A DNA stretch of 64,000 nucleotides from positions 9,313,501 through 9,377,500 of the forward strand of contig CM037596.1 of assembly GCA_021018995.1 (NCBI GenBank), in the 5' to 3' direction. Made by a program: the position numbers and the translations under genes. Positions 1-64,000 of this stretch are shown here, piece by piece. The DNA comes from Chloranthus sessilifolius (Eukaryota > Streptophyta > Magnoliopsida > Chloranthales > Chloranthaceae). Every line of letters starts with the position of its first letter. Positions within the stretch are counted from its first letter, which is position 1. Below the pieces are notes generated by a model. That model worked only from the letters and a program-made list of their open reading frames with translations. It had not been told where the DNA came from and made no database searches.

Positions 1-762
1 CAAAGAACTACCCTACGGGTTCCTTAAATAACTAAAAGTTTCCTCAAATAAAGGCTCAAAAAGACTCACTAGAACTCTAACAGAGTCGAGCGACAAACTA
101 GTTGGTGCACTAAAACAGTCAATTGATTGACAGTTTAGTGTCAATCGATTGACAAAAGTTGGCAAGCATAGTGGTGCACTGGTCAAAGGTGACTTTTCCG
201 ATTCAGGGTGGAAAGTTCAAGTAGCTGATTAATTTGACCGACCGACTATGCAGAAATCAATCGATTGACATTCCCTTGTCAATCGATTGACACAAGATAC
301 CAATTATAGCTAAAAAAAATGTCTATTTTTAGAATTTGCTTGTTTCGGATGCAGCAATCAATCGATTGTGAATAAATTCTCAATCGATTGACTGTGAGGA
401 GTTGAGTTGCATGAGCTGCTAATAGAAAAGTGCGCAATCGATTGAGAGAGAAGCCTCAATCGATTGGTGATGACTCTTAATGCACCAAACCGAGAAGTAC
501 CATAACAATAAACACAAAAAAGAAAAGCTAATTCCATTGATTTGTCCGATTGATTACACCATCGAGCCCGACACCCCTAACGGATTTAAATGAAAAATAA
601 AAATTAACAACACCATAAACAACGAAAAAAAACGAAACAAAACAAAGCACTAAACACTAAACACTAAACGTAAAAAGAACGACACAAAAATAAACTAAAC
701 ATTAACATCATCATCATCATCATATTCAGGGTCCCTCTCCTCGTTCATCGCCGCTCGCGCTC
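1..762 (-). repeat. Athila 3' noncoding region with palindrome pairs
   Basis: No coding signal. Four pairs of the 12-bp palindrome TCAATCGATTGA (some copies with one or two changes) lie at about 118/140, 257/279, 358/380 and 434/456. In each pair the copies are separated by exactly 10 bases of differing sequence. The stretch 480-730 is A-rich with short ACTAAACACTAAAC and (CAT)n runs and holds nothing else I recognise. Confidence 0.8.
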
Positions 763-1918
763 CTACGATAAACTGCCAACGCCTGCAGGAACGATTCCTG
801 GAGCCATCCGCATGAGAGAAGTTTGAAACCTTGACCGTCGATCAACACCACCAAGCCTCGCATTGACCCATCCATCCAGCGCCTCAAAGGCGAAATACAC
901 CTCGGCATCAAAATCAGGGACCTCTTCGGGACGAGGTCGTCTTACACCGCCACGTTGGCATTGTGCAGGGTTAGGACGGAGAGGAGGAGGTACATCGTCA
1001 ACTACAATTGGGGGTGGCTGCACACAAAGGATCGCTTTCATGCTCTTATCCCACACATTGACACCATACTGGTAAAATTGCATGTCGCCTAACTCCTCAT
1101 CATCATAGATGGGGCAGCCGAGGTGATCCAAAAGGTGCATCACATAATGTGGGAAATGGAGGAGAATCGCTGCACGCTTAGCGGGTACGGTGGTGGTGGC
1201 TATATCACTGTGGCAACGATACATCTCCTCGAGCATCAGACCTGGCGCATCGAACCAAGTGTTTGTATGCGCAGCGTAAAGTGCAATCACCCTATTCTTG
1301 GTCCTCTCGCTGCCATGCGCGGTAGGAGGTTGTTTGCCATGACGATATCCCAAAGAAATGTCCATCAAGAACAAGTGGCACGGCCGTTGCCAAGTGGCAC
1401 CCTCCACACATATCATTGATCATGTTGTCCTGACTACGATCAATCGCGGGATTAATGTGGTGGTTCACAGGTCGAACCACATAAAAATTGAAGGCACGCG
1501 CGAGATCGGCGGCATGCAGATTATATTGCCAGTTGTCGATCTCGATGGTAATGTAGGGCATTCCTGTGGGCGATAGTGTTTCCGGTACCCATACCATTTT
1601 CTGATAAAACAGACGGATCAGGCGTGGAGAGACATCGATGGGTGGCGGGGCAAGCAACATTTCCAATCGCAAGGACTCAATGAATTCGATCGAGCAGGCG
1701 CATTCACGATGCGACGGTAGATGACGGATCGTAGAAATTTTCCGTTTGGAATCGATCGAAATAGTGCTCATTGGGGATGCATCGGATCGATCGTGGACGC
1801 GGTTGAAAGAGTGGTGGGCGGTACCGCCATTTGATCGCGTACGAGGAGAATATAGATGATTGGCTTGAAATGGAGTGGATTGAAGTCGGATGAGGGCTCC
1901 ACGGGTTGGGGCTGCCAC
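763..1918 (-). pseudogene. Athila extra 3' ORF (env-like position, 'putative plant transposon protein' type), frameshifted
   Basis: Two overlapping minus-strand frames (1292-1918 and 763-1416) make one gene with a single-base frameshift near 1395-1430. The upstream frame has PRLIRLFYQ followed by a beta-rich stretch and LARAFNFYVV. The downstream frame has RVIALYAAHTNTWFD and MLEEMYRCH, then an acidic/proline-rich C-terminus. The same order of motifs appears in the 24422 ORF of the Tekay element, so the two are homologous. The first in-frame ATG is at 1771; an out-of-frame ATG at 1830 opens a 20-codon frame whose stop overlaps it. The frame is open up to 1918 but that part includes the TATA region. 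No signal peptide or membrane span is visible, so an envelope role is not supported. Biochemical function is unknown. Confidence 0.7.
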
Positions 1919-1929
1919 TTATATAAATT
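1917..1929 (-). promoter_or_regulatory. candidate TATA box for the Athila extra ORF
   Basis: On the minus strand the sequence reads AATTTATATAAGT, about 150 bases before the first in-frame ATG at 1771 and immediately downstream of the palindrome array at 1935-2405. A start about 30 bases downstream would give a leader of roughly 120 bases. The placement parallels the Tekay element (array, TATA, extra ORF). No transcript evidence is available. Confidence 0.45.
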
Positions 1930-1934
1930 GAACC

Positions 1935-2405
1935 TCAATCGATTGAGAATGAATTCTCAATCGATTGAGAATGGTTGGGATGCCCACGCGAAGCGTTGGG
2001 CGACATCCGCGATGTGGAGGAGACGTGGCTCATCACAATTCCTCAATAAATTTCAATCGATTGAGACTGATGGGTCTATCGATTGAGGAAACCTGCTTTC
2101 GAAGAGGTGCACTGGTTAGGTGCCCTCGGAAACGAGAGCTTTAATTATCCCATTAATTCGATCGATTGAGATACCATCCTCAATCAATTGAGCCAAACGT
2201 GCTCGAAAAGTTAGCTGCCCCGATAAGATGTGTCGGTTGGCGCTTCAAATCCTAAGGACTGCATAAAATTTTATATGGTGTCAATCGATTGACACAAGAA
2301 GAGGAAAATTATGATGATGTAGGAAATTCTCAATCGATTGACAGGTACATGTCAATCGATTGATAAACAAGGGTCAATCGATTGACTGTTCACAGTCAAT
2401 CGATT
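1935..2405. repeat. palindrome array upstream of Athila extra ORF
   Basis: Eleven copies of TCAATCGATTGA or close variants: pairs at about 1935/1957, 2050/2072 and 2158/2180, a single copy at about 2280, and a run of four at about 2328-2405. Every spacer within a pair or the run of four is exactly 10 bases (for example CAGGTACATG, TAAACAAGGG, CTGTTCACAG), giving a 22-bp period while spacer sequence varies. The region 2410-2530 is A-rich and noncoding. Confidence 0.85.
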
Positions 2406-2529
2406 GAAAAACACAAAATATGAACAAAAACCAAAATAAAGACAAAAATAAAGATGAAACGAAAAATAAAACAAACTGGGTTGCCTCCCAGGAAGCGCTG
2501 AGTTTAATTGTTGTCAGCTCGACCTTTTC

Positions 2530-2762
2530 ATTGATCAATCATTTGGGCCACTGAGGTGCATCGCCTCAATCTTAAACTGGGTGATTGGCTCAAACATTGG
2601 TTTGAGACGTTGCCCATTGACTTTGAAAACTCGATTGTCCTTGAGACTACGGATCTCAATTGCACCATGCATATTAATGGAAACAACCTGATGCGGGCCT
2701 TCCCATCTAGATTTCAGTTTTCCAGGGTGAAGCTTTAGTCTGGAATTAAACAGCCAAACCTT
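2530..2762 (-). pseudogene. Athila pol C-terminus beyond a nonsense codon
   Basis: Minus-strand translation continues in the same frame past the TAA at 2763-2765 with [20 protein letters not shown] and then [12 protein letters not shown], the usual C-terminal tail of Athila integrase. The stop sits where related elements usually have Gln (CAA), so a C-to-T change is the simplest cause. The sequence CTGGGAGGCAACCCAG just downstream (about 2478-2493) is common after Athila pol. Confidence 0.75.
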
Positions 2763-4076
2763 TTACCCAATGTGAAACTCTTTTCGAGAAATTGACTCAT
2801 CATAAAGCTGCTTGTATCTTTCTTTGTACAGTTTCGAATTTTCATACACATCGTAGCGTAGTTCGTCCAGTTCACTCAACTGTAGCCGTCGATTTGATCC
2901 TGCGGCTTGCATGTCGAAATTGAATCTTTTGATAGCCCAAAATGCCTTATGCTCTAATTCAACAGGAAGATGACATGCTTTCCCGTAGACAATTCTGAAC
3001 GGAGACATTCCAATTGGTGTCTTGAAGGCGGTGCGATAGGCCCACAGAGCATCAGAGAGCCGGTTTGACCAGTCTCTTCTATCCGATCGTACCGTCTTTT
3101 CTAAAATTCGTTTAATCTCTCGGTTCGACACTTCCACCTGACCACTAGTTTGCGAGTGATACGGTATTGCAACCTTGTGGGTGACGCCGTATTTCTTCAT
3201 TAAAGTAGCAAAATGACGGTTGCAGAAGTGCGAACCGCCATCACTAATGATCGCTCGTGGAAACCCGAATCTATTAAAGACATTTTCCTTCAGAAATTTG
3301 ACCACTACTTTGTGGTAATTTGAACGGGTTGCCACAGCTTCAATCCATTTGGAAACGTAGTCAATAGCTACGAGAATGTATGAATACCCAAAAGATGGGG
3401 GAAAAGGACCCACGAAGTCAATCCCCCAAACATCAAAAATTTCAACAATCAAAATCGGGTTAAGGGGCATCATATTTCGTTTTGAAATATTTTCAAGCTG
3501 CTGACATCTTTGGCATTCTTTGCAAAATTGAGCAACGTCACGAAAGATGGAGGGCCAGTAGAATCCGCTTTGAAGAATTTTCTGTGCAGTCTTCCGTCTT
3601 CCAAAATGGCCTCCACAGGCTCCAGCATGGCAGAAATCGAGAATGCTTAGTTGCTCTTCTGCTGGTACACATCTTCTGATGATTTGAACGGAATAGATCT
3701 TGAACAAATGTGGTTCATCCCAAAAATAGTATTTGATCTGGTAGAAAAAGAGGTTCTTATCATTCTTTCCCCATTCAGTAGGGATTTTGCCAGTGACCAA
3801 ATAATTCACGATATTGGCAAACCAAGGAACTTTCGTAGCGGTCGCGTCAATTGCCATTAATTTCTCATCCGGAAAAGTGTCCCGGATAGGTTGAGGTGTA
3901 ACCAATTCTTCAAGCAAAATGCGAGACAAGTGATCAGCCACAACATTCTCGACTCCCTTTTTATCCTTGATTTCGAAATTAAACTCTTGAAGTAGTAGAA
4001 TCCAGTGGATCAATCTTGGTTTGGCATCCTTCTTTGCCAACAAATATTTCAATGCAGAGTGGTCTGAAAAGACCAC
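2763..4076 (-). pseudogene. Athila RNase H end and integrase
   Basis: 437 codons. The N-terminus is the end of RNase H ([15 protein letters not shown]). It is followed by the integrase HHCC zinc finger ([10 protein letters not shown] then CKECQRCQ) and the catalytic core with the three acidic residues visible in [17 protein letters not shown] and [11 protein letters not shown]. The C-terminal part has [18 protein letters not shown], typical of this lineage. It would join element cDNA to host DNA. The catalytic triad is intact, but the reading frame is bounded by in-frame stops at 4083-4085 and 2763-2765, with no frameshift between them. Confidence 0.88.
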
Positions 4077-4082
4077 TATTTT

Positions 4083-4799
4083 TTATCCAAGCAGATAAGA
4101 ACGAAATTTATCCAGAGCATACACCACAGCTAATAGTTCTTTCTCAGTGGTGGTGTAGTTAAGCTGTGCATCGATCAACGTCTTACTGGCATAATAAATT
4201 ACGTGAGGTAATTTGTTCCCCCTTTGCCCTAAAACAGCCCCGATAGCGTAATCAGATGCATCACACATGAGTTCGAATGGGAGAGAATAATCCGGTGGTT
4301 GGATTATTGGTGCATTTGATAAGAGCTCACGCAGCTTCAGAAATGATTTCATGCAATGCTCATCAAATTCAAAAGGTACATCTTTACCAAGCAAGGTACA
4401 TAAAGGTTTAGCCACCTTGCTGAAATCCTTAATGAATCGCCTATAAAATCCAGCATGCCCCAAAAATGATCGAATATGTCGAACACTCTTTGGTGGGGGC
4501 AAATTGGCAATTAGGTCGACTTTGGCCTTATCCACTTCAATTCCTTTCTTGGAAACAATATGCCCCAGCACAATTCCTTGTTGAACCATGAAATGACTCT
4601 TCTCCCAGCTAAGAACAAGTTTAGAATCCACACAACGTTGTAAAACTTGTGCGAGGTGATTCAAACAAGAACCAAACGTTTTCCCAAAAATCGAGAAGTC
4701 GTCCATGAACACCTCGATGAACTTATCAATCATATCCGAAAATATGGCCAACATACATCGTTGGAAAGTAGCAGGTGCATTACATAAGCCGAACGGCAT
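4083..4799 (-). pseudogene. Athila reverse transcriptase palm and RNase H
   Basis: 238 codons starting at the RT motif MPFGLCNAPATFQ. The catalytic FMDD is at residues 31-34 (EVFMDDFSIFG), then the RT thumb, then RNase H with its first Asp in MCDASDYAIGAVLGQ and TTEKELLAVVYALDKFRSYL. The upstream neighbour (RT fingers and protease) is in the same frame but separated by TGA at 4803-4805, most simply a CGA-to-TGA change. The frame ends at TAA 4083-4085. The active sites look intact. Confidence 0.9.
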
Positions 4800-4802
4800 C
4801 CT

Positions 4803-6146
4803 TCAATATGCAAAAGTACCGTAAGGGCATGTGAATGTCGTTTTCTCTTGATCAGGTGGAAAAACGGGCACTTGATTGTATCCCGAATAACCATCAAGAA
4901 AGCAATAAAACTCTTGCCCTGCTAACTTCTCGAGGATTTGATCGATGAACGGAAGGGGAAAATGATCCTTTCTGGTAGTTGTGTTTAATTTTCTATAATC
5001 AATGCAGACACGCCACCCAGTAGTTTCACGAGTAGGCAACAATTCTCCTTTCGCAGTTTCTTTCACAGTGATTTCGGACTTTTTCAGGACAATTTGGACT
5101 GGACTAACCCATTCACTATCAGAAATCGGATAGATGATTCCAGCATCGAGTAATTTAATGATTTCCTTTAAAATGATTTCTTGCATGTTCGGATTAAGTC
5201 GCCTCTGCGGTTCTCTCGATGGTTTACTCTCATCTTCCAGATGTATTTTGTGCATACATACTGATGGGTCAATCCCTTTTAAATAAGCTAGAGTCCATCC
5301 GATAGCCTGCTTGTGATCTTGAAGCACTTTCAACAGGTCATGCTCTTGTTCTTCAGACAACGTGGATGAAATTATCACCGGAAACGTTTCTCGTGGCCCC
5401 AGAAAAGCGTATTTGAGCGATTCAGGCAACTGTTTCAATTCCACAGTTGGTGGCTCCTCAATTGATGGAGTCGGTTCAGCTTTTACTTCAATGGATAACG
5501 GTTCTATCTTAGTCACAACTTTAGATAAGTTATCATCTGGACATGATAAACTCAACCTCGTCTCTTCTGACTGCTTCCTTTCAGATCCTTTTTCTTCATA
5601 GATGGCCAACAAAGCGGTTTCAAATTCTTCTTTGGTGAGCATTGATGGTAATGCTTCATCCACCACTTCATCCATCTGATCGATGTAAAAACATTCGACC
5701 TCATCCTCATTAGGGAAATGGTTCATCGCATGAAATATGTTCAATCTGACCATGTTCCCAAAAGAAACGTCCATGACTCCCGTTCGACAATTAATGCAAG
5801 CGTTGGCAGTGGTGAGAAACGGACGTCCAAGGATGATGGGGACTTGATTAATTGATTTAACAGGTGGTTCCATGTCTAAAACAACAAAGTCCACTGAAAA
5901 GACAAACTTGTCTATTCCAACCAAAACATCCTCGATAATTCCCCTAGGTCTTCTTTCTGACCTATCTGCCAGTTGGAGTGTGACCGTCGTGGGTTGCAAT
6001 TCACTCAATCCGAGTTTCTCGTATATTGAGTATGGGATTAGATTCACACTTGCTCCTAAATCCAATAGCACTTTTCCAATTGGTTGCCCACCAATGACAC
6101 ATGGAACAGTTGGAACTCCGGTGGTCTTCGGTTTATGGGGTTTCAA
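4803..6146 (-). pseudogene. Athila protease and N-terminal reverse transcriptase
   Basis: 447 codons. Retropepsin-like aspartic protease comes first: LLDLGASVNLIPYSIYEKLG with catalytic Asp at about residue 29 and the partner motif ILGRPFL near residue 107. A variable acidic linker follows, then RT with KEIIKLLDAGIIYPISDSEW, WRVCIDYRKLN and FYCFLDGYSGYNQ, ending at PYGTFAY. The nominal start is a TTG; in the intact element this would continue from the upstream gag frame, so the start is an artefact of a frameshift near 6145-6165. Confidence 0.9.
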
Positions 6147-7205
6147 TCCAATATTGAACTGACTTGATTAGTCAGGAACACTTTCTTGGAAATATGAGTA
6201 CGCGCCTTTCGCTTACGAGTGCATAAATCTTTGAAAAATTTTGCATACTCAGGCACTTGTTTGATTGTTTCAAGCAATGGAAGATTTATCTTTACTTGCT
6301 TGAATGTTTCGAAAATTTCTTCCATTTTTGCTGGTCCCTTTCCCATTCTAGATGGAGGAGTTAGGCATTGAGGGAATGGTGCCCTTGGGACATAAGGTGC
6401 AGGTTCCATTTTTTATTCTTGTTCATGTCCTAGTTGGACAGTTGAGGGAGACTCATCCTCGATTACTTTTTCTTTTCCCTTCTCTCTTCTTTGCTCTTTC
6501 TCTTTCTCTTTTCTTTTCTCTTTCTCTGTTCTTTTCTCTGATTTATTTTCTTTCTCTTTTGCTGCTTCTCTTGTTTCCTCTTTTTCCTGATCAGATTCCA
6601 CAGGCATTTCCACTTGATTATCAACTTCTCTTCCACTTTCAAAGACTTTCATTCAACTGTTGACTATTCGATGGTCTTGCATCAGGTGGTGCTTGACCTC
6701 GAGGATTGTTGACGGGTTGGCTGGGGAGCCTACCTTCCTCTCGTTGACTCAGCTGATTTGTCAATTGACTGAATTGATCTATCATCATTTGTTGGAAAGC
6801 TTGCATGCTTCGCATCACCTTTTCCTTCAAATCAGAATCTCTAGAAACGGTAACCTGAGATTGATTAAAATTGATTTTTCGGAATCGGAATTGGATGGTA
6901 ATAAGGAGGGTTCTGAAATTAGAATTACATTGGGTAGTGGAATTACATTGTGGGCGGAAATTTTGTTGTCCACCCATTGTGTTGGCTCGCTGGTTTATCT
7001 GACCGGGTTTGGTTCGAACCACCCATCCTAAGTTGGGGTGATTTTTCCATTCCGGGTTATAGGTATTGGAGTATATGTTTTTACCCTGCCGTTGATAAGA
7101 TTGAGTCAGATTCACTTGCTCTTGAGGAGTAGGTTCATCAGGGAATAATGACAAGGTAGTGGGGCACTCATTAGCCATGTGACACAGGTGGTCACAAATT
7201 GAACA
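6143..7205 (-). pseudogene. Athila gag C-terminus: zinc knuckle, linker, pre-protease region
   Basis: A CCHC zinc knuckle (CSICDHLCHMANEC, CX2CX4HX4C) lies at about 7163-7205. It is followed by NPEWKNHPNLGW, a Gln/Asn-rich segment, then a very Lys/Glu-rich linker (6413-6652) and the conserved pre-protease module FKQVKINLPLLETIKQVPEY (ORF 6143-6409). Frames shift near 6645 and near 6150, and an in-frame TAA lies at 6413-6415. The Lys/Glu linker is element-encoded low complexity. Confidence 0.8.
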
Positions 7206-7251
7206 CGATGGGGGTGGCAGAGCTTTAGCTTGCTTGGAGCTAACAACATAT

Positions 7252-8214
7252 TCATTTGCTTGGACAACATATCAACCTTTGTTGATAGATCGTATTATTT
7301 TTGACATTATACAATCCATCTCTTGTCAACACATGAGATTTAGATGCCAAATCCAAGTTAGTTCGCCCCAGTGTTTCACTTTGTATCGAAGTTTGGTATA
7401 ACTTCTCAAACAATGCCCACAATTCATCAGCTTCTTTTGTGGCACATGATCCACCACACGATGCACCAACCATGCGTCTCTCTTCAGGAATCAGTCCATT
7501 ATAAAAACTTTGGACCTGTTGCCATCTTGGAACTTGATGATTTGGACAACTCTTAATCAATTCCTTAAAATGTTCCCAACATTCATGGAATGTTTCAGTA
7601 GGTTGTTGGGAAAAGAATTGAATCTTCTGACGCAACTCAATGGCTTTGGTCATGGGAAAATATTTTTTAAGAAACTGACGGTATAGCTCTGCCCAACTCT
7701 GAATAGATTGCGGTTCTAAGGAATAAAACCACATTTTTGCCTTGTCCCTTAAAGAGAAAGGAAAGAGTCGGAGTTTAGCTATCTCATCAGTGACATTGTG
7801 GACTCTGAACATTTTGCATACCCCAGTGAATTCATTTAGATGAACGTGCGAATTTTCATTTGCTAACCCATGGAAAATTGGTAGCATTTGGATAATCGCT
7901 GATTTGAATTCATAGTGGTTTCCTGGAATGGGATCATGCATTATACATTCCTGATCCTCGTAAAATCCAGGATCATTATAATATTCGAGTGTTCTAGGGC
8001 CCTCATTGTAATTGTTATTCCCATCATTTCCATTATTTCTATTATTGCCATTATTGATATTCTGGTTGTTCCCATTCATTTCTTGCCTTTGATCAGCCAT
8101 GGTATCAGTATGATGATACTGATTCCTTTGAATTCTACGATTCTCTCTACAAGATCGTTCGATCTCAAGATTAAATGGTAGCAGATGTGGGTGATGAGAA
8201 CGAGTAAAGCTCAT
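7252..8214 (-). pseudogene. Athila gag, capsid region
   Basis: 320 codons. An Asn/Gly-rich N-terminus is followed by the retrotransposon gag domain: FKSAIIQMLPIFHGLANENS, LRLFPFSLRDKAKMWFYSL, FLKKYFPMTKAIELRQKI and ETFHECWEHFKEL. It would form the particle and package RNA. Two starts are possible: ATG at 8214, and ATG at 8100 (MADQRQEM), which better fits the usual gag start. Reading frame is lost near 7300-7330, before the zinc knuckle. Confidence 0.88.
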
Positions 8215-9414
8215 ACACCACGCTCATAAACAGGAATTGAAGAATCCAAAACAAATCCACAAAATAAGCTCAATCGATTGCAGCAAAGGTCTCAATCGAT
8301 TGACAGAAGCACACTTAAAATTTCACAGAAATGACTTTATCAGTCAATCGATTGAAGAACTGTTCTCAATCGATTGAGGTTCAAAGGTCAAAGCAAGTTA
8401 ACACAAGAATTTCAGCCGAAATGGCAAACACAAAATTTTTGTCAATCGATTGACAGAGGAATGTCAATCGATTGAAAGAAAAGCAAAGATCACAACAGAG
8501 AATATTTCAGTCTCAATCGATTGAACCTGAAGCTTCAATTGGTTGAGTTCTAATATGAACAGTGGCCAAAATAAGAAGAAAAGAAAAGCAAAACAAGATA
8601 AATTAATTAATTTTTTTTTTTTTTTTTTAAATTCAAATTTCAAAAGTTAAAATTAAAATTTCAAGATTAAAATTAGAAATTAAAATTTTAAATCTAATGG
8701 CAATCCTAAGAATCTTATCTAAAAGAGAAAAATAAGGAAAAAAATAAAAGATTCCTAAATTTCCTAAGGAATGTATCCTAAATTTATAAACTTCCTAAAA
8801 AAAAATTAATAACTAATTTTAGAAAATCCTAGAATATCTAAAAGAGGAAAATAAGGAAAAAGAATACTACTAAAATAAGAAGTCCTAAAAACCTAAACTT
8901 CCTAAAAGAGTCCTACACAAACTTACCTAAGAGAGAAAAATAAGGGAAAGAAGATTTTGCAAATCAAAAATCTAAATATTAGTTTGTTTATTTTTTTTTT
9001 AAATTCAAAAATCAAAATTCACACAAGAAAATCAAAATTTAATTTAGAAATTAAATTTCAAAAATTCTAATTGCAAAAATTTAAGTTCAAAAATCAAAAA
9101 AATCAACCTTTGAGCACCAAATTTCAGATTTCAAATCCACAAGCTTCCAAATTTTCAGAATTAACGATTTTTTTTTTTTTTTATATATATATTTTTTAGT
9201 GTCAATCTATTGACAAGTTAGTGCCAATCGATTGACACAGAAGTGCTGATAAAAATACAAGACACAGTCAATCGATTGACAAGAAGGTTTCAATCGATTA
9301 TGCATCAATAGTTCTAGAGAATAGAGTCAATCGATTGAGGAAGAATTCTCAATCGATTGACTGCTAAAAACAAAAAAAATCCCTAATCCGAATTAATCAA
9401 AATTTCACCGAAAT
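8215..9414 (-). repeat. Athila 5' leader with palindrome pairs and AT-rich core
   Basis: Untranslated leader between PBS and gag. Palindrome pairs with exact 10-base spacers occur at about 8270/8292, 8342/8364, 8440/8462, 8512/8534 (second copy degenerate), 9200/9222, 9266/9288 and 9326/9348. The centre (about 8590-9190) is A/T-rich with homopolymer runs and repeated CCTAAGAATCT/TCCTAAA-like words. No ORF of note. Confidence 0.8.
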
Positions 9415-9432
9415 TCCCCGGCAACGGCGCCA
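9415..9432 (-). other. primer-binding site, tRNA-Asp type
   Basis: The plus strand reads TCCCCGGCAACGGCGCCA, identical to the 3' end of plant tRNA-Asp including CCA. On the minus strand it is TGGCGCCGTTGCCGGGGA, the usual Athila PBS. Six bases (9433-9438) separate it from the LTR end. Confidence 0.95.
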
Positions 9433-9438
9433 AAAACT

Positions 9439-10623
9439 TGATCGATTTTAAATGTAACCCTTGCAAGTGCACAAGATCTATTGCAGTATGGCAAGAACCA
9501 GGGTGTCGAACCCACAGGAAAATCTGAATTTTTAATTAATTCTTTCAGGGATTTAAAAACATCCCCAAGAAAGTACCAAGGGGCAGATTCAATTTACCAA
9601 AAATTTATCACTTTTTCCTAAATGTAGAAAAATAAATTAATCTAAATTACTAATTACCGATGAATCTAAGAACAATATTTAAATAAGATCAAGAAATATG
9701 CTATCCCAGATTTGTACCCGCCTTTCATTAAAGCATCATTCACACTATCACCATCATTCATTTATAAAAATGATTTGAAATAAAGTACGATCATCAATCC
9801 GCCATACCCTATCTAAAAACAATGACTCGGCCTATCATTGCGGTATGAGTCATGTAAGAAGCATAGCGTATCTTGTGATGTGTAGATCAAAACAATAAAA
9901 ATATTAGACTATGGTATTAATCATAAATATGGGTACTTATCTGGGGATCGCATCTTTCCCGATCTACTGATTTAGCCGCTCATCTTTGGTGTATGATCTC
10001 CTTGTTCATTCAAAGCCATTCCTCTTTTTATTTCTTCCCAAGAGATATTTGTTTACAATGCTCTCTCCTAAATACAATCTATGCTTTAAAAGAAAATAAT
10101 GCAAATCCTAGGTACAATCTACCCTGATCAAAACCCTAGAAGAAAGAGAGAAGAAGACCTTAAAAAGATGAAAAGAAGTTCCCCAAAGACAAAAAAATCT
10201 CAAAAGATCTCAACACACAGTGCTATTCAAAGCTTTAGCTTCCTTTTTATAATGGCCGAGCACACCTAAACGTAATTGCCTCAATCGATTGAGCCAGAAG
10301 TCTCAATCGATTGAATTTGAGTTCGAATTTCTTTAGGGCACTTCTGCCTTATGTGTCAATCGATTGATTTTCATGTCTCAATCGATTGATTTTCAGGGCT
10401 GAAGTTTTATATCATCTGTCAATCGATTGACAATGATTCCTCAATCGATTGACTCTTCAATGTAAAGTCTCCTTTCTTGATGGATATTGATTCTCTTCTT
10501 GGATCTCAATGCTTCTTTGGACCTTTTTGTCCATAGCTCTTGCATAGCCTTTAATTTCCTTCTTTTAGGCTTTTGAACGATCTAATGGTCGGAAACACCT
10601 GTAAACATCAAAACCTCACAACA
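9439..10623 (-). repeat. Athila 5' LTR (right boundary approximate)
   Basis: The inner end is fixed by the PBS: on the plus strand the LTR begins TGATCGATTTTAAATG. The outer end is uncertain; ACA-ending candidates lie near 10620-10623, and LINE A sequence resumes only by about 10685. Three palindrome pairs with exact 10-base spacers lie at about 10282/10304, 10355/10377 and 10418/10440. The rest is AT-rich noncoding sequence. The partner LTR is outside the window, so divergence cannot be judged. Confidence 0.7.
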
Positions 10624-10684
10624 ACCATCAGATGCTTTCATCGAATAGCTAAATGTAGGATTTAAGGTGTGAAATATAGTCATA

Positions 10685-10839
10685 TGATCAGCACCGATCA
10701 CATCCCAAAGAAAATTCCTTTCCAGCCTCTCAATTTCATTACCAACTTTGATGGAACACTTGTAAAGGGAGAGAAAATATGTAGGAATAACACTAAAAAC
10801 AGATTGAATAAGAGTAAGTCTTCCACCTTTGGAGATCAA
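10685..10839 (-). pseudogene. LINE A post-RT segment
   Basis: Starts in LISKGGRLTLIQSVFSVIPT and runs through NEIERLERNFLW, the conserved segment after plant L1 RT palms. Similarity stops at about 10685, marking the truncation. The remaining codons of this frame down to 10582 belong to the flanking LTR or unrelated DNA. Confidence 0.8.
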
Positions 10840-10848
10840 CTTATTTTT

Positions 10849-11412
10849 TCAGCCACTCAATCTATTCTTAACCTTAGAAATAATCGGGTTCCATTTGGAG
10901 CTTTGTAGTTTACTGGTACCAATCGAAATACCCAAGTATTTAAAAGGGAGTTTGGCCTTAGAAAAATTCACGTCAGCAATCCAAAAGTTTAAGGTGAATT
11001 CGTCAACATTTAGCCCATATAAGTTAGATTTATCAAAAATCACACATTGACCAAAAACATCCTCGTAAATCTTAAGAAGGTTGCAAACCTGAGATATCTG
11101 ACTAGAATCTTCATTGTACATGATAAGAGAGTCATCCTCATATTGGAGAAGATTTACTCGAGAATCGCTCCTTGGGTTAGAGAACTCCGTAACTAAACCT
11201 TCAAAGTCGGCTTGCTGAAATAGGAGGGAAAGCCCTTCGCTCGCAATATTAAAGAGGTAAGGAGACAGAGGACATCCTTGTCTGAGGCCCCTTGAAGCTT
11301 CAAAAAATCCGTGCGTTTTTCTGTTTACAATGATGGAAAAATGGGCACTGGTAATGTAGCCATGGATCCAAGACCGCCATTTGTCGCAGAAGCCCATTTT
11401 TTTATCATCCAA
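10849..11412 (-). pseudogene. LINE A reverse transcriptase palm
   Basis: 187 codons. RGLRQGCPLSPYLF (RT motif 4) at residues 41-54, then the catalytic block LLQYEDDSLIM at about 88-98, then LPFKYLGISIGTSKLQSSKW. Related elements have F/YADD; here the residue before the two aspartates is Glu, so the site reads YEDD. The neighbouring ORF 11405-11587 lies in a shifted frame over the RT fingers (KALWSKWTGKKCM corresponds to the FLVKVDRKKVYD region), so an indel lies near 11410. Confidence 0.85.
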
Positions 11413-11793
11413 AGAAGATAATCCCGACTGACCTTATCATACACTTTTTTCCTGTCCACTTTGACCAGAGCGCCTTTCTGTTTGGAGATATGCATGGAGT
11501 AGAAATACTCTTGAGCGATAACGACAAGATGAAGAATTTGTTTGCCTTCGATAAAAGCACCTTGTAATTTTTAAATGACGGAGCCAATCACCTTTCGAAT
11601 TATGTTGATTAAGAATTTAACAATGATTTTATAAAGGCTAGTCACTAAGGAGATGGGTCTAAACCCTCTTTATTTCTGCAACTCCTTTCTCCTTTGGGAT
11701 CAGAGTAATAAAAGTGGTATTTATGGATTTGTGGATAAATCCATCCTCCCAAAACTTATTAACCACAGCAATTACAACATCTTTAATAGTATG

Positions 11794-12558
11794 TCAAAAT
11801 TTGTGGTAAAAACCAAAAGTGAAACCATCAAGTCCAGGTGCACGATCGACCTTGCAACACCCTTTATAGCACTGTACATGGATTTCTTCTTTAGAAAATG
11901 GGACTTCTAGGTGGTCGGCTTCAGAGGGATTGAGCTTTTTCGGATGGACATTATGGAGTCTGGGCCTATTGATATTAGTATCTTTGAACAGATTAGAGTA
12001 AAACTCAATGGTGATCTGAGCAATTTCCTCGTTTTTAGAGAAGAGAACACCATATTTGCATATCGAAGAGATAGTATTTATCCTTCTTCTATTGCTTGCA
12101 CAAGCGTGGAAAAAAGTGGTATTATGATCACCTTCTTTGAGCCACCACACACAAGCTTTTTGTCTATATTCCTTCTTTTCGGTGAGGATGATATTTTCGA
12201 AATCAGCTTTAAGTCTACCCCTTTTGATGATCTTGTCAGTAGTTAAGGCTCTCATTTCTTCCATCTTGTTAACAACTTTGATTTCGACAAGAAGGTTTAT
12301 TTATGCAGCCTTAGCATTGGTGGTTTTGATTCTGTTCAAATTGGAGATGACAATTTTTAACTTGCGGAGAATGGTTGAAGTGGAGTAGCTAGTGATAGAT
12401 GCTTCAGACCACCATTTGGGTACAAGATTGACGAAATCAAGGTTTTCAAGCCAGTGGTTGAAGAAACGGAATGGAGCAGGACCCCAATCTATGCCTTTTA
12501 AGTTGAAAAGAATGGGAGTGTGGTCGGATGTGACACGTGCGATGGCTTTGCAATCCAC
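11794..12558 (-). pseudogene. LINE A endonuclease end and pre-RT region
   Basis: Two in-register ORFs (12301-12558 and 11794-12264) separated by an in-frame stop. The first has VTSDHTPILFNL, the end of the APE-like endonuclease, and PFRFFNHWLENLDFVNLV. The second has CVWWLKEGDHNTTFFHACAS, LEVPFSKEEIH and APGLDGFTFGFYHKF, the run-in to the RT domain. The catalytic N-terminal endonuclease is missing. Confidence 0.85.
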
Positions 12559-12597
12559 TATGGGGTAGAGGGCATCATTTCAGATTATATTTCTAAA

Positions 12598-12628
12598 ATA
12601 AGGGTTGGTGCAATTGGAATGGGACTTT
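12598..12628 (+). mobile_element. SINE, left piece (tRNA-like head with A box)
   Basis: TGGTGCAATTGG at 12606-12617 fits a pol III A box. The piece is cut at the ACTTT target duplication (12624-12628) of the small LTR element; the rest continues at 30614. The joined A-to-B box distance, about 33 bases, is right for a tRNA-derived SINE. Confidence 0.55.
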
Positions 12629-12785
12629 TATTAGAGTGAACCTTATTTGATAGCTACCACACAATTATCTAAACCAATTGTTATAATCCTATTTATCTAA
12701 ACCAATTGTAATCACTCACTATTATATTTGTAAACTTATACACTTTTTTGTCAGAATACTGTAACGCAATATAAAGCAATGTAAT

Positions 12786-12786
<1 letters not shown>
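12629..12786 (+). repeat. 5' LTR of short element, left part
   Basis: Matches 30360-30520 closely (GATAGCTACCACAC versus GATAACTATCACAC, CCAATTGTTATAATC, CTGTAACGCAAT). It breaks off at AATGTAATC (12786), where LINE B is inserted, and resumes at 29427. Confidence 0.88.

Positions 12787-12787
<1 letters not shown>

Positions 12788-12822
<35 letters not shown>
12788..12822. repeat. (TA)n tract at LINE B 3' end
   Basis: About 35 bases of TA repeat sit exactly between the last LINE B sequence and its target duplication, where a poly(A) tail would be expected. It may be a microsatellite grown from the tail. Confidence 0.8.
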
Positions 12823-12825
<3 letters not shown>

Positions 12826-12847
12826 AAGAAGATTTCATTGATTAAAA

Positions 12848-13436
12848 CTAAGCAGTTCCAACATCAACAACTAGTGATGGAATATCTTCCACCCAAACAT
12901 GATCAATCTCAGGGCTCAAACTGAACTTTGATAAAATATCAGCGGCATAATTGGCTGATCTACGAACGGATATACATTGGATATGAGCAAAAGAAGATAA
13001 CAATTGCTTAATAGAATGAATAATCATGCCATTGAGAAAGAGATTTGTAGATACGTCATTTATACTCGTTATCACATTGGTAGCATCGCTTTCAAGAATG
13101 ATGTTATTCAACCCCAGTCTCTAGCCAATTTAACGCCTTTAAATGTAGCCCGCATCTCGACATGTTCTGCACTTTGAACACCTTTGATTTTTTGAACCAA
13201 GGACCCCACCAGTTTGGCATCCGAGTCCCTGATGATGATCCCAACTCCGACAACCTATGAAGGCGCCTCCCAAACACACTAGGTGGAGGTTGTATCCAAT
13301 TTGGCATATTTGCTACAATGGATGTGGACGCTACTTGTTTGTTTACCTCCAAAAACTCTGATAGATATTCCAATGCAAAATGGGTTATTTTATCAACTTC
13401 CTCCATTTTTTCTCCATGAATCGCCTTATTTCTCAC
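12848..13436 (-). pseudogene. LINE B RNase H domain
   Basis: ORFs 13104-13436 and 12848-13111 overlap in different frames. The second carries LESDATNVITSIND and RSANYAADILSKFS, the end of the plant-LINE RNase H (RVT_3-like) domain. The first carries NWIQPPPS and a damaged core. It would degrade RNA in the RNA-DNA hybrid. At least one frameshift lies near 13110. Confidence 0.75.
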
Positions 13437-14422
13437 CCCCCATATCCCCCAAGCTATCGTGAAAAAAGAGTTAAGTTGCTTTGTTCTGTGGTTAGCAATA
13501 AATCGCTCTACCCACCCAATAAAGTCATGGTTGCTTGATAGGTATACCCTTCCACCAAGAGAGCAAAGAAGCCATACTCTCGCTGCTCTGTCGCAATCTC
13601 ATAGTGCATGCATGATGTTTTCCGGATTCGTTCCATAGATTTCACATCTTTCGTCTATTTCTTGGAGTTTAACCTTTAGATTTCTACATACTGGAAGAAT
13701 GTTCGTGCATGCCAGTCATGTGAAGGATTTGGCTTTGTTGGGCATTTTACACTGCCAAATCTTCTTTCAAATTTTGCTTTGTGATGTATTGCTTGAGCTT
13801 AGTTGAGAAAATTGGTCATGATACGCCACATGATACTCCAACTTCACTGAGATATCTCCGTTGTTTGAGAATGCCCATGCTTTTTGGGCACAAGTAGGAG
13901 TTGCCGATAACAAGATTTGGAAAATAGAATCTGCATCTTTCATGAAAACAAAGTTCAGATGAGGTCTTCATTCCATGCAAAGTTATGTTGGTTGATTAAT
14001 TCAGATACCCATGTAGGAGCATTGGTTGGTTTTGGAGTAGAAACCTTGAAAGTGGAGGGTCTTGGGACCCATTTGTCCTCCCAAATGTCTATACTAGTAC
14101 CCGATCCAACACACCAAATAAGACAACCTTCCATCACACTTCGACCCCAGAGAATGCTCTGCCATGTATAAGAAGAATTGACGCCTTCTTTGCCCCTCAG
14201 AATTTTGAATGAGGATAGTATTTTGCTCAGAATTTTGAATGAGGATAGTATTTTGCTTTTAGCATTTGCCACAAGGGAATGATGATAGTTTTCAAGTCGC
14301 CAACAGTGTTTTGGAAGCATAGCCTTATTAACACATTCCAATTTGCGAAAGCCCAATCCTCCACTTGCCTTGGACTCACATAGCTTACTCCAAGCACAGT
14401 TAATCCTGCCTTCCTTTTTATA
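13437..14422 (-). pseudogene. LINE B post-RT region
   Basis: The best piece is ORF 13955-14356, with GFRKLECVNKAMLPKHCWRL, the conserved block after plant L1 RT, then WQSILWGRSVMEGCLIWCVG and IWEDKWVPRPS. A 26-base direct repeat (around 14199 and 14225) duplicates SFKILSKILSSFKIL. The rest down to 13437 is the zf-RVT-like Cys/His region, heavily mutated and without a clean frame. Confidence 0.7.
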
Positions 14423-15690
14423 CTATCCCCACCAGAATTTTGCTACTATACTATTCAATTGTTGAAGAAAGGACTTCAGGAGTTTGAAACAGCTCATTGT
14501 GTAGGTAGGAATTGATTGCACCATCGATTTGATTAGAATTTCTTTGCCGGCTTTGGACAGTAATTTATCCTTCCACCCTTGCATATTCTTTTGTACCCTT
14601 TCTTTAATACTCTCAAAAGTTCTTGATTTCACCCTACTAATTACACGAGGGAGGCCGAGGTATTTCTCATGGTTTGAGACCTCCCTAATGTTGAGAAGAT
14701 GTTTGATATTATCTCGGGTGTGGTTGGTTACATTCCTACTGAAAGCTATGACAAATTTTTGAAAGTTGCTTTTTTGCCCTTATGCATGTTCATAGAGTGT
14801 CATGATGTTGATAACCTCTTGAATTTCTTTCTCATCCACATGAGTGTAGTTGATACTTTCATCTGCAAAACATAAGTGAGACACACAAGGGGCTCCCCTA
14901 CAAATTTTGATTCCCGATATTAGACCGTCCTAAACATGTTTGGTTATTAAAGAAGAGAAGATATCGACACAAATGATCAAAAGGTACAGTGATAAAGGGT
15001 CCCTTTGCCTAATCCCTCTGCTTGGTGTTACATCCCAACCACACACCTGTTGATAAGGAAAGAGTAAGATCATGGATCATAATTTCAACCGAAATTTCAG
15101 CCGAAATTTTAACCGAAATTATTGGTTTCGGTCCCCACCGAAATGATAATATGGGAAAAATTGAAATGAAACCCAAAATTTTGATCCTTGAGTAAGATAC
15201 AGAATTGATACAACCTCTTATAAGACGAACCCATTTTGGATCAAAACCTGGCCTATCGTTAAAAGGAGTTTTTCAATAAAGGCCCATTCGACCCAATCGT
15301 AGGCCTTGCTCATATCTAACTTCAAAGCGCAATCCCCCTTTTTGCCTTTCCTTTTATGTTTTAGAATGATGGTGGGTAATTTCAAAAGCGACAAGAACAT
15401 TATCGGTAATATAGCAAATTTTGATGAAGGCACTTTGAGATTTAGAAATTAAAGACGGTAGGATTTTTTTAAGCCTATTAGCTAGTGCTTTGGCAATAAC
15501 CTTCTAGCTCACATTACACAAGCTAATAGGCCTAAATTCAATCATGGACTTTGGACTTTTGACTTTAGGAATAAACACAATATTGGTTTTGTTGATGGAA
15601 TTGAGGGACATACAGTCATTTAAATAAGTAAAATTGGATTTTATAACATTTTCTCCAGCAATGTGCCAATATTTTTGATAGAATAGAGGG
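14423..15690 (-). pseudogene. LINE B reverse transcriptase
   Basis: Segments from the right: SMPPLFYQKYWHIAGE and INKTNIVFIPKVKSP (15504-15690), CALKLDMSKAYDWVEWAFIE (15218-15433), a degraded palm around 14860-15000 where the active site reads CFADESI instead of FADD, and VKSRTFESIKERVQKNMQGW then AGKEILIKSMVQSIPTYTMS (14423-14632). An inverted-repeat insertion at 15071-15189 interrupts the palm. Multiple stops and frameshifts. Confidence 0.82.
15071..15189. mobile_element. family A inverted-repeat element (MITE-like), copy 1
   Basis: 119 bp inside LINE B, flanked by a perfect 9-bp direct repeat GAGTAAGAT (15062-15070 and 15190-15198). The ends are inverted repeats (CATGGATCATAATTTC against AAGGATCAAAATTTTGGG read from the other side). 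The body is rich in CCGAAATTT. A 9-bp target duplication suits Mutator-like transposition. Confidence 0.75.
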
Positions 15691-16282
15691 GGCATACTGT
15701 AATACCTCAAAAAATCACGTTAAACAGTGACCTCGGGATCTGTTCCCGATTGGTCACAGGTTTGACCAATTAGGAGTCCAATGGTTAGCATAGAGTGTGA
15801 TGAATGGATGAGATGTAATAGTTGACTGACTGCGTGGTGCGTGATGTGAATATGAAGTCGCATACACCTATCGCGGTGTATGTGCTCAACACACAAGTGA
15901 GGAAAGAGATAAAAGGGTTTAATAACCCTAAAATCTGTATTTGGTTGTTGAGAGAGGAGTAAAGAAGAGAGAGAGAAGAGTAAAGAGGTTGAGCAAGAGT
16001 TATTGTGAGTGATTGGAAGGGAGATTCTAGCATTAAAGAGACCGATTCGACGCGGAGAATCCGTTCAAGCCAAAGCTGGAACCCTAGCCTTTCCAACCAT
16101 TGATTTGAAATCAATTTGAGATTTATTGAAGGTAAGATTTTATAGTTTAAAATGCATGGATTAAGGGGTTAAATTGTAGTTAGAATTGGTGTAAAATGTG
16201 GGATAAGAGCTTGGAGAAATGGAGGAAAAAATTAAGGAAAGAGATTGAGAAGAACAGCCAAAAGGGGGCTGAATCTGGCAAT

Positions 16283-16690
16283 TTCGATTAATCGAAATTG
16301 GCCAAGAAGTTGAAAAGTCACAGGACCCCGATCTCGATTAATCGAATTCAGTTTCGATTAATCGACCTTGGATCTCGATTAATCGATTTAAGAATTGATT
16401 AATCGACTGGGAGCCTACAGTGGACTCCAGTGAAGAAAAGAAATGGGCTTGATGAAATCGACTAATCGAAATAAAGATTCGATTAATCGATTTGTAATTT
16501 CGATTAATCGATTTGGGATCGATTAATCGATTTTGGAAACTCGATTACTCGAATTGAGAATCGACTTGATAGAGCAGAGAATTTCGATTAATCGAATTGG
16601 GTTTCGATTAATCGAATGGAAATCTCGATTAATAGATTTGAGATTCGATTAATCGATATTGACTTTTGATTAATCGATTAATCGACTGGG
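16283..16690. repeat. TCGATTAATCGA palindrome array in 5' LTR
   Basis: About 15 copies of the 12-bp palindrome TCGATTAATCGA or one- to two-base variants, in groups of three to five, with spacers of 7-10 bases, so starts step by 19-22 bp, mostly 20-21. Groups are separated by 45-70 bases of other sequence. The 3' LTR holds the same array with one extra unit near 26857. Confidence 0.88.
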
Positions 16691-17010
16691 CCAGTTTATG
16701 TTGACTTCTGAGTTTGACTTTGAGATTCTTGGGGGGTCTTGGACCTCCTTTATTGCATCCTTAGTGATGTGTTTCACATGTTATGTGGTACCATAGGTGG
16801 TACGTGTGAGCAAGTGCACAAGGAGCCACGTGGGACCTTGATGGGTTGATCAAACGAAGACTTGAGGTAGGGAACTCCTTGAACATGTACCTTATTTTAC
16901 AAGAGCATGTATATAGTGATATAGATTTGAAATTCCAAATGTTTTATTGCTTAAAGAGTTGGGAAAAGTGTATGTGTGTGTGTGATATAAATAAAAGTAA
17001 TCATAATGAG

Positions 17011-17404
17011 TCATCCCCAGGGGATGAAGAAGTAAAGAGATTAGAGCATCAAGTGTGATACAAGTGAATGGATACATCCCAGGGATGTATCCACGATTGA
17101 ATCATGTTTGATAGGGCCTAACTGATATAAGATAGCACATTTACACGGTGAATAACTATATGTAAGGCACCGATATTTTTGTTATTTGAGGTTTGATAGG
17201 GTACCCCACCGACGTGGCGGGATATCCACGACTAACACGGCAGGATATCCGTGACCGATACGGCGGTGAAACCGTAGGCTAGTGCGGAGGCTTATCCGTA
17301 CACAGTAAGCACACCCCAGGGGTGTTGATTTGAGACAAGTGAAACCCCGCCACCAATCCCCAGGGGAAAGGGGCTTGGGTACTATTTGTATTCCCAGGGA
17401 ATAC
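17011..17404. promoter_or_regulatory. five CCCAGGG-centred palindromes in Tekay LTR
   Basis: TCATCCCCAGGGGATGA (17011-17027), a 23-base perfect palindrome about its central A at 17070-17092, ACACCCCAGGGGTGT (17311-17325), TCCCCAGGGGA (17357-17367) and GTATTCCCAGGGAATAC (17388-17404). Arms differ between sites but stay self-complementary. A one-base centre is too tight for an RNA loop without opening pairs, so symmetric protein sites are likelier than hairpins. Confidence 0.55.
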
Positions 17405-18175
17405 GTTAAAAGTGTCTATATAGATGACGATGATGGGTATCTCATCGGGGCTCGATGCTATATTGCTCGGGGATTACTTAAGTTGAAAGTTTAAGTTTTG
17501 CTTTAGGCCTTTTCAGCATCATTCATGAATAAATAAAAGACATGAGTAAACTACCAGTAAAATGTAATGATTTTTAACTGTTTTCATCCGTAATTGCATA
17601 GACACATCATGCATGGCATATCATGGAATATATGTGAGTAATAATTTATATGTTCAACTGTGTTTTGTTCCCTATTGAGCTAGGATGTAGCTCACCCTAT
17701 AGACTATATGTCGCAGGTCCACTACTAGCAGTTGTCGAGGCTTCAGGAGACGCTGACCCCGGTGAGTCGGACCTTGCGGCCGGTGAAGAGTTGGAGCCAC
17801 CTCCTGAGGACTTCTTCTAGAGGACTCTGTTGTGCCACTTTGAGGGTTTTTGGGGAGATTTTGTACGGCTTGGTATGTCAAGCCTTGTTTGATTAAACAA
17901 TGTACATGTATAAATTGAGATTTATTCTTTTGGGGCGAACCATCCGTGATGAATTGCTATCGTCGATGGTTCGGATCGGTTCTCCATTCATGCAGAGGCA
18001 TGAGGGTAGAACTGTCTTTTGAGAAATGCTTTTATATAGATTTAAATTTCGCAGCTTCATTTACTATTTCATTTTTGCTTGATATGCCAATGTTCCGTGC
18101 TTAGGAAAGGGGCACGGTCAAGATGATCATGCTGATGGCACGAGTTTCGGGGTGTCGAAATCTGGGCTGTCACAG

Positions 18176-18189
18176 TTGGTATCAAAGCC
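18176..18189 (+). other. primer-binding site, initiator tRNA-Met type
   Basis: TTGGTATCAAAGCC, one base from the common TTGGTATCAGAGCC, one base after the 5' LTR end. Confidence 0.85.
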
Positions 18190-18266
18190 ATTTCTTTTAG
18201 CAATTCTGACAATCGTTCTTTTTGGTCATAACATAGGGGCTTCTGCTAACGAAACTTTAGTTTCAA

Positions 18267-19651
18267 ATGCAGCCGCAAATGTCATCTAGAGGAACAGGCC
18301 GACCAAGGGGAGGCCAATAGAGGAGTCTACGTAGTGGAGATGATTACATCTCTCCTACTAATAGAGTGCCTTTAGGAGTCCGAGGCCCGTGGGCGTGAGT
18401 AGTAGACAGCATGATGAAGGGGATCGAGATCGTCAGGATCAAGATCTAGGAGAACAAGAGAGAGTGAGAGAAAGACAGGAAGATAGAGAGGAGCGACAAA
18501 GGATGATGCACACTATGGAGACTATGGCAGCTGCCATGGCACAACAAGTCGCATCCTTTGCAGCTCATGCATCAAGAGAACAGCAGCCACCTACACCACA
18601 TGTAGGACCTGCGCTACCTGTGCCCTCATCCTTTACAGAGTTTAGGAGGATGAGACCTCCTTCATTTTCTGGGCAGGCAGACACCATGGCCGCTGAGAAC
18701 TGGCTTATGGAGATGAAGAAAGTCTTTAGCGTGCTGACATGCACGGAAGATGAGAGTGTGAGATGGGCAGCTTATATGTTGGATGGGGAGGCTGGGCCTT
18801 GGTGAAAGTCCGTGATACGGACTCAGGCTCAGGAGACCCCAGAGTTGCCTTGGACTTGGGAGGAGTTTGTTGAGGAGTTCAACAAACAATATTTTTCGGA
18901 AGTGGTGAGGAACCAGCTTGAGATACAATTTCTACAGTTAGTGCAAGGGAGAATGACATTGAGAGAGTATGGGGTGGAGTTTCTACGACTTGCCCGTTTT
19001 GCTCCGGATTACGTTGCTACCGACGTGATAAAATCCAAGAGGTTTTAGCAAGGTTTGAAGCCTAAGGTGAGGGGAGGCGTAGCTCCATTTCAGCTGAGGA
19101 CCTATGAAGAGGTCATGAGTAAAGCATTGGTCGTGGAAGAAGAGAATACGAATAGATATAGACAGAGGGAGCAGCAGAGAGGAGGAAATGAATAGGGAAG
19201 GACGGGGAACTACGAACCGGTGAACAAAAAGTCAAGGTTCGTGGCCCAAAATCAGAGACCACAATTTTAAGGAGGTTTCGGAAGGCCGGCGCAACAACAA
19301 CACCAACAGAGATTTCCACTACTTGCGTCGGGGAGACCTTTACGCTATGAGAGCCCTGCCATGTCTACTGGCGCTACTATCACACAGGGTTCTCGTAATG
19401 TTTCTTCTGCACCTCGGGAGACTTGCGCAAAGTGTGGAAAGCCTCATAGAACAGTGGATTACAGAGCGGGAACTAGGGGTTGTTTCCGATGTGGCAAGGT
19501 GGGCCACTTGATCCAGGATTGCCCGGGCGGATAAAGAAAGCGGTTTGATTCGCGACACCACGACCCATTCAAGCAAGGAAACCGATCGTTCAGGGGAGAG
19601 CTTATGCAGTTAATGCTCAGGAAGCAGGAAACGTGCATGACGTCATCCAAG
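18267..19651 (+). pseudogene. Tekay gag
   Basis: A probable start at ATG 18267 (MQPQMSSRGTGRPRGG) leads after a stop and frameshift into the main frame from about 18389. That frame carries a charged coiled-coil-like N-part, PPSFSGQADTMAAENWLMEM, WTWEEFVEEFNKQYF and GRMTLREYGVEFLRLARFAP (gag domain), then the CCHC knuckle GCFRCGKVGHLIQDC at about 19478-19522. In-frame stops fall at 18803 (TGA), 19046 (TAG), 19193 (TAG), 19268 (TAA) and 19532 (TAA). A one-base shift near 19540-19590 moves the reading to GRAYAVNAQEAGNVHDVIQ, which runs to the putative splice donor. Confidence 0.85.
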
Positions 19652-19818
19652 GTGAGACTCTTTTAAATTAAAGAAATTTCCATTTCATTAAAATTTTAGA
19701 TAGAGAAAGTGCATGCATTAGGATTTGTATAGATTCTTTTTCACAATACTAAATTTATATGTGAATTAGGGGTGTAAATTGATGTGTAAATTATTATATG
19801 TATGTATGTATATTATAG
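19652..19818 (+). other. putative intron between gag and protease
   Basis: Starts GTGAGA after CAAG and ends TTATAG before GTACTT. It is AT-rich and 167 bp long. Joining its flanks gives codons for DVIQ-G-TLTIYEKG, the continuity expected between gag and protease in chromoviruses; unspliced, the frame stops within a few codons. An AT-rich insertion with chance GT-AG ends is the alternative. Confidence 0.6.
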
Positions 19819-20222
19819 GTACTTTAACTATATATGAAAAAGGATGCTTCGTTGGTTATGACACTAGAGTGTTGATAGACCCAGGGTCTACCCACTCATT
19901 CGTCACTCCATGTTTCGCCAAGAGGATGAAGATTGTTCCAGAGGCGTTGGACTTCATCTTATCTGTGTCTATTCCAACTGGAGAGTTAGTGGACACGGAG
20001 TTAGCTTACAAATCCATCATTGTAGCAGTTCGAGACCTAGAGGTGCATGAATTGGAAGCGAAGTTGATACTGTTAGACATGCAAGGGTTTGATGTAATCC
20101 TTGGCATGGACTGGTTGGCGCAGCACTATGCAACCGTCGATTGCAAAAATAAGGTAGTCATTTTCAGACCCAACACAAGAAGATCATTTCGGTTTCAAGG
20201 AGTGAGGTCGTCATACATGCTA
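19819..20222 (+). pseudogene. Tekay protease
   Basis: Aspartic protease with catalytic LIDPGSTHSFVTP and the downstream FDVILGMDWLAQHYATVDC. The frame continues from gag across the putative intron. It ends at a stop at 20223, where a shift of one base is needed to enter the RT frame (the linker [14 protein letters not shown] is in the next frame). Confidence 0.88.
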
Positions 20223-20229
20223 TGATCTC

Positions 20230-21117
20230 GTGATGGTGAAAATGATCAGAAAGGGTTGCAGTGGATACTTGGCTTTCTTAAAGGAGGACAAGGAAGAAAA
20301 GAATGTCATTTCTGAGATAGCAGTTGTGCGAGACTTCGCCGACGTGTTTCCGGAAGAATTGCCTGGATTATCTCCAGAAAGAGAAGTAGAATTCGCCATC
20401 GACTTAGCACTAGGAACGGAGCCTATTTCAAAAGCGCCATATCGAATGGCTCCTGCTGAGTTAAAGGAGTTAAAGGAACAACCACAAGAGCTTATGAACA
20501 AGGGGTTTGTTAGACCGAGCGTGTCTCCATGGGGAGCACCGGTCTTTTTTGTCAAGAAGAAAGATGGGTCAATGCGGCTATGCATTGACTATCGACAGTT
20601 AAACAAACTCACCGTGAAGAACCGCTACCCTTTGCCTAGAATTGACGATTTGTTCGATCAACTGCAAGGAGCAAGGTATTTTTCCAAGATCGATCTGAGA
20701 TCTGGATACCATCAGTTGCGAGTCAAAGCAGAAGACATCCAGGAGACAGCTTTTAGGACACGGTATGGACACTATGAATTCCTTGTGATGCCGTTTGGGT
20801 TGACGAATGCTCCGACGTCATTTATGGATCTGATGAACCGAGTGTTTAAACCACACTTGGGCTCCTGCGTCGTAGTGTTCGTTGATGATATATTGATATA
20901 CTCCAAATCCAAGACGGAACACGAAGAACATTTGAGGATTGATCTACAGACGCTACATGGACACCAATTGTATGCCAAACTCAGTAAATGTGAGTTTTGG
21001 TTGGAAGAGGTTAGCTTTTTGGGACATGTTGTCTCAAAGCATAGTGTCACTGTAGATCCAGCAAAGATAGAAGCAGTGGTTAAATGGGAGCAACCAAAGA
21101 CGGTGACCGATGTCTGA
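20230..21117 (+). pseudogene. Tekay reverse transcriptase
   Basis: 295 codons. [12 protein letters not shown] and [14 protein letters not shown] lead into [58 protein letters not shown], and catalytic [13 protein letters not shown] with Asp-Asp at residues 219-220 (20884-20889). Copies element RNA into DNA. It stops at TGA 21115-21117 in [17 protein letters not shown], where related proteins have Arg (CGA to TGA). Confidence 0.92.
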
Positions 21118-22044
21118 AGTTTTCTGGGCTTAGCAGGCTATTATCGATGTTTCGTCGAGGGGTTTTCAAAGATATCGGGACCTCTCACAAAGCTGACACG
21201 AAAGGATTCAAGATTTGAGTGGAGTGAGGCATGCGAGAAGACTTTTCAAGAACTCAAGACGAGACTCACTTCGGCTCCAGTGCTAGTGATTCCTTCAGGC
21301 AGTGGAGGATACGCAGTGTACAGAGATGCGTCATATAATGGTTTAGGTTGTGTGCTCAACCAAAACAAGAAGGTGATAGCTTACGGATCAAGACAGCTGA
21401 AAGAACACGAGAAAAATTATCCGACTCATGACTTGGAACTAGCAGCAGTCATTTTTACGCTGAAGATTTGGAGACATTACTTGTATGGTGAGACTTTTGA
21501 GATTTTCACCGATCATAAGAGCCTCCAATACTTGTTTACACAGAAAGAGCTCAACATGAGACAGCGCAGATGGATGGAATTCCTCAAGGATTATGATTGC
21601 TCCATACAGTACCATCCAGGCAAGTCGAATGTAGTAGCCGATGCATTGAGTCGGAAGGGTTCAGCTCAGTTAGCTTGTTTAATTTTGGGTATGCACCGAT
21701 GGAAATTATTAGAAGACCTGGCACTCTACGATGCGAACATTGAGTCAAAAGCTACCGGATCCTTTTTGGCTAACATATCGGTAAAGCCAGTGATATTTGA
21801 GCATATCCACGATCTACAGATGAAAGATCCGACATTAACAAAGATTCATCAAGACGTGAGTGAAGGCATCAGGTCGGACTTCTCAGTTAAAGAAGATGGT
21901 TCTTTATTGTTTAAGGGCCGTCTATGCATTCCGGACAATGCCGATCTAAGACGAACAATTCTTGATGAGGCCCATAAGTCAAATTATGCTATCCACCCTG
22001 GTAGCACCAAGATGTATCAAGACTTGAAAAAGAACTACTGGTAG
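21118..22044 (+). pseudogene. Tekay RT thumb, RNase H, integrase zinc finger
   Basis: Same frame after the [20 protein letters not shown], then RNase H with [35 protein letters not shown] and [10 protein letters not shown], then [16 protein letters not shown] and the first half of the integrase HHCC finger ([14 protein letters not shown]). It ends at TAG 22042-22044 in KKNYW-stop-RG, where Trp (TGG) is usual. Confidence 0.9.
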
Positions 22045-23198
22045 AGAGGACTGAAGCAAGACGTGGCCGAATATGTGTCACGGTGTTTGACTTGTCAGCA
22101 AGTGAAGATTGATCATAGACATCCTACTGGACTATTGCAGCCTTTACCAATCCCAGAATGGAAATGGGAATCAATCTCGATGGATTTCATTGTTGGATTG
22201 CCCCGTACTGCCAAGAGACACAATGCCATTTGGGTCGTCGTGGACCGATTGACCAAATCAGCACACTTTTTGCCGTACAATATGTGTATACGGCAGGAAG
22301 ACTGGCAGATTTATATATGAAGGAGATCGTAAGGTTACATGGGATTCCAAGCAGCATAGTTTCAGATCGTGATCCACTATATACGTCCAAGTTTTGAAAG
22401 AAATTTTAAGAAGGAATGAGAACATGACTAGACTTTAGTTCAGCTTTCCATCCTCAAACTGATGGGCAGACAGAGCGAGTAAACCAAGTAATAGAAGACA
22501 TGCTCAGAGCGTGCATGCTTGATATGCAAGGATACTGGGATGAGTATCTACCGTTGCTCGAATTCGCATACAACAATAGTTTCCAAATGAGCATTGGCAT
22601 GGCACCGTATGAAGCTCTGTATGGACGACGATGCAAATCACCCCTCAATTGGGAAGAAATAGGTGAGAAATTTGTTTTAGGGCCAAAACTACTTGAAGAC
22701 AACGCCACTGTCGTTCGAATAATCAGAGAAAGGCTGAAGTCAGCACAGAGTAGACAGAAAAGTTACGCCGACATGAAGCGAACTAGTGTTGACTATAAAG
22801 TGGGTGAGCACGTGTTTGTGAAAGTGTCACCTATGAAAGGCGTAATGAGATTTGGCAAGCGAGGAAAGTTAAGCCCACGTTATGTTGGACCATTTGAAAT
22901 TTTGGGACGCGTAGGTGAAGTTGCGTATCGCATTGGCTTACCACCGCTCTTTCATCGGGTACATAACGTTTTCCACATATCAATGCTCAGAAAGTATGTG
23001 AACGATCCCTCTCATGTGTTAGGGAAACAACCTATGAAGATGTGTGAGGACATGAGCATGATAGAGGAACCAGTGGAAATCTTGGATCGAAAGGAACAGG
23101 TACTGCGCACTAAAGTGATTCCCTTAGTGCTTGTTCGGTGGAACAATCATCCAAAGGAAGAAGCTACTTGGGAACGAGAGGCCGATGTGAAAGAATAA
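22045..23198 (+). pseudogene. Tekay integrase with C-terminal chromodomain-like segment
   Basis: Integrase CLTCQQVK finger half, [10 protein letters not shown] (first Asp), [13 protein letters not shown] (second Asp) and HPQTDGQTERVNQVIEDML (Glu). The frame shifts near 22280 and has stops around 22396-22440. From 22500 a clean ORF of 232 codons carries the rest: YNNSFQMSIGMAPYEALYGR, PRYVGPFEILGRVGEVAYRI, HNVFHISMLRKY and a chromodomain-type ending VRWNNHPKEEATWERE. Chromodomains of such integrases are thought to steer insertion to heterochromatin. Confidence 0.9.
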
Positions 23199-23439
23199 TA
23201 TCCAGCCTTATTTCCAACGACGTGAGAATCCAATATAAACCACAAGTATGTTTGTGGAATTCTCACAATACTTGTAAATCAATGGAAGTCTTGATCAAAG
23301 TATGATTTAAGGAACAGATTTTGTATGCACATGACCAAGTGTATGTGTTTCTATGAAACTATGAGACACTTGATGTCAAAACTGCCAAAAGTAATCAAAG
23401 AACAAAGGAAATTGAAGATCAGCAGAAATTGGGCAAAAC
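23199..23439 (+). other. Tekay post-pol spacer
   Basis: About 240 bases without coding or repeat structure that I recognise, between the pol stop and the palindrome array. Confidence 0.6.
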
Positions 23440-24178
23440 CGATTAATCGAATTTCAAATCGATTTGGAATTTCGATTAATCGATTTTGTTCGATTAGTCG
23501 ACTGGCATGTGCCAGTGACTGGAAATTGGGATGAGAGTTAGAACAGACACAGAATGCAATTTCGATTGATCGAATTATAATTTCGATTAATCGATTTGGG
23601 ATCGATTAATCGATTTTGGGAATTCGATTAATCGAATTGGGTATTCGATTAATCGAACTACATGTTCGATTAATCGAACAAACTGGGAATGTTAGAAGAA
23701 ATTAGGAATGAATTAATGAAATTTCGATTAATCGAGGAGGTTTCGATTAATCGATTTACATAAAGGGACCATGAAAATTCTAAGTCAGAGAAACGATTTC
23801 GATTAATCGAAGTAGAATTCGATTAATCGATTTGAAATTTCGATTAATCGAACCATAGTTCGACTAATCGAATAACTTAAGGAATCCTGAAATTTTTGGA
23901 AGTTACTGCATGATTTCGATTAATCGAAGTGAATTTCGATTAATCGATTTTGAAATTTTGATTAATCGAAATGGATTTCGATTAATCGACTGGCTCGCGC
24001 CAGTGAGCTCTAAAACTTAAATTTTTAAACGGATACGATTTCGATTAATCGAAATGTTTTCGATTAATCGAATTTGACTTTCGATTGATCGATTTGGGAA
24101 ATCGATTAATCGATTTTGCGCGGCTTAACCTAGTTTTGAATCTCAATTAATCGATTCTGAATTTTGATTAATCGAGTC
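23440..24178. repeat. TCGATTAATCGA palindrome array upstream of extra ORF
   Basis: Roughly 28 copies of TCGATTAATCGA or close variants in runs of two to five. Starts are mostly 19-22 bp apart within runs, with 30-70 bases between runs. The array stops just before the TATA box at 24185. It is not a plain satellite, because the bases between copies vary in sequence and slightly in length. Confidence 0.88.
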
Positions 24179-24184
24179 GAGGCC

Positions 24185-24361
24185 TATATATTGAAATTTG
24201 GGGATTTTCTTTCCCATTCGAATCATTTGAGCTTGGAGATTTTTTTGGGCACTTCATCTTCTTCTTCTTCTCCAACCATCTGGCGCCCTAGGGTTTGCAT
24301 CTCCGTGGTTTTCGGCTCGTATTCAAATCATAACGCCTCCAAAACCCACGGTAAACCCTAA
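24185..24361 (+). promoter_or_regulatory. candidate internal promoter and leader of Tekay extra ORF
   Basis: TATATA at 24185-24190, about 235 bases before the ATG. A CT-rich leader (CTTCATCTTCTTCTTCTTC, near 24252) and telo-box words follow (AAACCCTAA at 24353-24361 and AAACCCTA on the other strand near 24288). This combination is typical of plant pol II promoters and 5' leaders. It suggests a separate subgenomic transcript, which is inferred. Confidence 0.5.
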
Positions 24362-24421
24362 TTTCATACTTTTCCTTCAATTTGAGCTAGCTAAACCCTT
24401 GATTTTTACTATTTTCTAAAA

Positions 24422-25642
24422 ATGCCGCCCAAAACCCGGTTGTCTTCGAAGATTTCGAAGGCAACCTCTAAGCTACCGGTTCGGCATAAGAACGCCGCAC
24501 GACCACCACCTACCCCATCGCCGGTGAGGACTCCATCACCGTCGGCATCGGAGACCACCTCCGGTTCGACGAGCACATCTTCGCGCGAGTCTTCCCGCGA
24601 GTCCACCCCCATGCCCCCACCACCCACTAATGTGGTGCAACCAAATGAATGGTGGGCCGCAAATACCTTTGAGGTCGAGTACCTCATCGACCCTACCCTT
24701 TTCACAAATCCCAATGTACCGGGCGAGACCCAATGGGCTCGTAATTACCTTAACAATGCCGGTCTCGGCAACCTTCTCAAACCAATCAGGGGTTCCTACT
24801 ACCCTAGATTGGTGAGATTATTTTACCAAGGGCTTGTGGATGGCCCGACGGACGATGTGATCAAGACCACCATCAAGGGTCGAGACTACACGATCACACG
24901 TCGCCACGTCCACGAGGTGCTTGAGTGCTACCTCGACTTTACCCCTGAGACCACCCTATTCCCACCCTTTGAGGAGGACCCTCGCTTTGAGGAGGTCATG
25001 ACCCGCATGACCAACGGCAAAAAGGGGTCGGGATCCTCCATAAAGAGGGTTGACCTTTCCCACTATATGTGGATGCTTGACTCGGTGATCAAGTGCAACC
25101 TCTACCCTATGCGCCACGATACCGAGCGCGTGGAACGAGTGCAACACGCACTCTACGTGGCCTTCTGTGGCCGGTGGTTCGACACCACCATGGTCATCCT
25201 TGAGGGGATGAGGTATATTAAGGGCAAACTGATGAAGGGCAACCTCCGGCCCAAGGAGAAGATGTCCTATGCTCGCCTCATCTTGAGCATGTTGGAGTGC
25301 TACTCCAACGATCCCTCCTACACCATCTCACCTCACGAGGTAAGGGCTACGAACTGCGTGAAGGCATTCTCCAAGTCTGCTCAAGCGGACCCGGCTCCGG
25401 GTCCCGCCCGCCCGGCAGCAGCCGCACCGCCACCACCCCCACCACCACAGCAGGACCCACCGTGGGGGCACACCCAAATGAGCCTTGAGAGAGGGCCACC
25501 TCTCATACTGCGGCCTCACCGACACCGCCCGCTCACTCCGCACTCGCTACACCCACCTCATCATACCGCCGACGCGCCGCCCCATCCGGTCCTACCATTG
25601 ACGACGTGTTGGCTCACATGGAGGCCAACAACGAGCGGATGA
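24422..25642 (+). CDS. extra ORF of the Tekay element ('putative plant transposon protein' type)
   Basis: 406 codons from AAAAATGCCGCCC. The N-terminus is basic and Ser/Pro-rich (residues 1-75). The conserved core has NEWWAANTFEVEYLIDPTLF, YYPRLVRLFYQGLVDGPTDD, GRDYTITRRHVHEVLECYLD, RVQHALYVAFCGRWFD, VILEGMRYIKGKLM and YARLILSMLECYSND. A poly-Pro tail follows. The core is uninterrupted, unlike gag-pol. It shares PRLxRLFYQ, ALYxA...WFD and LEEM/LEGM motifs in order with the Athila extra ORF. Composition is GC-rich beside AT-rich surroundings. The last 50 or so codons are in a shifted frame; the expected tail lies at 25606-25965. No membrane span or signal peptide is seen. Function is unknown; a nucleic-acid-binding or anti-silencing role is conjecture. 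Confidence 0.7.
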   Translation: MPPKTRLSSKISKATSKLPVRHKNAARPPPTPSPVRTPSPSASETTSGSTSTSSRESSRESTPMPPPPTNVVQPNEWWAANTFEVEYLIDPTLFTNPNVPGETQWARNYLNNAGLGNLLKPIRGSYYPRLVRLFYQGLVDGPTDDVIKTTIKGRDYTITRRHVHEVLECYLDFTPETTLFPPFEEDPRFEEVMTRMTNGKKGSGSSIKRVDLSHYMWMLDSVIKCNLYPMRHDTERVERVQHALYVAFCGRWFDTTMVILEGMRYIKGKLMKGNLRPKEKMSYARLILSMLECYSNDPSYTISPHEVRATNCVKAFSKSAQADPAPGPARPAAAAPPPPPPPQQDPPWGHTQMSLERGPPLILRPHRHRPLTPHSLHPPHHTADAPPHPVLPLTTCWLTWRPTTSG

Positions 25643-25965
25643 ACCGGAGGATAGACTTCTTGATGTTCCACACCCTCCGCTACATCTACCCGACGGACTA
25701 CCACCGCTATCTCGCTCAGGAGGAGGAGTGGACTGCCAGACGGACCGCCTTCCACAGGGGTCCCATCTTCCATCCCACCACTGCCACTACCGACGCGGCT
25801 CCTCCCACATCTACCTCCGCTCCGCCGACAGAGACGCCGCAGCCACAGCCGCCGCTACCTCCGCCTACTCAGCCAGCACGTTCTCCACCACCGCAGCCAA
25901 AGCCAGCTCCAGCAGACCCACCAGCCCCTGTAGCACCCGACCAGCCTGGCGAGGGGACTGTCTGA
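25606..25965 (+). pseudogene. displaced C-terminal tail of Tekay extra ORF
   Basis: The frame continues upstream to a TGA at 25486. It holds MEANNERMNRRIDFLMFHTL, an amphipathic helical stretch, then a Pro/Ala-rich tail to the stop after 25962. An indel within the GC-rich low-complexity region 25440-25500 probably separated it from the main frame. One protein of about 515 residues was likely encoded originally. Confidence 0.6.
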
Positions 25966-26236
25966 GTCTTGTATTTATTTTACATTTTGATTATATACCT
26001 GTAGATTTCTTTTTGTATGCCAACTTATTTGGCATTGTAAAACATTTTCAATTATAAATACAAATCAAAACTTTTGTGTAAATTGTTTCAATTCGTCAAA
26101 ATTTAAATTCTATGCTCGTATATTGTAACTATCTGAATGCGTCTGAGCCTACTAGACCACCTCACCTGTGAGTGTGGGGGGGGGGGAGAGACCCCGACCG
26201 ACGCACTTTGGGTTATTTTCGAGGATGAAAATTCCC
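25966..26236 (+). other. Tekay sequence between extra ORF and PPT
   Basis: AT-rich 3' untranslated-like sequence with an 11-base G run at 26176-26186. Nothing else recognised. Confidence 0.5.
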
Positions 26237-26249
26237 AAGGTGGGGAGGA
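26237..26249 (+). other. polypurine tract
   Basis: AAGGTGGGGAGGA directly before the 3' LTR start TGTAATACCCC. It primes plus-strand synthesis. Confidence 0.88.
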
Positions 26250-28750
26250 TGTAATACCCCAAAAAATCACGTTAAATAGTGACCTCGGGATCCATGCCGG
26301 ATTGGTCACAGGTTTGACCAATTAGGAGTCCAATGGTTAGCATAGAGTGTGATGAATGGATGAGATGTAATAGTTGACTGACTGCGTGGTGCGTGATGTG
26401 AATATGAAGTCGCATACACCTATCGCGGTGTATGTGCTCAACACACAAGTGAGGAAAGAGATAAAAGGGTTTAATAACCCTAAAATCTGTATTTGGTTGT
26501 TGAGAGAGGAGTAAAGAAGAGAGAGAGAGGAGTAAAGAGGTTGAGCAAGAGTTATTATGAGTGATTGGAAGGGAGATTCTAGCATTAAAGAGACCGATTC
26601 GACGCGGAGAATCCGTTCAAGCCAAAGCTGGAACCCTAGCCTTTCCAACCATTGATTTGAAATCAATTTGAGATTTATTGAAGGTAAGATTTTGTAGTTT
26701 AAAATGCATGGATTAAGGGGTTAAATTGTAGTTAGAATTGGTGTAAAATGTGGGAAAAGAGCTTGGAGAAATGGAGGAAAAAACTAAGGAAAGAGATTGA
26801 GAAGAACAGCCAAAAGGGGGCTGAATCTGGCAATTTCGATTAATCGAAATTGGGTTTCGATTAATCGAAATTGGCCAAGAAGTTGAAAAGTCACAGGACC
26901 CCGATCTCGATTAATCGAATTCAGTTTCGATTAATCGACCTTGGATCTCGATTAATATATTTGAGAATCGATTAATCGACTGGGAGCCTACAGTGGAATC
27001 CAGTGAAGAAAAGAAATGGGCTTGATGCAATCGACTAATCGAAATGAAGATTTGATTAATCGATTTGTAATTCCGATTAATCGATTTGGGATCGATTAAT
27101 CAATTTTGGAAACTCGATTACTCAAATTGAGAATCGACTTGATAGAGCAGAGAATTTCGATTAATCAAATTGGGTTTCGATTAATCGAATGAAAATTTTG
27201 ATTAATCGATTTGAGAATCGATTAATCGATATTGACTTTCGATTAATCGATTTTGGAAATCGATTAATCGACTGGGCCAGTTTATGTTGACTTCTGAGTT
27301 TGACTTTGAGATTCTTGGGGGGTCTTGGACCTCCTTTATTGCATCCTTAGTGATGTGTTTCACATGTTATGTGGTACCATAGGTGGTACGTGTGAGCAAG
27401 TGCACAAGGAGCCACGTGGGACCTTGATGCGTTGATCAAACGAAGACTTGAGGTAGGGAACTCCTTGAACATGTACCTTATTTTTCAAGAGCATGTATGT
27501 AGTGATATAGATTTGAAATTCCAAATGTTTTATTGCTTAAAGAGTTGGGAAAAGTGTGTGTGATATAAATAAAAGTAATCATAATGAGCCATCCCCAGGG
27601 GATGAAGAAGTAAAGAGATTACAGCATCAGGTGTGATACAAGTGAATGGATACATCCCAGGGATGTATCCACGATTGAATCATGTTTGATAGGGCCTAAT
27701 TGATATAAGATAACACATTTACACGGTGAATAACTATATGTAAGGCACCGATATTTTTGTTATTTGAGGTTTGATAGGGTACCCCACCGACGTGGCGGGA
27801 TATCCACGACTGACACGGCAGGATATCCGTGACCGATACGGCGGCGAAACCGTAGGCTGCCAAGGAGGCTTATCCATACGATAAGCACACCCTGTGGGTG
27901 TTGATTTGAGACAAGTGAAACCCCGCCACCAATCCCCAGGGGAAAGGGGCTTGGGTACTATTTGTATTCCCAGGGAATACGTTAAAAGTGTCTATATAGA
28001 TGACGATGATGGGTATCTCATCGGGGCTCGATGCTATATTGCTCGGGGATTACTTAAGTTGAAAGCTTAAGTTTTGCTTTAGGCTTTTTCAGCATCATTC
28101 ATGAATAAATAAAAGACATGAGTAAACTACGAGTAAAATGTAATACTTTTTAACTGTTTTCATCAGTAATTGCATAGACGCATCATGCATGGCATATCAT
28201 GGAATATATGTGAGTAATAATTTATATGTTCAACTGTGTTTTGTTCCCTATTGAGCTAGGATGTAGCTCACCCTATAGACTATACGTCGCAGGTCCACTA
28301 CTAGCAGCTGCCGAGGCTTCAGGAGACGCTGACCCTGGTGAGTCAGACCTTGCGACCGGTGAAGAGTTGGAGCCACCTCCTGAGGACTTCTTCTAGAGGA
28401 CTCCGTTGTGCCACTTTGAGGGTTTTTGGGGAGATTTTATACGGCTTGGTATGTCAAGCCTTGTTTGATTAAACAATGTACATGTATAAATTGAGATTTA
28501 TTCTTTTGGGGCGAACCATCCGTGATGATTTGCTATCGTCGATGGTTCGGATCGGTTCTCCATTCATGTAGAGGCATGAGGATAGAATTGTCTTTTGAGA
28601 AATGCTTTTATATAGATTTAAATTCCGCAGCTTCATTTACTATTTCATTTTTGCTTGATATGCCAATGTTCCGTGCTTAGCAAAGGGGCACGGTCAAGAT
28701 GATCGTGCTGATGGCACGGGTTTCGGGGTACTGAAATCCGGGCTGTCACA
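26250..28750 (+). repeat. Tekay 3' LTR
   Basis: 2501 bp, matching 15698-18174 along its length with scattered transitions and small indels. Its array (about 26834-27270) has a duplicated unit near 26857 and some decayed copies (for example TTAATATATT for TTAATCGATT). Three CCCAGGG palindromes recur unchanged; at 27885-27902 the centre changed to ACACCCTGTGGGTGT with arms still symmetric. Confidence 0.93.
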
Positions 28751-28778
28751 CATACTATCAGGCTCTTGAGCTTTGAGG

Positions 28779-28947
28779 TAGGATCAAAATTTTGGGTTTC
28801 ATTTCTGTTTCGGAGGGGACTGAAACTGAAATTTCGGCGAAAATTTTCAATCGCATGCAAAAATGACCGAAATTTCGGTCCCATATTATCGTTTCAGTGG
28901 GGACCGAAATCGATAATTTCAGTCATTTCAGCTGAAATTTTGATCCA
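28779..28947. mobile_element. family A inverted-repeat element, copy 2
   Basis: 169 bp between the MKP and KAQEPDS codons of LINE B. Ends TAGGATCAAAATTTTGGG and AAATTTTGATCCAT are inverted repeats, with GACCGAAATTTCGGTC inside. Flanks TTGAGG (28773-28778) and TTGGGG (28948-28953) look like a 6-bp duplication with one mismatch; removing the element and one repeat restores the LINE reading frame. Confidence 0.7.
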
Positions 28948-28953
28948 TTGGGG

Positions 28954-29400
28954 CTTCATTTGGAAAAGATCCTTGCGGATCTCAAAATGAGTGAAATCTC
29001 CAATTAACATTCAATTTTGTTCGGATGTCACCCTCAGTGATACGTGTTGTAGCACCTCATCTATTTGCCCCGGATTTGATGATGTGAAAATATCGGCGTA
29101 GTAATCGATACAAATCGCTATCAACCTCTCATCCTCCTCATGTCAAACCCCATTTGAGTCATAAAGACCTTCAATGAAATTCCTTTTCCTTCTTTGTAAA
29201 GCTTTTGAGTGAAAAACCCTCATATTCCGATCACCCTCCTTTCACCACAGATCCCTGGAACGTTATTTCCACATACTTTCGTCCCTTTCCAAGAGTTCAT
29301 TGATATCAGCTTTGACCTTTTTTCCCATCCCATCGCAAATCCCATTGATCGCCTTTTCCCTCACTGAACTTAACAATTTAAGCTTCTTGGCAAGTTGTGA
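28954..29400 (-). pseudogene. LINE B pre-RT region
   Basis: Minus-strand translation gives REKAINGICDGMGKKVKADI, then RSRDLW with stops on either side (usual Gln and Trp codons), KEGDRNMRVFHSKALQRRKR, NFIEGLYDSNG, and FTHFEIRKDLFQMKP. This is the conserved lead-in to plant L1 RT. It continues across the inserted elements at 15690. Confidence 0.8.
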
Positions 29401-29426
29401 TTGTATGTGACTAAAGTAATGTAATC

Positions 29427-29519
29427 AATTTGTGTCAATTTGTCATGTTCTATATTTTTATCTTCTTCTTCTCTCTTTCATCTTCTTATTATTTTCTTTT
29501 TTATTTTATAATTTTAACA
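29427..29519 (+). repeat. 5' LTR of short element, right part
   Basis: AATTTGTGTCAATTTGTCAT... matches 30508-30613 of the 3' LTR and ends TTTTAACA at 29519 next to the PBS. Confidence 0.88.
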
Positions 29520-29531
29520 TGGTATTAGAGG
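29520..29531 (+). other. PBS of short element
   Basis: TGGTATTAGAGG, two mismatches from the initiator-Met PBS TGGTATCAGAGC, directly after the LTR. Confidence 0.75.
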
Positions 29532-30350
29532 CATGATCGGCTCTGTACGTTCAAACCGATCATAGTCTTGATATTGCTTTCACTATCATATTTTATATTT
29601 TATTTTTCATCTCTTCTAAATGAAAGAATTGATTCATATAATTTTCATATTTTTTTCATTTCTTCTACATGCAAGAATTGATTCATGTAATTTTCATATT
29701 TTTTTCTCTTCTACATGGAACAATTGATTCATGTAATATTCATTTTTTTCTTTTTTATCTCTTTTACATTTAGTAAGAGATGCGTTTTTATTCATGTGGA
29801 TGCATTTTTCACATTGATTTGCTTAGTGGATGTATTTTCTACTTTGGCCTTCAATGGCCTTTTTATTCATGTGGATGCATTTAGTAAGAGATGCGTTTTT
29901 ATTCATGTGGATGTCTTTTCCGTCATTTTCTTTTGTTTTTTTATATTCTATGTGAATATCTTTTCTCACATTTTCTTTGTCATTTTATTTTCACTTAAAC
30001 GTTTTTTCCTACAATTTTTTTGGCCTTTTATAATTCATGTGGCTATCATTTCTCACATTTTCTTTTATTTTTAATAATTCATGTGGTTTTCTTATCTTGC
30101 ATTTATTTGGCTTTCCAATCACGTGGATTTCTTTTCTGCATTTCTTTCACCTTTTATTATTCGGATGCAGTTTCTCGTATATTTTTTTACCTCTATGCAT
30201 GTGGATGCCTTTCCCACATTGTTTCTGTTCAGTGGATACATTTTCCACTATTTCTGTTCAGTGGATGCATTTTCCACTATTATCTTTGTTTACATCGTGA
30301 ATTTCACCATTTCATTATTTCAAGTCTAAGTTAGATGACGTTCACATTCT
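29532..30350 (+). repeat. internal region of short element, T-rich imperfect repeats
   Basis: No retrotransposon protein is visible. Many T-rich repeats of words such as TTATTCATGTGGATGC, TTTTCTCACATTTTC and TTCAGTGGATGCATTTTCCAC occur. The hydrophobic ORFs here are translations of T-rich DNA. Confidence 0.7.
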
Positions 30351-30613
30351 AAGGGGGAGTATTAGAGTGCACCGTATTTGATAACTATCACACGTCAGTT
30401 ATCTAAACGATCAATTGTTATAATCTTATTTATTTAAGCCAATTGTAATCCCTCACTGTTATATTTGTAATCTTATTTATACACTTTCTTTTTAGAATAA
30501 TGTAACGCAATGTAATCAATTTATGGCAATTTGTCATGTTCTATATTTTTATCTTCTTCTTCTCTCTATCATCTTCTTATTTTTTTTTAATTTTTTTTTT
30601 TATAATTTTAACA
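30351..30613 (+). repeat. PPT and 3' LTR of short element
   Basis: PPT AAGGGGGAG at 30351-30359, then a 254-bp LTR from TATTAGAGTGCACC to TTTTAACA. Confidence 0.88.
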
Positions 30614-30800
30614 ACTTTGGTTTGTTACCAATAGGTCATGGGATTGAGTGTTGGCGTCTCCCTTCTGTGATAACAGGATGCCTTGTAAGGTGTGTAAATC
30701 GTGAAATACTCTTTACATGGTGGGGGCGAGGGTATCCCTTAAGAATTAGTCGAAGCGTAAGCTTGAGATTACCCTAAGTTATAAAAAAAGATAAAAAAAC
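30614..30800 (+). mobile_element. SINE, right piece (B box and tail)
   Basis: GGATTGAGTGT at 30641-30651 resembles a B box. Downstream, GAATTAGTCGAAGCGTAAGC (30742-30761) matches the tail word of many plant tRNA-derived SINEs, and an A-rich end follows. Joins the piece at 12598-12628. Confidence 0.55.
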
Positions 30801-32052
30801 AAAAAAAATAACGTCACTTGGCCATATTAATGTGTATTGTGCATCCTAACAAGCGTTTTGACTATGATGCCAATTGAAGAGAAGTTTGGTTGATCTAGAC
30901 AATATTAATAAATGATATCAAAGTCGTCCTAAATGATATCAGAGTCGAGAACAACACAATCGAGTGGGAGAGAAGAGTTGAGGCTCTAGAGAGTAGAGAG
31001 GGATAAAGGTCTCAGGGATGTGACCATGTTCCCTCTATGGGATGTTCTAATCTCACCCTAATGGGATGCTTAATTTAGTGTCACATATGTTTCAAACTCA
31101 TCCTGAACCTGGGATATAAGTGAGCTCATTCTCCTTCCAAGTATGAGGTGTTTTAAAATTGGGGAGCCTAGTGTGATAGAACGAAACAATATCAACCGGG
31201 TTGGGTCGGGTCGTCATATGCTATTTTAGGAAGCTTAAGATGGCTACTATATAGTCTTAATGAAAAATTTCTCAAATCCCTTATGGTAATTTTGAAAATG
31301 CTGGTGTTACTATCGCACCGCCTTATTTTAAAGTCACTTAAGCCAAGCAAAAACTATAATTTTTTATAACGAGCAAAGCAAAAACTATTGATTACTTTAA
31401 ATAACTGGATTTGAAATCATGAGCCTAGCATTAGATGGTTGGATTTTGATTGCCCATGGCACACATATCCAAAAGTGAACGTGAATCACATTTGATGGCA
31501 TAATTCCCAAAACTAATACTTACTGTCAGAATTGTTATGCTGACGGTGGGCACTTACCACGAGACATGTAGTCACTTCTTCTTCTACTTCTTCCTCTTTA
31601 GTTCTAGCATCTCACAATGATGATGACAACATCTTCAAAGGACTTCTAGTTTTGAGAGAATTTAAAGTTGGTTTTAAATGGGTTTCATGAATTTTATTTA
31701 TTGGATTTCAGATGATTTTTAAGAGGGTTTCATGAGTTTCATTTTAAAAGAAGAAAAGAAAAAGTAGGTTCTACAATTCCCAAGAAGAGAAGAAAAGTAG
31801 TGGGTTGTAAGACTCACCAAAATGAAGGAAAAGAAGTGAGTAGTGCATTGTCCCTCAATTGATTATAGTATAATTCTTAATTTCTTTCATAAAAAAGGGC
31901 TCTTCTTTCAGCTTCTCATATTTAGATTAGGTTCTTTTTAAAATTTCATAGATGCAAATAAAGGTTTATGATTTTTTTTATAAAAGAATAATTAGTTGTT
32001 AAATGTTTGAGCATGTTAAACTACATTAGAAAGTATTAGAAAAAAACAAATA
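30801..32052. other. noncoding, degenerate repeats
   Basis: 30860-31210 resembles decayed LTR-like sequence (ATGATATCAAAGTCG and ATGATATCAGAGTCG, GGTTGGGTCGGGTCG) but no ends can be fixed. The remainder is AT-rich without recognised features. Confidence 0.4.
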
Positions 32053-32060
32053 CCTAAGAG

Positions 32061-32419
32061 TCTGTTTGGCAATTTTTCAAAAAATATAGGAAAAGATTTT
32101 ATAAATCCAATGGATTCCAACTCTTTGGGAATTCATAAGAATTCATTATTTTCCGGTATTTGGATTGTGTAATTGGCACATAGAAAATAGAAAATGATCA
32201 TTATCGATAATATATCTCACACACCCAATAAATTTAATTTTCTATTATGAAGGAAATTTCGTGAGAGAAAAAAAAATTAGGAAAGAGAAAAGTAAGTTTA
32301 AGAGAGAAAAAAAATTAAGAGAAAGAAATTAAAATAAATATGCAGAGAGAGAAAATTTAGGAGAGAGAGACTCGGAGAAAGAGATATCTAAGAAGAAGAA
32401 TGATAATAGAGAGCTAAGA

Positions 32420-32451
<32 letters not shown>

Positions 32452-32631
32452 TATTTAATTTTTATTTATTTATTATTATTTTTAAGTTTTTTTTTTTTTT
32501 TTTTTTAATTTTTTAATTTTTTTAATTTTTTATATTTAATTTTATATTTATTATTTTTTTACTTTTATTATAAAATAAAAAAATAAAAATTAAATAAAAA
32601 GTAAAAAAATAAAAAAAATAAAATCACTCAC

Positions 32632-32667
<36 letters not shown>

Positions 32668-33120
32668 CTAATAAAATAAATAAAATTAAAAAAATTAAAA
32701 ATTAAAATTAAAATAAATAATAAAAATAAAAAAATTCTTTTATTTATATGATTTAATTTTATTATTTAATTTATTATTATTATTATTTTTTTATTTTATT
32801 TTATTATTTGACTATTTTATATTTTGTGATTTTAATTTTATATTTTTATATTTTTATATTTTTATATTTTTTATTAATTTTTTTATTTTATTATTTTATT
32901 TTTAAAAAATTTAAACTTTTGTATTTTTATTTTAATTTATTTTATTAAAAAATTTAATTTTTATTTTTATTTAATTTTATTTTTTTAATTTTTAATTTTT
33001 AATTTTTTAATTTTTTAATTTTAATTAAAAAAATTTTAATTTTATTTTAATTTATTCTTTAATTTTAAATTTTTTAATTTTTATTCTACTTTATTTTTTA
33101 TTTTTTATTTTTTTATTAAA

Positions 33121-33160
<40 letters not shown>

Positions 33161-33876
33161 CTTTTTTAATTTTTTATTTCTTTTTAAAATTTTTTTTTTT
33201 TTAATTTTTTAAAATTTTAATTTTTTAATTTTAAAATTTTAATTTTATTTATTTTTTACTTTTATATTTTTAATATTTTTCAAATTTTAAATTTAAATTT
33301 AAATTTTTTTAATTTTTGTATTTTAATTTTTTATTTTTAATTATTTTATTAAAAAAATATTTTTTATTTTTGTATTTTTGTATTGTTTTATTATTTTTAA
33401 TTTTTAAAATTTTTAATTTTTATTTTATTTTAATTTTTTAATATTTATTTATTTATAATTTATATATTTAAATTATTTTTATTTTATTTTTTTAATTATT
33501 ATTATTATTTTTTTTTTTTTTTTTTTAAAGTCTTATTTTATTTTTTATTTTTTTATTTTATCTCTATTTTTTTTACTTTTAAAAAAAAATTTTATTTTAA
33601 TTTTTGTAAATTTTTCAATAGTTGATTTTGTTTCAATTTATTCATTAAAAAAGAGAGTGAGAGATAGAGGAGTGAGAAAGAGAGAAATCGAGAATGATAA
33701 AACTTTTTCGATGAAATCCTCATATTTTAGAGGGATTTGTCGGTTTCCAATGGAAAAGAAAATTTTGAATTTTCCTATGATTTTCAGTGACACAATTTTG
33801 TTGCTAAACATAGGAAAGTATCACATTTCCTTTCATTTTTCATGATTTCTTTTCTTTTCCCCCTATCCAAACAGGC
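32061..33876. mobile_element. hAT-like non-autonomous element with extreme AT-rich body
   Basis: 1816 bp with perfect 8-bp direct repeats CCTAAGAG at 32053-32060 and 33877-33884. Short terminal inverted repeats: TCTGTTTGGCAA against GCCTGTTTGGATAG. The body has (GA)n near 32418-32450, (CT)n near 32632-32662 and about 900 bases of nearly pure A/T (32455-33600) including (TA)n at about 33120-33156. No transposase. Confidence 0.7.
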
Positions 33877-33884
33877 CCTAAGAG

Positions 33885-34319
33885 TCGTAGTTCGATATGC
33901 TCCCCAGCCTCCTCCTATTGTAGGGGTGGTGGTTGTGGTTTGAATCTAGTTCTCCACACTGGTTCTCTACGCTAGTCATATCAAAAACAGATTTGTCATA
34001 TTTTAATTATAAATGTTTTGTATTTGTTGACCGAATGACTTAATTTTTGGAGACCTTTTTTTATCGATTTTCAAACTACACTTTCCATCACACATTCTTG
34101 GAAGGACGTTTTGGGGCCATTAATAAGTGTGTCAATCCTTTTTTTTGTAGAACATTCTAAAGTAGTTTAATATATGTTACCTCTTTTTTCAAATAGTCTA
34201 TTTTTTTTAATTTTATCTATTTTCAATAACAATTATAAAAGAAATTGAAATGTTCCAACCTGTAAGGGAAATAAGTTTAGAATTATCCCTGTATTGCAAA
34301 ATTAAAAGCTTTGGTTTAA
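33885..34319. other. noncoding AT-rich spacer
   Basis: No coding or repeat structure recognised. Confidence 0.4.
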
Positions 34320-34712
34320 GGGTCAAAATATCGGAAAATCGATACGTATCGTTCTAACCTTCAGGGCGATACGTATTGTGTATCGTCCGATACATTCAAT
34401 GTATCGCATTGAATGTATCGGTTCAATGCATTTTTTTTTAGTATAGTCTAGAGAACGGACGACATTTTAGGATAGCAGCCGCTAACATATCGTTATCTTA
34501 AAAAAAAATTTACTTATTTATTTATTTATTTATTTTTTTAAGTTAGCGGCCGCTAACATATCACTATCTTAAAAAAAAAAAATTTATTTTTTATTTTATT
34601 TTTTATTATTTTTATTTTTTTAAATTAACGGCAACTAACATACCGCTATCTTAAAAAAAAAAAAAAAAAAAATTTTAAAATAGCGGCCGCTAACTTAAAA
34701 TAGCGGACGTTT

Positions 34713-34800
<88 letters not shown>

Positions 34801-34978
34801 AAATCAAATTATCGCCCGATAATTTTAAAGTATCGTCCGTATCATCCGATATAGACGATATATTGCTCGTATCGGACGATAATAATCCTATTTTTTAGGA
34901 AGTACGATACATAGGCAATGTATCGTACTGTCCAAGTCTAAAAGCGATATGTATCGGTATCGGATGATTTTTTGACCC
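34320..34978. mobile_element. GGGTCAAAA-ended inverted-repeat element with internal tandem repeats
   Basis: 659 bp. Ends GGGTCAAAATATCGG and, read inward from the right, GGGTCAAAAAATCATCCG. The outer parts are full of GATACGTATCG-like words. The core repeats AGCGGCCGCTAACATA...CTATCTTAAAAAA three times, including the palindrome TTAGCGGCCGCTAA, and contains (TA)n at about 34716-34793. I see no clear target duplication. Confidence 0.55.
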
Positions 34979-36650
34979 ATGCGTTGGCCGTCTAGGGTAC
35001 TTTGGTCATTTAATAATATACAATGCATGATTTCCCTAATTCTATTCCAGCAACCCTCATCTGCCTACTTCACTTCTAATCAACGGTCACGATTTCCCAA
35101 TCATCCTAATTCCATGCGTGAGCATGCTGGTGGGACCCACATAACAGTTATAGAAAGTGAAGGTACGCTCGCATGGTCACGGCGGAAAAGAAGAGCATGC
35201 ATGTATGCATGCATGATGGTCTGACTCATCATACATATATACGATCATACATCATGTTCCTCAGGCATGCATGAACATGATGGGAACCATGGATAAGGAT
35301 CCGCAACTTGATACGAACGGCTGAAAATGGGCCGCACAATTTTGCCGCCAAATGTGATGACGTGTCACACGGCAGAAGTCTTCCCGCCAATAATGCCGCA
35401 TATTACGGTGACGAGGAACCCGTACAGGCACACGTTGATGCTTAAGAGACAAGTGGCCGAAAAATGTTGGTTTGTTGATGACGAGGGGACGTGTCACTTT
35501 GAAAAGTCAATTAGTCGTTCCTTGTAAAGCGTATGTGCCCTCGTATCCATATCAGTAATCCTAACCACACGTTTGGAAGTTCACGCAATCCAAGGTTTAT
35601 CGTAATCCGTACTCATCTTAGGTTTCTATTAACTGGCATGATAGTGGCTAAATATATAGATAAAATAAGCTGTATGCACTTGATAAGTGATCTTTGGATA
35701 TAATAGCGTCCTTTAGGACATTTTAAGGATCGACCCCCATAGTTTCACCTTCTCCAATAGTTGGAAATCTAATTTCAAATTTTAACAGTTCGAAGCCAAG
35801 TCTAAGTTAAAAAGCCGTATATACCCTTAAAGCCTATAAAATATGATAAATTTAAGCTTTCTGTCTTGAGCTATTCTAAGCACCTTAATATCATTTATTA
35901 CCAATTTTTGACATAATTAATCTTAAGATTATAAGCATACCATCAAATAATTTATTTTGCTAAAAAATATGGAACTATTATAGAATAGTGTTAGTGCTTC
36001 TTCACAAAAGCGTTGACGCTCCTTAATAAAAGCGATATAACTCCCGATCATTTTTGTCATCGGTTTTTTAGTAAAATGGATGTTTGATGATACGCCTATA
36101 ATCTTAAAATCAATCACGTGAAAGACTATAACGAAAACAATCTCCATCATTAGATTCAAAGCAACTAATGATGTTAAGACCTTTAGAATCCCCCAAGGTT
36201 TATCACCTTCTACATATTATGGAGGCATTTACAATTTTTAAACTTGGTTTGGCTTTAAGCTGATTGATTATGAAAAATATGAAATTAGAGGTCTAGTGTT
36301 GGAAAATGTGAAACTATAGTAGTTGATTCCGAAAATTTCCCAAGATTATTATAGGACACATCAGCTGGTTCCCTGTCCGTATCAGTTTTTATAGTTACTA
36401 TTTGAAAAAAATAATTAAAAAAATATACTAAACTAATAAATTTCACTCAAAGGGAATTTTTTTTTATCATATCCTACTCATACCGGATATATATCATCGT
36501 TATAACTTTGAATTTGGGTAATATTATACAGTATCCACTGAATCTTTTGAGTTTAGCTAACCCGATTCCCATTGACTTGCTATAAACCCATTGACTCCCA
36601 AGAAGGATCTTAGTTTTTAATTTCATATGTACATATATAAAAAAAGTGAT
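34979..36650. other. mostly unique-looking noncoding DNA
   Basis: 34980-35540 is less AT-rich, with two GACGTGTC words (about 35360 and 35490) and (GCAT)n-like runs; it could be promoter remnant but no gene follows. 35540-36650 is AT-rich without recognised features. Confidence 0.35.
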
Positions 36651-36659
36651 ATTATTTGA

Positions 36660-37570
36660 GCATGATGAGTTTCATCTGATTTTAAGGTCAAATTTTGGAA
36701 TATGCATCATGTGAAATAAAAAATTGATCAGTGGATGGAACACGTATAACCTTAGGATCCAACATATGAAATATGGGGATGATAAATAATCTCAATCGTC
36801 CAATTTAAAGCAGTCAATAAATTTCAACATGGGTAAACTCAAAGATTGGTTGGATGAATTTAAAGGTACTCAATATCATATTCGTTAAGGTTCGTATTTG
36901 TCGGGCCTAGGCAGGGTTAAGGTCAACTCAAGCCCAGCACGTTGGATATGAAGTTGGCCCAAGTCCATCTTGAGCCAGTGGTGAGCTTATGACACTATCG
37001 CCAACCCCAGCCCATTACAAACTTGTTAAGGTTAAGCCCGGCCCGTCTCGGTTCGTTTTTTTATAAATTACTTATTGAATTATAAAAATTATCTTTATAG
37101 CCATAAAAATAGAAGCATTGATATATTAAAATTCTCTAATAATAAGTTAATATATTTCCAGAAATGTCTAGAGTTTAAAAATAAAAGAACTTCAATTTTT
37201 AAAGGTTTTAATTTAAAATATTACAAGAGAAACTTAATATACATATCATATACAAGAGGCCAACGGGCCTAGGGGCCGGGTTAAGCCGTCGTATAAAAAA
37301 TCGGCCAATCCCAATATGTATCGGCAATACGTATCGATTTCTCATCAAACCGATACATATCAATAACTCAACTCGGTATCGGTATCGGTATCGATATCAG
37401 TTGATATGATATTGAGTTTTGGCCGATACTTTTAATTTATTTTAAAAAGAAAAAAAAAAATAATCAATACGTATTGGCCAAGTCATATCGGTCCTCCATG
37501 GATCAATAACCCTCCTTACAATGGGCCAGCAGGCTGGGCCAAGGTAGAGCTACCCACCCCTAATTTAGAG
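36660..37570. repeat. foldback fragment plus GGCC-rich element with nested family B copy
   Basis: 36660-36880 matches one arm of the foldback at 47122-47529 (ATCTCAATCGTCCAATTTAAAG, TTTAAAGGTACTC). 36880-37560 has GGGCCTAGG/GGGCCGGGTT words and ends CCACCCCTAATTTAG, typical of GGCC-rich plant MITE-like repeats. A family B copy (GATACGTATCG words) sits inside at about 37285-37510. Confidence 0.45.
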
Positions 37571-38122
37571 AGGGGGAAGGGGGGGACCATATGCCCGATA
37601 TTTAAAACTATGAACCTAATCGATATAATAATATAGCCAAGGATATTTTGTAGGATCCCCCAACCAACTATCATAAATTACTGATTTATTTTTTAAATCA
37701 CATCTTCTTCTTTTAACTGCCAAAAAGCCCTTTAACTATATAAATGGGCAATATATCCTTCACATTATTATTCCCATGATTTTAAATATTAGCAATGCTC
37801 GATACCTATTGGCCAATATATATTGGGTTAGGCTCCATCCTATATGTTATATATATCCTCAATTCGATATGGGTCAAATATCAGTTCATATCAGGTTACT
37901 AAATTTAATGCGAAAGATTAAACAACTAACTCCAATATTCAATATTTAACGAATAAAATATAAAGATGATGAGATTTATGGATCCAACTACACCTTAGAT
38001 TCGATAGATTATATTTTTTTTCTTTTAATCAATCACACATGTGAATGGAAACCATTGTTTCAATACAAACAATAACAATTCAAAAAGAATGTAATTAGTC
38101 ATCCAAGCATACATCATCCTAA
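37571..38122. repeat. noncoding with degenerate 'TATTGGCCAATA' repeat
   Basis: 37780-37910 has TATTGGCCAATATATATTGGG and GATATGGGTCAAATATCAG, also seen around 45580-45660 and 52480-52650. Otherwise unremarkable. Confidence 0.4.
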
Positions 38123-38342
38123 CACTATAAAAAATGAGACTATTAACGGTAGTTTTTTGTTATAAGAAGATGTCGCTTTTAACAAAAAAAAATATTAAAG
38201 GCTATTAAAATTATTAGTGGCAATTTTTTTGTTAATGATGACAGTTTTTGACTGGCGCTAATAGTTTTTGACTGGCGCTAATAGTCTTATTTTTTGTGAA
38301 TGGTGACAGTTTTTGACTGGCGCATAGTCTTATTTTTTGTAA
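38123..38342. mobile_element. CACTA-like MITE, smaller copy
   Basis: Begins CACTATAAAAAATGAGACTA; the right end ATAGTCTTATTTTTTGT is the inverted match with the last bases lost. Internal TTTTTGACTGGCGC repeats three times. Confidence 0.5.
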
Positions 38343-39477
38343 TGACATGAATCATGCACAAGATATAATATATAAAAAATAATCAACCACAATATAAACA
38401 TTAATTACATGACATCCTATATTAATCTACAAAATCGACTAAGTTTTGAGATAACTATTCTACGAACCCAGATCTACAAGATTAGTGGTTATAGATGAGC
38501 ATTTGAGATTCCACAACATTGTTCTAGAATATTGTAGTCATGAGATTCAACCATCACAATAGAAAAAAAGAAATTATCTATTTATCTAAGATTCACTTTC
38601 TCCTTGAACAAGAGAGTTAGTTTCTCATCTCCGGATCTATGCATCAGAGAACGTTCCAATTTCATCAACATTAAATGCTTCAATATTAATTATTAAATTA
38701 TTAAATCTCTAATAAGTAGAGTTTTTTCTCCCACAATATAAAGACTAAAACGTACCTTCACTTTTTGAATGAATAATAGATCAAAAGATATTTTACCCCA
38801 ATTACAAAGTACAATTTTTAAGCAAAACTACAAGAAACGAATTTCTAGGCATATCCACAAAAATCTTGGCACTATAAACATTAACACCAAAGTTTCGGGT
38901 ACATTCCCACGAGTTTGAGCTCATGATCACGAATTTGTGGCTTCAGGTGCTTCGGTTGAACGTCTCTGACATGGTATCAAAAATCAGCCGATACCAATAC
39001 GTATTGGATTTTCAGTAAACCGATATGTATCGGAATCTCAACTCGGTATCGGTATCGGCCGATATGTACACATCGGTTTGGGCCGAGATTTAAAGTATTT
39101 TTTTTTTTTTTTAAGTGACTGAGTTGTATGGGTATCAGCCAATATGTATCGGCCGAGTCGGATTAGTCCTCCATAGATCGATACCTGATATTGATACCGA
39201 GTTTGACACCTTGGTCTTTGATAGTTTCTATGAAAAAATAAAAAAATTCCTTGCTTGTGACATGTGAAAAGTCAAATGAAATGTTTTCTTCATTTTTTTC
39301 AACGATTTCAACTCAGAGTTATAGAAACTTGATCGGTGCCACAATTTTTTATTTATATAATAAATAAAAATTTTATTGGCAAGAAAAGACTGATCAAGGC
39401 ATATAGAATTTTTACTGGGCCTTAGGGAGAAATAAAATTTTAAAATGCATGAACAACAAAGACCGATTAGATACAAT

Positions 39478-39528
<51 letters not shown>
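38343..39528. repeat. noncoding with one family B element and (TA)n
   Basis: Family B copy at 38973-39210 (238 bp) begins GGTATCAAAAATCAGCCG and ends ACCGAGTTTGACACC, with CCGATACGTATCGG-like words inside. (TA)n at 39480-39528. The rest is AT-rich without features. Confidence 0.5.
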
Positions 39529-39534
<6 letters not shown>

Positions 39535-39835
39535 GGTAATGATCACCTGACTCAGTCATACATGACTTGAGTCGGTGACTGTGTCAGATCACGTCGCGGT
39601 CAATGTTTAATAACGACCTGACGGTCACCCGCTCGGGTCACGCATAATGCAAGCTTGTACACTCAAGTAGATATATATATGTATATGGTAATGATCACCT
39701 GACTCAGTCATACATGACTTGAGTCGGTGACTGTGTCAGATCACGTCGCGGTCAATGTTTAATAACGACCTGACGGTCACCCGCTCGGGTCACGCATAAT
39801 GCAAGCTTGTACACTCAAGTCAGGTTATCATTACT

Positions 39836-39840
<5 letters not shown>
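39529..39840. mobile_element. MITE-like unit duplicated in tandem within a (TA)n tract
   Basis: Two identical 140-bp copies at 39529-39668 and 39681-39820 (period 152). The whole begins GGTAATGATCACCTGACT and ends AGTCAGGTTATCATTAC, an inverted pair. (TA)n lies on both sides and between the copies, so insertion into TA is plausible. Confidence 0.65.
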
Positions 39841-39878
<38 letters not shown>

Positions 39879-40325
39879 CATGAGACACCGTTGACATGTA
39901 ATACCTTGCTCTGGCGACAATGTCAAACTCAAATCCAAGTCTTTGGAACACTGTTTTTATTAATTTTTGACTTCCTATATTGACTTGAATGGGCTAAAAA
40001 CGCAATGTCGCAACATTCGAACCCCGAGTAGTGCCAATCGTATATCGTCAACTTTATTTTTCTAATCTTTTTATTCAAAGGTTTGTATCGTTCAATCCAT
40101 TCAAGCTCTTGCTTTTCTTCCAAATAAAATAGGAGTGTTTACATTTTTATTGTTTTCCAATGTTTCGTTGGGTTTCTAGCCGATTATTCTTATAGCTTAT
40201 TTTATAAATATTTAAAAGTCAAAGAAGGGCTACAACCCACGATGCTCTATGTGGCTCTGCCTCTGTCTGCTGCCACGGGCAGAACCAGAGTTTTCTTTTG
40301 GTGTGGCCAAGTAGGGGTAAACAAA
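39841..40325. other. (TA)n and noncoding spacer
   Basis: (TA)n to about 39876, then AT-rich DNA without recognised features. Confidence 0.4.
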
Positions 40326-40716
40326 CACTATGAAAAAATAAGATTATTAGTAGCAACTAAAAATTGTGAAAAAGTTATTAACAAAAATTTGTCACTAATA
40401 CCAATGCTGCTAATAGTATTTAGTAGTTTTTTATTAATAGCGACAGTTTTTAACTTGCTAAATTTTTTTTTCAATAAGGAAGGATTAATAATTGCTTGAG
40501 GGCTTATACATTAAAAATTAGAGGTCTTGTAAAAAGAAGAAAGCCATATAAAAAGCTACCGCTATTAATAAAAATAAAATAAAAATTATTGTCAGGACTA
40601 AAAACTACCGCTATTAATAAAAAAATATGTTTCAATAGCGACAAGATTAATAGCGACAGTTTTTTTGTTAGTAGCAACAGATTTTGGTGCCTCTGATAAT
40701 CTTATTTTTGGTAGTG
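40326..40716. mobile_element. CACTA-like MITE
   Basis: 391 bp with ends CACTATGAAAAAATAAGATT and, from the right, CACTACCAAAAATAAGATTA. Internal AATAGCGACAG / CTACCGCTATTAATAAAA words repeat. No obvious 3-bp target duplication. Confidence 0.65.
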
Positions 40717-42865
40717 TGCCCTGGTGTGAAACAAACCAAGGCTCATTGTGGGCAATGAGCTGAGTTTTGTCCTCCATTGAGTTAGACACCTTAGGCTTAG
40801 GTCGGCTGTAATTTGAGTAAACTCAACCTTTCCCATAATCTGAGTTGCTCGGATTCCCGATTTTTCTAAGAAAAAATCAGAATCTGAGGAGGCCAAAGCC
40901 TATTCGTCGTTGCCTTAGATTATGAAATCATCTTAGGTCAAAGGCCCAAAAATTTACGTGCATTTGATTATTTGAGTGGCTTCGAACTGGTGAGGCCATT
41001 CATCGAAATTTGCACTCTAGATATGAGGTTTCTACGTAAATAACTTGGAAAAATAAAACTCATACAAAGCTCAGCAAATATTGTGCTGTGAGTGGGTTCC
41101 ACGCACCCAAACAACATCCGAATTCTCGAAAACTCATGAAGTAACTGATTTCTAAGGAGAGCCCACAAATTCTAAGCATTTTGCGAAAACTGAATAATGC
41201 CTTACATTAGGGGAATGTGGTTGATATATTAAGGCCTCGTTCGTTTGCTGGGGAAAGCTCAGATTCTGAGTTTTCTCTTCAGAAAGTGCAAAAAAAGTAG
41301 TCAGAATCTCTCTTTCCTTTGTTCGAGAGTTTGGCACCATTTCTGAGTTTTGAGCCCACTTTCTGCCAACAATGACGTTTACTTTTCTGAGCTTTTTGCT
41401 CAGGAAAGCTTAGGAACGGATGGGGGTTGTGTATAGCTCTCCCAAGGCTATACACTGGGTTGTAACCATTACAACGATTATAAAACAGAAATCATAGAAA
41501 AACTCTCATTGATCTTCTCTATATGGGTTGTCTATCTCTTCCCTGTATAAGATGGTGATCTATAGAAGCAATAAAACAAAGATCATAGAAAAACTTAAGA
41601 ACAACAAATCTGTTAGAGAAATCAAAGATAACCCACAAAGTCCACAGATGCTTTGGAATCGGTTTCTATCAAAAAACTGAAATCAACCAAAAAAGGGCTA
41701 AGAAACCAGAGGGGCTATAACGAAAGATAGATGGCGTAAGAATATGGAAGAAGATACGGCAAAGAAGGTTTTTACGGTTTTCAAATGAGGCTTTTATGGG
41801 AAAGGGTGTTTTGGTACCAATTTTTCTCCTTTTTTATCTAATTTCTAGAAGGTTTCAAAGAAATTTCAACATATTATAAGGTCTGTGGATTTGGAAATCT
41901 ACGTGGACTAGCCAACCATTTCACAGCTGTGAGATTTAAGCCAAGCTACGAAAGAAATAATATGGTGTTTTCCAAAGTAGTCAAAAGGGTGGGCTTTCTT
42001 TCTCTACCGTTGAATTATAGATGTGATTATTTGATCAAAAAGACTCAATGATTGATAAACCGTGGGATGGTGAATACCCGAAAATTTGCACTAATCCTTG
42101 GATCCAAGGATCAAAATTTTGGGTAAAATTTCAGTTTCCGGATTGGCCGAAACCGAAATTTCGGCCAAAAACTAAAAATTTGGCTGAAATTTTGGATCCT
42201 ACACAAAAATGACTGAAATTCCGGTCCATAGTTATCATTTTGATGGGGACTAAAACCGATCATTTCGGCCGGAATTTTGATCCTTGCTCTGATCTAAGGC
42301 TGTGTTTTGCATTGAGGCCATAGTCACCATGTCTGGGTTTGGCAATAATTTTGCGAGTTTGAAATTCAGAAAAATCTGATAAGTTCGGAGAAATATTTGG
42401 AGGAAAAATTAGAGAAAAAATATATATATCAATTAAGATTTAAAATTATAAAATAATTGAAAATAAATGAAAAAAATTAACAATCACATTTTTTTTGAAA
42501 AATTCGTGAATTATTCACAAATTTTTAAAACACACGAATTTAAAAAAAAATTGCAAATAATTCAAGTTCGTAGAACCTTAAATTCAGAAATTATTCCGCT
42601 CCCCATCAGCCCCCTCCGCACGAACTAAATGTGCTTTAGTTGGGAGCGTGAAATAAGAACAATTAAAGCGGACAGAAAGTATTGCCAAACAAGCCCTAAA
42701 TCATTTCTTCAATCGCTTCACCTATTTTTCAGTCATCAGCATCTGGGTCTGTGCCTCCAGCTAGACGAAGGATTAAAGTAATAGATTGAGCCGATTTTTA
42801 ATGTATTGGGCTAATGAACCTCGTCATTTGCCATTAACGATATCGGCCCGGATAATTTCATGAGT

Positions 42866-42910
<45 letters not shown>

Positions 42911-43494
42911 CGTTTTTGGTGTTAAAAGAATAGTGTTGAGAAATTATATTAAAAAAAAAATCCATCACATAAGTCCAACCTCGCATAGATTGGTCGGCCG
43001 AAATTTTTTAGTCAAATACGAGTACGATAAGTAGTCCGATGATTAACATTCGTATAACAACAGCACAACCACACATTCATCCGATTCTGAGCTTTTCGGA
43101 GAAAAACTTAAGAACGAATGAGAAATTAACTTTTCTGAGAAAAGCCAGGAATCAGGGCAACTTAAGAACAATTCTAGAAAAAAACAGGAATCAGAGTCTG
43201 CTGAAAATTAGCAGGATTTCGAGTTATCAGGATTCAGAGTTTTCTGGGAAAAGCCAGGAAACACCTGAACAAGACCTAAGAGACAATGGTTACGGAAGTG
43301 AAAAACAAATTTGATATAAACCACCTAGGCAGAGATTGAAAGGAAAGCAGCAGCCAAGTAAAGCAAATAAGGAATAGAGAAATTTATTGGCTTCATGTGC
43401 AAATGGGTTGGGTTAACCAGACAGGTCGAGGCAACCCGACTTGCCAATGGTCAGATTTGAGTCCAAAATGATGACTTGCTCTATCAAAGAAATT
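40717..43494. repeat. noncoding; one family A copy, possible large hAT-like remnant, CGAATTATTCG-rich stretch
   Basis: Family A copy 3 at 42106-42285 (180 bp, ends AAGGATCAAAATTTTGGG and GGAATTTTGATCCTT). GGCCTCGTTCGTTTGCTGG at 41234 and CACCTGAACAAGACCT at about 43264-43279 are inverted, so one 2-kb element may span them. 42340-42600 has AATTCGTGAATTATTCAC words like those at 51410-51640. (TA)n at about 42868-42909. Confidence 0.4.
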
Positions 43495-44480
43495 GATGAT
43501 TTCAAACAAGTATCAACTCAAGCCTAGTTGTCACCATGAACATTGCCAGATTTTGTGCCTCCCATGATTATAGGATCCGTTTCTTATTTGTGTAAATATT
43601 GCTATTAATTGTGATTGTAAATTTGCTTTTCAATTACATATTTTTGAATGATGTGATAATTTGGGTGCAACCCAACTGAGTTTTAATCCTGTCCAGTATT
43701 CAAGGATGGAGCATATCCAGATAGACATTCACTTTGTACGAGATTTGGTTGAGAAAAAATTTCTTAATGTTCGGCATGTTCACACTAATGACCAGCTCGC
43801 AGATTTACTCACCAAGCCACTTTCAAGACAAAGGACAGACTATCTACGAAACAAGATCAGCCTATCCGATGGTAGCCCATTTTTGCGGGGGCGTATCAAG
43901 GAAACTAATGATTTCAAACAAGTGCCAACTCATGAAGCCTAGCTGTCACCATGAACATTGCCAGATTTTGTGCCTCCCATGATTATAGGATCCATTTCTT
44001 ATCTTTGTAAATATTGCTATTAATTGTGATTGTAAATTTGCTTTTCAGTCACATATTTTTGAATGATGTGATAATTTGGGCGCAACCCAACTGAGTTTTA
44101 ATTCTGTCCATCATTCAAGGATGGAGCATATTCAGGTAGACATTCACTTTGTGCGAGATTTGGTTGAGAAAAAAATTCTTAATGTTCGGCATGTTCACTC
44201 TAATGACCAGCTTGCAGATTTACTCACCAAGCCACTTTCAAGACAAAGGGCAGACTATCTACGAAACAAGTTCGGCCTATCCGATGGTAACCCATTCTTG
44301 TGGTGACGTATCAAGGAAACTGATGATTTCAAACAAGTGCCAACTCAAGCCTAGCTGTCACCATGAACATTGCCAGATTTTGCGCCTCTCATAATTATAG
44401 GATTCGTTTCTTATCTTTATAAATTTCGGTATTAATTGTAATTGTAAATTTACTTTTCAGTCACATATTTTTGAATGCCT
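43495..44480 (+). pseudogene. tandem copies of a Ty1/copia RNase H C-terminus plus LTR-like end
   Basis: Two full copies with a 415-bp period and part of a third. Each full copy encodes GATQLSFNxVxxSRMEHIQ, HFVRDLVEKK and NDQLADLLTKPLSRQR (ORFs 43661-43942 and 44076-44306), the end of copia RNase H. Each is followed by a noncoding part (TCACCATGAACATTGCCAG ... TGTAAATATTGCTATTAATT) that looks like the start of the 3' LTR. Confidence 0.75.
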
Positions 44481-44949
44481 AAATTTAAGCCCCTCGGATT
44501 GTATAAATATACAAAGCATGATAAAAAATTGTGAGTTTAAAATACAAAATCTTAGTAGTGTAAATCTTCTTTATGCTCGACCCTTTAACAAAGGGGTCTG
44601 GTCATAATAACTTGACCAAAACCCGCTCCCATCCTGACTTTATCCGACTCTTTCCCTTATATTTTCACCTAAGCTATGGTTCTACTCGACCCGAGTTTTT
44701 TTAATCAGATTAGGTCAAGTTTTGTTTGAAGATTTAAATGGTCCAGTTGCCTTGCACCTAAACCCGACCGACCCAACCCAACGAGCCCACCCACTTGTTG
44801 CCTTATCAAAAAGACCGATCTTAATCGAAGGATCACAAGGTAGCTTAAAAAATACAAAGCTCTAATGAAAACAACAACAATTGGTAAGGTAAGGCCGTAA
44901 GGGCCATAGAGATCATTTCGTCTACATATTCGTGTTTGAGTGACCTCGA

Positions 44950-45010
<61 letters not shown>

Positions 45011-47121
45011 TTTATCCTTACTACTATATAAAAATACGAATGACAGTTCTTATTTTTGTTAATTTTGGTGTTTTCATATTTTAGGAACAATATACCCTTA
45101 TGCTACTCTATTTGCCCTCATATTCTTTCTTATGTATCCCTATATTTTCTAATTTCTTACTTTTATATAATTAGAATTCTTCCAGCTAATTAATCGGGTA
45201 AGTCTCGCTAATTAATAGGATAAGTCTCGCCATGCTTTTGGAAAATGCCCCGCTTTTTTTTATGAATTTACAATTAGTGCCTTTGATCGTACCTTAGCCC
45301 AAATTCGTCATTTAATACCCTTTTACTTTTGATGAATTTACCAATAGTGCCCTTGATCGCACCTTATGCCCAAACTCATCATTAAATGATGAGTGCATTG
45401 TGCCGGTCTCCAATGCGAGTAGCCTACTGGGTATGTAAATCTTATATGATAGTTATCAGTGCAATGGAAGATAGCCGTTCCTCCCCATTTTGGCTCATAT
45501 TTCTCTCAATCTGAACCGTCAAATCATTGAGTAGTCACGTGCATAGTCATGGAACCATGGTTTTAAACCTTGGTCATATCTTATATACATTGGATTAGGC
45601 CCCATCCAATGCAATATATACCCCGATAGGAGGTCAAATATCGAGTCATATGTTATATCTACTTATATGAATCGAAAAGGGACCAACTCTTTTGACCTTG
45701 ATTTAAACACTAAAATGACAGTTAAATGATCATATATCATTAATAGTATAAGATATGGGAAATCACTATAAAAGATAGTTGAATGCCTTGAATCAAATGA
45801 TAGAGATCATTTTTCTTCCCAACCTTCCAGATCTTAATATCATGGCGCCCCAATCAGACGGTCAGATCGTGATTCCACATCGCACACTTCCCCAAAATTG
45901 ATCGTGACTGTGGGCATACCTATCAAACTGTCACTTTTGGATGCGTGTCACGTGGAATCAACATGTGACTGTCAGATAGGGGTGCAATGATATCGAAATC
46001 TATTGCATGAAAAATAAGGACGAAAAATAAACTCCATCGTCTGATTCAAAGCAATCAATGATTTTTTCACTCATACAATATTGGCCAATACATATCGGTT
46101 CAAGATGGACCGATACCTAATACCGATATCAAGTTTGATACAAAATGATCTAAACCGATATAATATCAAAAATGCTCTTTGGGTACATTTTTATTATTTT
46201 AAAATCATATATAAATGTAAATTTTTAAAATAAAAAAATTAGTTGAATACTATTTATAAAAGCGTGAAAACCTCCATCAAGAGTACACCTACGAATCTTT
46301 GGGAGAACTCATGTAAAATCTCATTAACTGCTTTGAATTGGATGATGAGGAACGTTTTTCATTCAATCTTTCACACACTTGACCTAGAGATTATAGCTCA
46401 ACCATCAAGTGGTTAGACATTGATTTGACTTGACATAGGTACCAAAAATGTCATTTTTCAATCAACTTTCCCTTGCTTTATTTTCTCGTAAAATATCTCT
46501 AGATTAAAATAGAACTTTATTTGAAAATAAAATTTTAATTATCCTTATCTTTTATTATAAAAAGCTTATGTAACAATTCTCTCCAAATAAGAGTCTATGA
46601 CCCAATACCCACAAACATAGTAACACTATAGGTACGGGAATAAATGGCTTCGGAAATATATGAAAAACAGTGATAAATTTTGGTAATTTCAATCAATAAA
46701 AACTGTTGAAAAAGAGTGGATATCTATGGTCCAAAATGTTGCCAAACAATAAAAAATTCAATGCACTATGATGTGTGAGGCAGTACCCAAGTTTTGGTTT
46801 AAGTTTAGACCACAAAAAAAATTATTATTTTTTAATAGATGACATGTGACATTGCATACAATCCCAAAAAAGGCACTATCTTGGAATCAGGTGTCATGTG
46901 ACATATGATCTAAGATTTGAATGCTTTAGTTCATCCATATATTAGAACTCATAAACATTTTTCATTTTATAAAATTATTATTATTTTTATGAATTTATAG
47001 TAAAAAAGGCAAAGTTAAAAGACAAATTCTATTCTCCCCATCCGGCTTTTGGGTTCCATCGCTACAAGACAAATTCTCCTCTTTTTGGTTTTTGGTTTTT
47101 GGTTTTTGGTTTTTGGTTATG
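44481..47121. repeat. noncoding degenerate repeats
   Basis: (TA)n at about 44955-45003. 45570-45665 is the TATTGG-type repeat. 45780-46090 and 46270-46440 resemble the foldback family (TCAAAGCAATCAATGATTT, ATCGTCTGATTC). Around 46075-46160 are GATACCGATATC-type words. (GGTTTTT)n at 47070-47118. 46440-47050 holds nothing recognised. Confidence 0.4.
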
Positions 47122-47529
47122 AGTACCTTTAAATCAACCCATCGAATCTTTTAGTTCACTCATGCTGAAACACATTAATTGCGTTGAATCAGACGATGGA
47201 GATCGTATATTCTCCAAATCTTTCACATGATGGATCTTGAGATTATGGGCGTACAATCAAACGATCAACATTTTATTTCTTATAGCACACATCTCAGAAA
47301 AATGACCTTAACATCATGTGCATGCTCAAAATTGATTTTAAGGTCACTTTTTTCGGTGTGTACCACATGAAATTAAAAAATTGATCGTCTGATGGTGCAC
47401 CCATGATCTCAAGATCCATCGTGGGAAAAATTGGGATGACAAATGATCTTCATCATTTGATTCAACGCAGTCAATGTGTTTCAGCGTGGGTGGACTCAAA
47501 GATTTCATAGGTGGATTTAAAGGTGCTCT
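47122..47529. mobile_element. foldback element, about 170-bp inverted arms
   Basis: The left arm begins AGTACCTTTAAATCAACCC; the right arm read backward begins AGCACCTTTAAATCCACC. The two stay matched through GCTGAAACACATT, GCGTTGAATCA, ATGATGGATCTTGAGAT and ACGATCAA, with a spacer of about 70 bases. Related single arms occur elsewhere in the window. A transcript would fold into a long hairpin. Confidence 0.65.
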
Positions 47530-47589
47530 TTGGTCTTTAGCAAACCCTCTTTCTTAAGGTTTTTGGTTTATGGTTTTTAGCAAACCCAC

Positions 47590-48791
47590 TTTCTTATATC
47601 TATAACCAGTCCCAACCGAAACAGAAATTTTCACCGAAATTTTCGTGCCCAATGATTTTTTTTTTTTTTTAGACCCAAAATGATCAACCGCTACTTTGAA
47701 GTTATCGGCGATCATTTGCTAAGCACTAAATTTTCGGCCGATTTTTAATCATCATATTATCAGCCGATAATTTTGGGTTTTGAAAAAAGAAAAATTTGGG
47801 CACCGAAATTTCAGCCTGGACTACAAGATTTTGGCCCAAATTTCCTCCTAGATTTTTTGCCGAAATCTCGAAATTTCGGTGGGGTTCGGAACCGATTCGT
47901 TTCAACCGAAATTTTGATCTATGCTATAAGGTATGACATCCTGGACGATACCGATACGTAACGGAGATACGTATCAGTTTTTCAATAAACCGATACGTAT
48001 CGGTTCCGATAGTTCTCGATCCTCCAACTCGGTATCGGTATCCGTTGATATAGGCCCGTATCGACCTATACGTATCGGTTTGAGTTGAGACCTTGGAATT
48101 TATTTTTTTTCACAAGAGCCAATACGTATCTCTTTCGGCCGATTAGTATCGGTCCTCCATGGACCGATACCCGATATTAATACCGAGTTTGACACCTTGA
48201 TCCCAACCGATAAACACTTCATTTTAGTTGGGGTCATGGATAAAAAATTCGGTCGAAATCACAAAATTTCGACCGAGAAGCATCCGGTTTCGAACCCCAT
48301 CGAAATGAATCCCAAATTTTTAGGTCAAAAATGAAAAGCTTCAAGATTTCGGCTGACATTTCGTCCGGTATTTTTGGCCAAAATCCTGAAATTTCGGTGA
48401 AAATACCGGATTCGGTCATAACCGAAATTTCGGTGCCTAATGAAATCCCGAAATTTCGGCCAAAACACATCATTTTCGGGCCCACTAAAACGAAATCCCG
48501 AAATTTTTGGTCAAAAATCGCGGCCTTCAAATTCTCGGTCGAGAGTTTGAAGTTATTGGCCGATAATTTGATGATTAGCAAATTATCGACCAATAATTTT
48601 GGGTTTTAAAACAAACAAAAATCGATTTTACCGAAATTTGCCTAGGATTTTCAACAAATCTCGAAATTTCAATGAAAATACCAGATTTGGTTTCGGTCTC
48701 AACCGAAACCGAAATTTTTCCTGAAATTTCGCTACCCAATGATTTTTTTGTAAAACCCAAAATTATCTTTCAAATTATCGACCGATAATTT

Positions 48792-48839
<48 letters not shown>

Positions 48840-49600
48840 CACCGAAAGTTTGGCTTGACCCAGTGGGGTTCGAAACCGATGCGTTTCGGCCGAAATATTG
48901 AGATTTCCGCATAAAATTTTATCCATACTAAAAGGTATGACATTCTGAGCAATACCGATACATAACAGCGATACATATCAGTTTTTCAACAAACTGATAT
49001 GTATCGGTTCTGATACTTCTTGGTCCTCCAACTCGGTATTGGTATTGGTATCGACTGATACGAACCGGTATTGGCCGATACATATCGATTTGCCGAGACC
49101 TTGCATTTTTATTTTGTTTTAAAAAGGGCCGATATGTATCAACTGATTCGTATCGGTCCTCCATTGACCAATACCCGATACCGATACCGATACCGAGTTT
49201 GACACCTTCATCCCAAACGATAAAGATTTCATTTTAGTTGGGGTCATGGATCAAAATTTCGGTTAAAACGCATCGGTTTCGGACCCCATCGAAACGAAAT
49301 CCCGAAATTTTCGATCAAAAATTGCGACTTTCAAATTCTCGACCAATAATTTGAAATTATCAGCCAATAATTTGCTAATCACTAAATTATCGACTGCTAT
49401 TTTGAAGGCCGATAATTTTAGGTTTTAAAATAATAATAATAAAAATAGGCACCGAAATTTCGGCCTAGCCCACCACATTTCGGCTGAAATTTCATCAGAG
49501 AATTTCACCTAAAATCCTGAAATTTCAGTGAAAATACCAAATTCAATTTCGATTCCAACCAAACCGAAATTTTCATTGAAATTTCGATGTCTAATATATA
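47590..49600. repeat. A-B-A-B-A tandem block of inverted-repeat families
   Basis: Family B copies at 47930-48196 and 48934-49206 start 1004 bp apart (GGTATGACATCCTGGACGAT and GGTATGACATTCTGAGCAAT). They alternate with family A sequence (CCGAAATTTCGG, ATTATCGGCCGATAAT words) before, between and after. Shared junction text such as TTTAGTTGGGGTCATGGAT after each B shows duplication of a composite unit. (TA)n at about 48796-48836. Confidence 0.65.
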
Positions 49601-50370
49601 TTTTTTTTAAATGCCAAAAATATTTTTAAAATTTACATTATAACTATCTTCTTCAAATAAGCAGCTCTCATTGGCATCACACGTGTAGGGTCTATATATA
49701 TATAGGCTGGACAACTCGCTGGCAGGGGATCTAATCTGTTCTTGGTTACATCTAGCTTATCTAAGCGTTTCCCATTATCCTAATCCAATACAAACATTAG
49801 GAAACCTCTAGAATTTCTACTTTTATATCTAGCCTTGTTTTTGAAATCTACTATATCCTACGGTCCTACCAATCTTATTTTTTTTTTGTTATAATATAAT
49901 TACTTTATTTTACCTACTGATCTTTACTTTATCTCACCTACTCTTCTAAAATTTTTCTTTGAATTATGACATTTGTCATTGATCCGTTGGCTTGCCCTCT
50001 TACAGGAAAACCACAATCTTTGTCCTTTTGAATCCTAAATGGATTATGACACTTATCAAGTATTATCAAGCATCTAATGGAGGATGTTCTACGGTTTGCC
50101 TATTAATGGAACAACTCTTCTCAATTTATTTTAGCTATAAATTTATTGTTTTACGCATTCTATGCTTCAATGTGTTCAGCCTTACCTTAGAAATTCTTAC
50201 CCTTTAACTGAAGTCCTAATAGAAAAATATGTCTTAGAATTTTATTTAGTTCTCTTCTTTTTCTTTGCTGTATTTGTATTCCAACCAAACAAAATGGTTG
50301 ATTTTTCAAAGCAATACAGCCAAAGGATTGAATCCATTACTTACTAACCCAAATACAATATTCCGAGGGT
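49601..50370. other. noncoding AT-rich
   Basis: Short ORFs (49992-50207, 50162-50347) have no recognisable domain and look like chance. No other structure. Confidence 0.35.
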
Positions 50371-51385
50371 CTTCTTTAAACATAAGATAAAGTTTTCTAA
50401 ATAACTTTAGGCTTGAAAATCTACCGAAAAACTTTTGCGTATTCCAACGTGAAGTTTCACAAATATTGCATTTCTATTTACCAATGAATTTTTTTACAAT
50501 ACAATGTACAATTATTCGGACAAGCATCGATTTGCTTGGTGTAAAATTACCTTTTTGATTTGTGTAAAATCATTTAATTTTTTTATCCTTCAAGGAGCAC
50601 CTCTCTTAACAAGTCAAAGGATTTGTTGTTTTTTATATGACCATCTCAACTTTTGATTACACTTATTTTTATTTCACCAAGAATAAGATATATTTATTTT
50701 TTAAAGCAACTCAGCACGGAGAACGAAGATCTATTTCTTCAAAGGTTGAATATCGCTTGTTAACAAGTGTAACATTATAGGTTGAATATCGCTTGTTAAC
50801 AAGTGTAACATTAGTCTTCTTTAAACGTAGGATAAAGTTTTCAAAATGTTTTGAGGCTTGAAAATCTACCGGAAAAATCGAAAAAACTTTTGTATTTTCG
50901 AACGTAAAGTTTCACAAATATCGCATTTCTATTTATCAATGGATTGTTTTACAATACAACATACAACTATTCAGATAACCATAGATTTGGTTTACATAAT
51001 ATTATCTTTTTGATTTGTGAAAAATTATTTAATTTTTCGATACATCAGGAGCACATCTCTTAATAAGGCTTATCTCAACTTTTGATTACACTTATTCTAT
51101 GCAACACGGAGAACGAAAAACTATTACTTCATCGCATTCAAGCTGTGGGTGATACTCATTGTTCTGAAATGGTTAAATCATCGTTTGCTAACCCAAGTGT
51201 AACATTACGAGGGTATTCTTTAAACGTAAGATAAAGTTGTCGAAATGCATGTATTTTTTTAAAATACAACATACAATATTTATTCGGGCAAACATCGATT
51301 TGCTTTGTGTAAAATTGTCTTTTTTATTTGTATCAAATTATTTGATTTTTCGATCCTTTAGGGAGCACCTCTCTTAACAAGTCAA
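50371..51385. repeat. three diverged tandem copies of a roughly 400-440 bp unit
   Basis: Copies start near 50371, 50812 and 51209, each with TTCTTTAAACRTARGATAAA, CAATACAAYRTACAAYTATT and GGAGCACMTCTCTTAAYAAG. A 38-base stretch around TTGAATATCGCTTGTTAACA is duplicated again at 50744-50810. No coding capacity. Confidence 0.6.
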
Positions 51386-51660
51386 TTGACAATAGTTCGA
51401 CGAGGTGAAAATTAGGAAAACTTCGGCAAAGTGAAAATATTCGGAGGAAAAATTGGTGAGAAAATTTTTAAAATAAAAATATTTAAAATTATAAAAAAAG
51501 TTAGTAAGTCACAACGTTTTTTGAAAATTTCGGGAATTATTTGGAAATAATTCGCCAATTTTTGTGATAAGGCGAATTTTCAAAAAATTTGTGAATAATT
51601 CAGGATTAATTCGCGAATTTTCAAACGAATCAGCGATTTTTGTGACTATGCTTACGATAA
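51386..51660. repeat. GCGAATT-rich degenerate repeat
   Basis: AATAATTCGCCAATTTTTGTG, AAGGCGAATTTTC and TTAATTCGCGAATTTTC; similar to 42340-42600. Confidence 0.4.
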
Positions 51661-51709
51661 AAGATAATTTTATATGTTTACACCCTTTGTAGATGGTCAC
51701 CTCTATATC

Positions 51710-52110
51710 ATCGGCCAACTTAAAGAATCTAGCTGCATTGTCATCCAACGTACCCTTTGTGCCTCATCTCGGACTATCATAAATTTCTTATTAACTTGAA
51801 ACCTCATGCAAATCATCCAACATGCCCCTCATATCATCAATTGTATCGTCCTCTTTTTCAACTATATCATCTAAAGTTTCATCTCGTATAAAATTCGATG
51901 ACGTGTTATTTTCTCCGTGGAAAAATCACGTAGTGTAGCTCTTCCCAATTTCGTGTCATATGATATGATCATATATTGTCTTCACGTCTTGATAGTAGAC
52001 GTTACAACATTTGATGCATGAGCATTTTAACCTTCCATCATAAACAGTTCTACGAGAATCAGCAAGTTTAATGAGTTTTTTTGCCCCATCGTAGTATGCT
52101 TCAGTATTTC
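51710..52110 (-). pseudogene. possible CACTA transposase-associated domain fragment
   Basis: Minus-strand translation from about 52110 gives YDGAKKLIKLADSRRTVYDG, RLKCSCIKCCNVYYQDVKTI and YDHIISYDTKLG, then DDIVEKEDDTIDDMRGMLDD. The Cys pattern and its place before an acidic stretch resemble the N-terminal Transpos_assoc domain of En/Spm TNP2-type proteins. No transposase core follows. Confidence 0.4.
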
Positions 52111-53600
52111 TATTATAGTAACATATTTCAAGAAGTCACTACTTTTACCACTTCATCAAAACACTAACTATTTAGAAATATTAATTAGTCGTAATAAAAA
52201 ATGCTTACCAAGGATTCTACATATCCAGCTTTTATCCATAATGTCTATACAAAAAGCTTTGAAAATAGAGATTGCTTATTTGAATTGAGCTCATGAGACT
52301 AGTGTATATATATATATATATATGTCAGGCGGATCTATGTCAGGCGGATCTCAGGCTGATAGAATTAGATATATTGGATACATATAAGCTAAATCGGCCT
52401 ATATTTAAACACTTTCATTTTATAAAAAAAATTAATAATAGAAAATAACAAAATTACAAAATGGGTATTAAATTTTATATTGTTCGGTTCATATAAGATA
52501 CATAGGGGCTGATAAATCGATATGGGCTAATATTTGACCTATTTGACCCAATATTTGACCCCATACCAAATCGAAGGTGTATATTATATCGGATGGTGTT
52601 TAACCCCATGGCCACTAGGTATCCAATATGACCTATATTTAATACCATGGGTGTGACAAAATCTGTCGTAATGAGAGCTAATTTGGTCATACTCACTAAT
52701 ATGAATCAGGGTCAGTTGGTAGCATGGATCAAAATCTCGGTTTCAGTTTCGGTTTTGGCCATGACCCGAACCGTAAATTAGTCAAAATTTCGGCAATTTC
52801 GGTCAAAATTTTGGTAAATTTCGGGTTTTTTTGAAAATGTGCTCCGAATTTTTTCGAACTTTGCTGAATTTTATTTTCTTAGTTTTTTTAAGTTCTTTAA
52901 TATTGTTAGAATATATATTTACACTAGTAAAGCTAATTTTCGATCATACAATGAATCTTGATCTCATGCAAAATATATCAGGCGGTCAGATTTTGATTCC
53001 ATATTGAATAAATCTCAAAAGTGACCCGAGAACTTTTCTCATGATACACCCATGATCAGGGTCATTTTGGGAATTTATGCCACGCGGAATCAAGATCTAA
53101 CCGTCTGCTAGTTGGGCTATGATCTCAAGATCTACTGTGTGAAATATTGCATACCTCTATATGTATAGGTACCTCTATTACCGCTCATGCAATCTCTGAA
53201 AGTCCCCATATGTGCAACCCCTTTAAAACCATTTGACGAATCATAGCTTTGTGCCAATGGCATAATGATAGATCACACTTTAATAGTGCGAAATAAAAAA
53301 TGATATTTTAATAATGTGAGATCATTTAAACACCGTCTAATCGAATATAGATCGAAGGTTGAGCATTAAATGTTAATCATCCTATTGATAAACTTTAATA
53401 TCAGCCCTGAAATAAAAAATAATGGTCCACAATTCAAAAGATTAAAGTATTCCTAAAAAATAATTTTGACGGTTCAGATCACCTAAATCCTAAGCTCTTA
53501 TGGTGTAAGATTATTTAAACACCACTCTTTATGTGTGAGTGATAGGCAAGATAGTCTGTCCTAAGACACCCTTGCATATAAAAGCTAAAAACCAAAAAAA
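52111..53600. repeat. noncoding degenerate repeats
   Basis: (TA)n at about 52301-52324; a 12-base direct repeat ATGTCAGGCGGA at 52324 and 52337. 52480-52655 is the TATTGG-type family. 52722-52820 is a family A fragment (GATCAAAATCTCGG). 52920-53160 is foldback-like (CAAGATCTAACCGTC). Confidence 0.4.
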
Positions 53601-55373
53601 CAAAGAACAAAGAAACGTCAAAGGGGAGAGGAGGAGGAGGCTCAACAGGTACACGTCTTCTTCTTCTTCTTCTTCTTCTTCTTCTTCCCTTTACAAATGG
53701 GGTTTTTCAAATAATGGGTATTTTAAAGAAAACCCCTTTAAAAAAAAAAAACAATTAAAAAAAACCCCTGAAAAAAAAAAAAGCTTAAAAACCCTCTTAA
53801 AAAAATGATTTTTTATTTTTGAGAAAATCCCTCTAATTTAAAAAAAAAAAAAAAAAAAAAAAGCTTAAAAAGACGAAAATAGTACTCGGCCGATAATTTC
53901 AAATTATCGGCCGACAATTTGAAATTTCCGCCGATAATTTGAAATTATCGGCCGATAATATGAAAATTCGACCGATAATTTATCATTTCCGGTAAGGGGG
54001 CGATTTTTTATATTTTTTCATTTCGGTCTCGACAGAAATCAAGACGTCTCGGCCGAAAATTTGAATTTTCGGCCGAGATTTTGATCCATGATTGATAGGT
54101 GACAGTTTAGTAGGTAACAGTTAACTGAGTATATGTAACCGTCCCGTTTTCAATCTAGATTTTGAACGATTCACTAATCTTAGACATGTGGCACAAATTT
54201 TTTCAAGCTTGCCATGTGATAAGAGGAACCCAAGATGAAGATTTGGTGAGATTGAAAATTGCCTTTAAGGCCATGTTTGGTACATTGAAATGTCAAATAT
54301 TTCATTTCAAAAAACAAAAAAAATATGTAAAATATTTGCCGAAATGAAAGTCAATTCCGATATGTTTCTGTTTGATAACTTATACGGATATGAAAAGGAA
54401 ATTAAGTGGCTCTATTTAAAATATTAGGCTGAAAAATGATCTCCAGCATCTGAATCAAAGCAATCAATGAGTTTTCTGCATAGACACCTTCAAAGATTGC
54501 CTGGGCGCATTGAAAGGCGCTCTTAAACTATTTCCCCTCCTTTCGAGGGCCTGTAGAGTTATCAATGGGTGAGGTTGGGCTAAAATTTGGCTGCCCAAGG
54601 GATCAAGGGTATATGCCTGACCATCACCATGGTACACTTGGACTCAATGGGTTAAGGGTATATGGCTATATGCCCACTCTGACCTGCAAAAACCAAATTA
54701 ATAACCCATCATCCAACTCGAAAGCCCAACCTCACCCACTTCAAAACTCCTTGTTTTTCTTTAAAGTATATAGAAATATTGGACTGATCGATTGACATGA
54801 TTTTTGCCCCACATGATATTTGAATTGACCTGACCTTATGGGGGTTGGGATGCTTTATGCTCGACTTGACCTGACGGGTCAAGTTCATGTGCCCGGCCTT
54901 GTAAAGAACTTTGGGTGGGATAGGTCAGATAATGGGTCAACCCGACATGTGGATCGGACAGCCTTAATGAATTGATTATACACATAAAAATGGTCGAGAC
55001 TTACTTAATGAAGATCCTTTCATAAACTCGTGTTGGAGGATTGATATATTTTGGAGATTTATATAGTTTACAATGGGCATACTGTCTATGTTGGGGCAAT
55101 GGTTAGGTCCAATCAGGTTAAATCGGATTTCAAATTCAACCAAATCTCCAACCCTTCGATGTAGGAGAACCTTGACTTTCATGATTTTCAATTTTTATAG
55201 GATGACGAACAGTCAAGATTCTCTTATTTCCAAGGGCTGGACATATCAGCCGAAACCGAGATGTATATCGGGTATCAGCGATACTGATACGTACCCATAT
55301 TGGCTGATTTTTGATACCATGAAATCCTCATTGAGTAATATAATGGATTTTATTATTGTGATTTTAATATGAT
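53601..55373. repeat. noncoding: (TTC)n, A-rich tract, family A copy, GGTC/GACC-rich repeat
   Basis: (CTT)n at 53657-53690. A-rich tracts 53730-53870. Family A-like stretch 53880-54100 with ATTATCGGCCGATAAT. 54430-54520 is foldback-like. 54540-54960 carries GACCTGAC/GGGTCAA words typical of degenerate plant repeats. 55235-55320 is a family B end (ATTTTTGATACC). Confidence 0.4.
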
Positions 55374-56791
55374 TGTAGACACCCCAATTTGGCCCAAGGC
55401 CTGATCGACCCATACATCGAAAATAGCCCACTCCCGAGCTTCTGAAAGCACTTCTCAAACCTTTAGAATTTAATCTAATCTTTAGAATCATATCTAAACC
55501 CTTAGGAAGCAACCCTAACCCTTAGAAAGTCTAAATCGGACCCATAGAACCCGTTTCCAATCAATCAAAATAGCTGTGAAAAAGAGGAGTGCCAAGGATT
55601 GTACAGATAATTTCCTAACCTAAAGCCCATACCATTGGAAAGTAGAGGTTCCTAGCTTTCCAGCAAGCTAAGAATCGCCTAATTTGAAGTTATACATCAA
55701 AAGTTATGACAATTTAAAAAACGTGAATTTGTGTAGAAAATTGTAAAATCAGGTCCCAACTTCTCAAAATTCAAAAAGCCCATTTTTAAAAAATGGTGGA
55801 TTTGAAAATTGAGGGTTTGACTTATGGACCATCCCAAAGCTTGCGGTTTGTTTCTTTAGGACCTAAATGCCCTTCCCAACCTTAGGTATCACCCTTTTGT
55901 CATTTAAGTTATCATCCCATATATCATCCACTATTAAAACCCAACTCTCTCTTCTTTAGGCTCTTAAAAACTCCAAAAATCTTAGATTTAGGATTACCTA
56001 ATTTCTAAATCCATTAATGACCTAACTACTCACTAATCCACCATTTCTCTATAAATAGAGGCCCCTTCCCTCTTGTTTAAGCCACTTGAAAAGTCTCTAA
56101 AGGAGAGAGAAAACTCTAGAGAATTTTCTCCCCATTTTCAAGCCCTAACCTTTCCAAGTTTTGAAACCCATCCTCTCCTTCATACTTTCACATCCCCTAC
56201 CATTAATTCATTCTTTTTAAAATTTTGAAGCCTTAGCCTAGATCATTATCATACCCTCATCCCTAGCCTTCCAAACATTCAAGCCTTAGAAGTTAGAACC
56301 TTACTCTAACCATTGTGCTATCGGAAGCTCATCGGAATCGGCACCCACGCGAAGATCCACGGCGGTGCAATAAGGGCTCGAGAGCTTCAGCTCTCCCCTC
56401 TATTCCTCTATCTTTTTTATTTGCTTTTCCTCTATCCTAAAATTTAAGCTGTTACGTCGTCAAAATTTCAGTGATTGCGGAGGGCTCAAATAGGATTGAA
56501 GTGCCTTCGGACAAAAGGAAGTGCCGCTCATTTAAAAAAAAAAAAAATTTGCACTTGGCCATAGTAGAGGCCGCTTAAGAGTAGGTCAATCGGGTGCCTA
56601 ACACCTTCCCAATTGATAACTGAAACCCCTACCCAAGTGCCTTTGGAATAGACCGGATCGGAGTCAGATCGAGCACTTCAGTGCACACGATCTTGATTTT
56701 AGGTATCCTGGGACGCCAAAAGCTTCGGGTGGCGACTCCATTTTTTTTTAGCGCATTGTTGCGACGGATTGATGAAATCCACTGTTGCACA
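55374..56791 (+). repeat. Tat/Ogre LTR
   Basis: 1418 bp, starting TGTAGACACCCCAATTTGG (a characteristic Tat/Ogre LTR start) and ending GTTGCACA before the PBS. It contains GTGCCTAACACCTTCCC and GGTGGCGACTCCA, often seen near the end of these LTRs. Confidence 0.78.
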
Positions 56792-56793
56792 GA

Positions 56794-56806
56794 TGGCGAC
56801 TCCGCT
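56794..56806 (+). other. Tat/Ogre primer-binding site
   Basis: TGGCGACTCCGCT, the usual core of this lineage's PBS, two bases after the LTR end. Confidence 0.8.
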
Positions 56807-57993
56807 AGAAATAGCTTATAGAGCTTCTCCTTGAAGTGTTCGCCCTTATTTTGCATGCGTTTTTGTTTTCCTTTCTTTTTTACAAACTTTTTCTTTTTGC
56901 ATACTTACCCCTATGATTCCGTACTTTTTTATACGTATCCCTACAATTCGGCATTTTTTATACTTACCCCTACATTTTCGCCATTTGCACGCCTTAGTCG
57001 TTTGGCGGGCTTACTTGAGTATTTACGTTTTGTCATTTATGCGGCTTAGCCGATCGGCGGGTCTACTTGAGCATTTTTTTTTCTTTCTTATCATTTTATG
57101 CACCTTAACCGATTGGCGGGTTACTTGCTAACTTAGAATCATATTCCAACAGTGGACGCTGACCCGCAGTGGCGGCACGGGATTGTCACCACCCGTTTTT
57201 GAACTTAGACAAATTTCCTTAAAATTGAACTCTGAAATTGAATAAAGGGACGTTCTTATTCATTTTTGCGCAGGAAGATTTTATAAAAGGGTTAGAAAAT
57301 TAGGCAGCGATACAATTGTCCCGGTTCCAAGTAGGGCGGCAGCCCTAGTGGTGATGATCCCGAAAAGAACCACCCCATCCAGTATCTAAGAAGGCATCCG
57401 TGCCGGAGGTATATTGGGTTGGTGACCGAACTTTTAAAAGCCTTAAAACCCTTGGGGAGTGCGTTAGAATACCCCGAAAAAACCTTGTATCCTTTAGACA
57501 TGGAAAGGAGGGACCCAAAAAGTAAAGAACAATTCCCAAGGGGCATTGCCCCGACCCCCTGCTTAGTGGTTTAACACTCCCGATAAATCCCACACGTTTG
57601 ACGCCTAATACGCCATCGCTGGTCAAGAGAGGTCACCCTCTCTTCGACTCATCCGGGGGATCGGGTCGTCGCGTGAATTTTCGTGCCCTTACATAGATTT
57701 CCTTTAATTCTTTTAAAGTGAATCGGGATCCCGCCGTGGGAGGCATTTGGGGTGTGAACACTACTCGAAAAGAGAGTTCCAAGGCCCCAAAGATTTCCAA
57801 GATTAATTTTTTCCCCAAAAATTCAAAAATCCCAAAAAAAATCATATATACAAAAAAATCCAAAAAAAAAAAAAAAACTTATGATGTCGTAACCACGACA
57901 TTGCCGCACCGCCCACCATCATCCTAAAGGGGAAGAAGAAGAAAAGTCTTCGGGCCTCACCCAAGAAACTCTTACTCTACCTGCTGTCAAACC
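56807..57993 (+). other. Tat/Ogre leader region
   Basis: Noncoding. Three imperfect repeats of a CTTAGYCGWTYGGCGGG word at about 56990-57120, short TACCCCTA repeats and A-rich runs near 57820-57880. Several short minus-strand ORFs here have no recognisable content. Confidence 0.5.
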
Positions 57994-58365
57994 ATGTCGT
58001 GGGCGGTCAATCCAACCTATGTCAACTCCGATTCATCCCCATCACATTCTCACACCTCTCATATGGAGGAAATCCTCATTTCCTACTCCCCCACCCAATC
58101 CCGTTTCAACGTCATCAGACCATTCGGTGCACCCATTTTTCCATCCACATCCATTAAAAATACCTCATTTTTTCCTTCCACTTCCATTCAAAATACATCC
58201 ATCTTCCCCCCTACACCAATCCAAAACATCCCCAATTTTTCACTTGGCTTTCCATCCACCTCCACCCAAAGCTTGCCCACTATCCACCTCCATCTGCCCA
58301 ACAATTATCACATTTTCTCTCCACACCCAATTTTTCCCTTTTACCTCCACCCAAAATACACCTAA
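57994..58365 (+). CDS. uncharacterised Pro/Ser-rich ORF of the Tat/Ogre element
   Basis: 123 codons from ATG. A repeated module of the form FPSTSIQNTSxFPPTPIQN accounts for residues 45-95. No known domain. It overlaps a frame (58019-58477) that is equally Pro-rich. It may be a remnant of gag-region coding or just low-complexity sequence. Confidence 0.3.
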   Translation: MSWAVNPTYVNSDSSPSHSHTSHMEEILISYSPTQSRFNVIRPFGAPIFPSTSIKNTSFFPSTSIQNTSIFPPTPIQNIPNFSLGFPSTSTQSLPTIHLHLPNNYHIFSPHPIFPFYLHPKYT

Positions 58366-58394
58366 TTTTCTCCCTACCTCCTCATTAAATCCCC

Positions 58395-58545
58395 CCCACA
58401 ACCATTGGGTCCTCGCCTACAAGGAAGAAAAGAACCAGTCAGAGCCAAGGGCAGAAAGCGAGTCAAATTCGGCTTAGGTTACAAGCCTACCGATGAGGAA
58501 GTCTTGGAGGCCAAGGAGAAGATCCAAATCATTGCAGCAGCCAAA
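58395..58545 (+). pseudogene. Tat/Ogre protease-RT linker fragment (G-patch-like)
   Basis: MGPRLQGRKEPVRAKGRKRV, then KFGLGYKPTDEEVLEAKEKI. The combination LQGxxEP ... FGLGYKPT is the conserved linker between protease and RT in Tat/Ogre pol. The reading runs straight into the neighbouring LTR at 58546. Confidence 0.65.
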
Positions 58546-59223
58546 TGTCACGGAGTTACTCTTTGCGACGTAATCTCTCGTGCGACAACTAGCTTTCCTA
58601 AACTAGATCAGCCTACTCACGTTTCAAGCCTGCGTGGTAACACATTAGATTAAAAACTATGCAGATTTTTGAAATGTAAATACTATAGCGATACGCAGCG
58701 ACTAGTATAGGGGCAGCCCCTTATTTGGTCTGAGTCCACACCGTGGATGGTGGCCGTGAACCACCAAACACGATAGCTCCAATGCACGACACGACTAGAG
58801 CGACCTAACACCTATGCATGGTCCGGATGCACGAACTCAAGCCCACAAGACCATCGTACACATTCGTAGGGGATCACTTAAGCCAACGACACGTCATGTG
58901 ACTGTTAGATTACTTCCCCATATATATGGGTTAAACACTAACATAGGCAAAACAACAGGAGGACCTCAAACATATTGGTTTGACATATCGCGCCTCTATT
59001 ACACCAATACACCCATGATGCCCCACGTCTTCCACCATACATCCGTGTCACAACTGTAATTTGTCACAATGCCGCGTGCCCTCGTGGCTCACGACCGAAG
59101 CCCTCGGAGTATCTACAGCGAAGCCCTCACGACTTGGTGATGCGCTTACGATACCCCAGGTTGTAACCACCAGTGTTGCACACTAGTGGCCCTGCGACTG
59201 GCCCAGATGGCCACGCCGTCACA
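58546..59223 (-). repeat. 3' LTR of Galadriel-like element
   Basis: 678 bp, plus-strand TGTCACGGAGTT ... CGCCGTCACA. The first 234 bases match 63767-64000 with about one difference per ten bases by eye. Confidence 0.88.
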
Positions 59224-59235
59224 TCCCCTACTTAG
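59224..59235 (-). other. polypurine tract
   Basis: Minus strand CTAAGTAGGGGA directly before the LTR start TGTGACGGCG. Confidence 0.6.
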
Positions 59236-59688
59236 TTGCGTTAACGTCCTCGTCAACGCGCTTCCAGTACTTCTCCAAAGTTGCTTGGAAGGAAGGTTTC
59301 GGCATTAGGTAGACCCTAATATTTTAAAATATTTTCACAGAAAAAATCATTCGGACTGTCATCTCCCTTGTTGTGTCTATGAGCAAGGATCTCTTCAAGC
59401 TGTCTCTTTAACTATAAATTAGCATTTTGACTCAGCGCGAGTCGACAAATTTCTCACGGGATTTGTCGGGTCTCTTTTATAAGGCTTTAAGCAACTGACG
59501 TGAAATACAAGGTATATTTTCAGCCAGTGAGGAAGTTATACCCGATATGAGACATCATTAATCTTTTTTGTGATTGAGAATGACATATCATACTTGCGAG
59601 TTAGTCCTATGTGTTGTCTTCTGAAAAGCTTGAGCTGTGTAGGATTAAGCTTTATCAATACTTCATTACCTATGTGCAACTCGATAGG
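59236..59688 (-). pseudogene. integrase C-terminus and decayed chromodomain-like segment
   Basis: Minus-strand translation after WADQGRRPIE gives LHIGNEVLIKLNPTQLKLFR, a block ending in SYRV-stop-LPHWLKIYLVFHVSCLKPY, and later fragments GLPNAETFLPSNFGEVLEK in shifting frames. The last fits the Galadriel/CRM-type chromodomain position. Several stops. Confidence 0.55.
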
Positions 59689-60379
59689 TCATCGACCTTG
59701 ATCGGCCCATTTTTTCATACGCTTAGCGACCTTCTCTAGGTAGGCCCTAGCAATCTCTGTGTTCCTCTGCCACTCCTTAGCAAGACCGTAGGCTGTCGGA
59801 CTCGATCCTGTATATTCCATTATAATTGTGTGTGGTGTCAAAGGTTGTTGGCCAGTTGCTAACTCGAATAGACTCTTATTCGTGGCTGAACTTTTCTTCA
59901 GATTATAACAAAATTGGGCTATGTCTAACAACTTAACCCAATTCTTCTTATTAGCGCTCACAAACTGCCTCAAATACTGTTTCAAAATAGCATTCACCAT
60001 TTCAGTCTGACCGTCGGTCTGCAGATGCATGCTGGATGAGAAGTTCAGTTTCATTCCTATGAGCTTGAATACTTATGACCAAAACTTGCTTGTAAACCGT
60101 GGATCCCTATCACTGACAATCACCTGCGGCACACCCCAATGTTTCACTACATTGCTGACAAATAATCGTGTGGCCTGCTCTGCTTTACAGTTTAATGGTG
60201 TCAGAATGAAAGTCTCATACTTTGAAAATCGATCCACAACTATCAGGATGAATCTGAGAGCCCCTACTTTTGGCAATACAGAGATAAAATCAAGGGAGAC
60301 GTTCTCCCATGGTCAAGACGACACTAATAAAGGTGGCAGGAGTCCAAATGGTTTAGCTCTTTCCACCTTATCCTGCTGA
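59689..60379 (-). pseudogene. integrase core
   Basis: ORF 60073-60276 has ILIVVDRFSKYETFI and QVIVSDRDPRFTSKFW (the second Asp); 59689-60054 has MHLQTDGQTEMVNAILKQYL (the Glu) and FCYNLKKSSATNKSLFELAT. The first Asp lies in the damaged stretch at 60277-60312. A stop after FTSKFW separates the pieces. Confidence 0.82.
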
Positions 60380-60669
60380 CATATCAAGCAAGTCCTGACA
60401 TATTCCTCTACATCCTCCTCCATCTTTGACCAATAGAAATTCCTCTCCAACATGGTGAGCGTGCGATAAATTCCCGAATGACCAGCCCATAATGTGTTAT
60501 GACATTCTTTAAGGAGCTCTCTCCTAAGTTCTCCTACTTTCGGCACATAGAAACGACCCCCTTTGGTCACCAACAATCCTTCCTCAGTCCAGAACTGCCG
60601 TGTTCTCCCCTCTTGTATCTGCTGTAAGATGGTTCTCGCAAGAGGATCAAACTTTAACCCATTATGCAA
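60313..60669 (-). pseudogene. RNase H-integrase linker and HHCC finger
   Basis: FDPLARTILQQIQEGRTRQF, GRFYVPKVGELRRELLKECH, then HNTLWAGHSGIYRTLTMLER and VRTCLICQQDKVERAKP. The His and Cys ligands of the integrase zinc finger are all present. Confidence 0.85.
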
Positions 60670-61298
60670 CCAGTCGGGGATAGTAGAACTGACACAGCTA
60701 GCTGTAGCCTGCTCTTCAATTTTTAACGTTGCTACTAAACTTTCAATGCTGCTAACTCTGCTTTACCGGGTTTATACACCAAGTTCATATCGAACTCGGC
60801 TAGAAAATCTTGCCAACGGGTTTGTTTCGACGATAATTTCTTTTGTGTCTGAAAGTAGTTGGTCGCCACATTGTCGGTCATCACTAGAAATTTGGACCCA
60901 AGTAGATAGTGCCTCCGCGTCCTTAGACAATGAACTACCGTCGTTATCTCATTCTCTTGAATCGTATACCGTCACTTGGTATCGTTCTGCTTTCTGTTAT
61001 CAATGGCCACTGCATGTTCTTCTTGCATTAATATTCCTCCTATCGCATAGTCGGAGGTATCCATGTGTACCTTAAATGGCTTGGAATGATCGGGTAGTTT
61101 CAACACGGGGTCACTCATGACCACCGATTTCAAATCCTCGAATGCCCTCTAGCACTTCTCCCACCACTGCCACGTTCAATCTTTCTTCAAAAGGTTTGTC
61201 AGTGGTGCTGAACGGTGTAAATAATCGGGGATGGATCTTCTATAATAGTAGATAAGGCCCAAAAATGACCGCAGATCTATCAAGCCTTCTAGTACTCG
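60670..61298 (-). pseudogene. decayed RT thumb and RNase H
   Basis: No long frame survives on the minus strand. Short readable pieces match the region between the RT palm and integrase (for example TYYYRRSIPDYLHRS near 61210 and FKVHMDTSDYAIGG near 61050). Confidence 0.6.
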
Positions 61299-61953
61299 TC
61301 ATTCTTTGATTGTACAAACTTTCTCAAGGTCCATGCTGATGTTTCCTCCTCTAATACGGTGCCCTAAAAACATGATCTGCTCTTGTATAAATGAATACTT
61401 CTCTTTTTTGACATAGAGCTGATTTTCTCGTAATATCTTGAAGATGGTTTGGAGGTGGCTGAGATGTTCTTCTAATGTGTTACCATATACAACGATATCA
61501 TCTAGATACACCACCACGAACTGGTCGAGGTAGGCATGGAGCAACTCATTCATCAGTGTAAAATGTGGCTGGGCGTTAGTCAACCCAAAGACATCACCAA
61601 AAACTCAAAAGCTCTATATCTTGTCATGCAGGTAGTCTTACTTTCATCTCCCTCATCAATTCTCACCTGATAATAGCCAGATCTCAAGTCTAGCTTGGTA
61701 AAGTACCTCGCACTGCCAAACTGATCAAATAAATCAGCAATCAATGGCACTGGGTACTTATTCTTGATAGTAACCTTTCTTAAAGCTTTGTAATCGATGC
61801 ATAATTGAAGGCTACCATCATGTTTATTTTGGAAAAGAACTGGAGCGCCAATGGGGCCTTTGATGACTGAACGATCCCTGCCTCCAATAACCCATCTAAC
61901 TGCCGACGTAACTCGGCGAGCTCTAGAGGAGCCATTCTGTAGGAAGCTTTAGC
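61299..61953 (-). pseudogene. reverse transcriptase
   Basis: ORF 61299-61583 carries [20 protein letters not shown] and catalytic VVVYLDDIVVYGNTLEEHL with Asp-Asp at residues 28-29. It is followed by KYSFIQEQIMFLGHRI. Upstream, 61584-61953 contains [19 protein letters not shown] and broken pieces of the fingers in several frames. Confidence 0.85.
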
Positions 61954-62701
61954 CTACGACTTCGCACCTGGTTCCAACTCAATTTGGTGATCCACTGATC
62001 CCCTGGGTGGCAACACTTTCGACAACTCTGATAGCATGATATGCTGAAATTCTTTGAGTAGCCTTGACACGCTCTCTGGCTCAAGTTCCACTGACCCTGT
62101 CGTGTTCTCTTCCATCAACGTAGCAAGGAATGTAGGTTCCCCCCTCTTTAGTCCCTTCTTGAGTTGGAGCACATAGATAAACTCAACACTCTTCATTACT
62201 TTACATTTTTGAATGACGGGGATCATGCAAGGATTTCTCTCCAAACATGCACACTGATCCGAGGTACGGCGTAGGTACGGCTTTGGCCTGGTGTAGGAGT
62301 TCCAATCCAAGGATGACTTTGAAATCATCCATCGATACTGCTATAAAGTTTACTTCTCCAGTCCACGGCCCTATATGCACAGGTACGCCCTTTGGTAATC
62401 CAGTAACGGGGCGCGCTTTCGAGTTCACTGCCTTTATGCGGCTGGAGTCTTGCTCCAATTTCAATCCTAGGCGACATGCTTCTTTATCTGCTATGAAGTT
62501 ATGTGTCGCCCCCGTGTCAACCATGGCACGAGTATTTTTTCTGTTGATGCACACCTCTATGTACATCAGCCCCTTGGGCGCGACCATATTTCCCTTCTTT
62601 ACCTGCTCCTTAATGGCATTCAGCAATCTGAGTGTCCCCATTCTTGGCTCATCGATGGCAAGAGGTGGAGGAGCACTGGTGGACCCCTGTAGAGTATTCA
62701 A
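61954..62701 (-). pseudogene. protease and linker
   Basis: ORF 62201-62701 contains LMYIEVCINRKNTRAMVDTG and ATHNFIADKEACRLGLKLEQ, then MDDFKVILGLELLHQAKAVP. ORF 61954-62328 overlaps in another frame and carries the linker toward RT (LLKEFQHIMLSELSKVLPPR, VDHQIELEPG). One frameshift lies near 62200-62320. Confidence 0.85.
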
Positions 62702-62710
62702 GGATTGTTT

Positions 62711-63720
62711 CTACGGGCAATCTTTCACTCGATGTGGCCCACCGCATAGAAAGCAACCCGACTTAGGTGCAAAATTAGCTGATTTGGCAGACTTGACACA
62801 AGATTCTTTCCCATGTGACTTCTTTTCATGTGTGCCACTTTTGCTCTTCTTATTAGCATTCCCTGAATTCTTCGAACCATTCTTATTCTCATGTGGCCTT
62901 TTCTTATTTTGGTCTGACAGCCCAAAATCTATTAATCGCTCCTCAGCAGCCTGTGCGGCTGCAAGGTCCTGCAATCCTCTTCTATTTAATTCAGCTTGCA
63001 CCCATGGCTTGAGGACTTCAAGAAAGTAGAATAATTTATCTTTCTCGGACATGTCCTTGATGTCCAACATCAAAGCGGAGAATTGCCTCACGTATTTTCT
63101 CACTGTGCCCATGTGTTGTAGCTTTCGTAACTTACGTTGGGCGATAAAGTCGCCATTCTTGGGAAAGAACTGAGCTTTTAACTCTTTCTTTAGATATTCC
63201 CACGTGCCTATGACGCAACATCAACTCTGAATCTCTTCGTAGAGCATATGCCACCACAATTTAGCATCCCCCTCGAGATATATGGTCGTTGTGACCACTT
63301 TCATAGCTTCGATGGCAAGTGGGACGACACAGAAATACTGCTCAATGTCCCACAAGAAATTCTCCAATTCCTTGGCGTCACGAGCTCCCCCATAATATTG
63401 CGGCTCGGGTATTTTAACTTCCGTTGGGGAGATCTGGTTGCGAAGCAGCACTAGAACCAATCGCCCTCATTAGAACGTTCATTTTGGCAGTCAAGTCATT
63501 GATCTGTAGACGAAGGACTTCAACAGTGCCCCTCGTATCCTTAGTGAGGATCTCCATGTTCTCTGCTAACATGACAATGTTCTCTGCTAACGTGGTTTGG
63601 TTCCCTTCTTGCACATTCAACCATTCCCCATGAGACACTACCATCGATACTACTGATTCTATATATTCTGCTTGAGCTTCCAGATAATCCAAACGTTCCC
63701 TTGTGCGCCTTCATGTATCA
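62711..63720 (-). pseudogene. gag
   Basis: Three frames cover it: 63414-63692 (coiled-coil-like N-part, MEILTKDTRGTVEVLRLQIN), 63221-63460 (EPQYYGGARDAKELENFLWD, KVVTTTIYLEGDAKLWWHML) and 62711-63112 (VRKYVRQFSALMLDIKDMSE, LKPWVQAELNRRGLQDLAAA, then the knuckle CFLCGGPHRVKDC). Frameshifts lie near 63420-63460 and between 63112 and 63221. Confidence 0.83.
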
Positions 63721-63751
63721 CCACTGCTTATCCCAGTGTTGGCCATCTTTA

Positions 63752-63765
63752 GGCTCTGATACCAA
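63752..63765 (-). other. primer-binding site, initiator tRNA-Met type
   Basis: Minus strand TTGGTATCAGAGCC, one base from the LTR end. Confidence 0.9.
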
Positions 63766-63766
63766 A

Positions 63767-64000
63767 TGTCACGAAGTTACTCTTTGCGACATAATCTCTC
63801 GTGCGGCAACTAGCTTTCTCGAACTAGATCAACCTACCCACATTTCAAATCTGCACGGTAATGCATTAGGTTAAAAACTATGCAAATTCTCGAAATGCAA
63901 ATACTATAGTGATACGCAGTGACTAGTATAGGGAGAGCCCCTCATAGGGTCTGTCTACACCGTGGATGGTGGCTGTGAACCACCAAACACGATGGCTCCA
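63767..64000 (-). repeat. 5' LTR of Galadriel-like element, truncated by window
   Basis: TGTCACGAAGTTACTC... matches 58546-58783. The remaining LTR and its target duplication lie outside the window. Confidence 0.88.

Follow-up and report, generated by a model that had tools for sequence, protein, structure and literature searches.

Arrays of palindromic repeats were described in 2010 for the Sireviruses (Ty1/copia), where they lie in the LTR and upstream of ENV; according to the available portion of that report (PMC2829016), 13 Sireviruses carry the repeat, with linker copies in all nine that have an ENV gene and in none of the four that lack one. The repeat is dispensable for an ENV gene, since at least six ENV-bearing Sireviruses are without it. 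The ENV-less tobacco element Tnd-1 has eight LTR copies of ACAATCGATTGT, with the core CAATCGATTG, and the authors state in the same portion that the internal promoter was not conclusively identified (PMC2829016). Among transposons with an extra protein gene, VANC/VANDAL offers a second comparison, and a publication of 2026 asked whether Athila and Tork ORFs might have a VANC-like role. For the extra genes of plant LTR retrotransposons, 'envelope-like' is the standing guess, called controversial in the accessible part of a review. As far as the available texts go, PF20167 has been reported for the sense 3' ORF of sunflower Athila (PMC11728184, PMC6317226), and a promoter of the ENV ORF has been defined in Arabidopsis Athila6A (PMC4977677).

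Here, we analysed two LTR elements in a 64,000-nucleotide stretch of Chloranthus sessilifolius DNA (the window), whose clade names, Athila and Tekay, are labels given by an earlier sequence-only reading. The minus-strand Athila-like element holds 39 copies of TCAATCGATTGA and the chromodomain (Tekay-type) element 58 copies of TCGATTAATCGA (both at ≤2 mismatches); the arrays are listed with the other features in Table 1. As in Sireviruses, one palindrome recurs many times per element, in the LTR as well as in the linker that precedes the extra gene, and in the Athila-like element it also occurs in the 5' leader and 3' of the extra ORF. The limits of the Athila-like LTR were set by eye, and its 3' LTR lies outside the window. 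Unlike the Ty1/copia Sireviruses, the elements here are Ty3/gypsy: RT precedes the integrase-type domains in both, which speaks against Ty1/copia membership, and the two, at first taken to be unrelated, are rather apparently different lineages of Ty3/gypsy. Nine ORFs were scanned for domains, a set from which the Tekay ORF at 21280-22044 was left out. The Tekay-type element gave a weak match to the chromodomain PF00385 (21.8 bits against a cut-off of 25.1, E 1.8e-4) and a match to SH3_Tf2-1 (E 2.9e-25), and it has at 18177 a PBS-type TGGTATC, which we take to be of the Met-tRNA type; the PBS at 9432 is presumably of the Athila type.

Table 1. Features of the two elements (positions in the window; strand as given)
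Feature	Position	Strand	Remarks
Athila-like array 3' of extra ORF	119..467	-	8 sites = 4 pairs
Extra ORF, second Athila piece, other frame	763..1416	-	PF20167 profile positions 79-176; 17.8 bits, E 0.0033
Extra ORF, first Athila piece	1427..1771	-	ATG at 1771; contains PRLIRLFYQ
Athila linker TATA box TATATAAG	1918..1925	-	9 nt past last palindrome
Athila-like linker array	1935..2407	-	11 copies of TCAATCGATTGA at ≤2 mismatches; separates integrase from extra ORF
Athila-like gag-pol, in pieces	2763..8214	-	0 palindromes at ≤1 mismatch
Athila-like array between PBS and gag	8270..8546	-	8 sites = 4 pairs
Athila-like array directly after PBS	9202..9360	-	6 sites = 3 pairs
Athila-like PBS TGGCGCC	start 9432	-	
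Athila-like 5' LTR array	10281..10452	-	6 sites = 3 pairs; 29 nt upstream of TATAAAAAGG
Complete chromodomain (Tekay-type) LTR element	15698..28750	+	5-bp target duplication CATAC on both sides, read from flanks
Tekay-type 5' LTR array	16284..16685	+	16 sites of TCGATTAATCGA; next downstream TATAWA at 16910, 16986
Tekay-type linker array	23439..24175	+	25 sites
Tekay linker TATA box TATATATT	24185..24192	+	9 nt past last palindrome; then C+T-rich leader
Tekay extra ORF, 406 aa	24422..25642	+	PF20167 at residues 114-264; 36.1 bits, E 7.6e-9
Tekay-type 3' LTR array	26836..27271	+	17 sites

The palindromes are far above chance level, with 27 exact 12-mers of TCAATCGATTGA and 37 of TCGATTAATCGA in the window and a mean of 0.0 for each in 40 Markov-1 resamplings. 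Each motif is private to its element at ≤1 mismatch (0 cross-occurrences); at 2 mismatches the Athila motif matches four Tekay sites. No site at ≤1 mismatch falls in either gag-pol, either extra ORF or the remaining window, and at 2 mismatches two Athila-motif matches appear inside the Athila gag-pol (5458 and 6761). The cores are CAATCGATTG in Athila, as in Tnd-1, and CGATTAATCG in Tekay, whereas 12 of the 13 Sirevirus motifs have a CGG-CCG core in the available text, Tnd-1 being the published exception (PMC2829016). An exact 22-bp partner exists for 38 of the 39 Athila palindromes, and 22 bp is the exact length of 20 of the 38 intervals; in 20000 random placements such intervals averaged 0.83 and numbered 6 at most. 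The 20 spacers enclosed by these pairs are no more alike than column-shuffled ones (mutual likeness 4.09/10 versus 4.18/10), so the spacing itself looks kept. Tekay intervals are looser, with 41 of 57 measuring 18-22 bp. This exact pairing with unrelated spacers in Athila and the 18-22 bp intervals in Tekay are new here; for Sireviruses, a fixed interval is not mentioned in the accessible portion of the report (PMC2829016), as opposed to the 22 bp of Athila. The exact pair predicts binding in pairs on the same face, and any plant genome sequence would show, without an experiment, whether the interval is kept. In the viral contigs searched, no palindrome pairs were found.

The order of palindrome array, TATA box and extra ORF is the same in both elements, and the linker arrays lie as the sequence-only reading had described them. 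The gap between array and TATA box is exact and equal in the two linkers and longer in the Athila LTR; a TATAWA starts within the next 15 nt at 2.8% of random window points (+ strand only). C+T content 30-230 nt past the linker TATA box reaches percentile 0.97 in Tekay and 0.94 in Athila. Against a promoter reading, C+T content past the Athila LTR TATA box is unremarkable (percentile 0.76), and the Tekay LTR array lies 225-301 bp, not 9 nt, upstream of the next TATAWA. In Sireviruses, the LTR copies lie before the TATA box (PMC2829016, available portion). No TATA box was seen after the Athila arrays in the 5' leader (8270-8546 and 9202-9360) or 3' of the ORF (119-467), so the arrays are not only promoter-proximal.

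Neither extra ORF is intact here: in each, the coding sense resumes in another frame, and in Tekay it appears to go on at 25606-25965. The Athila ORF had been given a start at 1918, which is a GTG overlapping the TATA region, and the in-frame ATG lies at 1771. The longer Athila ORF 1292-1918, which contains the first piece, gave no Pfam match. The shared motifs quoted for the two ORFs are present (PRLIRLFYQ and PRLVRLFYQ, ALYAAHTNTWFD and ALYVAFCGRWFD), and the proposed kinship held up in profile and pairwise comparison as distant homology. The curated cut-off of PF20167 (Transposase_32), 45 bits, is not reached (Tekay domain 37.7, whole ORF 36.1), and the E-values are significant all the same, which points to distant relatives. 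Pairwise scores of the Athila pieces against the Tekay ORF (55 and 65) lie above all 500 shuffles of each and exceed those of all eight control ORFs (best control 45). Judged by local alignments and Pfam, on which the homology rests, the two extra ORFs are distant relatives of one family. Two alignments (A1 and A2) misplaced the Athila pieces, and no homology was drawn from them. The Athila additional/ENV ORF, with PF20167 or PF03078, occupies the same place as here in the available texts, and the ORF reported there for sunflower Tekay is located on the 5' side of gag and had no match to a known domain (PMC11728184, PMC6317226). Unlike the published cases, the chromodomain element here also has a sense 3' ORF of the PF20167 family. 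Searched with the Tekay ORF and with the second Athila piece, a protein collection that perhaps has few plant proteins yielded no homologues, a result of little weight. No relatives of the Tekay ORF were found in viral contigs or in prokaryote genome contigs; 19 pattern matches in the latter were not upheld by tblastn.

The arrays look like a built-in switch, predicted to serve the extra gene. Our favoured reading, which we consider probable, is that each linker array is a cis-regulatory block. It would offer phased sites to a sequence-specific dimeric DNA-binding factor and stand before an internal RNA polymerase II promoter, which this factor would drive and which would give the extra ORF a separate mRNA. 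Through the LTR copies of the site, at least in Athila, the factor may also control the genomic transcript. The Athila unit would be the palindrome pair 22 bp apart, about two helical turns, so that two dimers would share one DNA face; Tekay sites would be used as runs at 18-22 bp. From the sites, their spacing, the private motifs, the TATA boxes, the LTR and linker positions, the restriction to non-coding DNA and the distant ORF homology, all observed, we infer promoter activity, protein binding and cooperativity, in a mechanism drawn from two elements. A separate promoter for the ORF after pol, predicted here, is known from Athila6A, for which the available text mentions no palindrome array (PMC4977677). 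If the arrays are such binding sites, Sireviruses, Athila and a chromodomain element would share one control design. Should they bind either the ORF proteins or a single host factor, one binding assay per element would put the function of these genes to the test.

Given that host factors are commonly used by plant LTR promoters, the arrays may recruit a host dimeric transcription factor, the ORF being merely the downstream gene, and we give this form of the main reading roughly an even chance. The core CAATCGATTG also occurs in Tnd-1, in eight LTR copies and without an ENV gene. This suggests a factor whose gene is not an ORF of this kind, and favours one from the host. Furthermore, Sirevirus repeats were matched mainly to sites of stress-related factors in the available portion of Bousios et al. 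(PMC2829016). A literature search on the palindrome letters, judged by the titles listed, gave no paper naming a plant factor for them apart from the Sirevirus paper, and the two elements share no motif although they inhabit one genome; both points weigh against a host factor.

That privacy within one genome, with different motifs accompanying one ORF family and sites confined to non-coding DNA and placed before the protein's own gene, would instead suit a switch encoded by the element itself, in which the palindromes would be recognised by the product of their own element's ORF, be it an activator or a VANC-like anti-silencing protein. We regard this other form of the main reading as possible yet rather less likely. 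VANC is the precedent, a transposon protein binding short motifs that recur in the non-coding DNA of its own element, and the elements here resemble VANC/VANDAL, as the accessible text presents it, in having a dense short motif in non-coding DNA, a related family with another motif and an extra protein gene (PMC5735166). The differences in the same text are that VANDAL is a MULE DNA transposon and that the VANC21 motif is non-palindromic with copies facing one way, whereas the palindromes here have no orientation; VANC, moreover, has DUF1985 and DUF287 and its binding and demethylation have been demonstrated (PMC5735166). Among the Pfam matches listed for five pieces, PF20167 is the sole family up to E = 10 (filters drop most matches above about 0.1), and DUF1985 and DUF287 are absent. 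Domain scans and a PDB sequence search revealed no DNA-binding domain in the extra ORFs, and the AlphaFold models were too poor to use (mean pLDDT 41.3 and 40.5). Marginal PDB sequence matches, nine for the Tekay ORF at E ≤ 10 (the best, E 0.0034, to its proline-rich region) and one for the second Athila piece (E 0.033), were rejected. As read, the Tekay ORF has a basic product (pI 9.5, net charge +13.8), though the reading is probably off-frame towards its end, where several of the basic residues lie; the Athila pieces are not basic (pI 7.0 and 6.3). The interpretation given by the sequence-only reading is partly supported: the shared order, the distant ORF homology, the private motifs and their restriction to non-coding DNA bear it out, and binding of the ORF products to their own element's palindromes is its hypothetical part. 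More doubtful still is the fullest version of the self-encoded switch, a retrotransposon counterpart of VANC. In it, the PF20167-type ORFs of Athila and of Tekay-type elements would encode sequence-specific DNA-binding proteins. Each would occupy the palindrome pairs of its own element, a dimer of dimers on a single face of the DNA, and would activate its own gene and the LTR and maintain both in an open state. If true, the likeness to Sireviruses would mean that three LTR-element lineages reached this strategy.

Palindrome pairs also form stable hairpins, which a protein model does not need, and a pair might act in the transcript as a 12-bp inverted repeat with a 10-nt loop, in packaging, as a silencing trigger or in RNA stability; we consider this unlikely. 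Two single pairs fold at -19.0 and -23.8 kcal/mol (z -5.1 and -6.7), and the inner bases of three positions are complementary across the spacer in 32 of 60 cases versus 21.7 when shuffled (p = 0.001), a count in which three overlapping pairs at 2330-2407 are not independent; this extended symmetry is absent at single sites. The complementarity is, however, confined to the first and third positions (p = 0.003 and 0.014) and missing at the second, fourth and fifth (p = 0.68, 0.78 and 1.00), while arms have changed in nine of 20 pairs with 0 compensated and one pair placing G opposite G. Moreover, a hairpin does not require an exact 10-nt loop, the palindromes in one leader stretch fold onto copies farther away instead of onto their partner, and in the Athila LTR the TATA box comes after the array. 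In the available text, Arabidopsis DCL3-dependent silencing targets show no correlation with palindromes (PMC4977677).

Neutral growth, by which slippage or gene conversion would have spread functionless palindromes with TATA boxes arising by chance, appears quite improbable. Parts of the arrays are tandem repeats by TRF, with periods of 19-22 and 41-44, and four pairs of Athila spacers agree at 8 or 9 of 10 bases, as such growth might leave. Yet the spacers are unrelated overall while the interval is exact, the palindromes keep to non-coding DNA, and the 9-nt gap to the TATA box is equal in both linkers. With palindromes masked, BLASTN under four scoring schemes detected no similarity between any two of seven array regions (21 pairs) and recovered the positive control (5' versus 3' LTR array) every time; arrays as copies of one another were therefore rejected. 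Unmasked, the Tekay LTR and linker arrays are up to 85% alike over 120 columns. That the extra ORF is an envelope-like gene, the common label of Athila ORFs, fits its sense-strand position between pol and 3' LTR, as described for env-like ORFs, and is very improbable, as a Kyte-Doolittle scan of the separate ORF pieces showed no membrane-spanning stretch (best 19-residue means 0.99 for Tekay and 1.02 and 0.93 for the Athila pieces; control pol ORF 1.68).

CpG o/e is 2.51 and 2.88 in the Tekay arrays versus 0.73 in the Tekay gag-pol, comparable to the Sirevirus arrays, which the available portion of the report ties to CpG-rich stretches (PMC2829016). The Athila arrays are mildly CpG-rich, at 0.87-1.23 versus 0.70 in gag-pol and 0.94 in the window at 29-58 kb.

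Each of the two retrotransposons, a minus-strand Athila-like element of Ty3/gypsy type and a plus-strand Tekay-type chromodomain element (putative lineage names, assigned in the first sequence reading and not by an RT tree), carries a palindrome of its own, as the sequence-only reading had proposed. At up to two mismatches, the Athila-like element holds 39 sites of TCAATCGATTGA and the Tekay-type element 58 of TCGATTAATCGA (27 and 37 exact copies, respectively), counts that leave out 9 of 48 window matches to the former (5458 and 6761 in the Athila gag-pol, four in the Tekay arrays and three far outside) and 2 of 60 to the latter (5844 and 62928). No exact copy of either appeared in 40 Markov-1 resamplings of the window. 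At up to one mismatch, neither motif was found in the other element, in either gag-pol, in either extra ORF (the additional gene after pol) or in the remaining window.

The sites are regularly spaced. Of the 38 intervals in the Athila-like element, 20 measure exactly 22 bp; random placement within its five array regions averaged 0.83 such intervals and never gave more than 6 (20000 trials). A 22-bp partner is present for 38 of 39 sites, the exception being 2281. Intervals of 18-22 bp make up 41 of 57 in the Tekay-type element, most commonly 21 bp (19) and then 20 bp (12). As both intervals are about two helical turns, adjacent sites would lie on one face of the helix in either element. The 20 Athila spacers show no extra likeness (4.09/10 matches versus 4.18/10 column-shuffled), and four pairs of them agree at 8 or 9 of 10 bases. 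BLASTN of the masked arrays (E ≤ 0.05, four scoring schemes) detected similarity in 0 of 21 pairs of seven regions and recovered the positive control, the 5' versus 3' LTR array, under all four schemes; spacers of 7-10 bases are too short for this search, and the spacer comparison covers Athila only.

The previously noted order of array and then TATA box was recovered in both linkers (the non-coding DNA between integrase and extra ORF), each with 9 nt between the last palindrome and the TATA box. In the Athila LTR the gap is 29 nt, a 20 bp difference, and the 9/9/29 pattern is suggestive, with three values only. The C+T-rich leaders 3' of the linker TATA boxes lie at percentiles 0.97 and 0.94, and the C+T content after the Athila LTR TATA is lower (0.76). 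The Tekay-type LTR array does not adjoin a TATA box (next TATAWA at 16910 and 16986), and no promoter role was apparent for those Athila arrays that lie in the leader or follow the extra ORF. We consider it moderately probable that the arrays are phased sites of a dimeric factor, which would occupy the palindromes and, once bound, switch on the internal promoter and also the LTR, the latter at least in Athila. The Tekay leader that precedes the extra ORF (24280-24400) contains AGGGTTT and AAACCCTAA, and the Athila LTR leader AGGGTTT; such motifs occur in the leaders of plant genes.

A comparable arrangement is described by Bousios et al. 2010 (PMC2829016): 13 of 21 Sireviruses have palindromic repeats within the LTR; the nine with ENV have linker copies too, of which 77 of 79 precede that gene, and the four lacking it have none in the linker. 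This placement was taken to support an internal ENV promoter. The repeat is absent from at least six ENV-bearing Sireviruses. For Arabidopsis Athila6A, an ENV ORF promoter is defined in PMC4977677, and nearly all copies keeping it are reported as RDR6-dependent silencing targets. Text searches that covered titles, abstract starts and some passages, with few subscription papers among them, gave no report of palindrome arrays for Athila or Tekay or of a PF20167 ORF after pol in Tekay. In sunflower, PF20167 is known from a 3' ORF of Athila, and Tekay has an ORF on the 5' side (PMC11728184).

The extra ORFs had also been read as one protein family, and a distant relationship was supported. PF20167 (Transposase_32) matched residues 114-264 of the Tekay ORF (36.1 bits, E 7.6e-9) and the second Athila piece (17.8 bits, E 0.0033), both below the curated cut-off of 45 bits, and matched neither the ORF holding the first Athila piece nor seven other scanned window ORFs. 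Aligned locally to the Tekay domain, the Athila pieces scored 55 and 65, above all shuffles (500 each, maxima 52 and 50) and eight control window ORFs (25 to 45, the best not far under the first piece); the alignments are collinear and cover 31 and 35 residues. Together, these matches and scores support homology, although identity is low and the aligned stretches are short. GC3 of the Tekay extra ORF is 0.67 and that of the element's gag-pol pieces 0.43-0.48; the corresponding Athila values are 0.50-0.55 and 0.34-0.43, consistent with separate histories for the extra genes.

One candidate for the binder is the element's own extra ORF protein, in the VANC-like manner first suggested: the motif is private to each element, and related ORFs go with different motifs. 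Whether Athila and Tork ORFs could modulate silencing is asked in a 2026 paper, with VANC as its example (PMC12844716). The other candidate is a host factor. Tnd-1, a Sirevirus without ENV, has ACAATCGATTGT (PMC2829016), which includes the Athila core CAATCGATTG, and no DNA-binding domain was recognised in the extra ORFs; both points favour the host factor. No piece of them has a transmembrane stretch, and structure prediction yielded no usable model.

In single, uncorrected tests, bases of Athila pairs were complementary across the spacer at the first (13/20, p = 0.003) and third (10/20, p = 0.014) inner positions, without excess at the second, fourth and fifth (p = 0.68, 0.78 and 1.00), and in pools of three (32/60, p = 0.001) and four positions (38/80, p = 0.014); the Tekay-type signal was weaker (two positions, 27/56, p = 0.008; three, 38/84, p = 0.057; four, 44/112, p = 0.043). 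Symmetry does not run on beyond single Athila palindromes. Both a dimer of dimers and a hairpin would fit this symmetry. The hairpin is favoured by the good RNA folding of two Athila pairs and by two leader stretches whose folds far surpass those of shuffles; arm changes in 9 of 20 pairs are never compensated (0), which speaks against it. The leader stretches, between PBS and gag (8255-8390 and 9195-9340, minus), have fold z-scores of -5.1 and -7.1, and their palindromes partly pair with distant copies; gag translation would need to cope with this folding.

The Tekay arrays are exceptionally CpG-rich relative to their base composition. CpG o/e reaches 2.51 (LTR) and 2.88 (linker) in them versus 0.73 in Tekay gag-pol, and 0.87-1.23 in the Athila arrays versus 0.70 in Athila gag-pol, the former range being similar to the extra ORF (1.00) and the window at 29-58 kb (0.94). 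The Tekay sites depart from their motif at 23 bases, and 10 of these changes are CpG transitions, although the four CpG bases form only one third of the motif (some deviations are common to both LTRs, so not all 23 are independent); for the Athila motif the figure is 3 of 14. This pattern is consistent with methylation and decay in these copies.

Features of the two elements and of other repeats in the window
Feature	Position	Strand	Remarks
Athila-like gag	8214-7252	minus	
Athila-like integrase	reaches 2763	minus	
Athila-like extra ORF, two pieces	1771-1427 and 1416-763	minus	
Chromodomain (Tekay-type) element, complete	15698-28750		
LINE-like (non-LTR) fragment	10849-12264	minus	RT-like ORF pieces between the two elements, by translation
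Tandem duplication	39519-39820		152 bp, 100% by TRF
Tandem repeat	43482-44477		415 bp, 2.4 copies
Third LTR-like element	59689-63112	minus	ORF pieces resembling gag, protease/RT and integrase, by translation
Its possible LTR ends	58541-58739 / 63762-63960		direct repeats, 85%

The Athila-like 3' LTR lies beyond the window edge; the Tekay-type LTRs measure 2477 and 2501 bp, with CATAC as the 5-bp duplication. The third LTR-like element has neither palindrome at up to one mismatch. A TA run adjoins the tandem duplication. Mixed palindromes occupy 47851-48480, where GATACGTATC and CGAAATTTCG each form one pair 26 bp apart and related sequences abound; this may be another element carrying its own motif.
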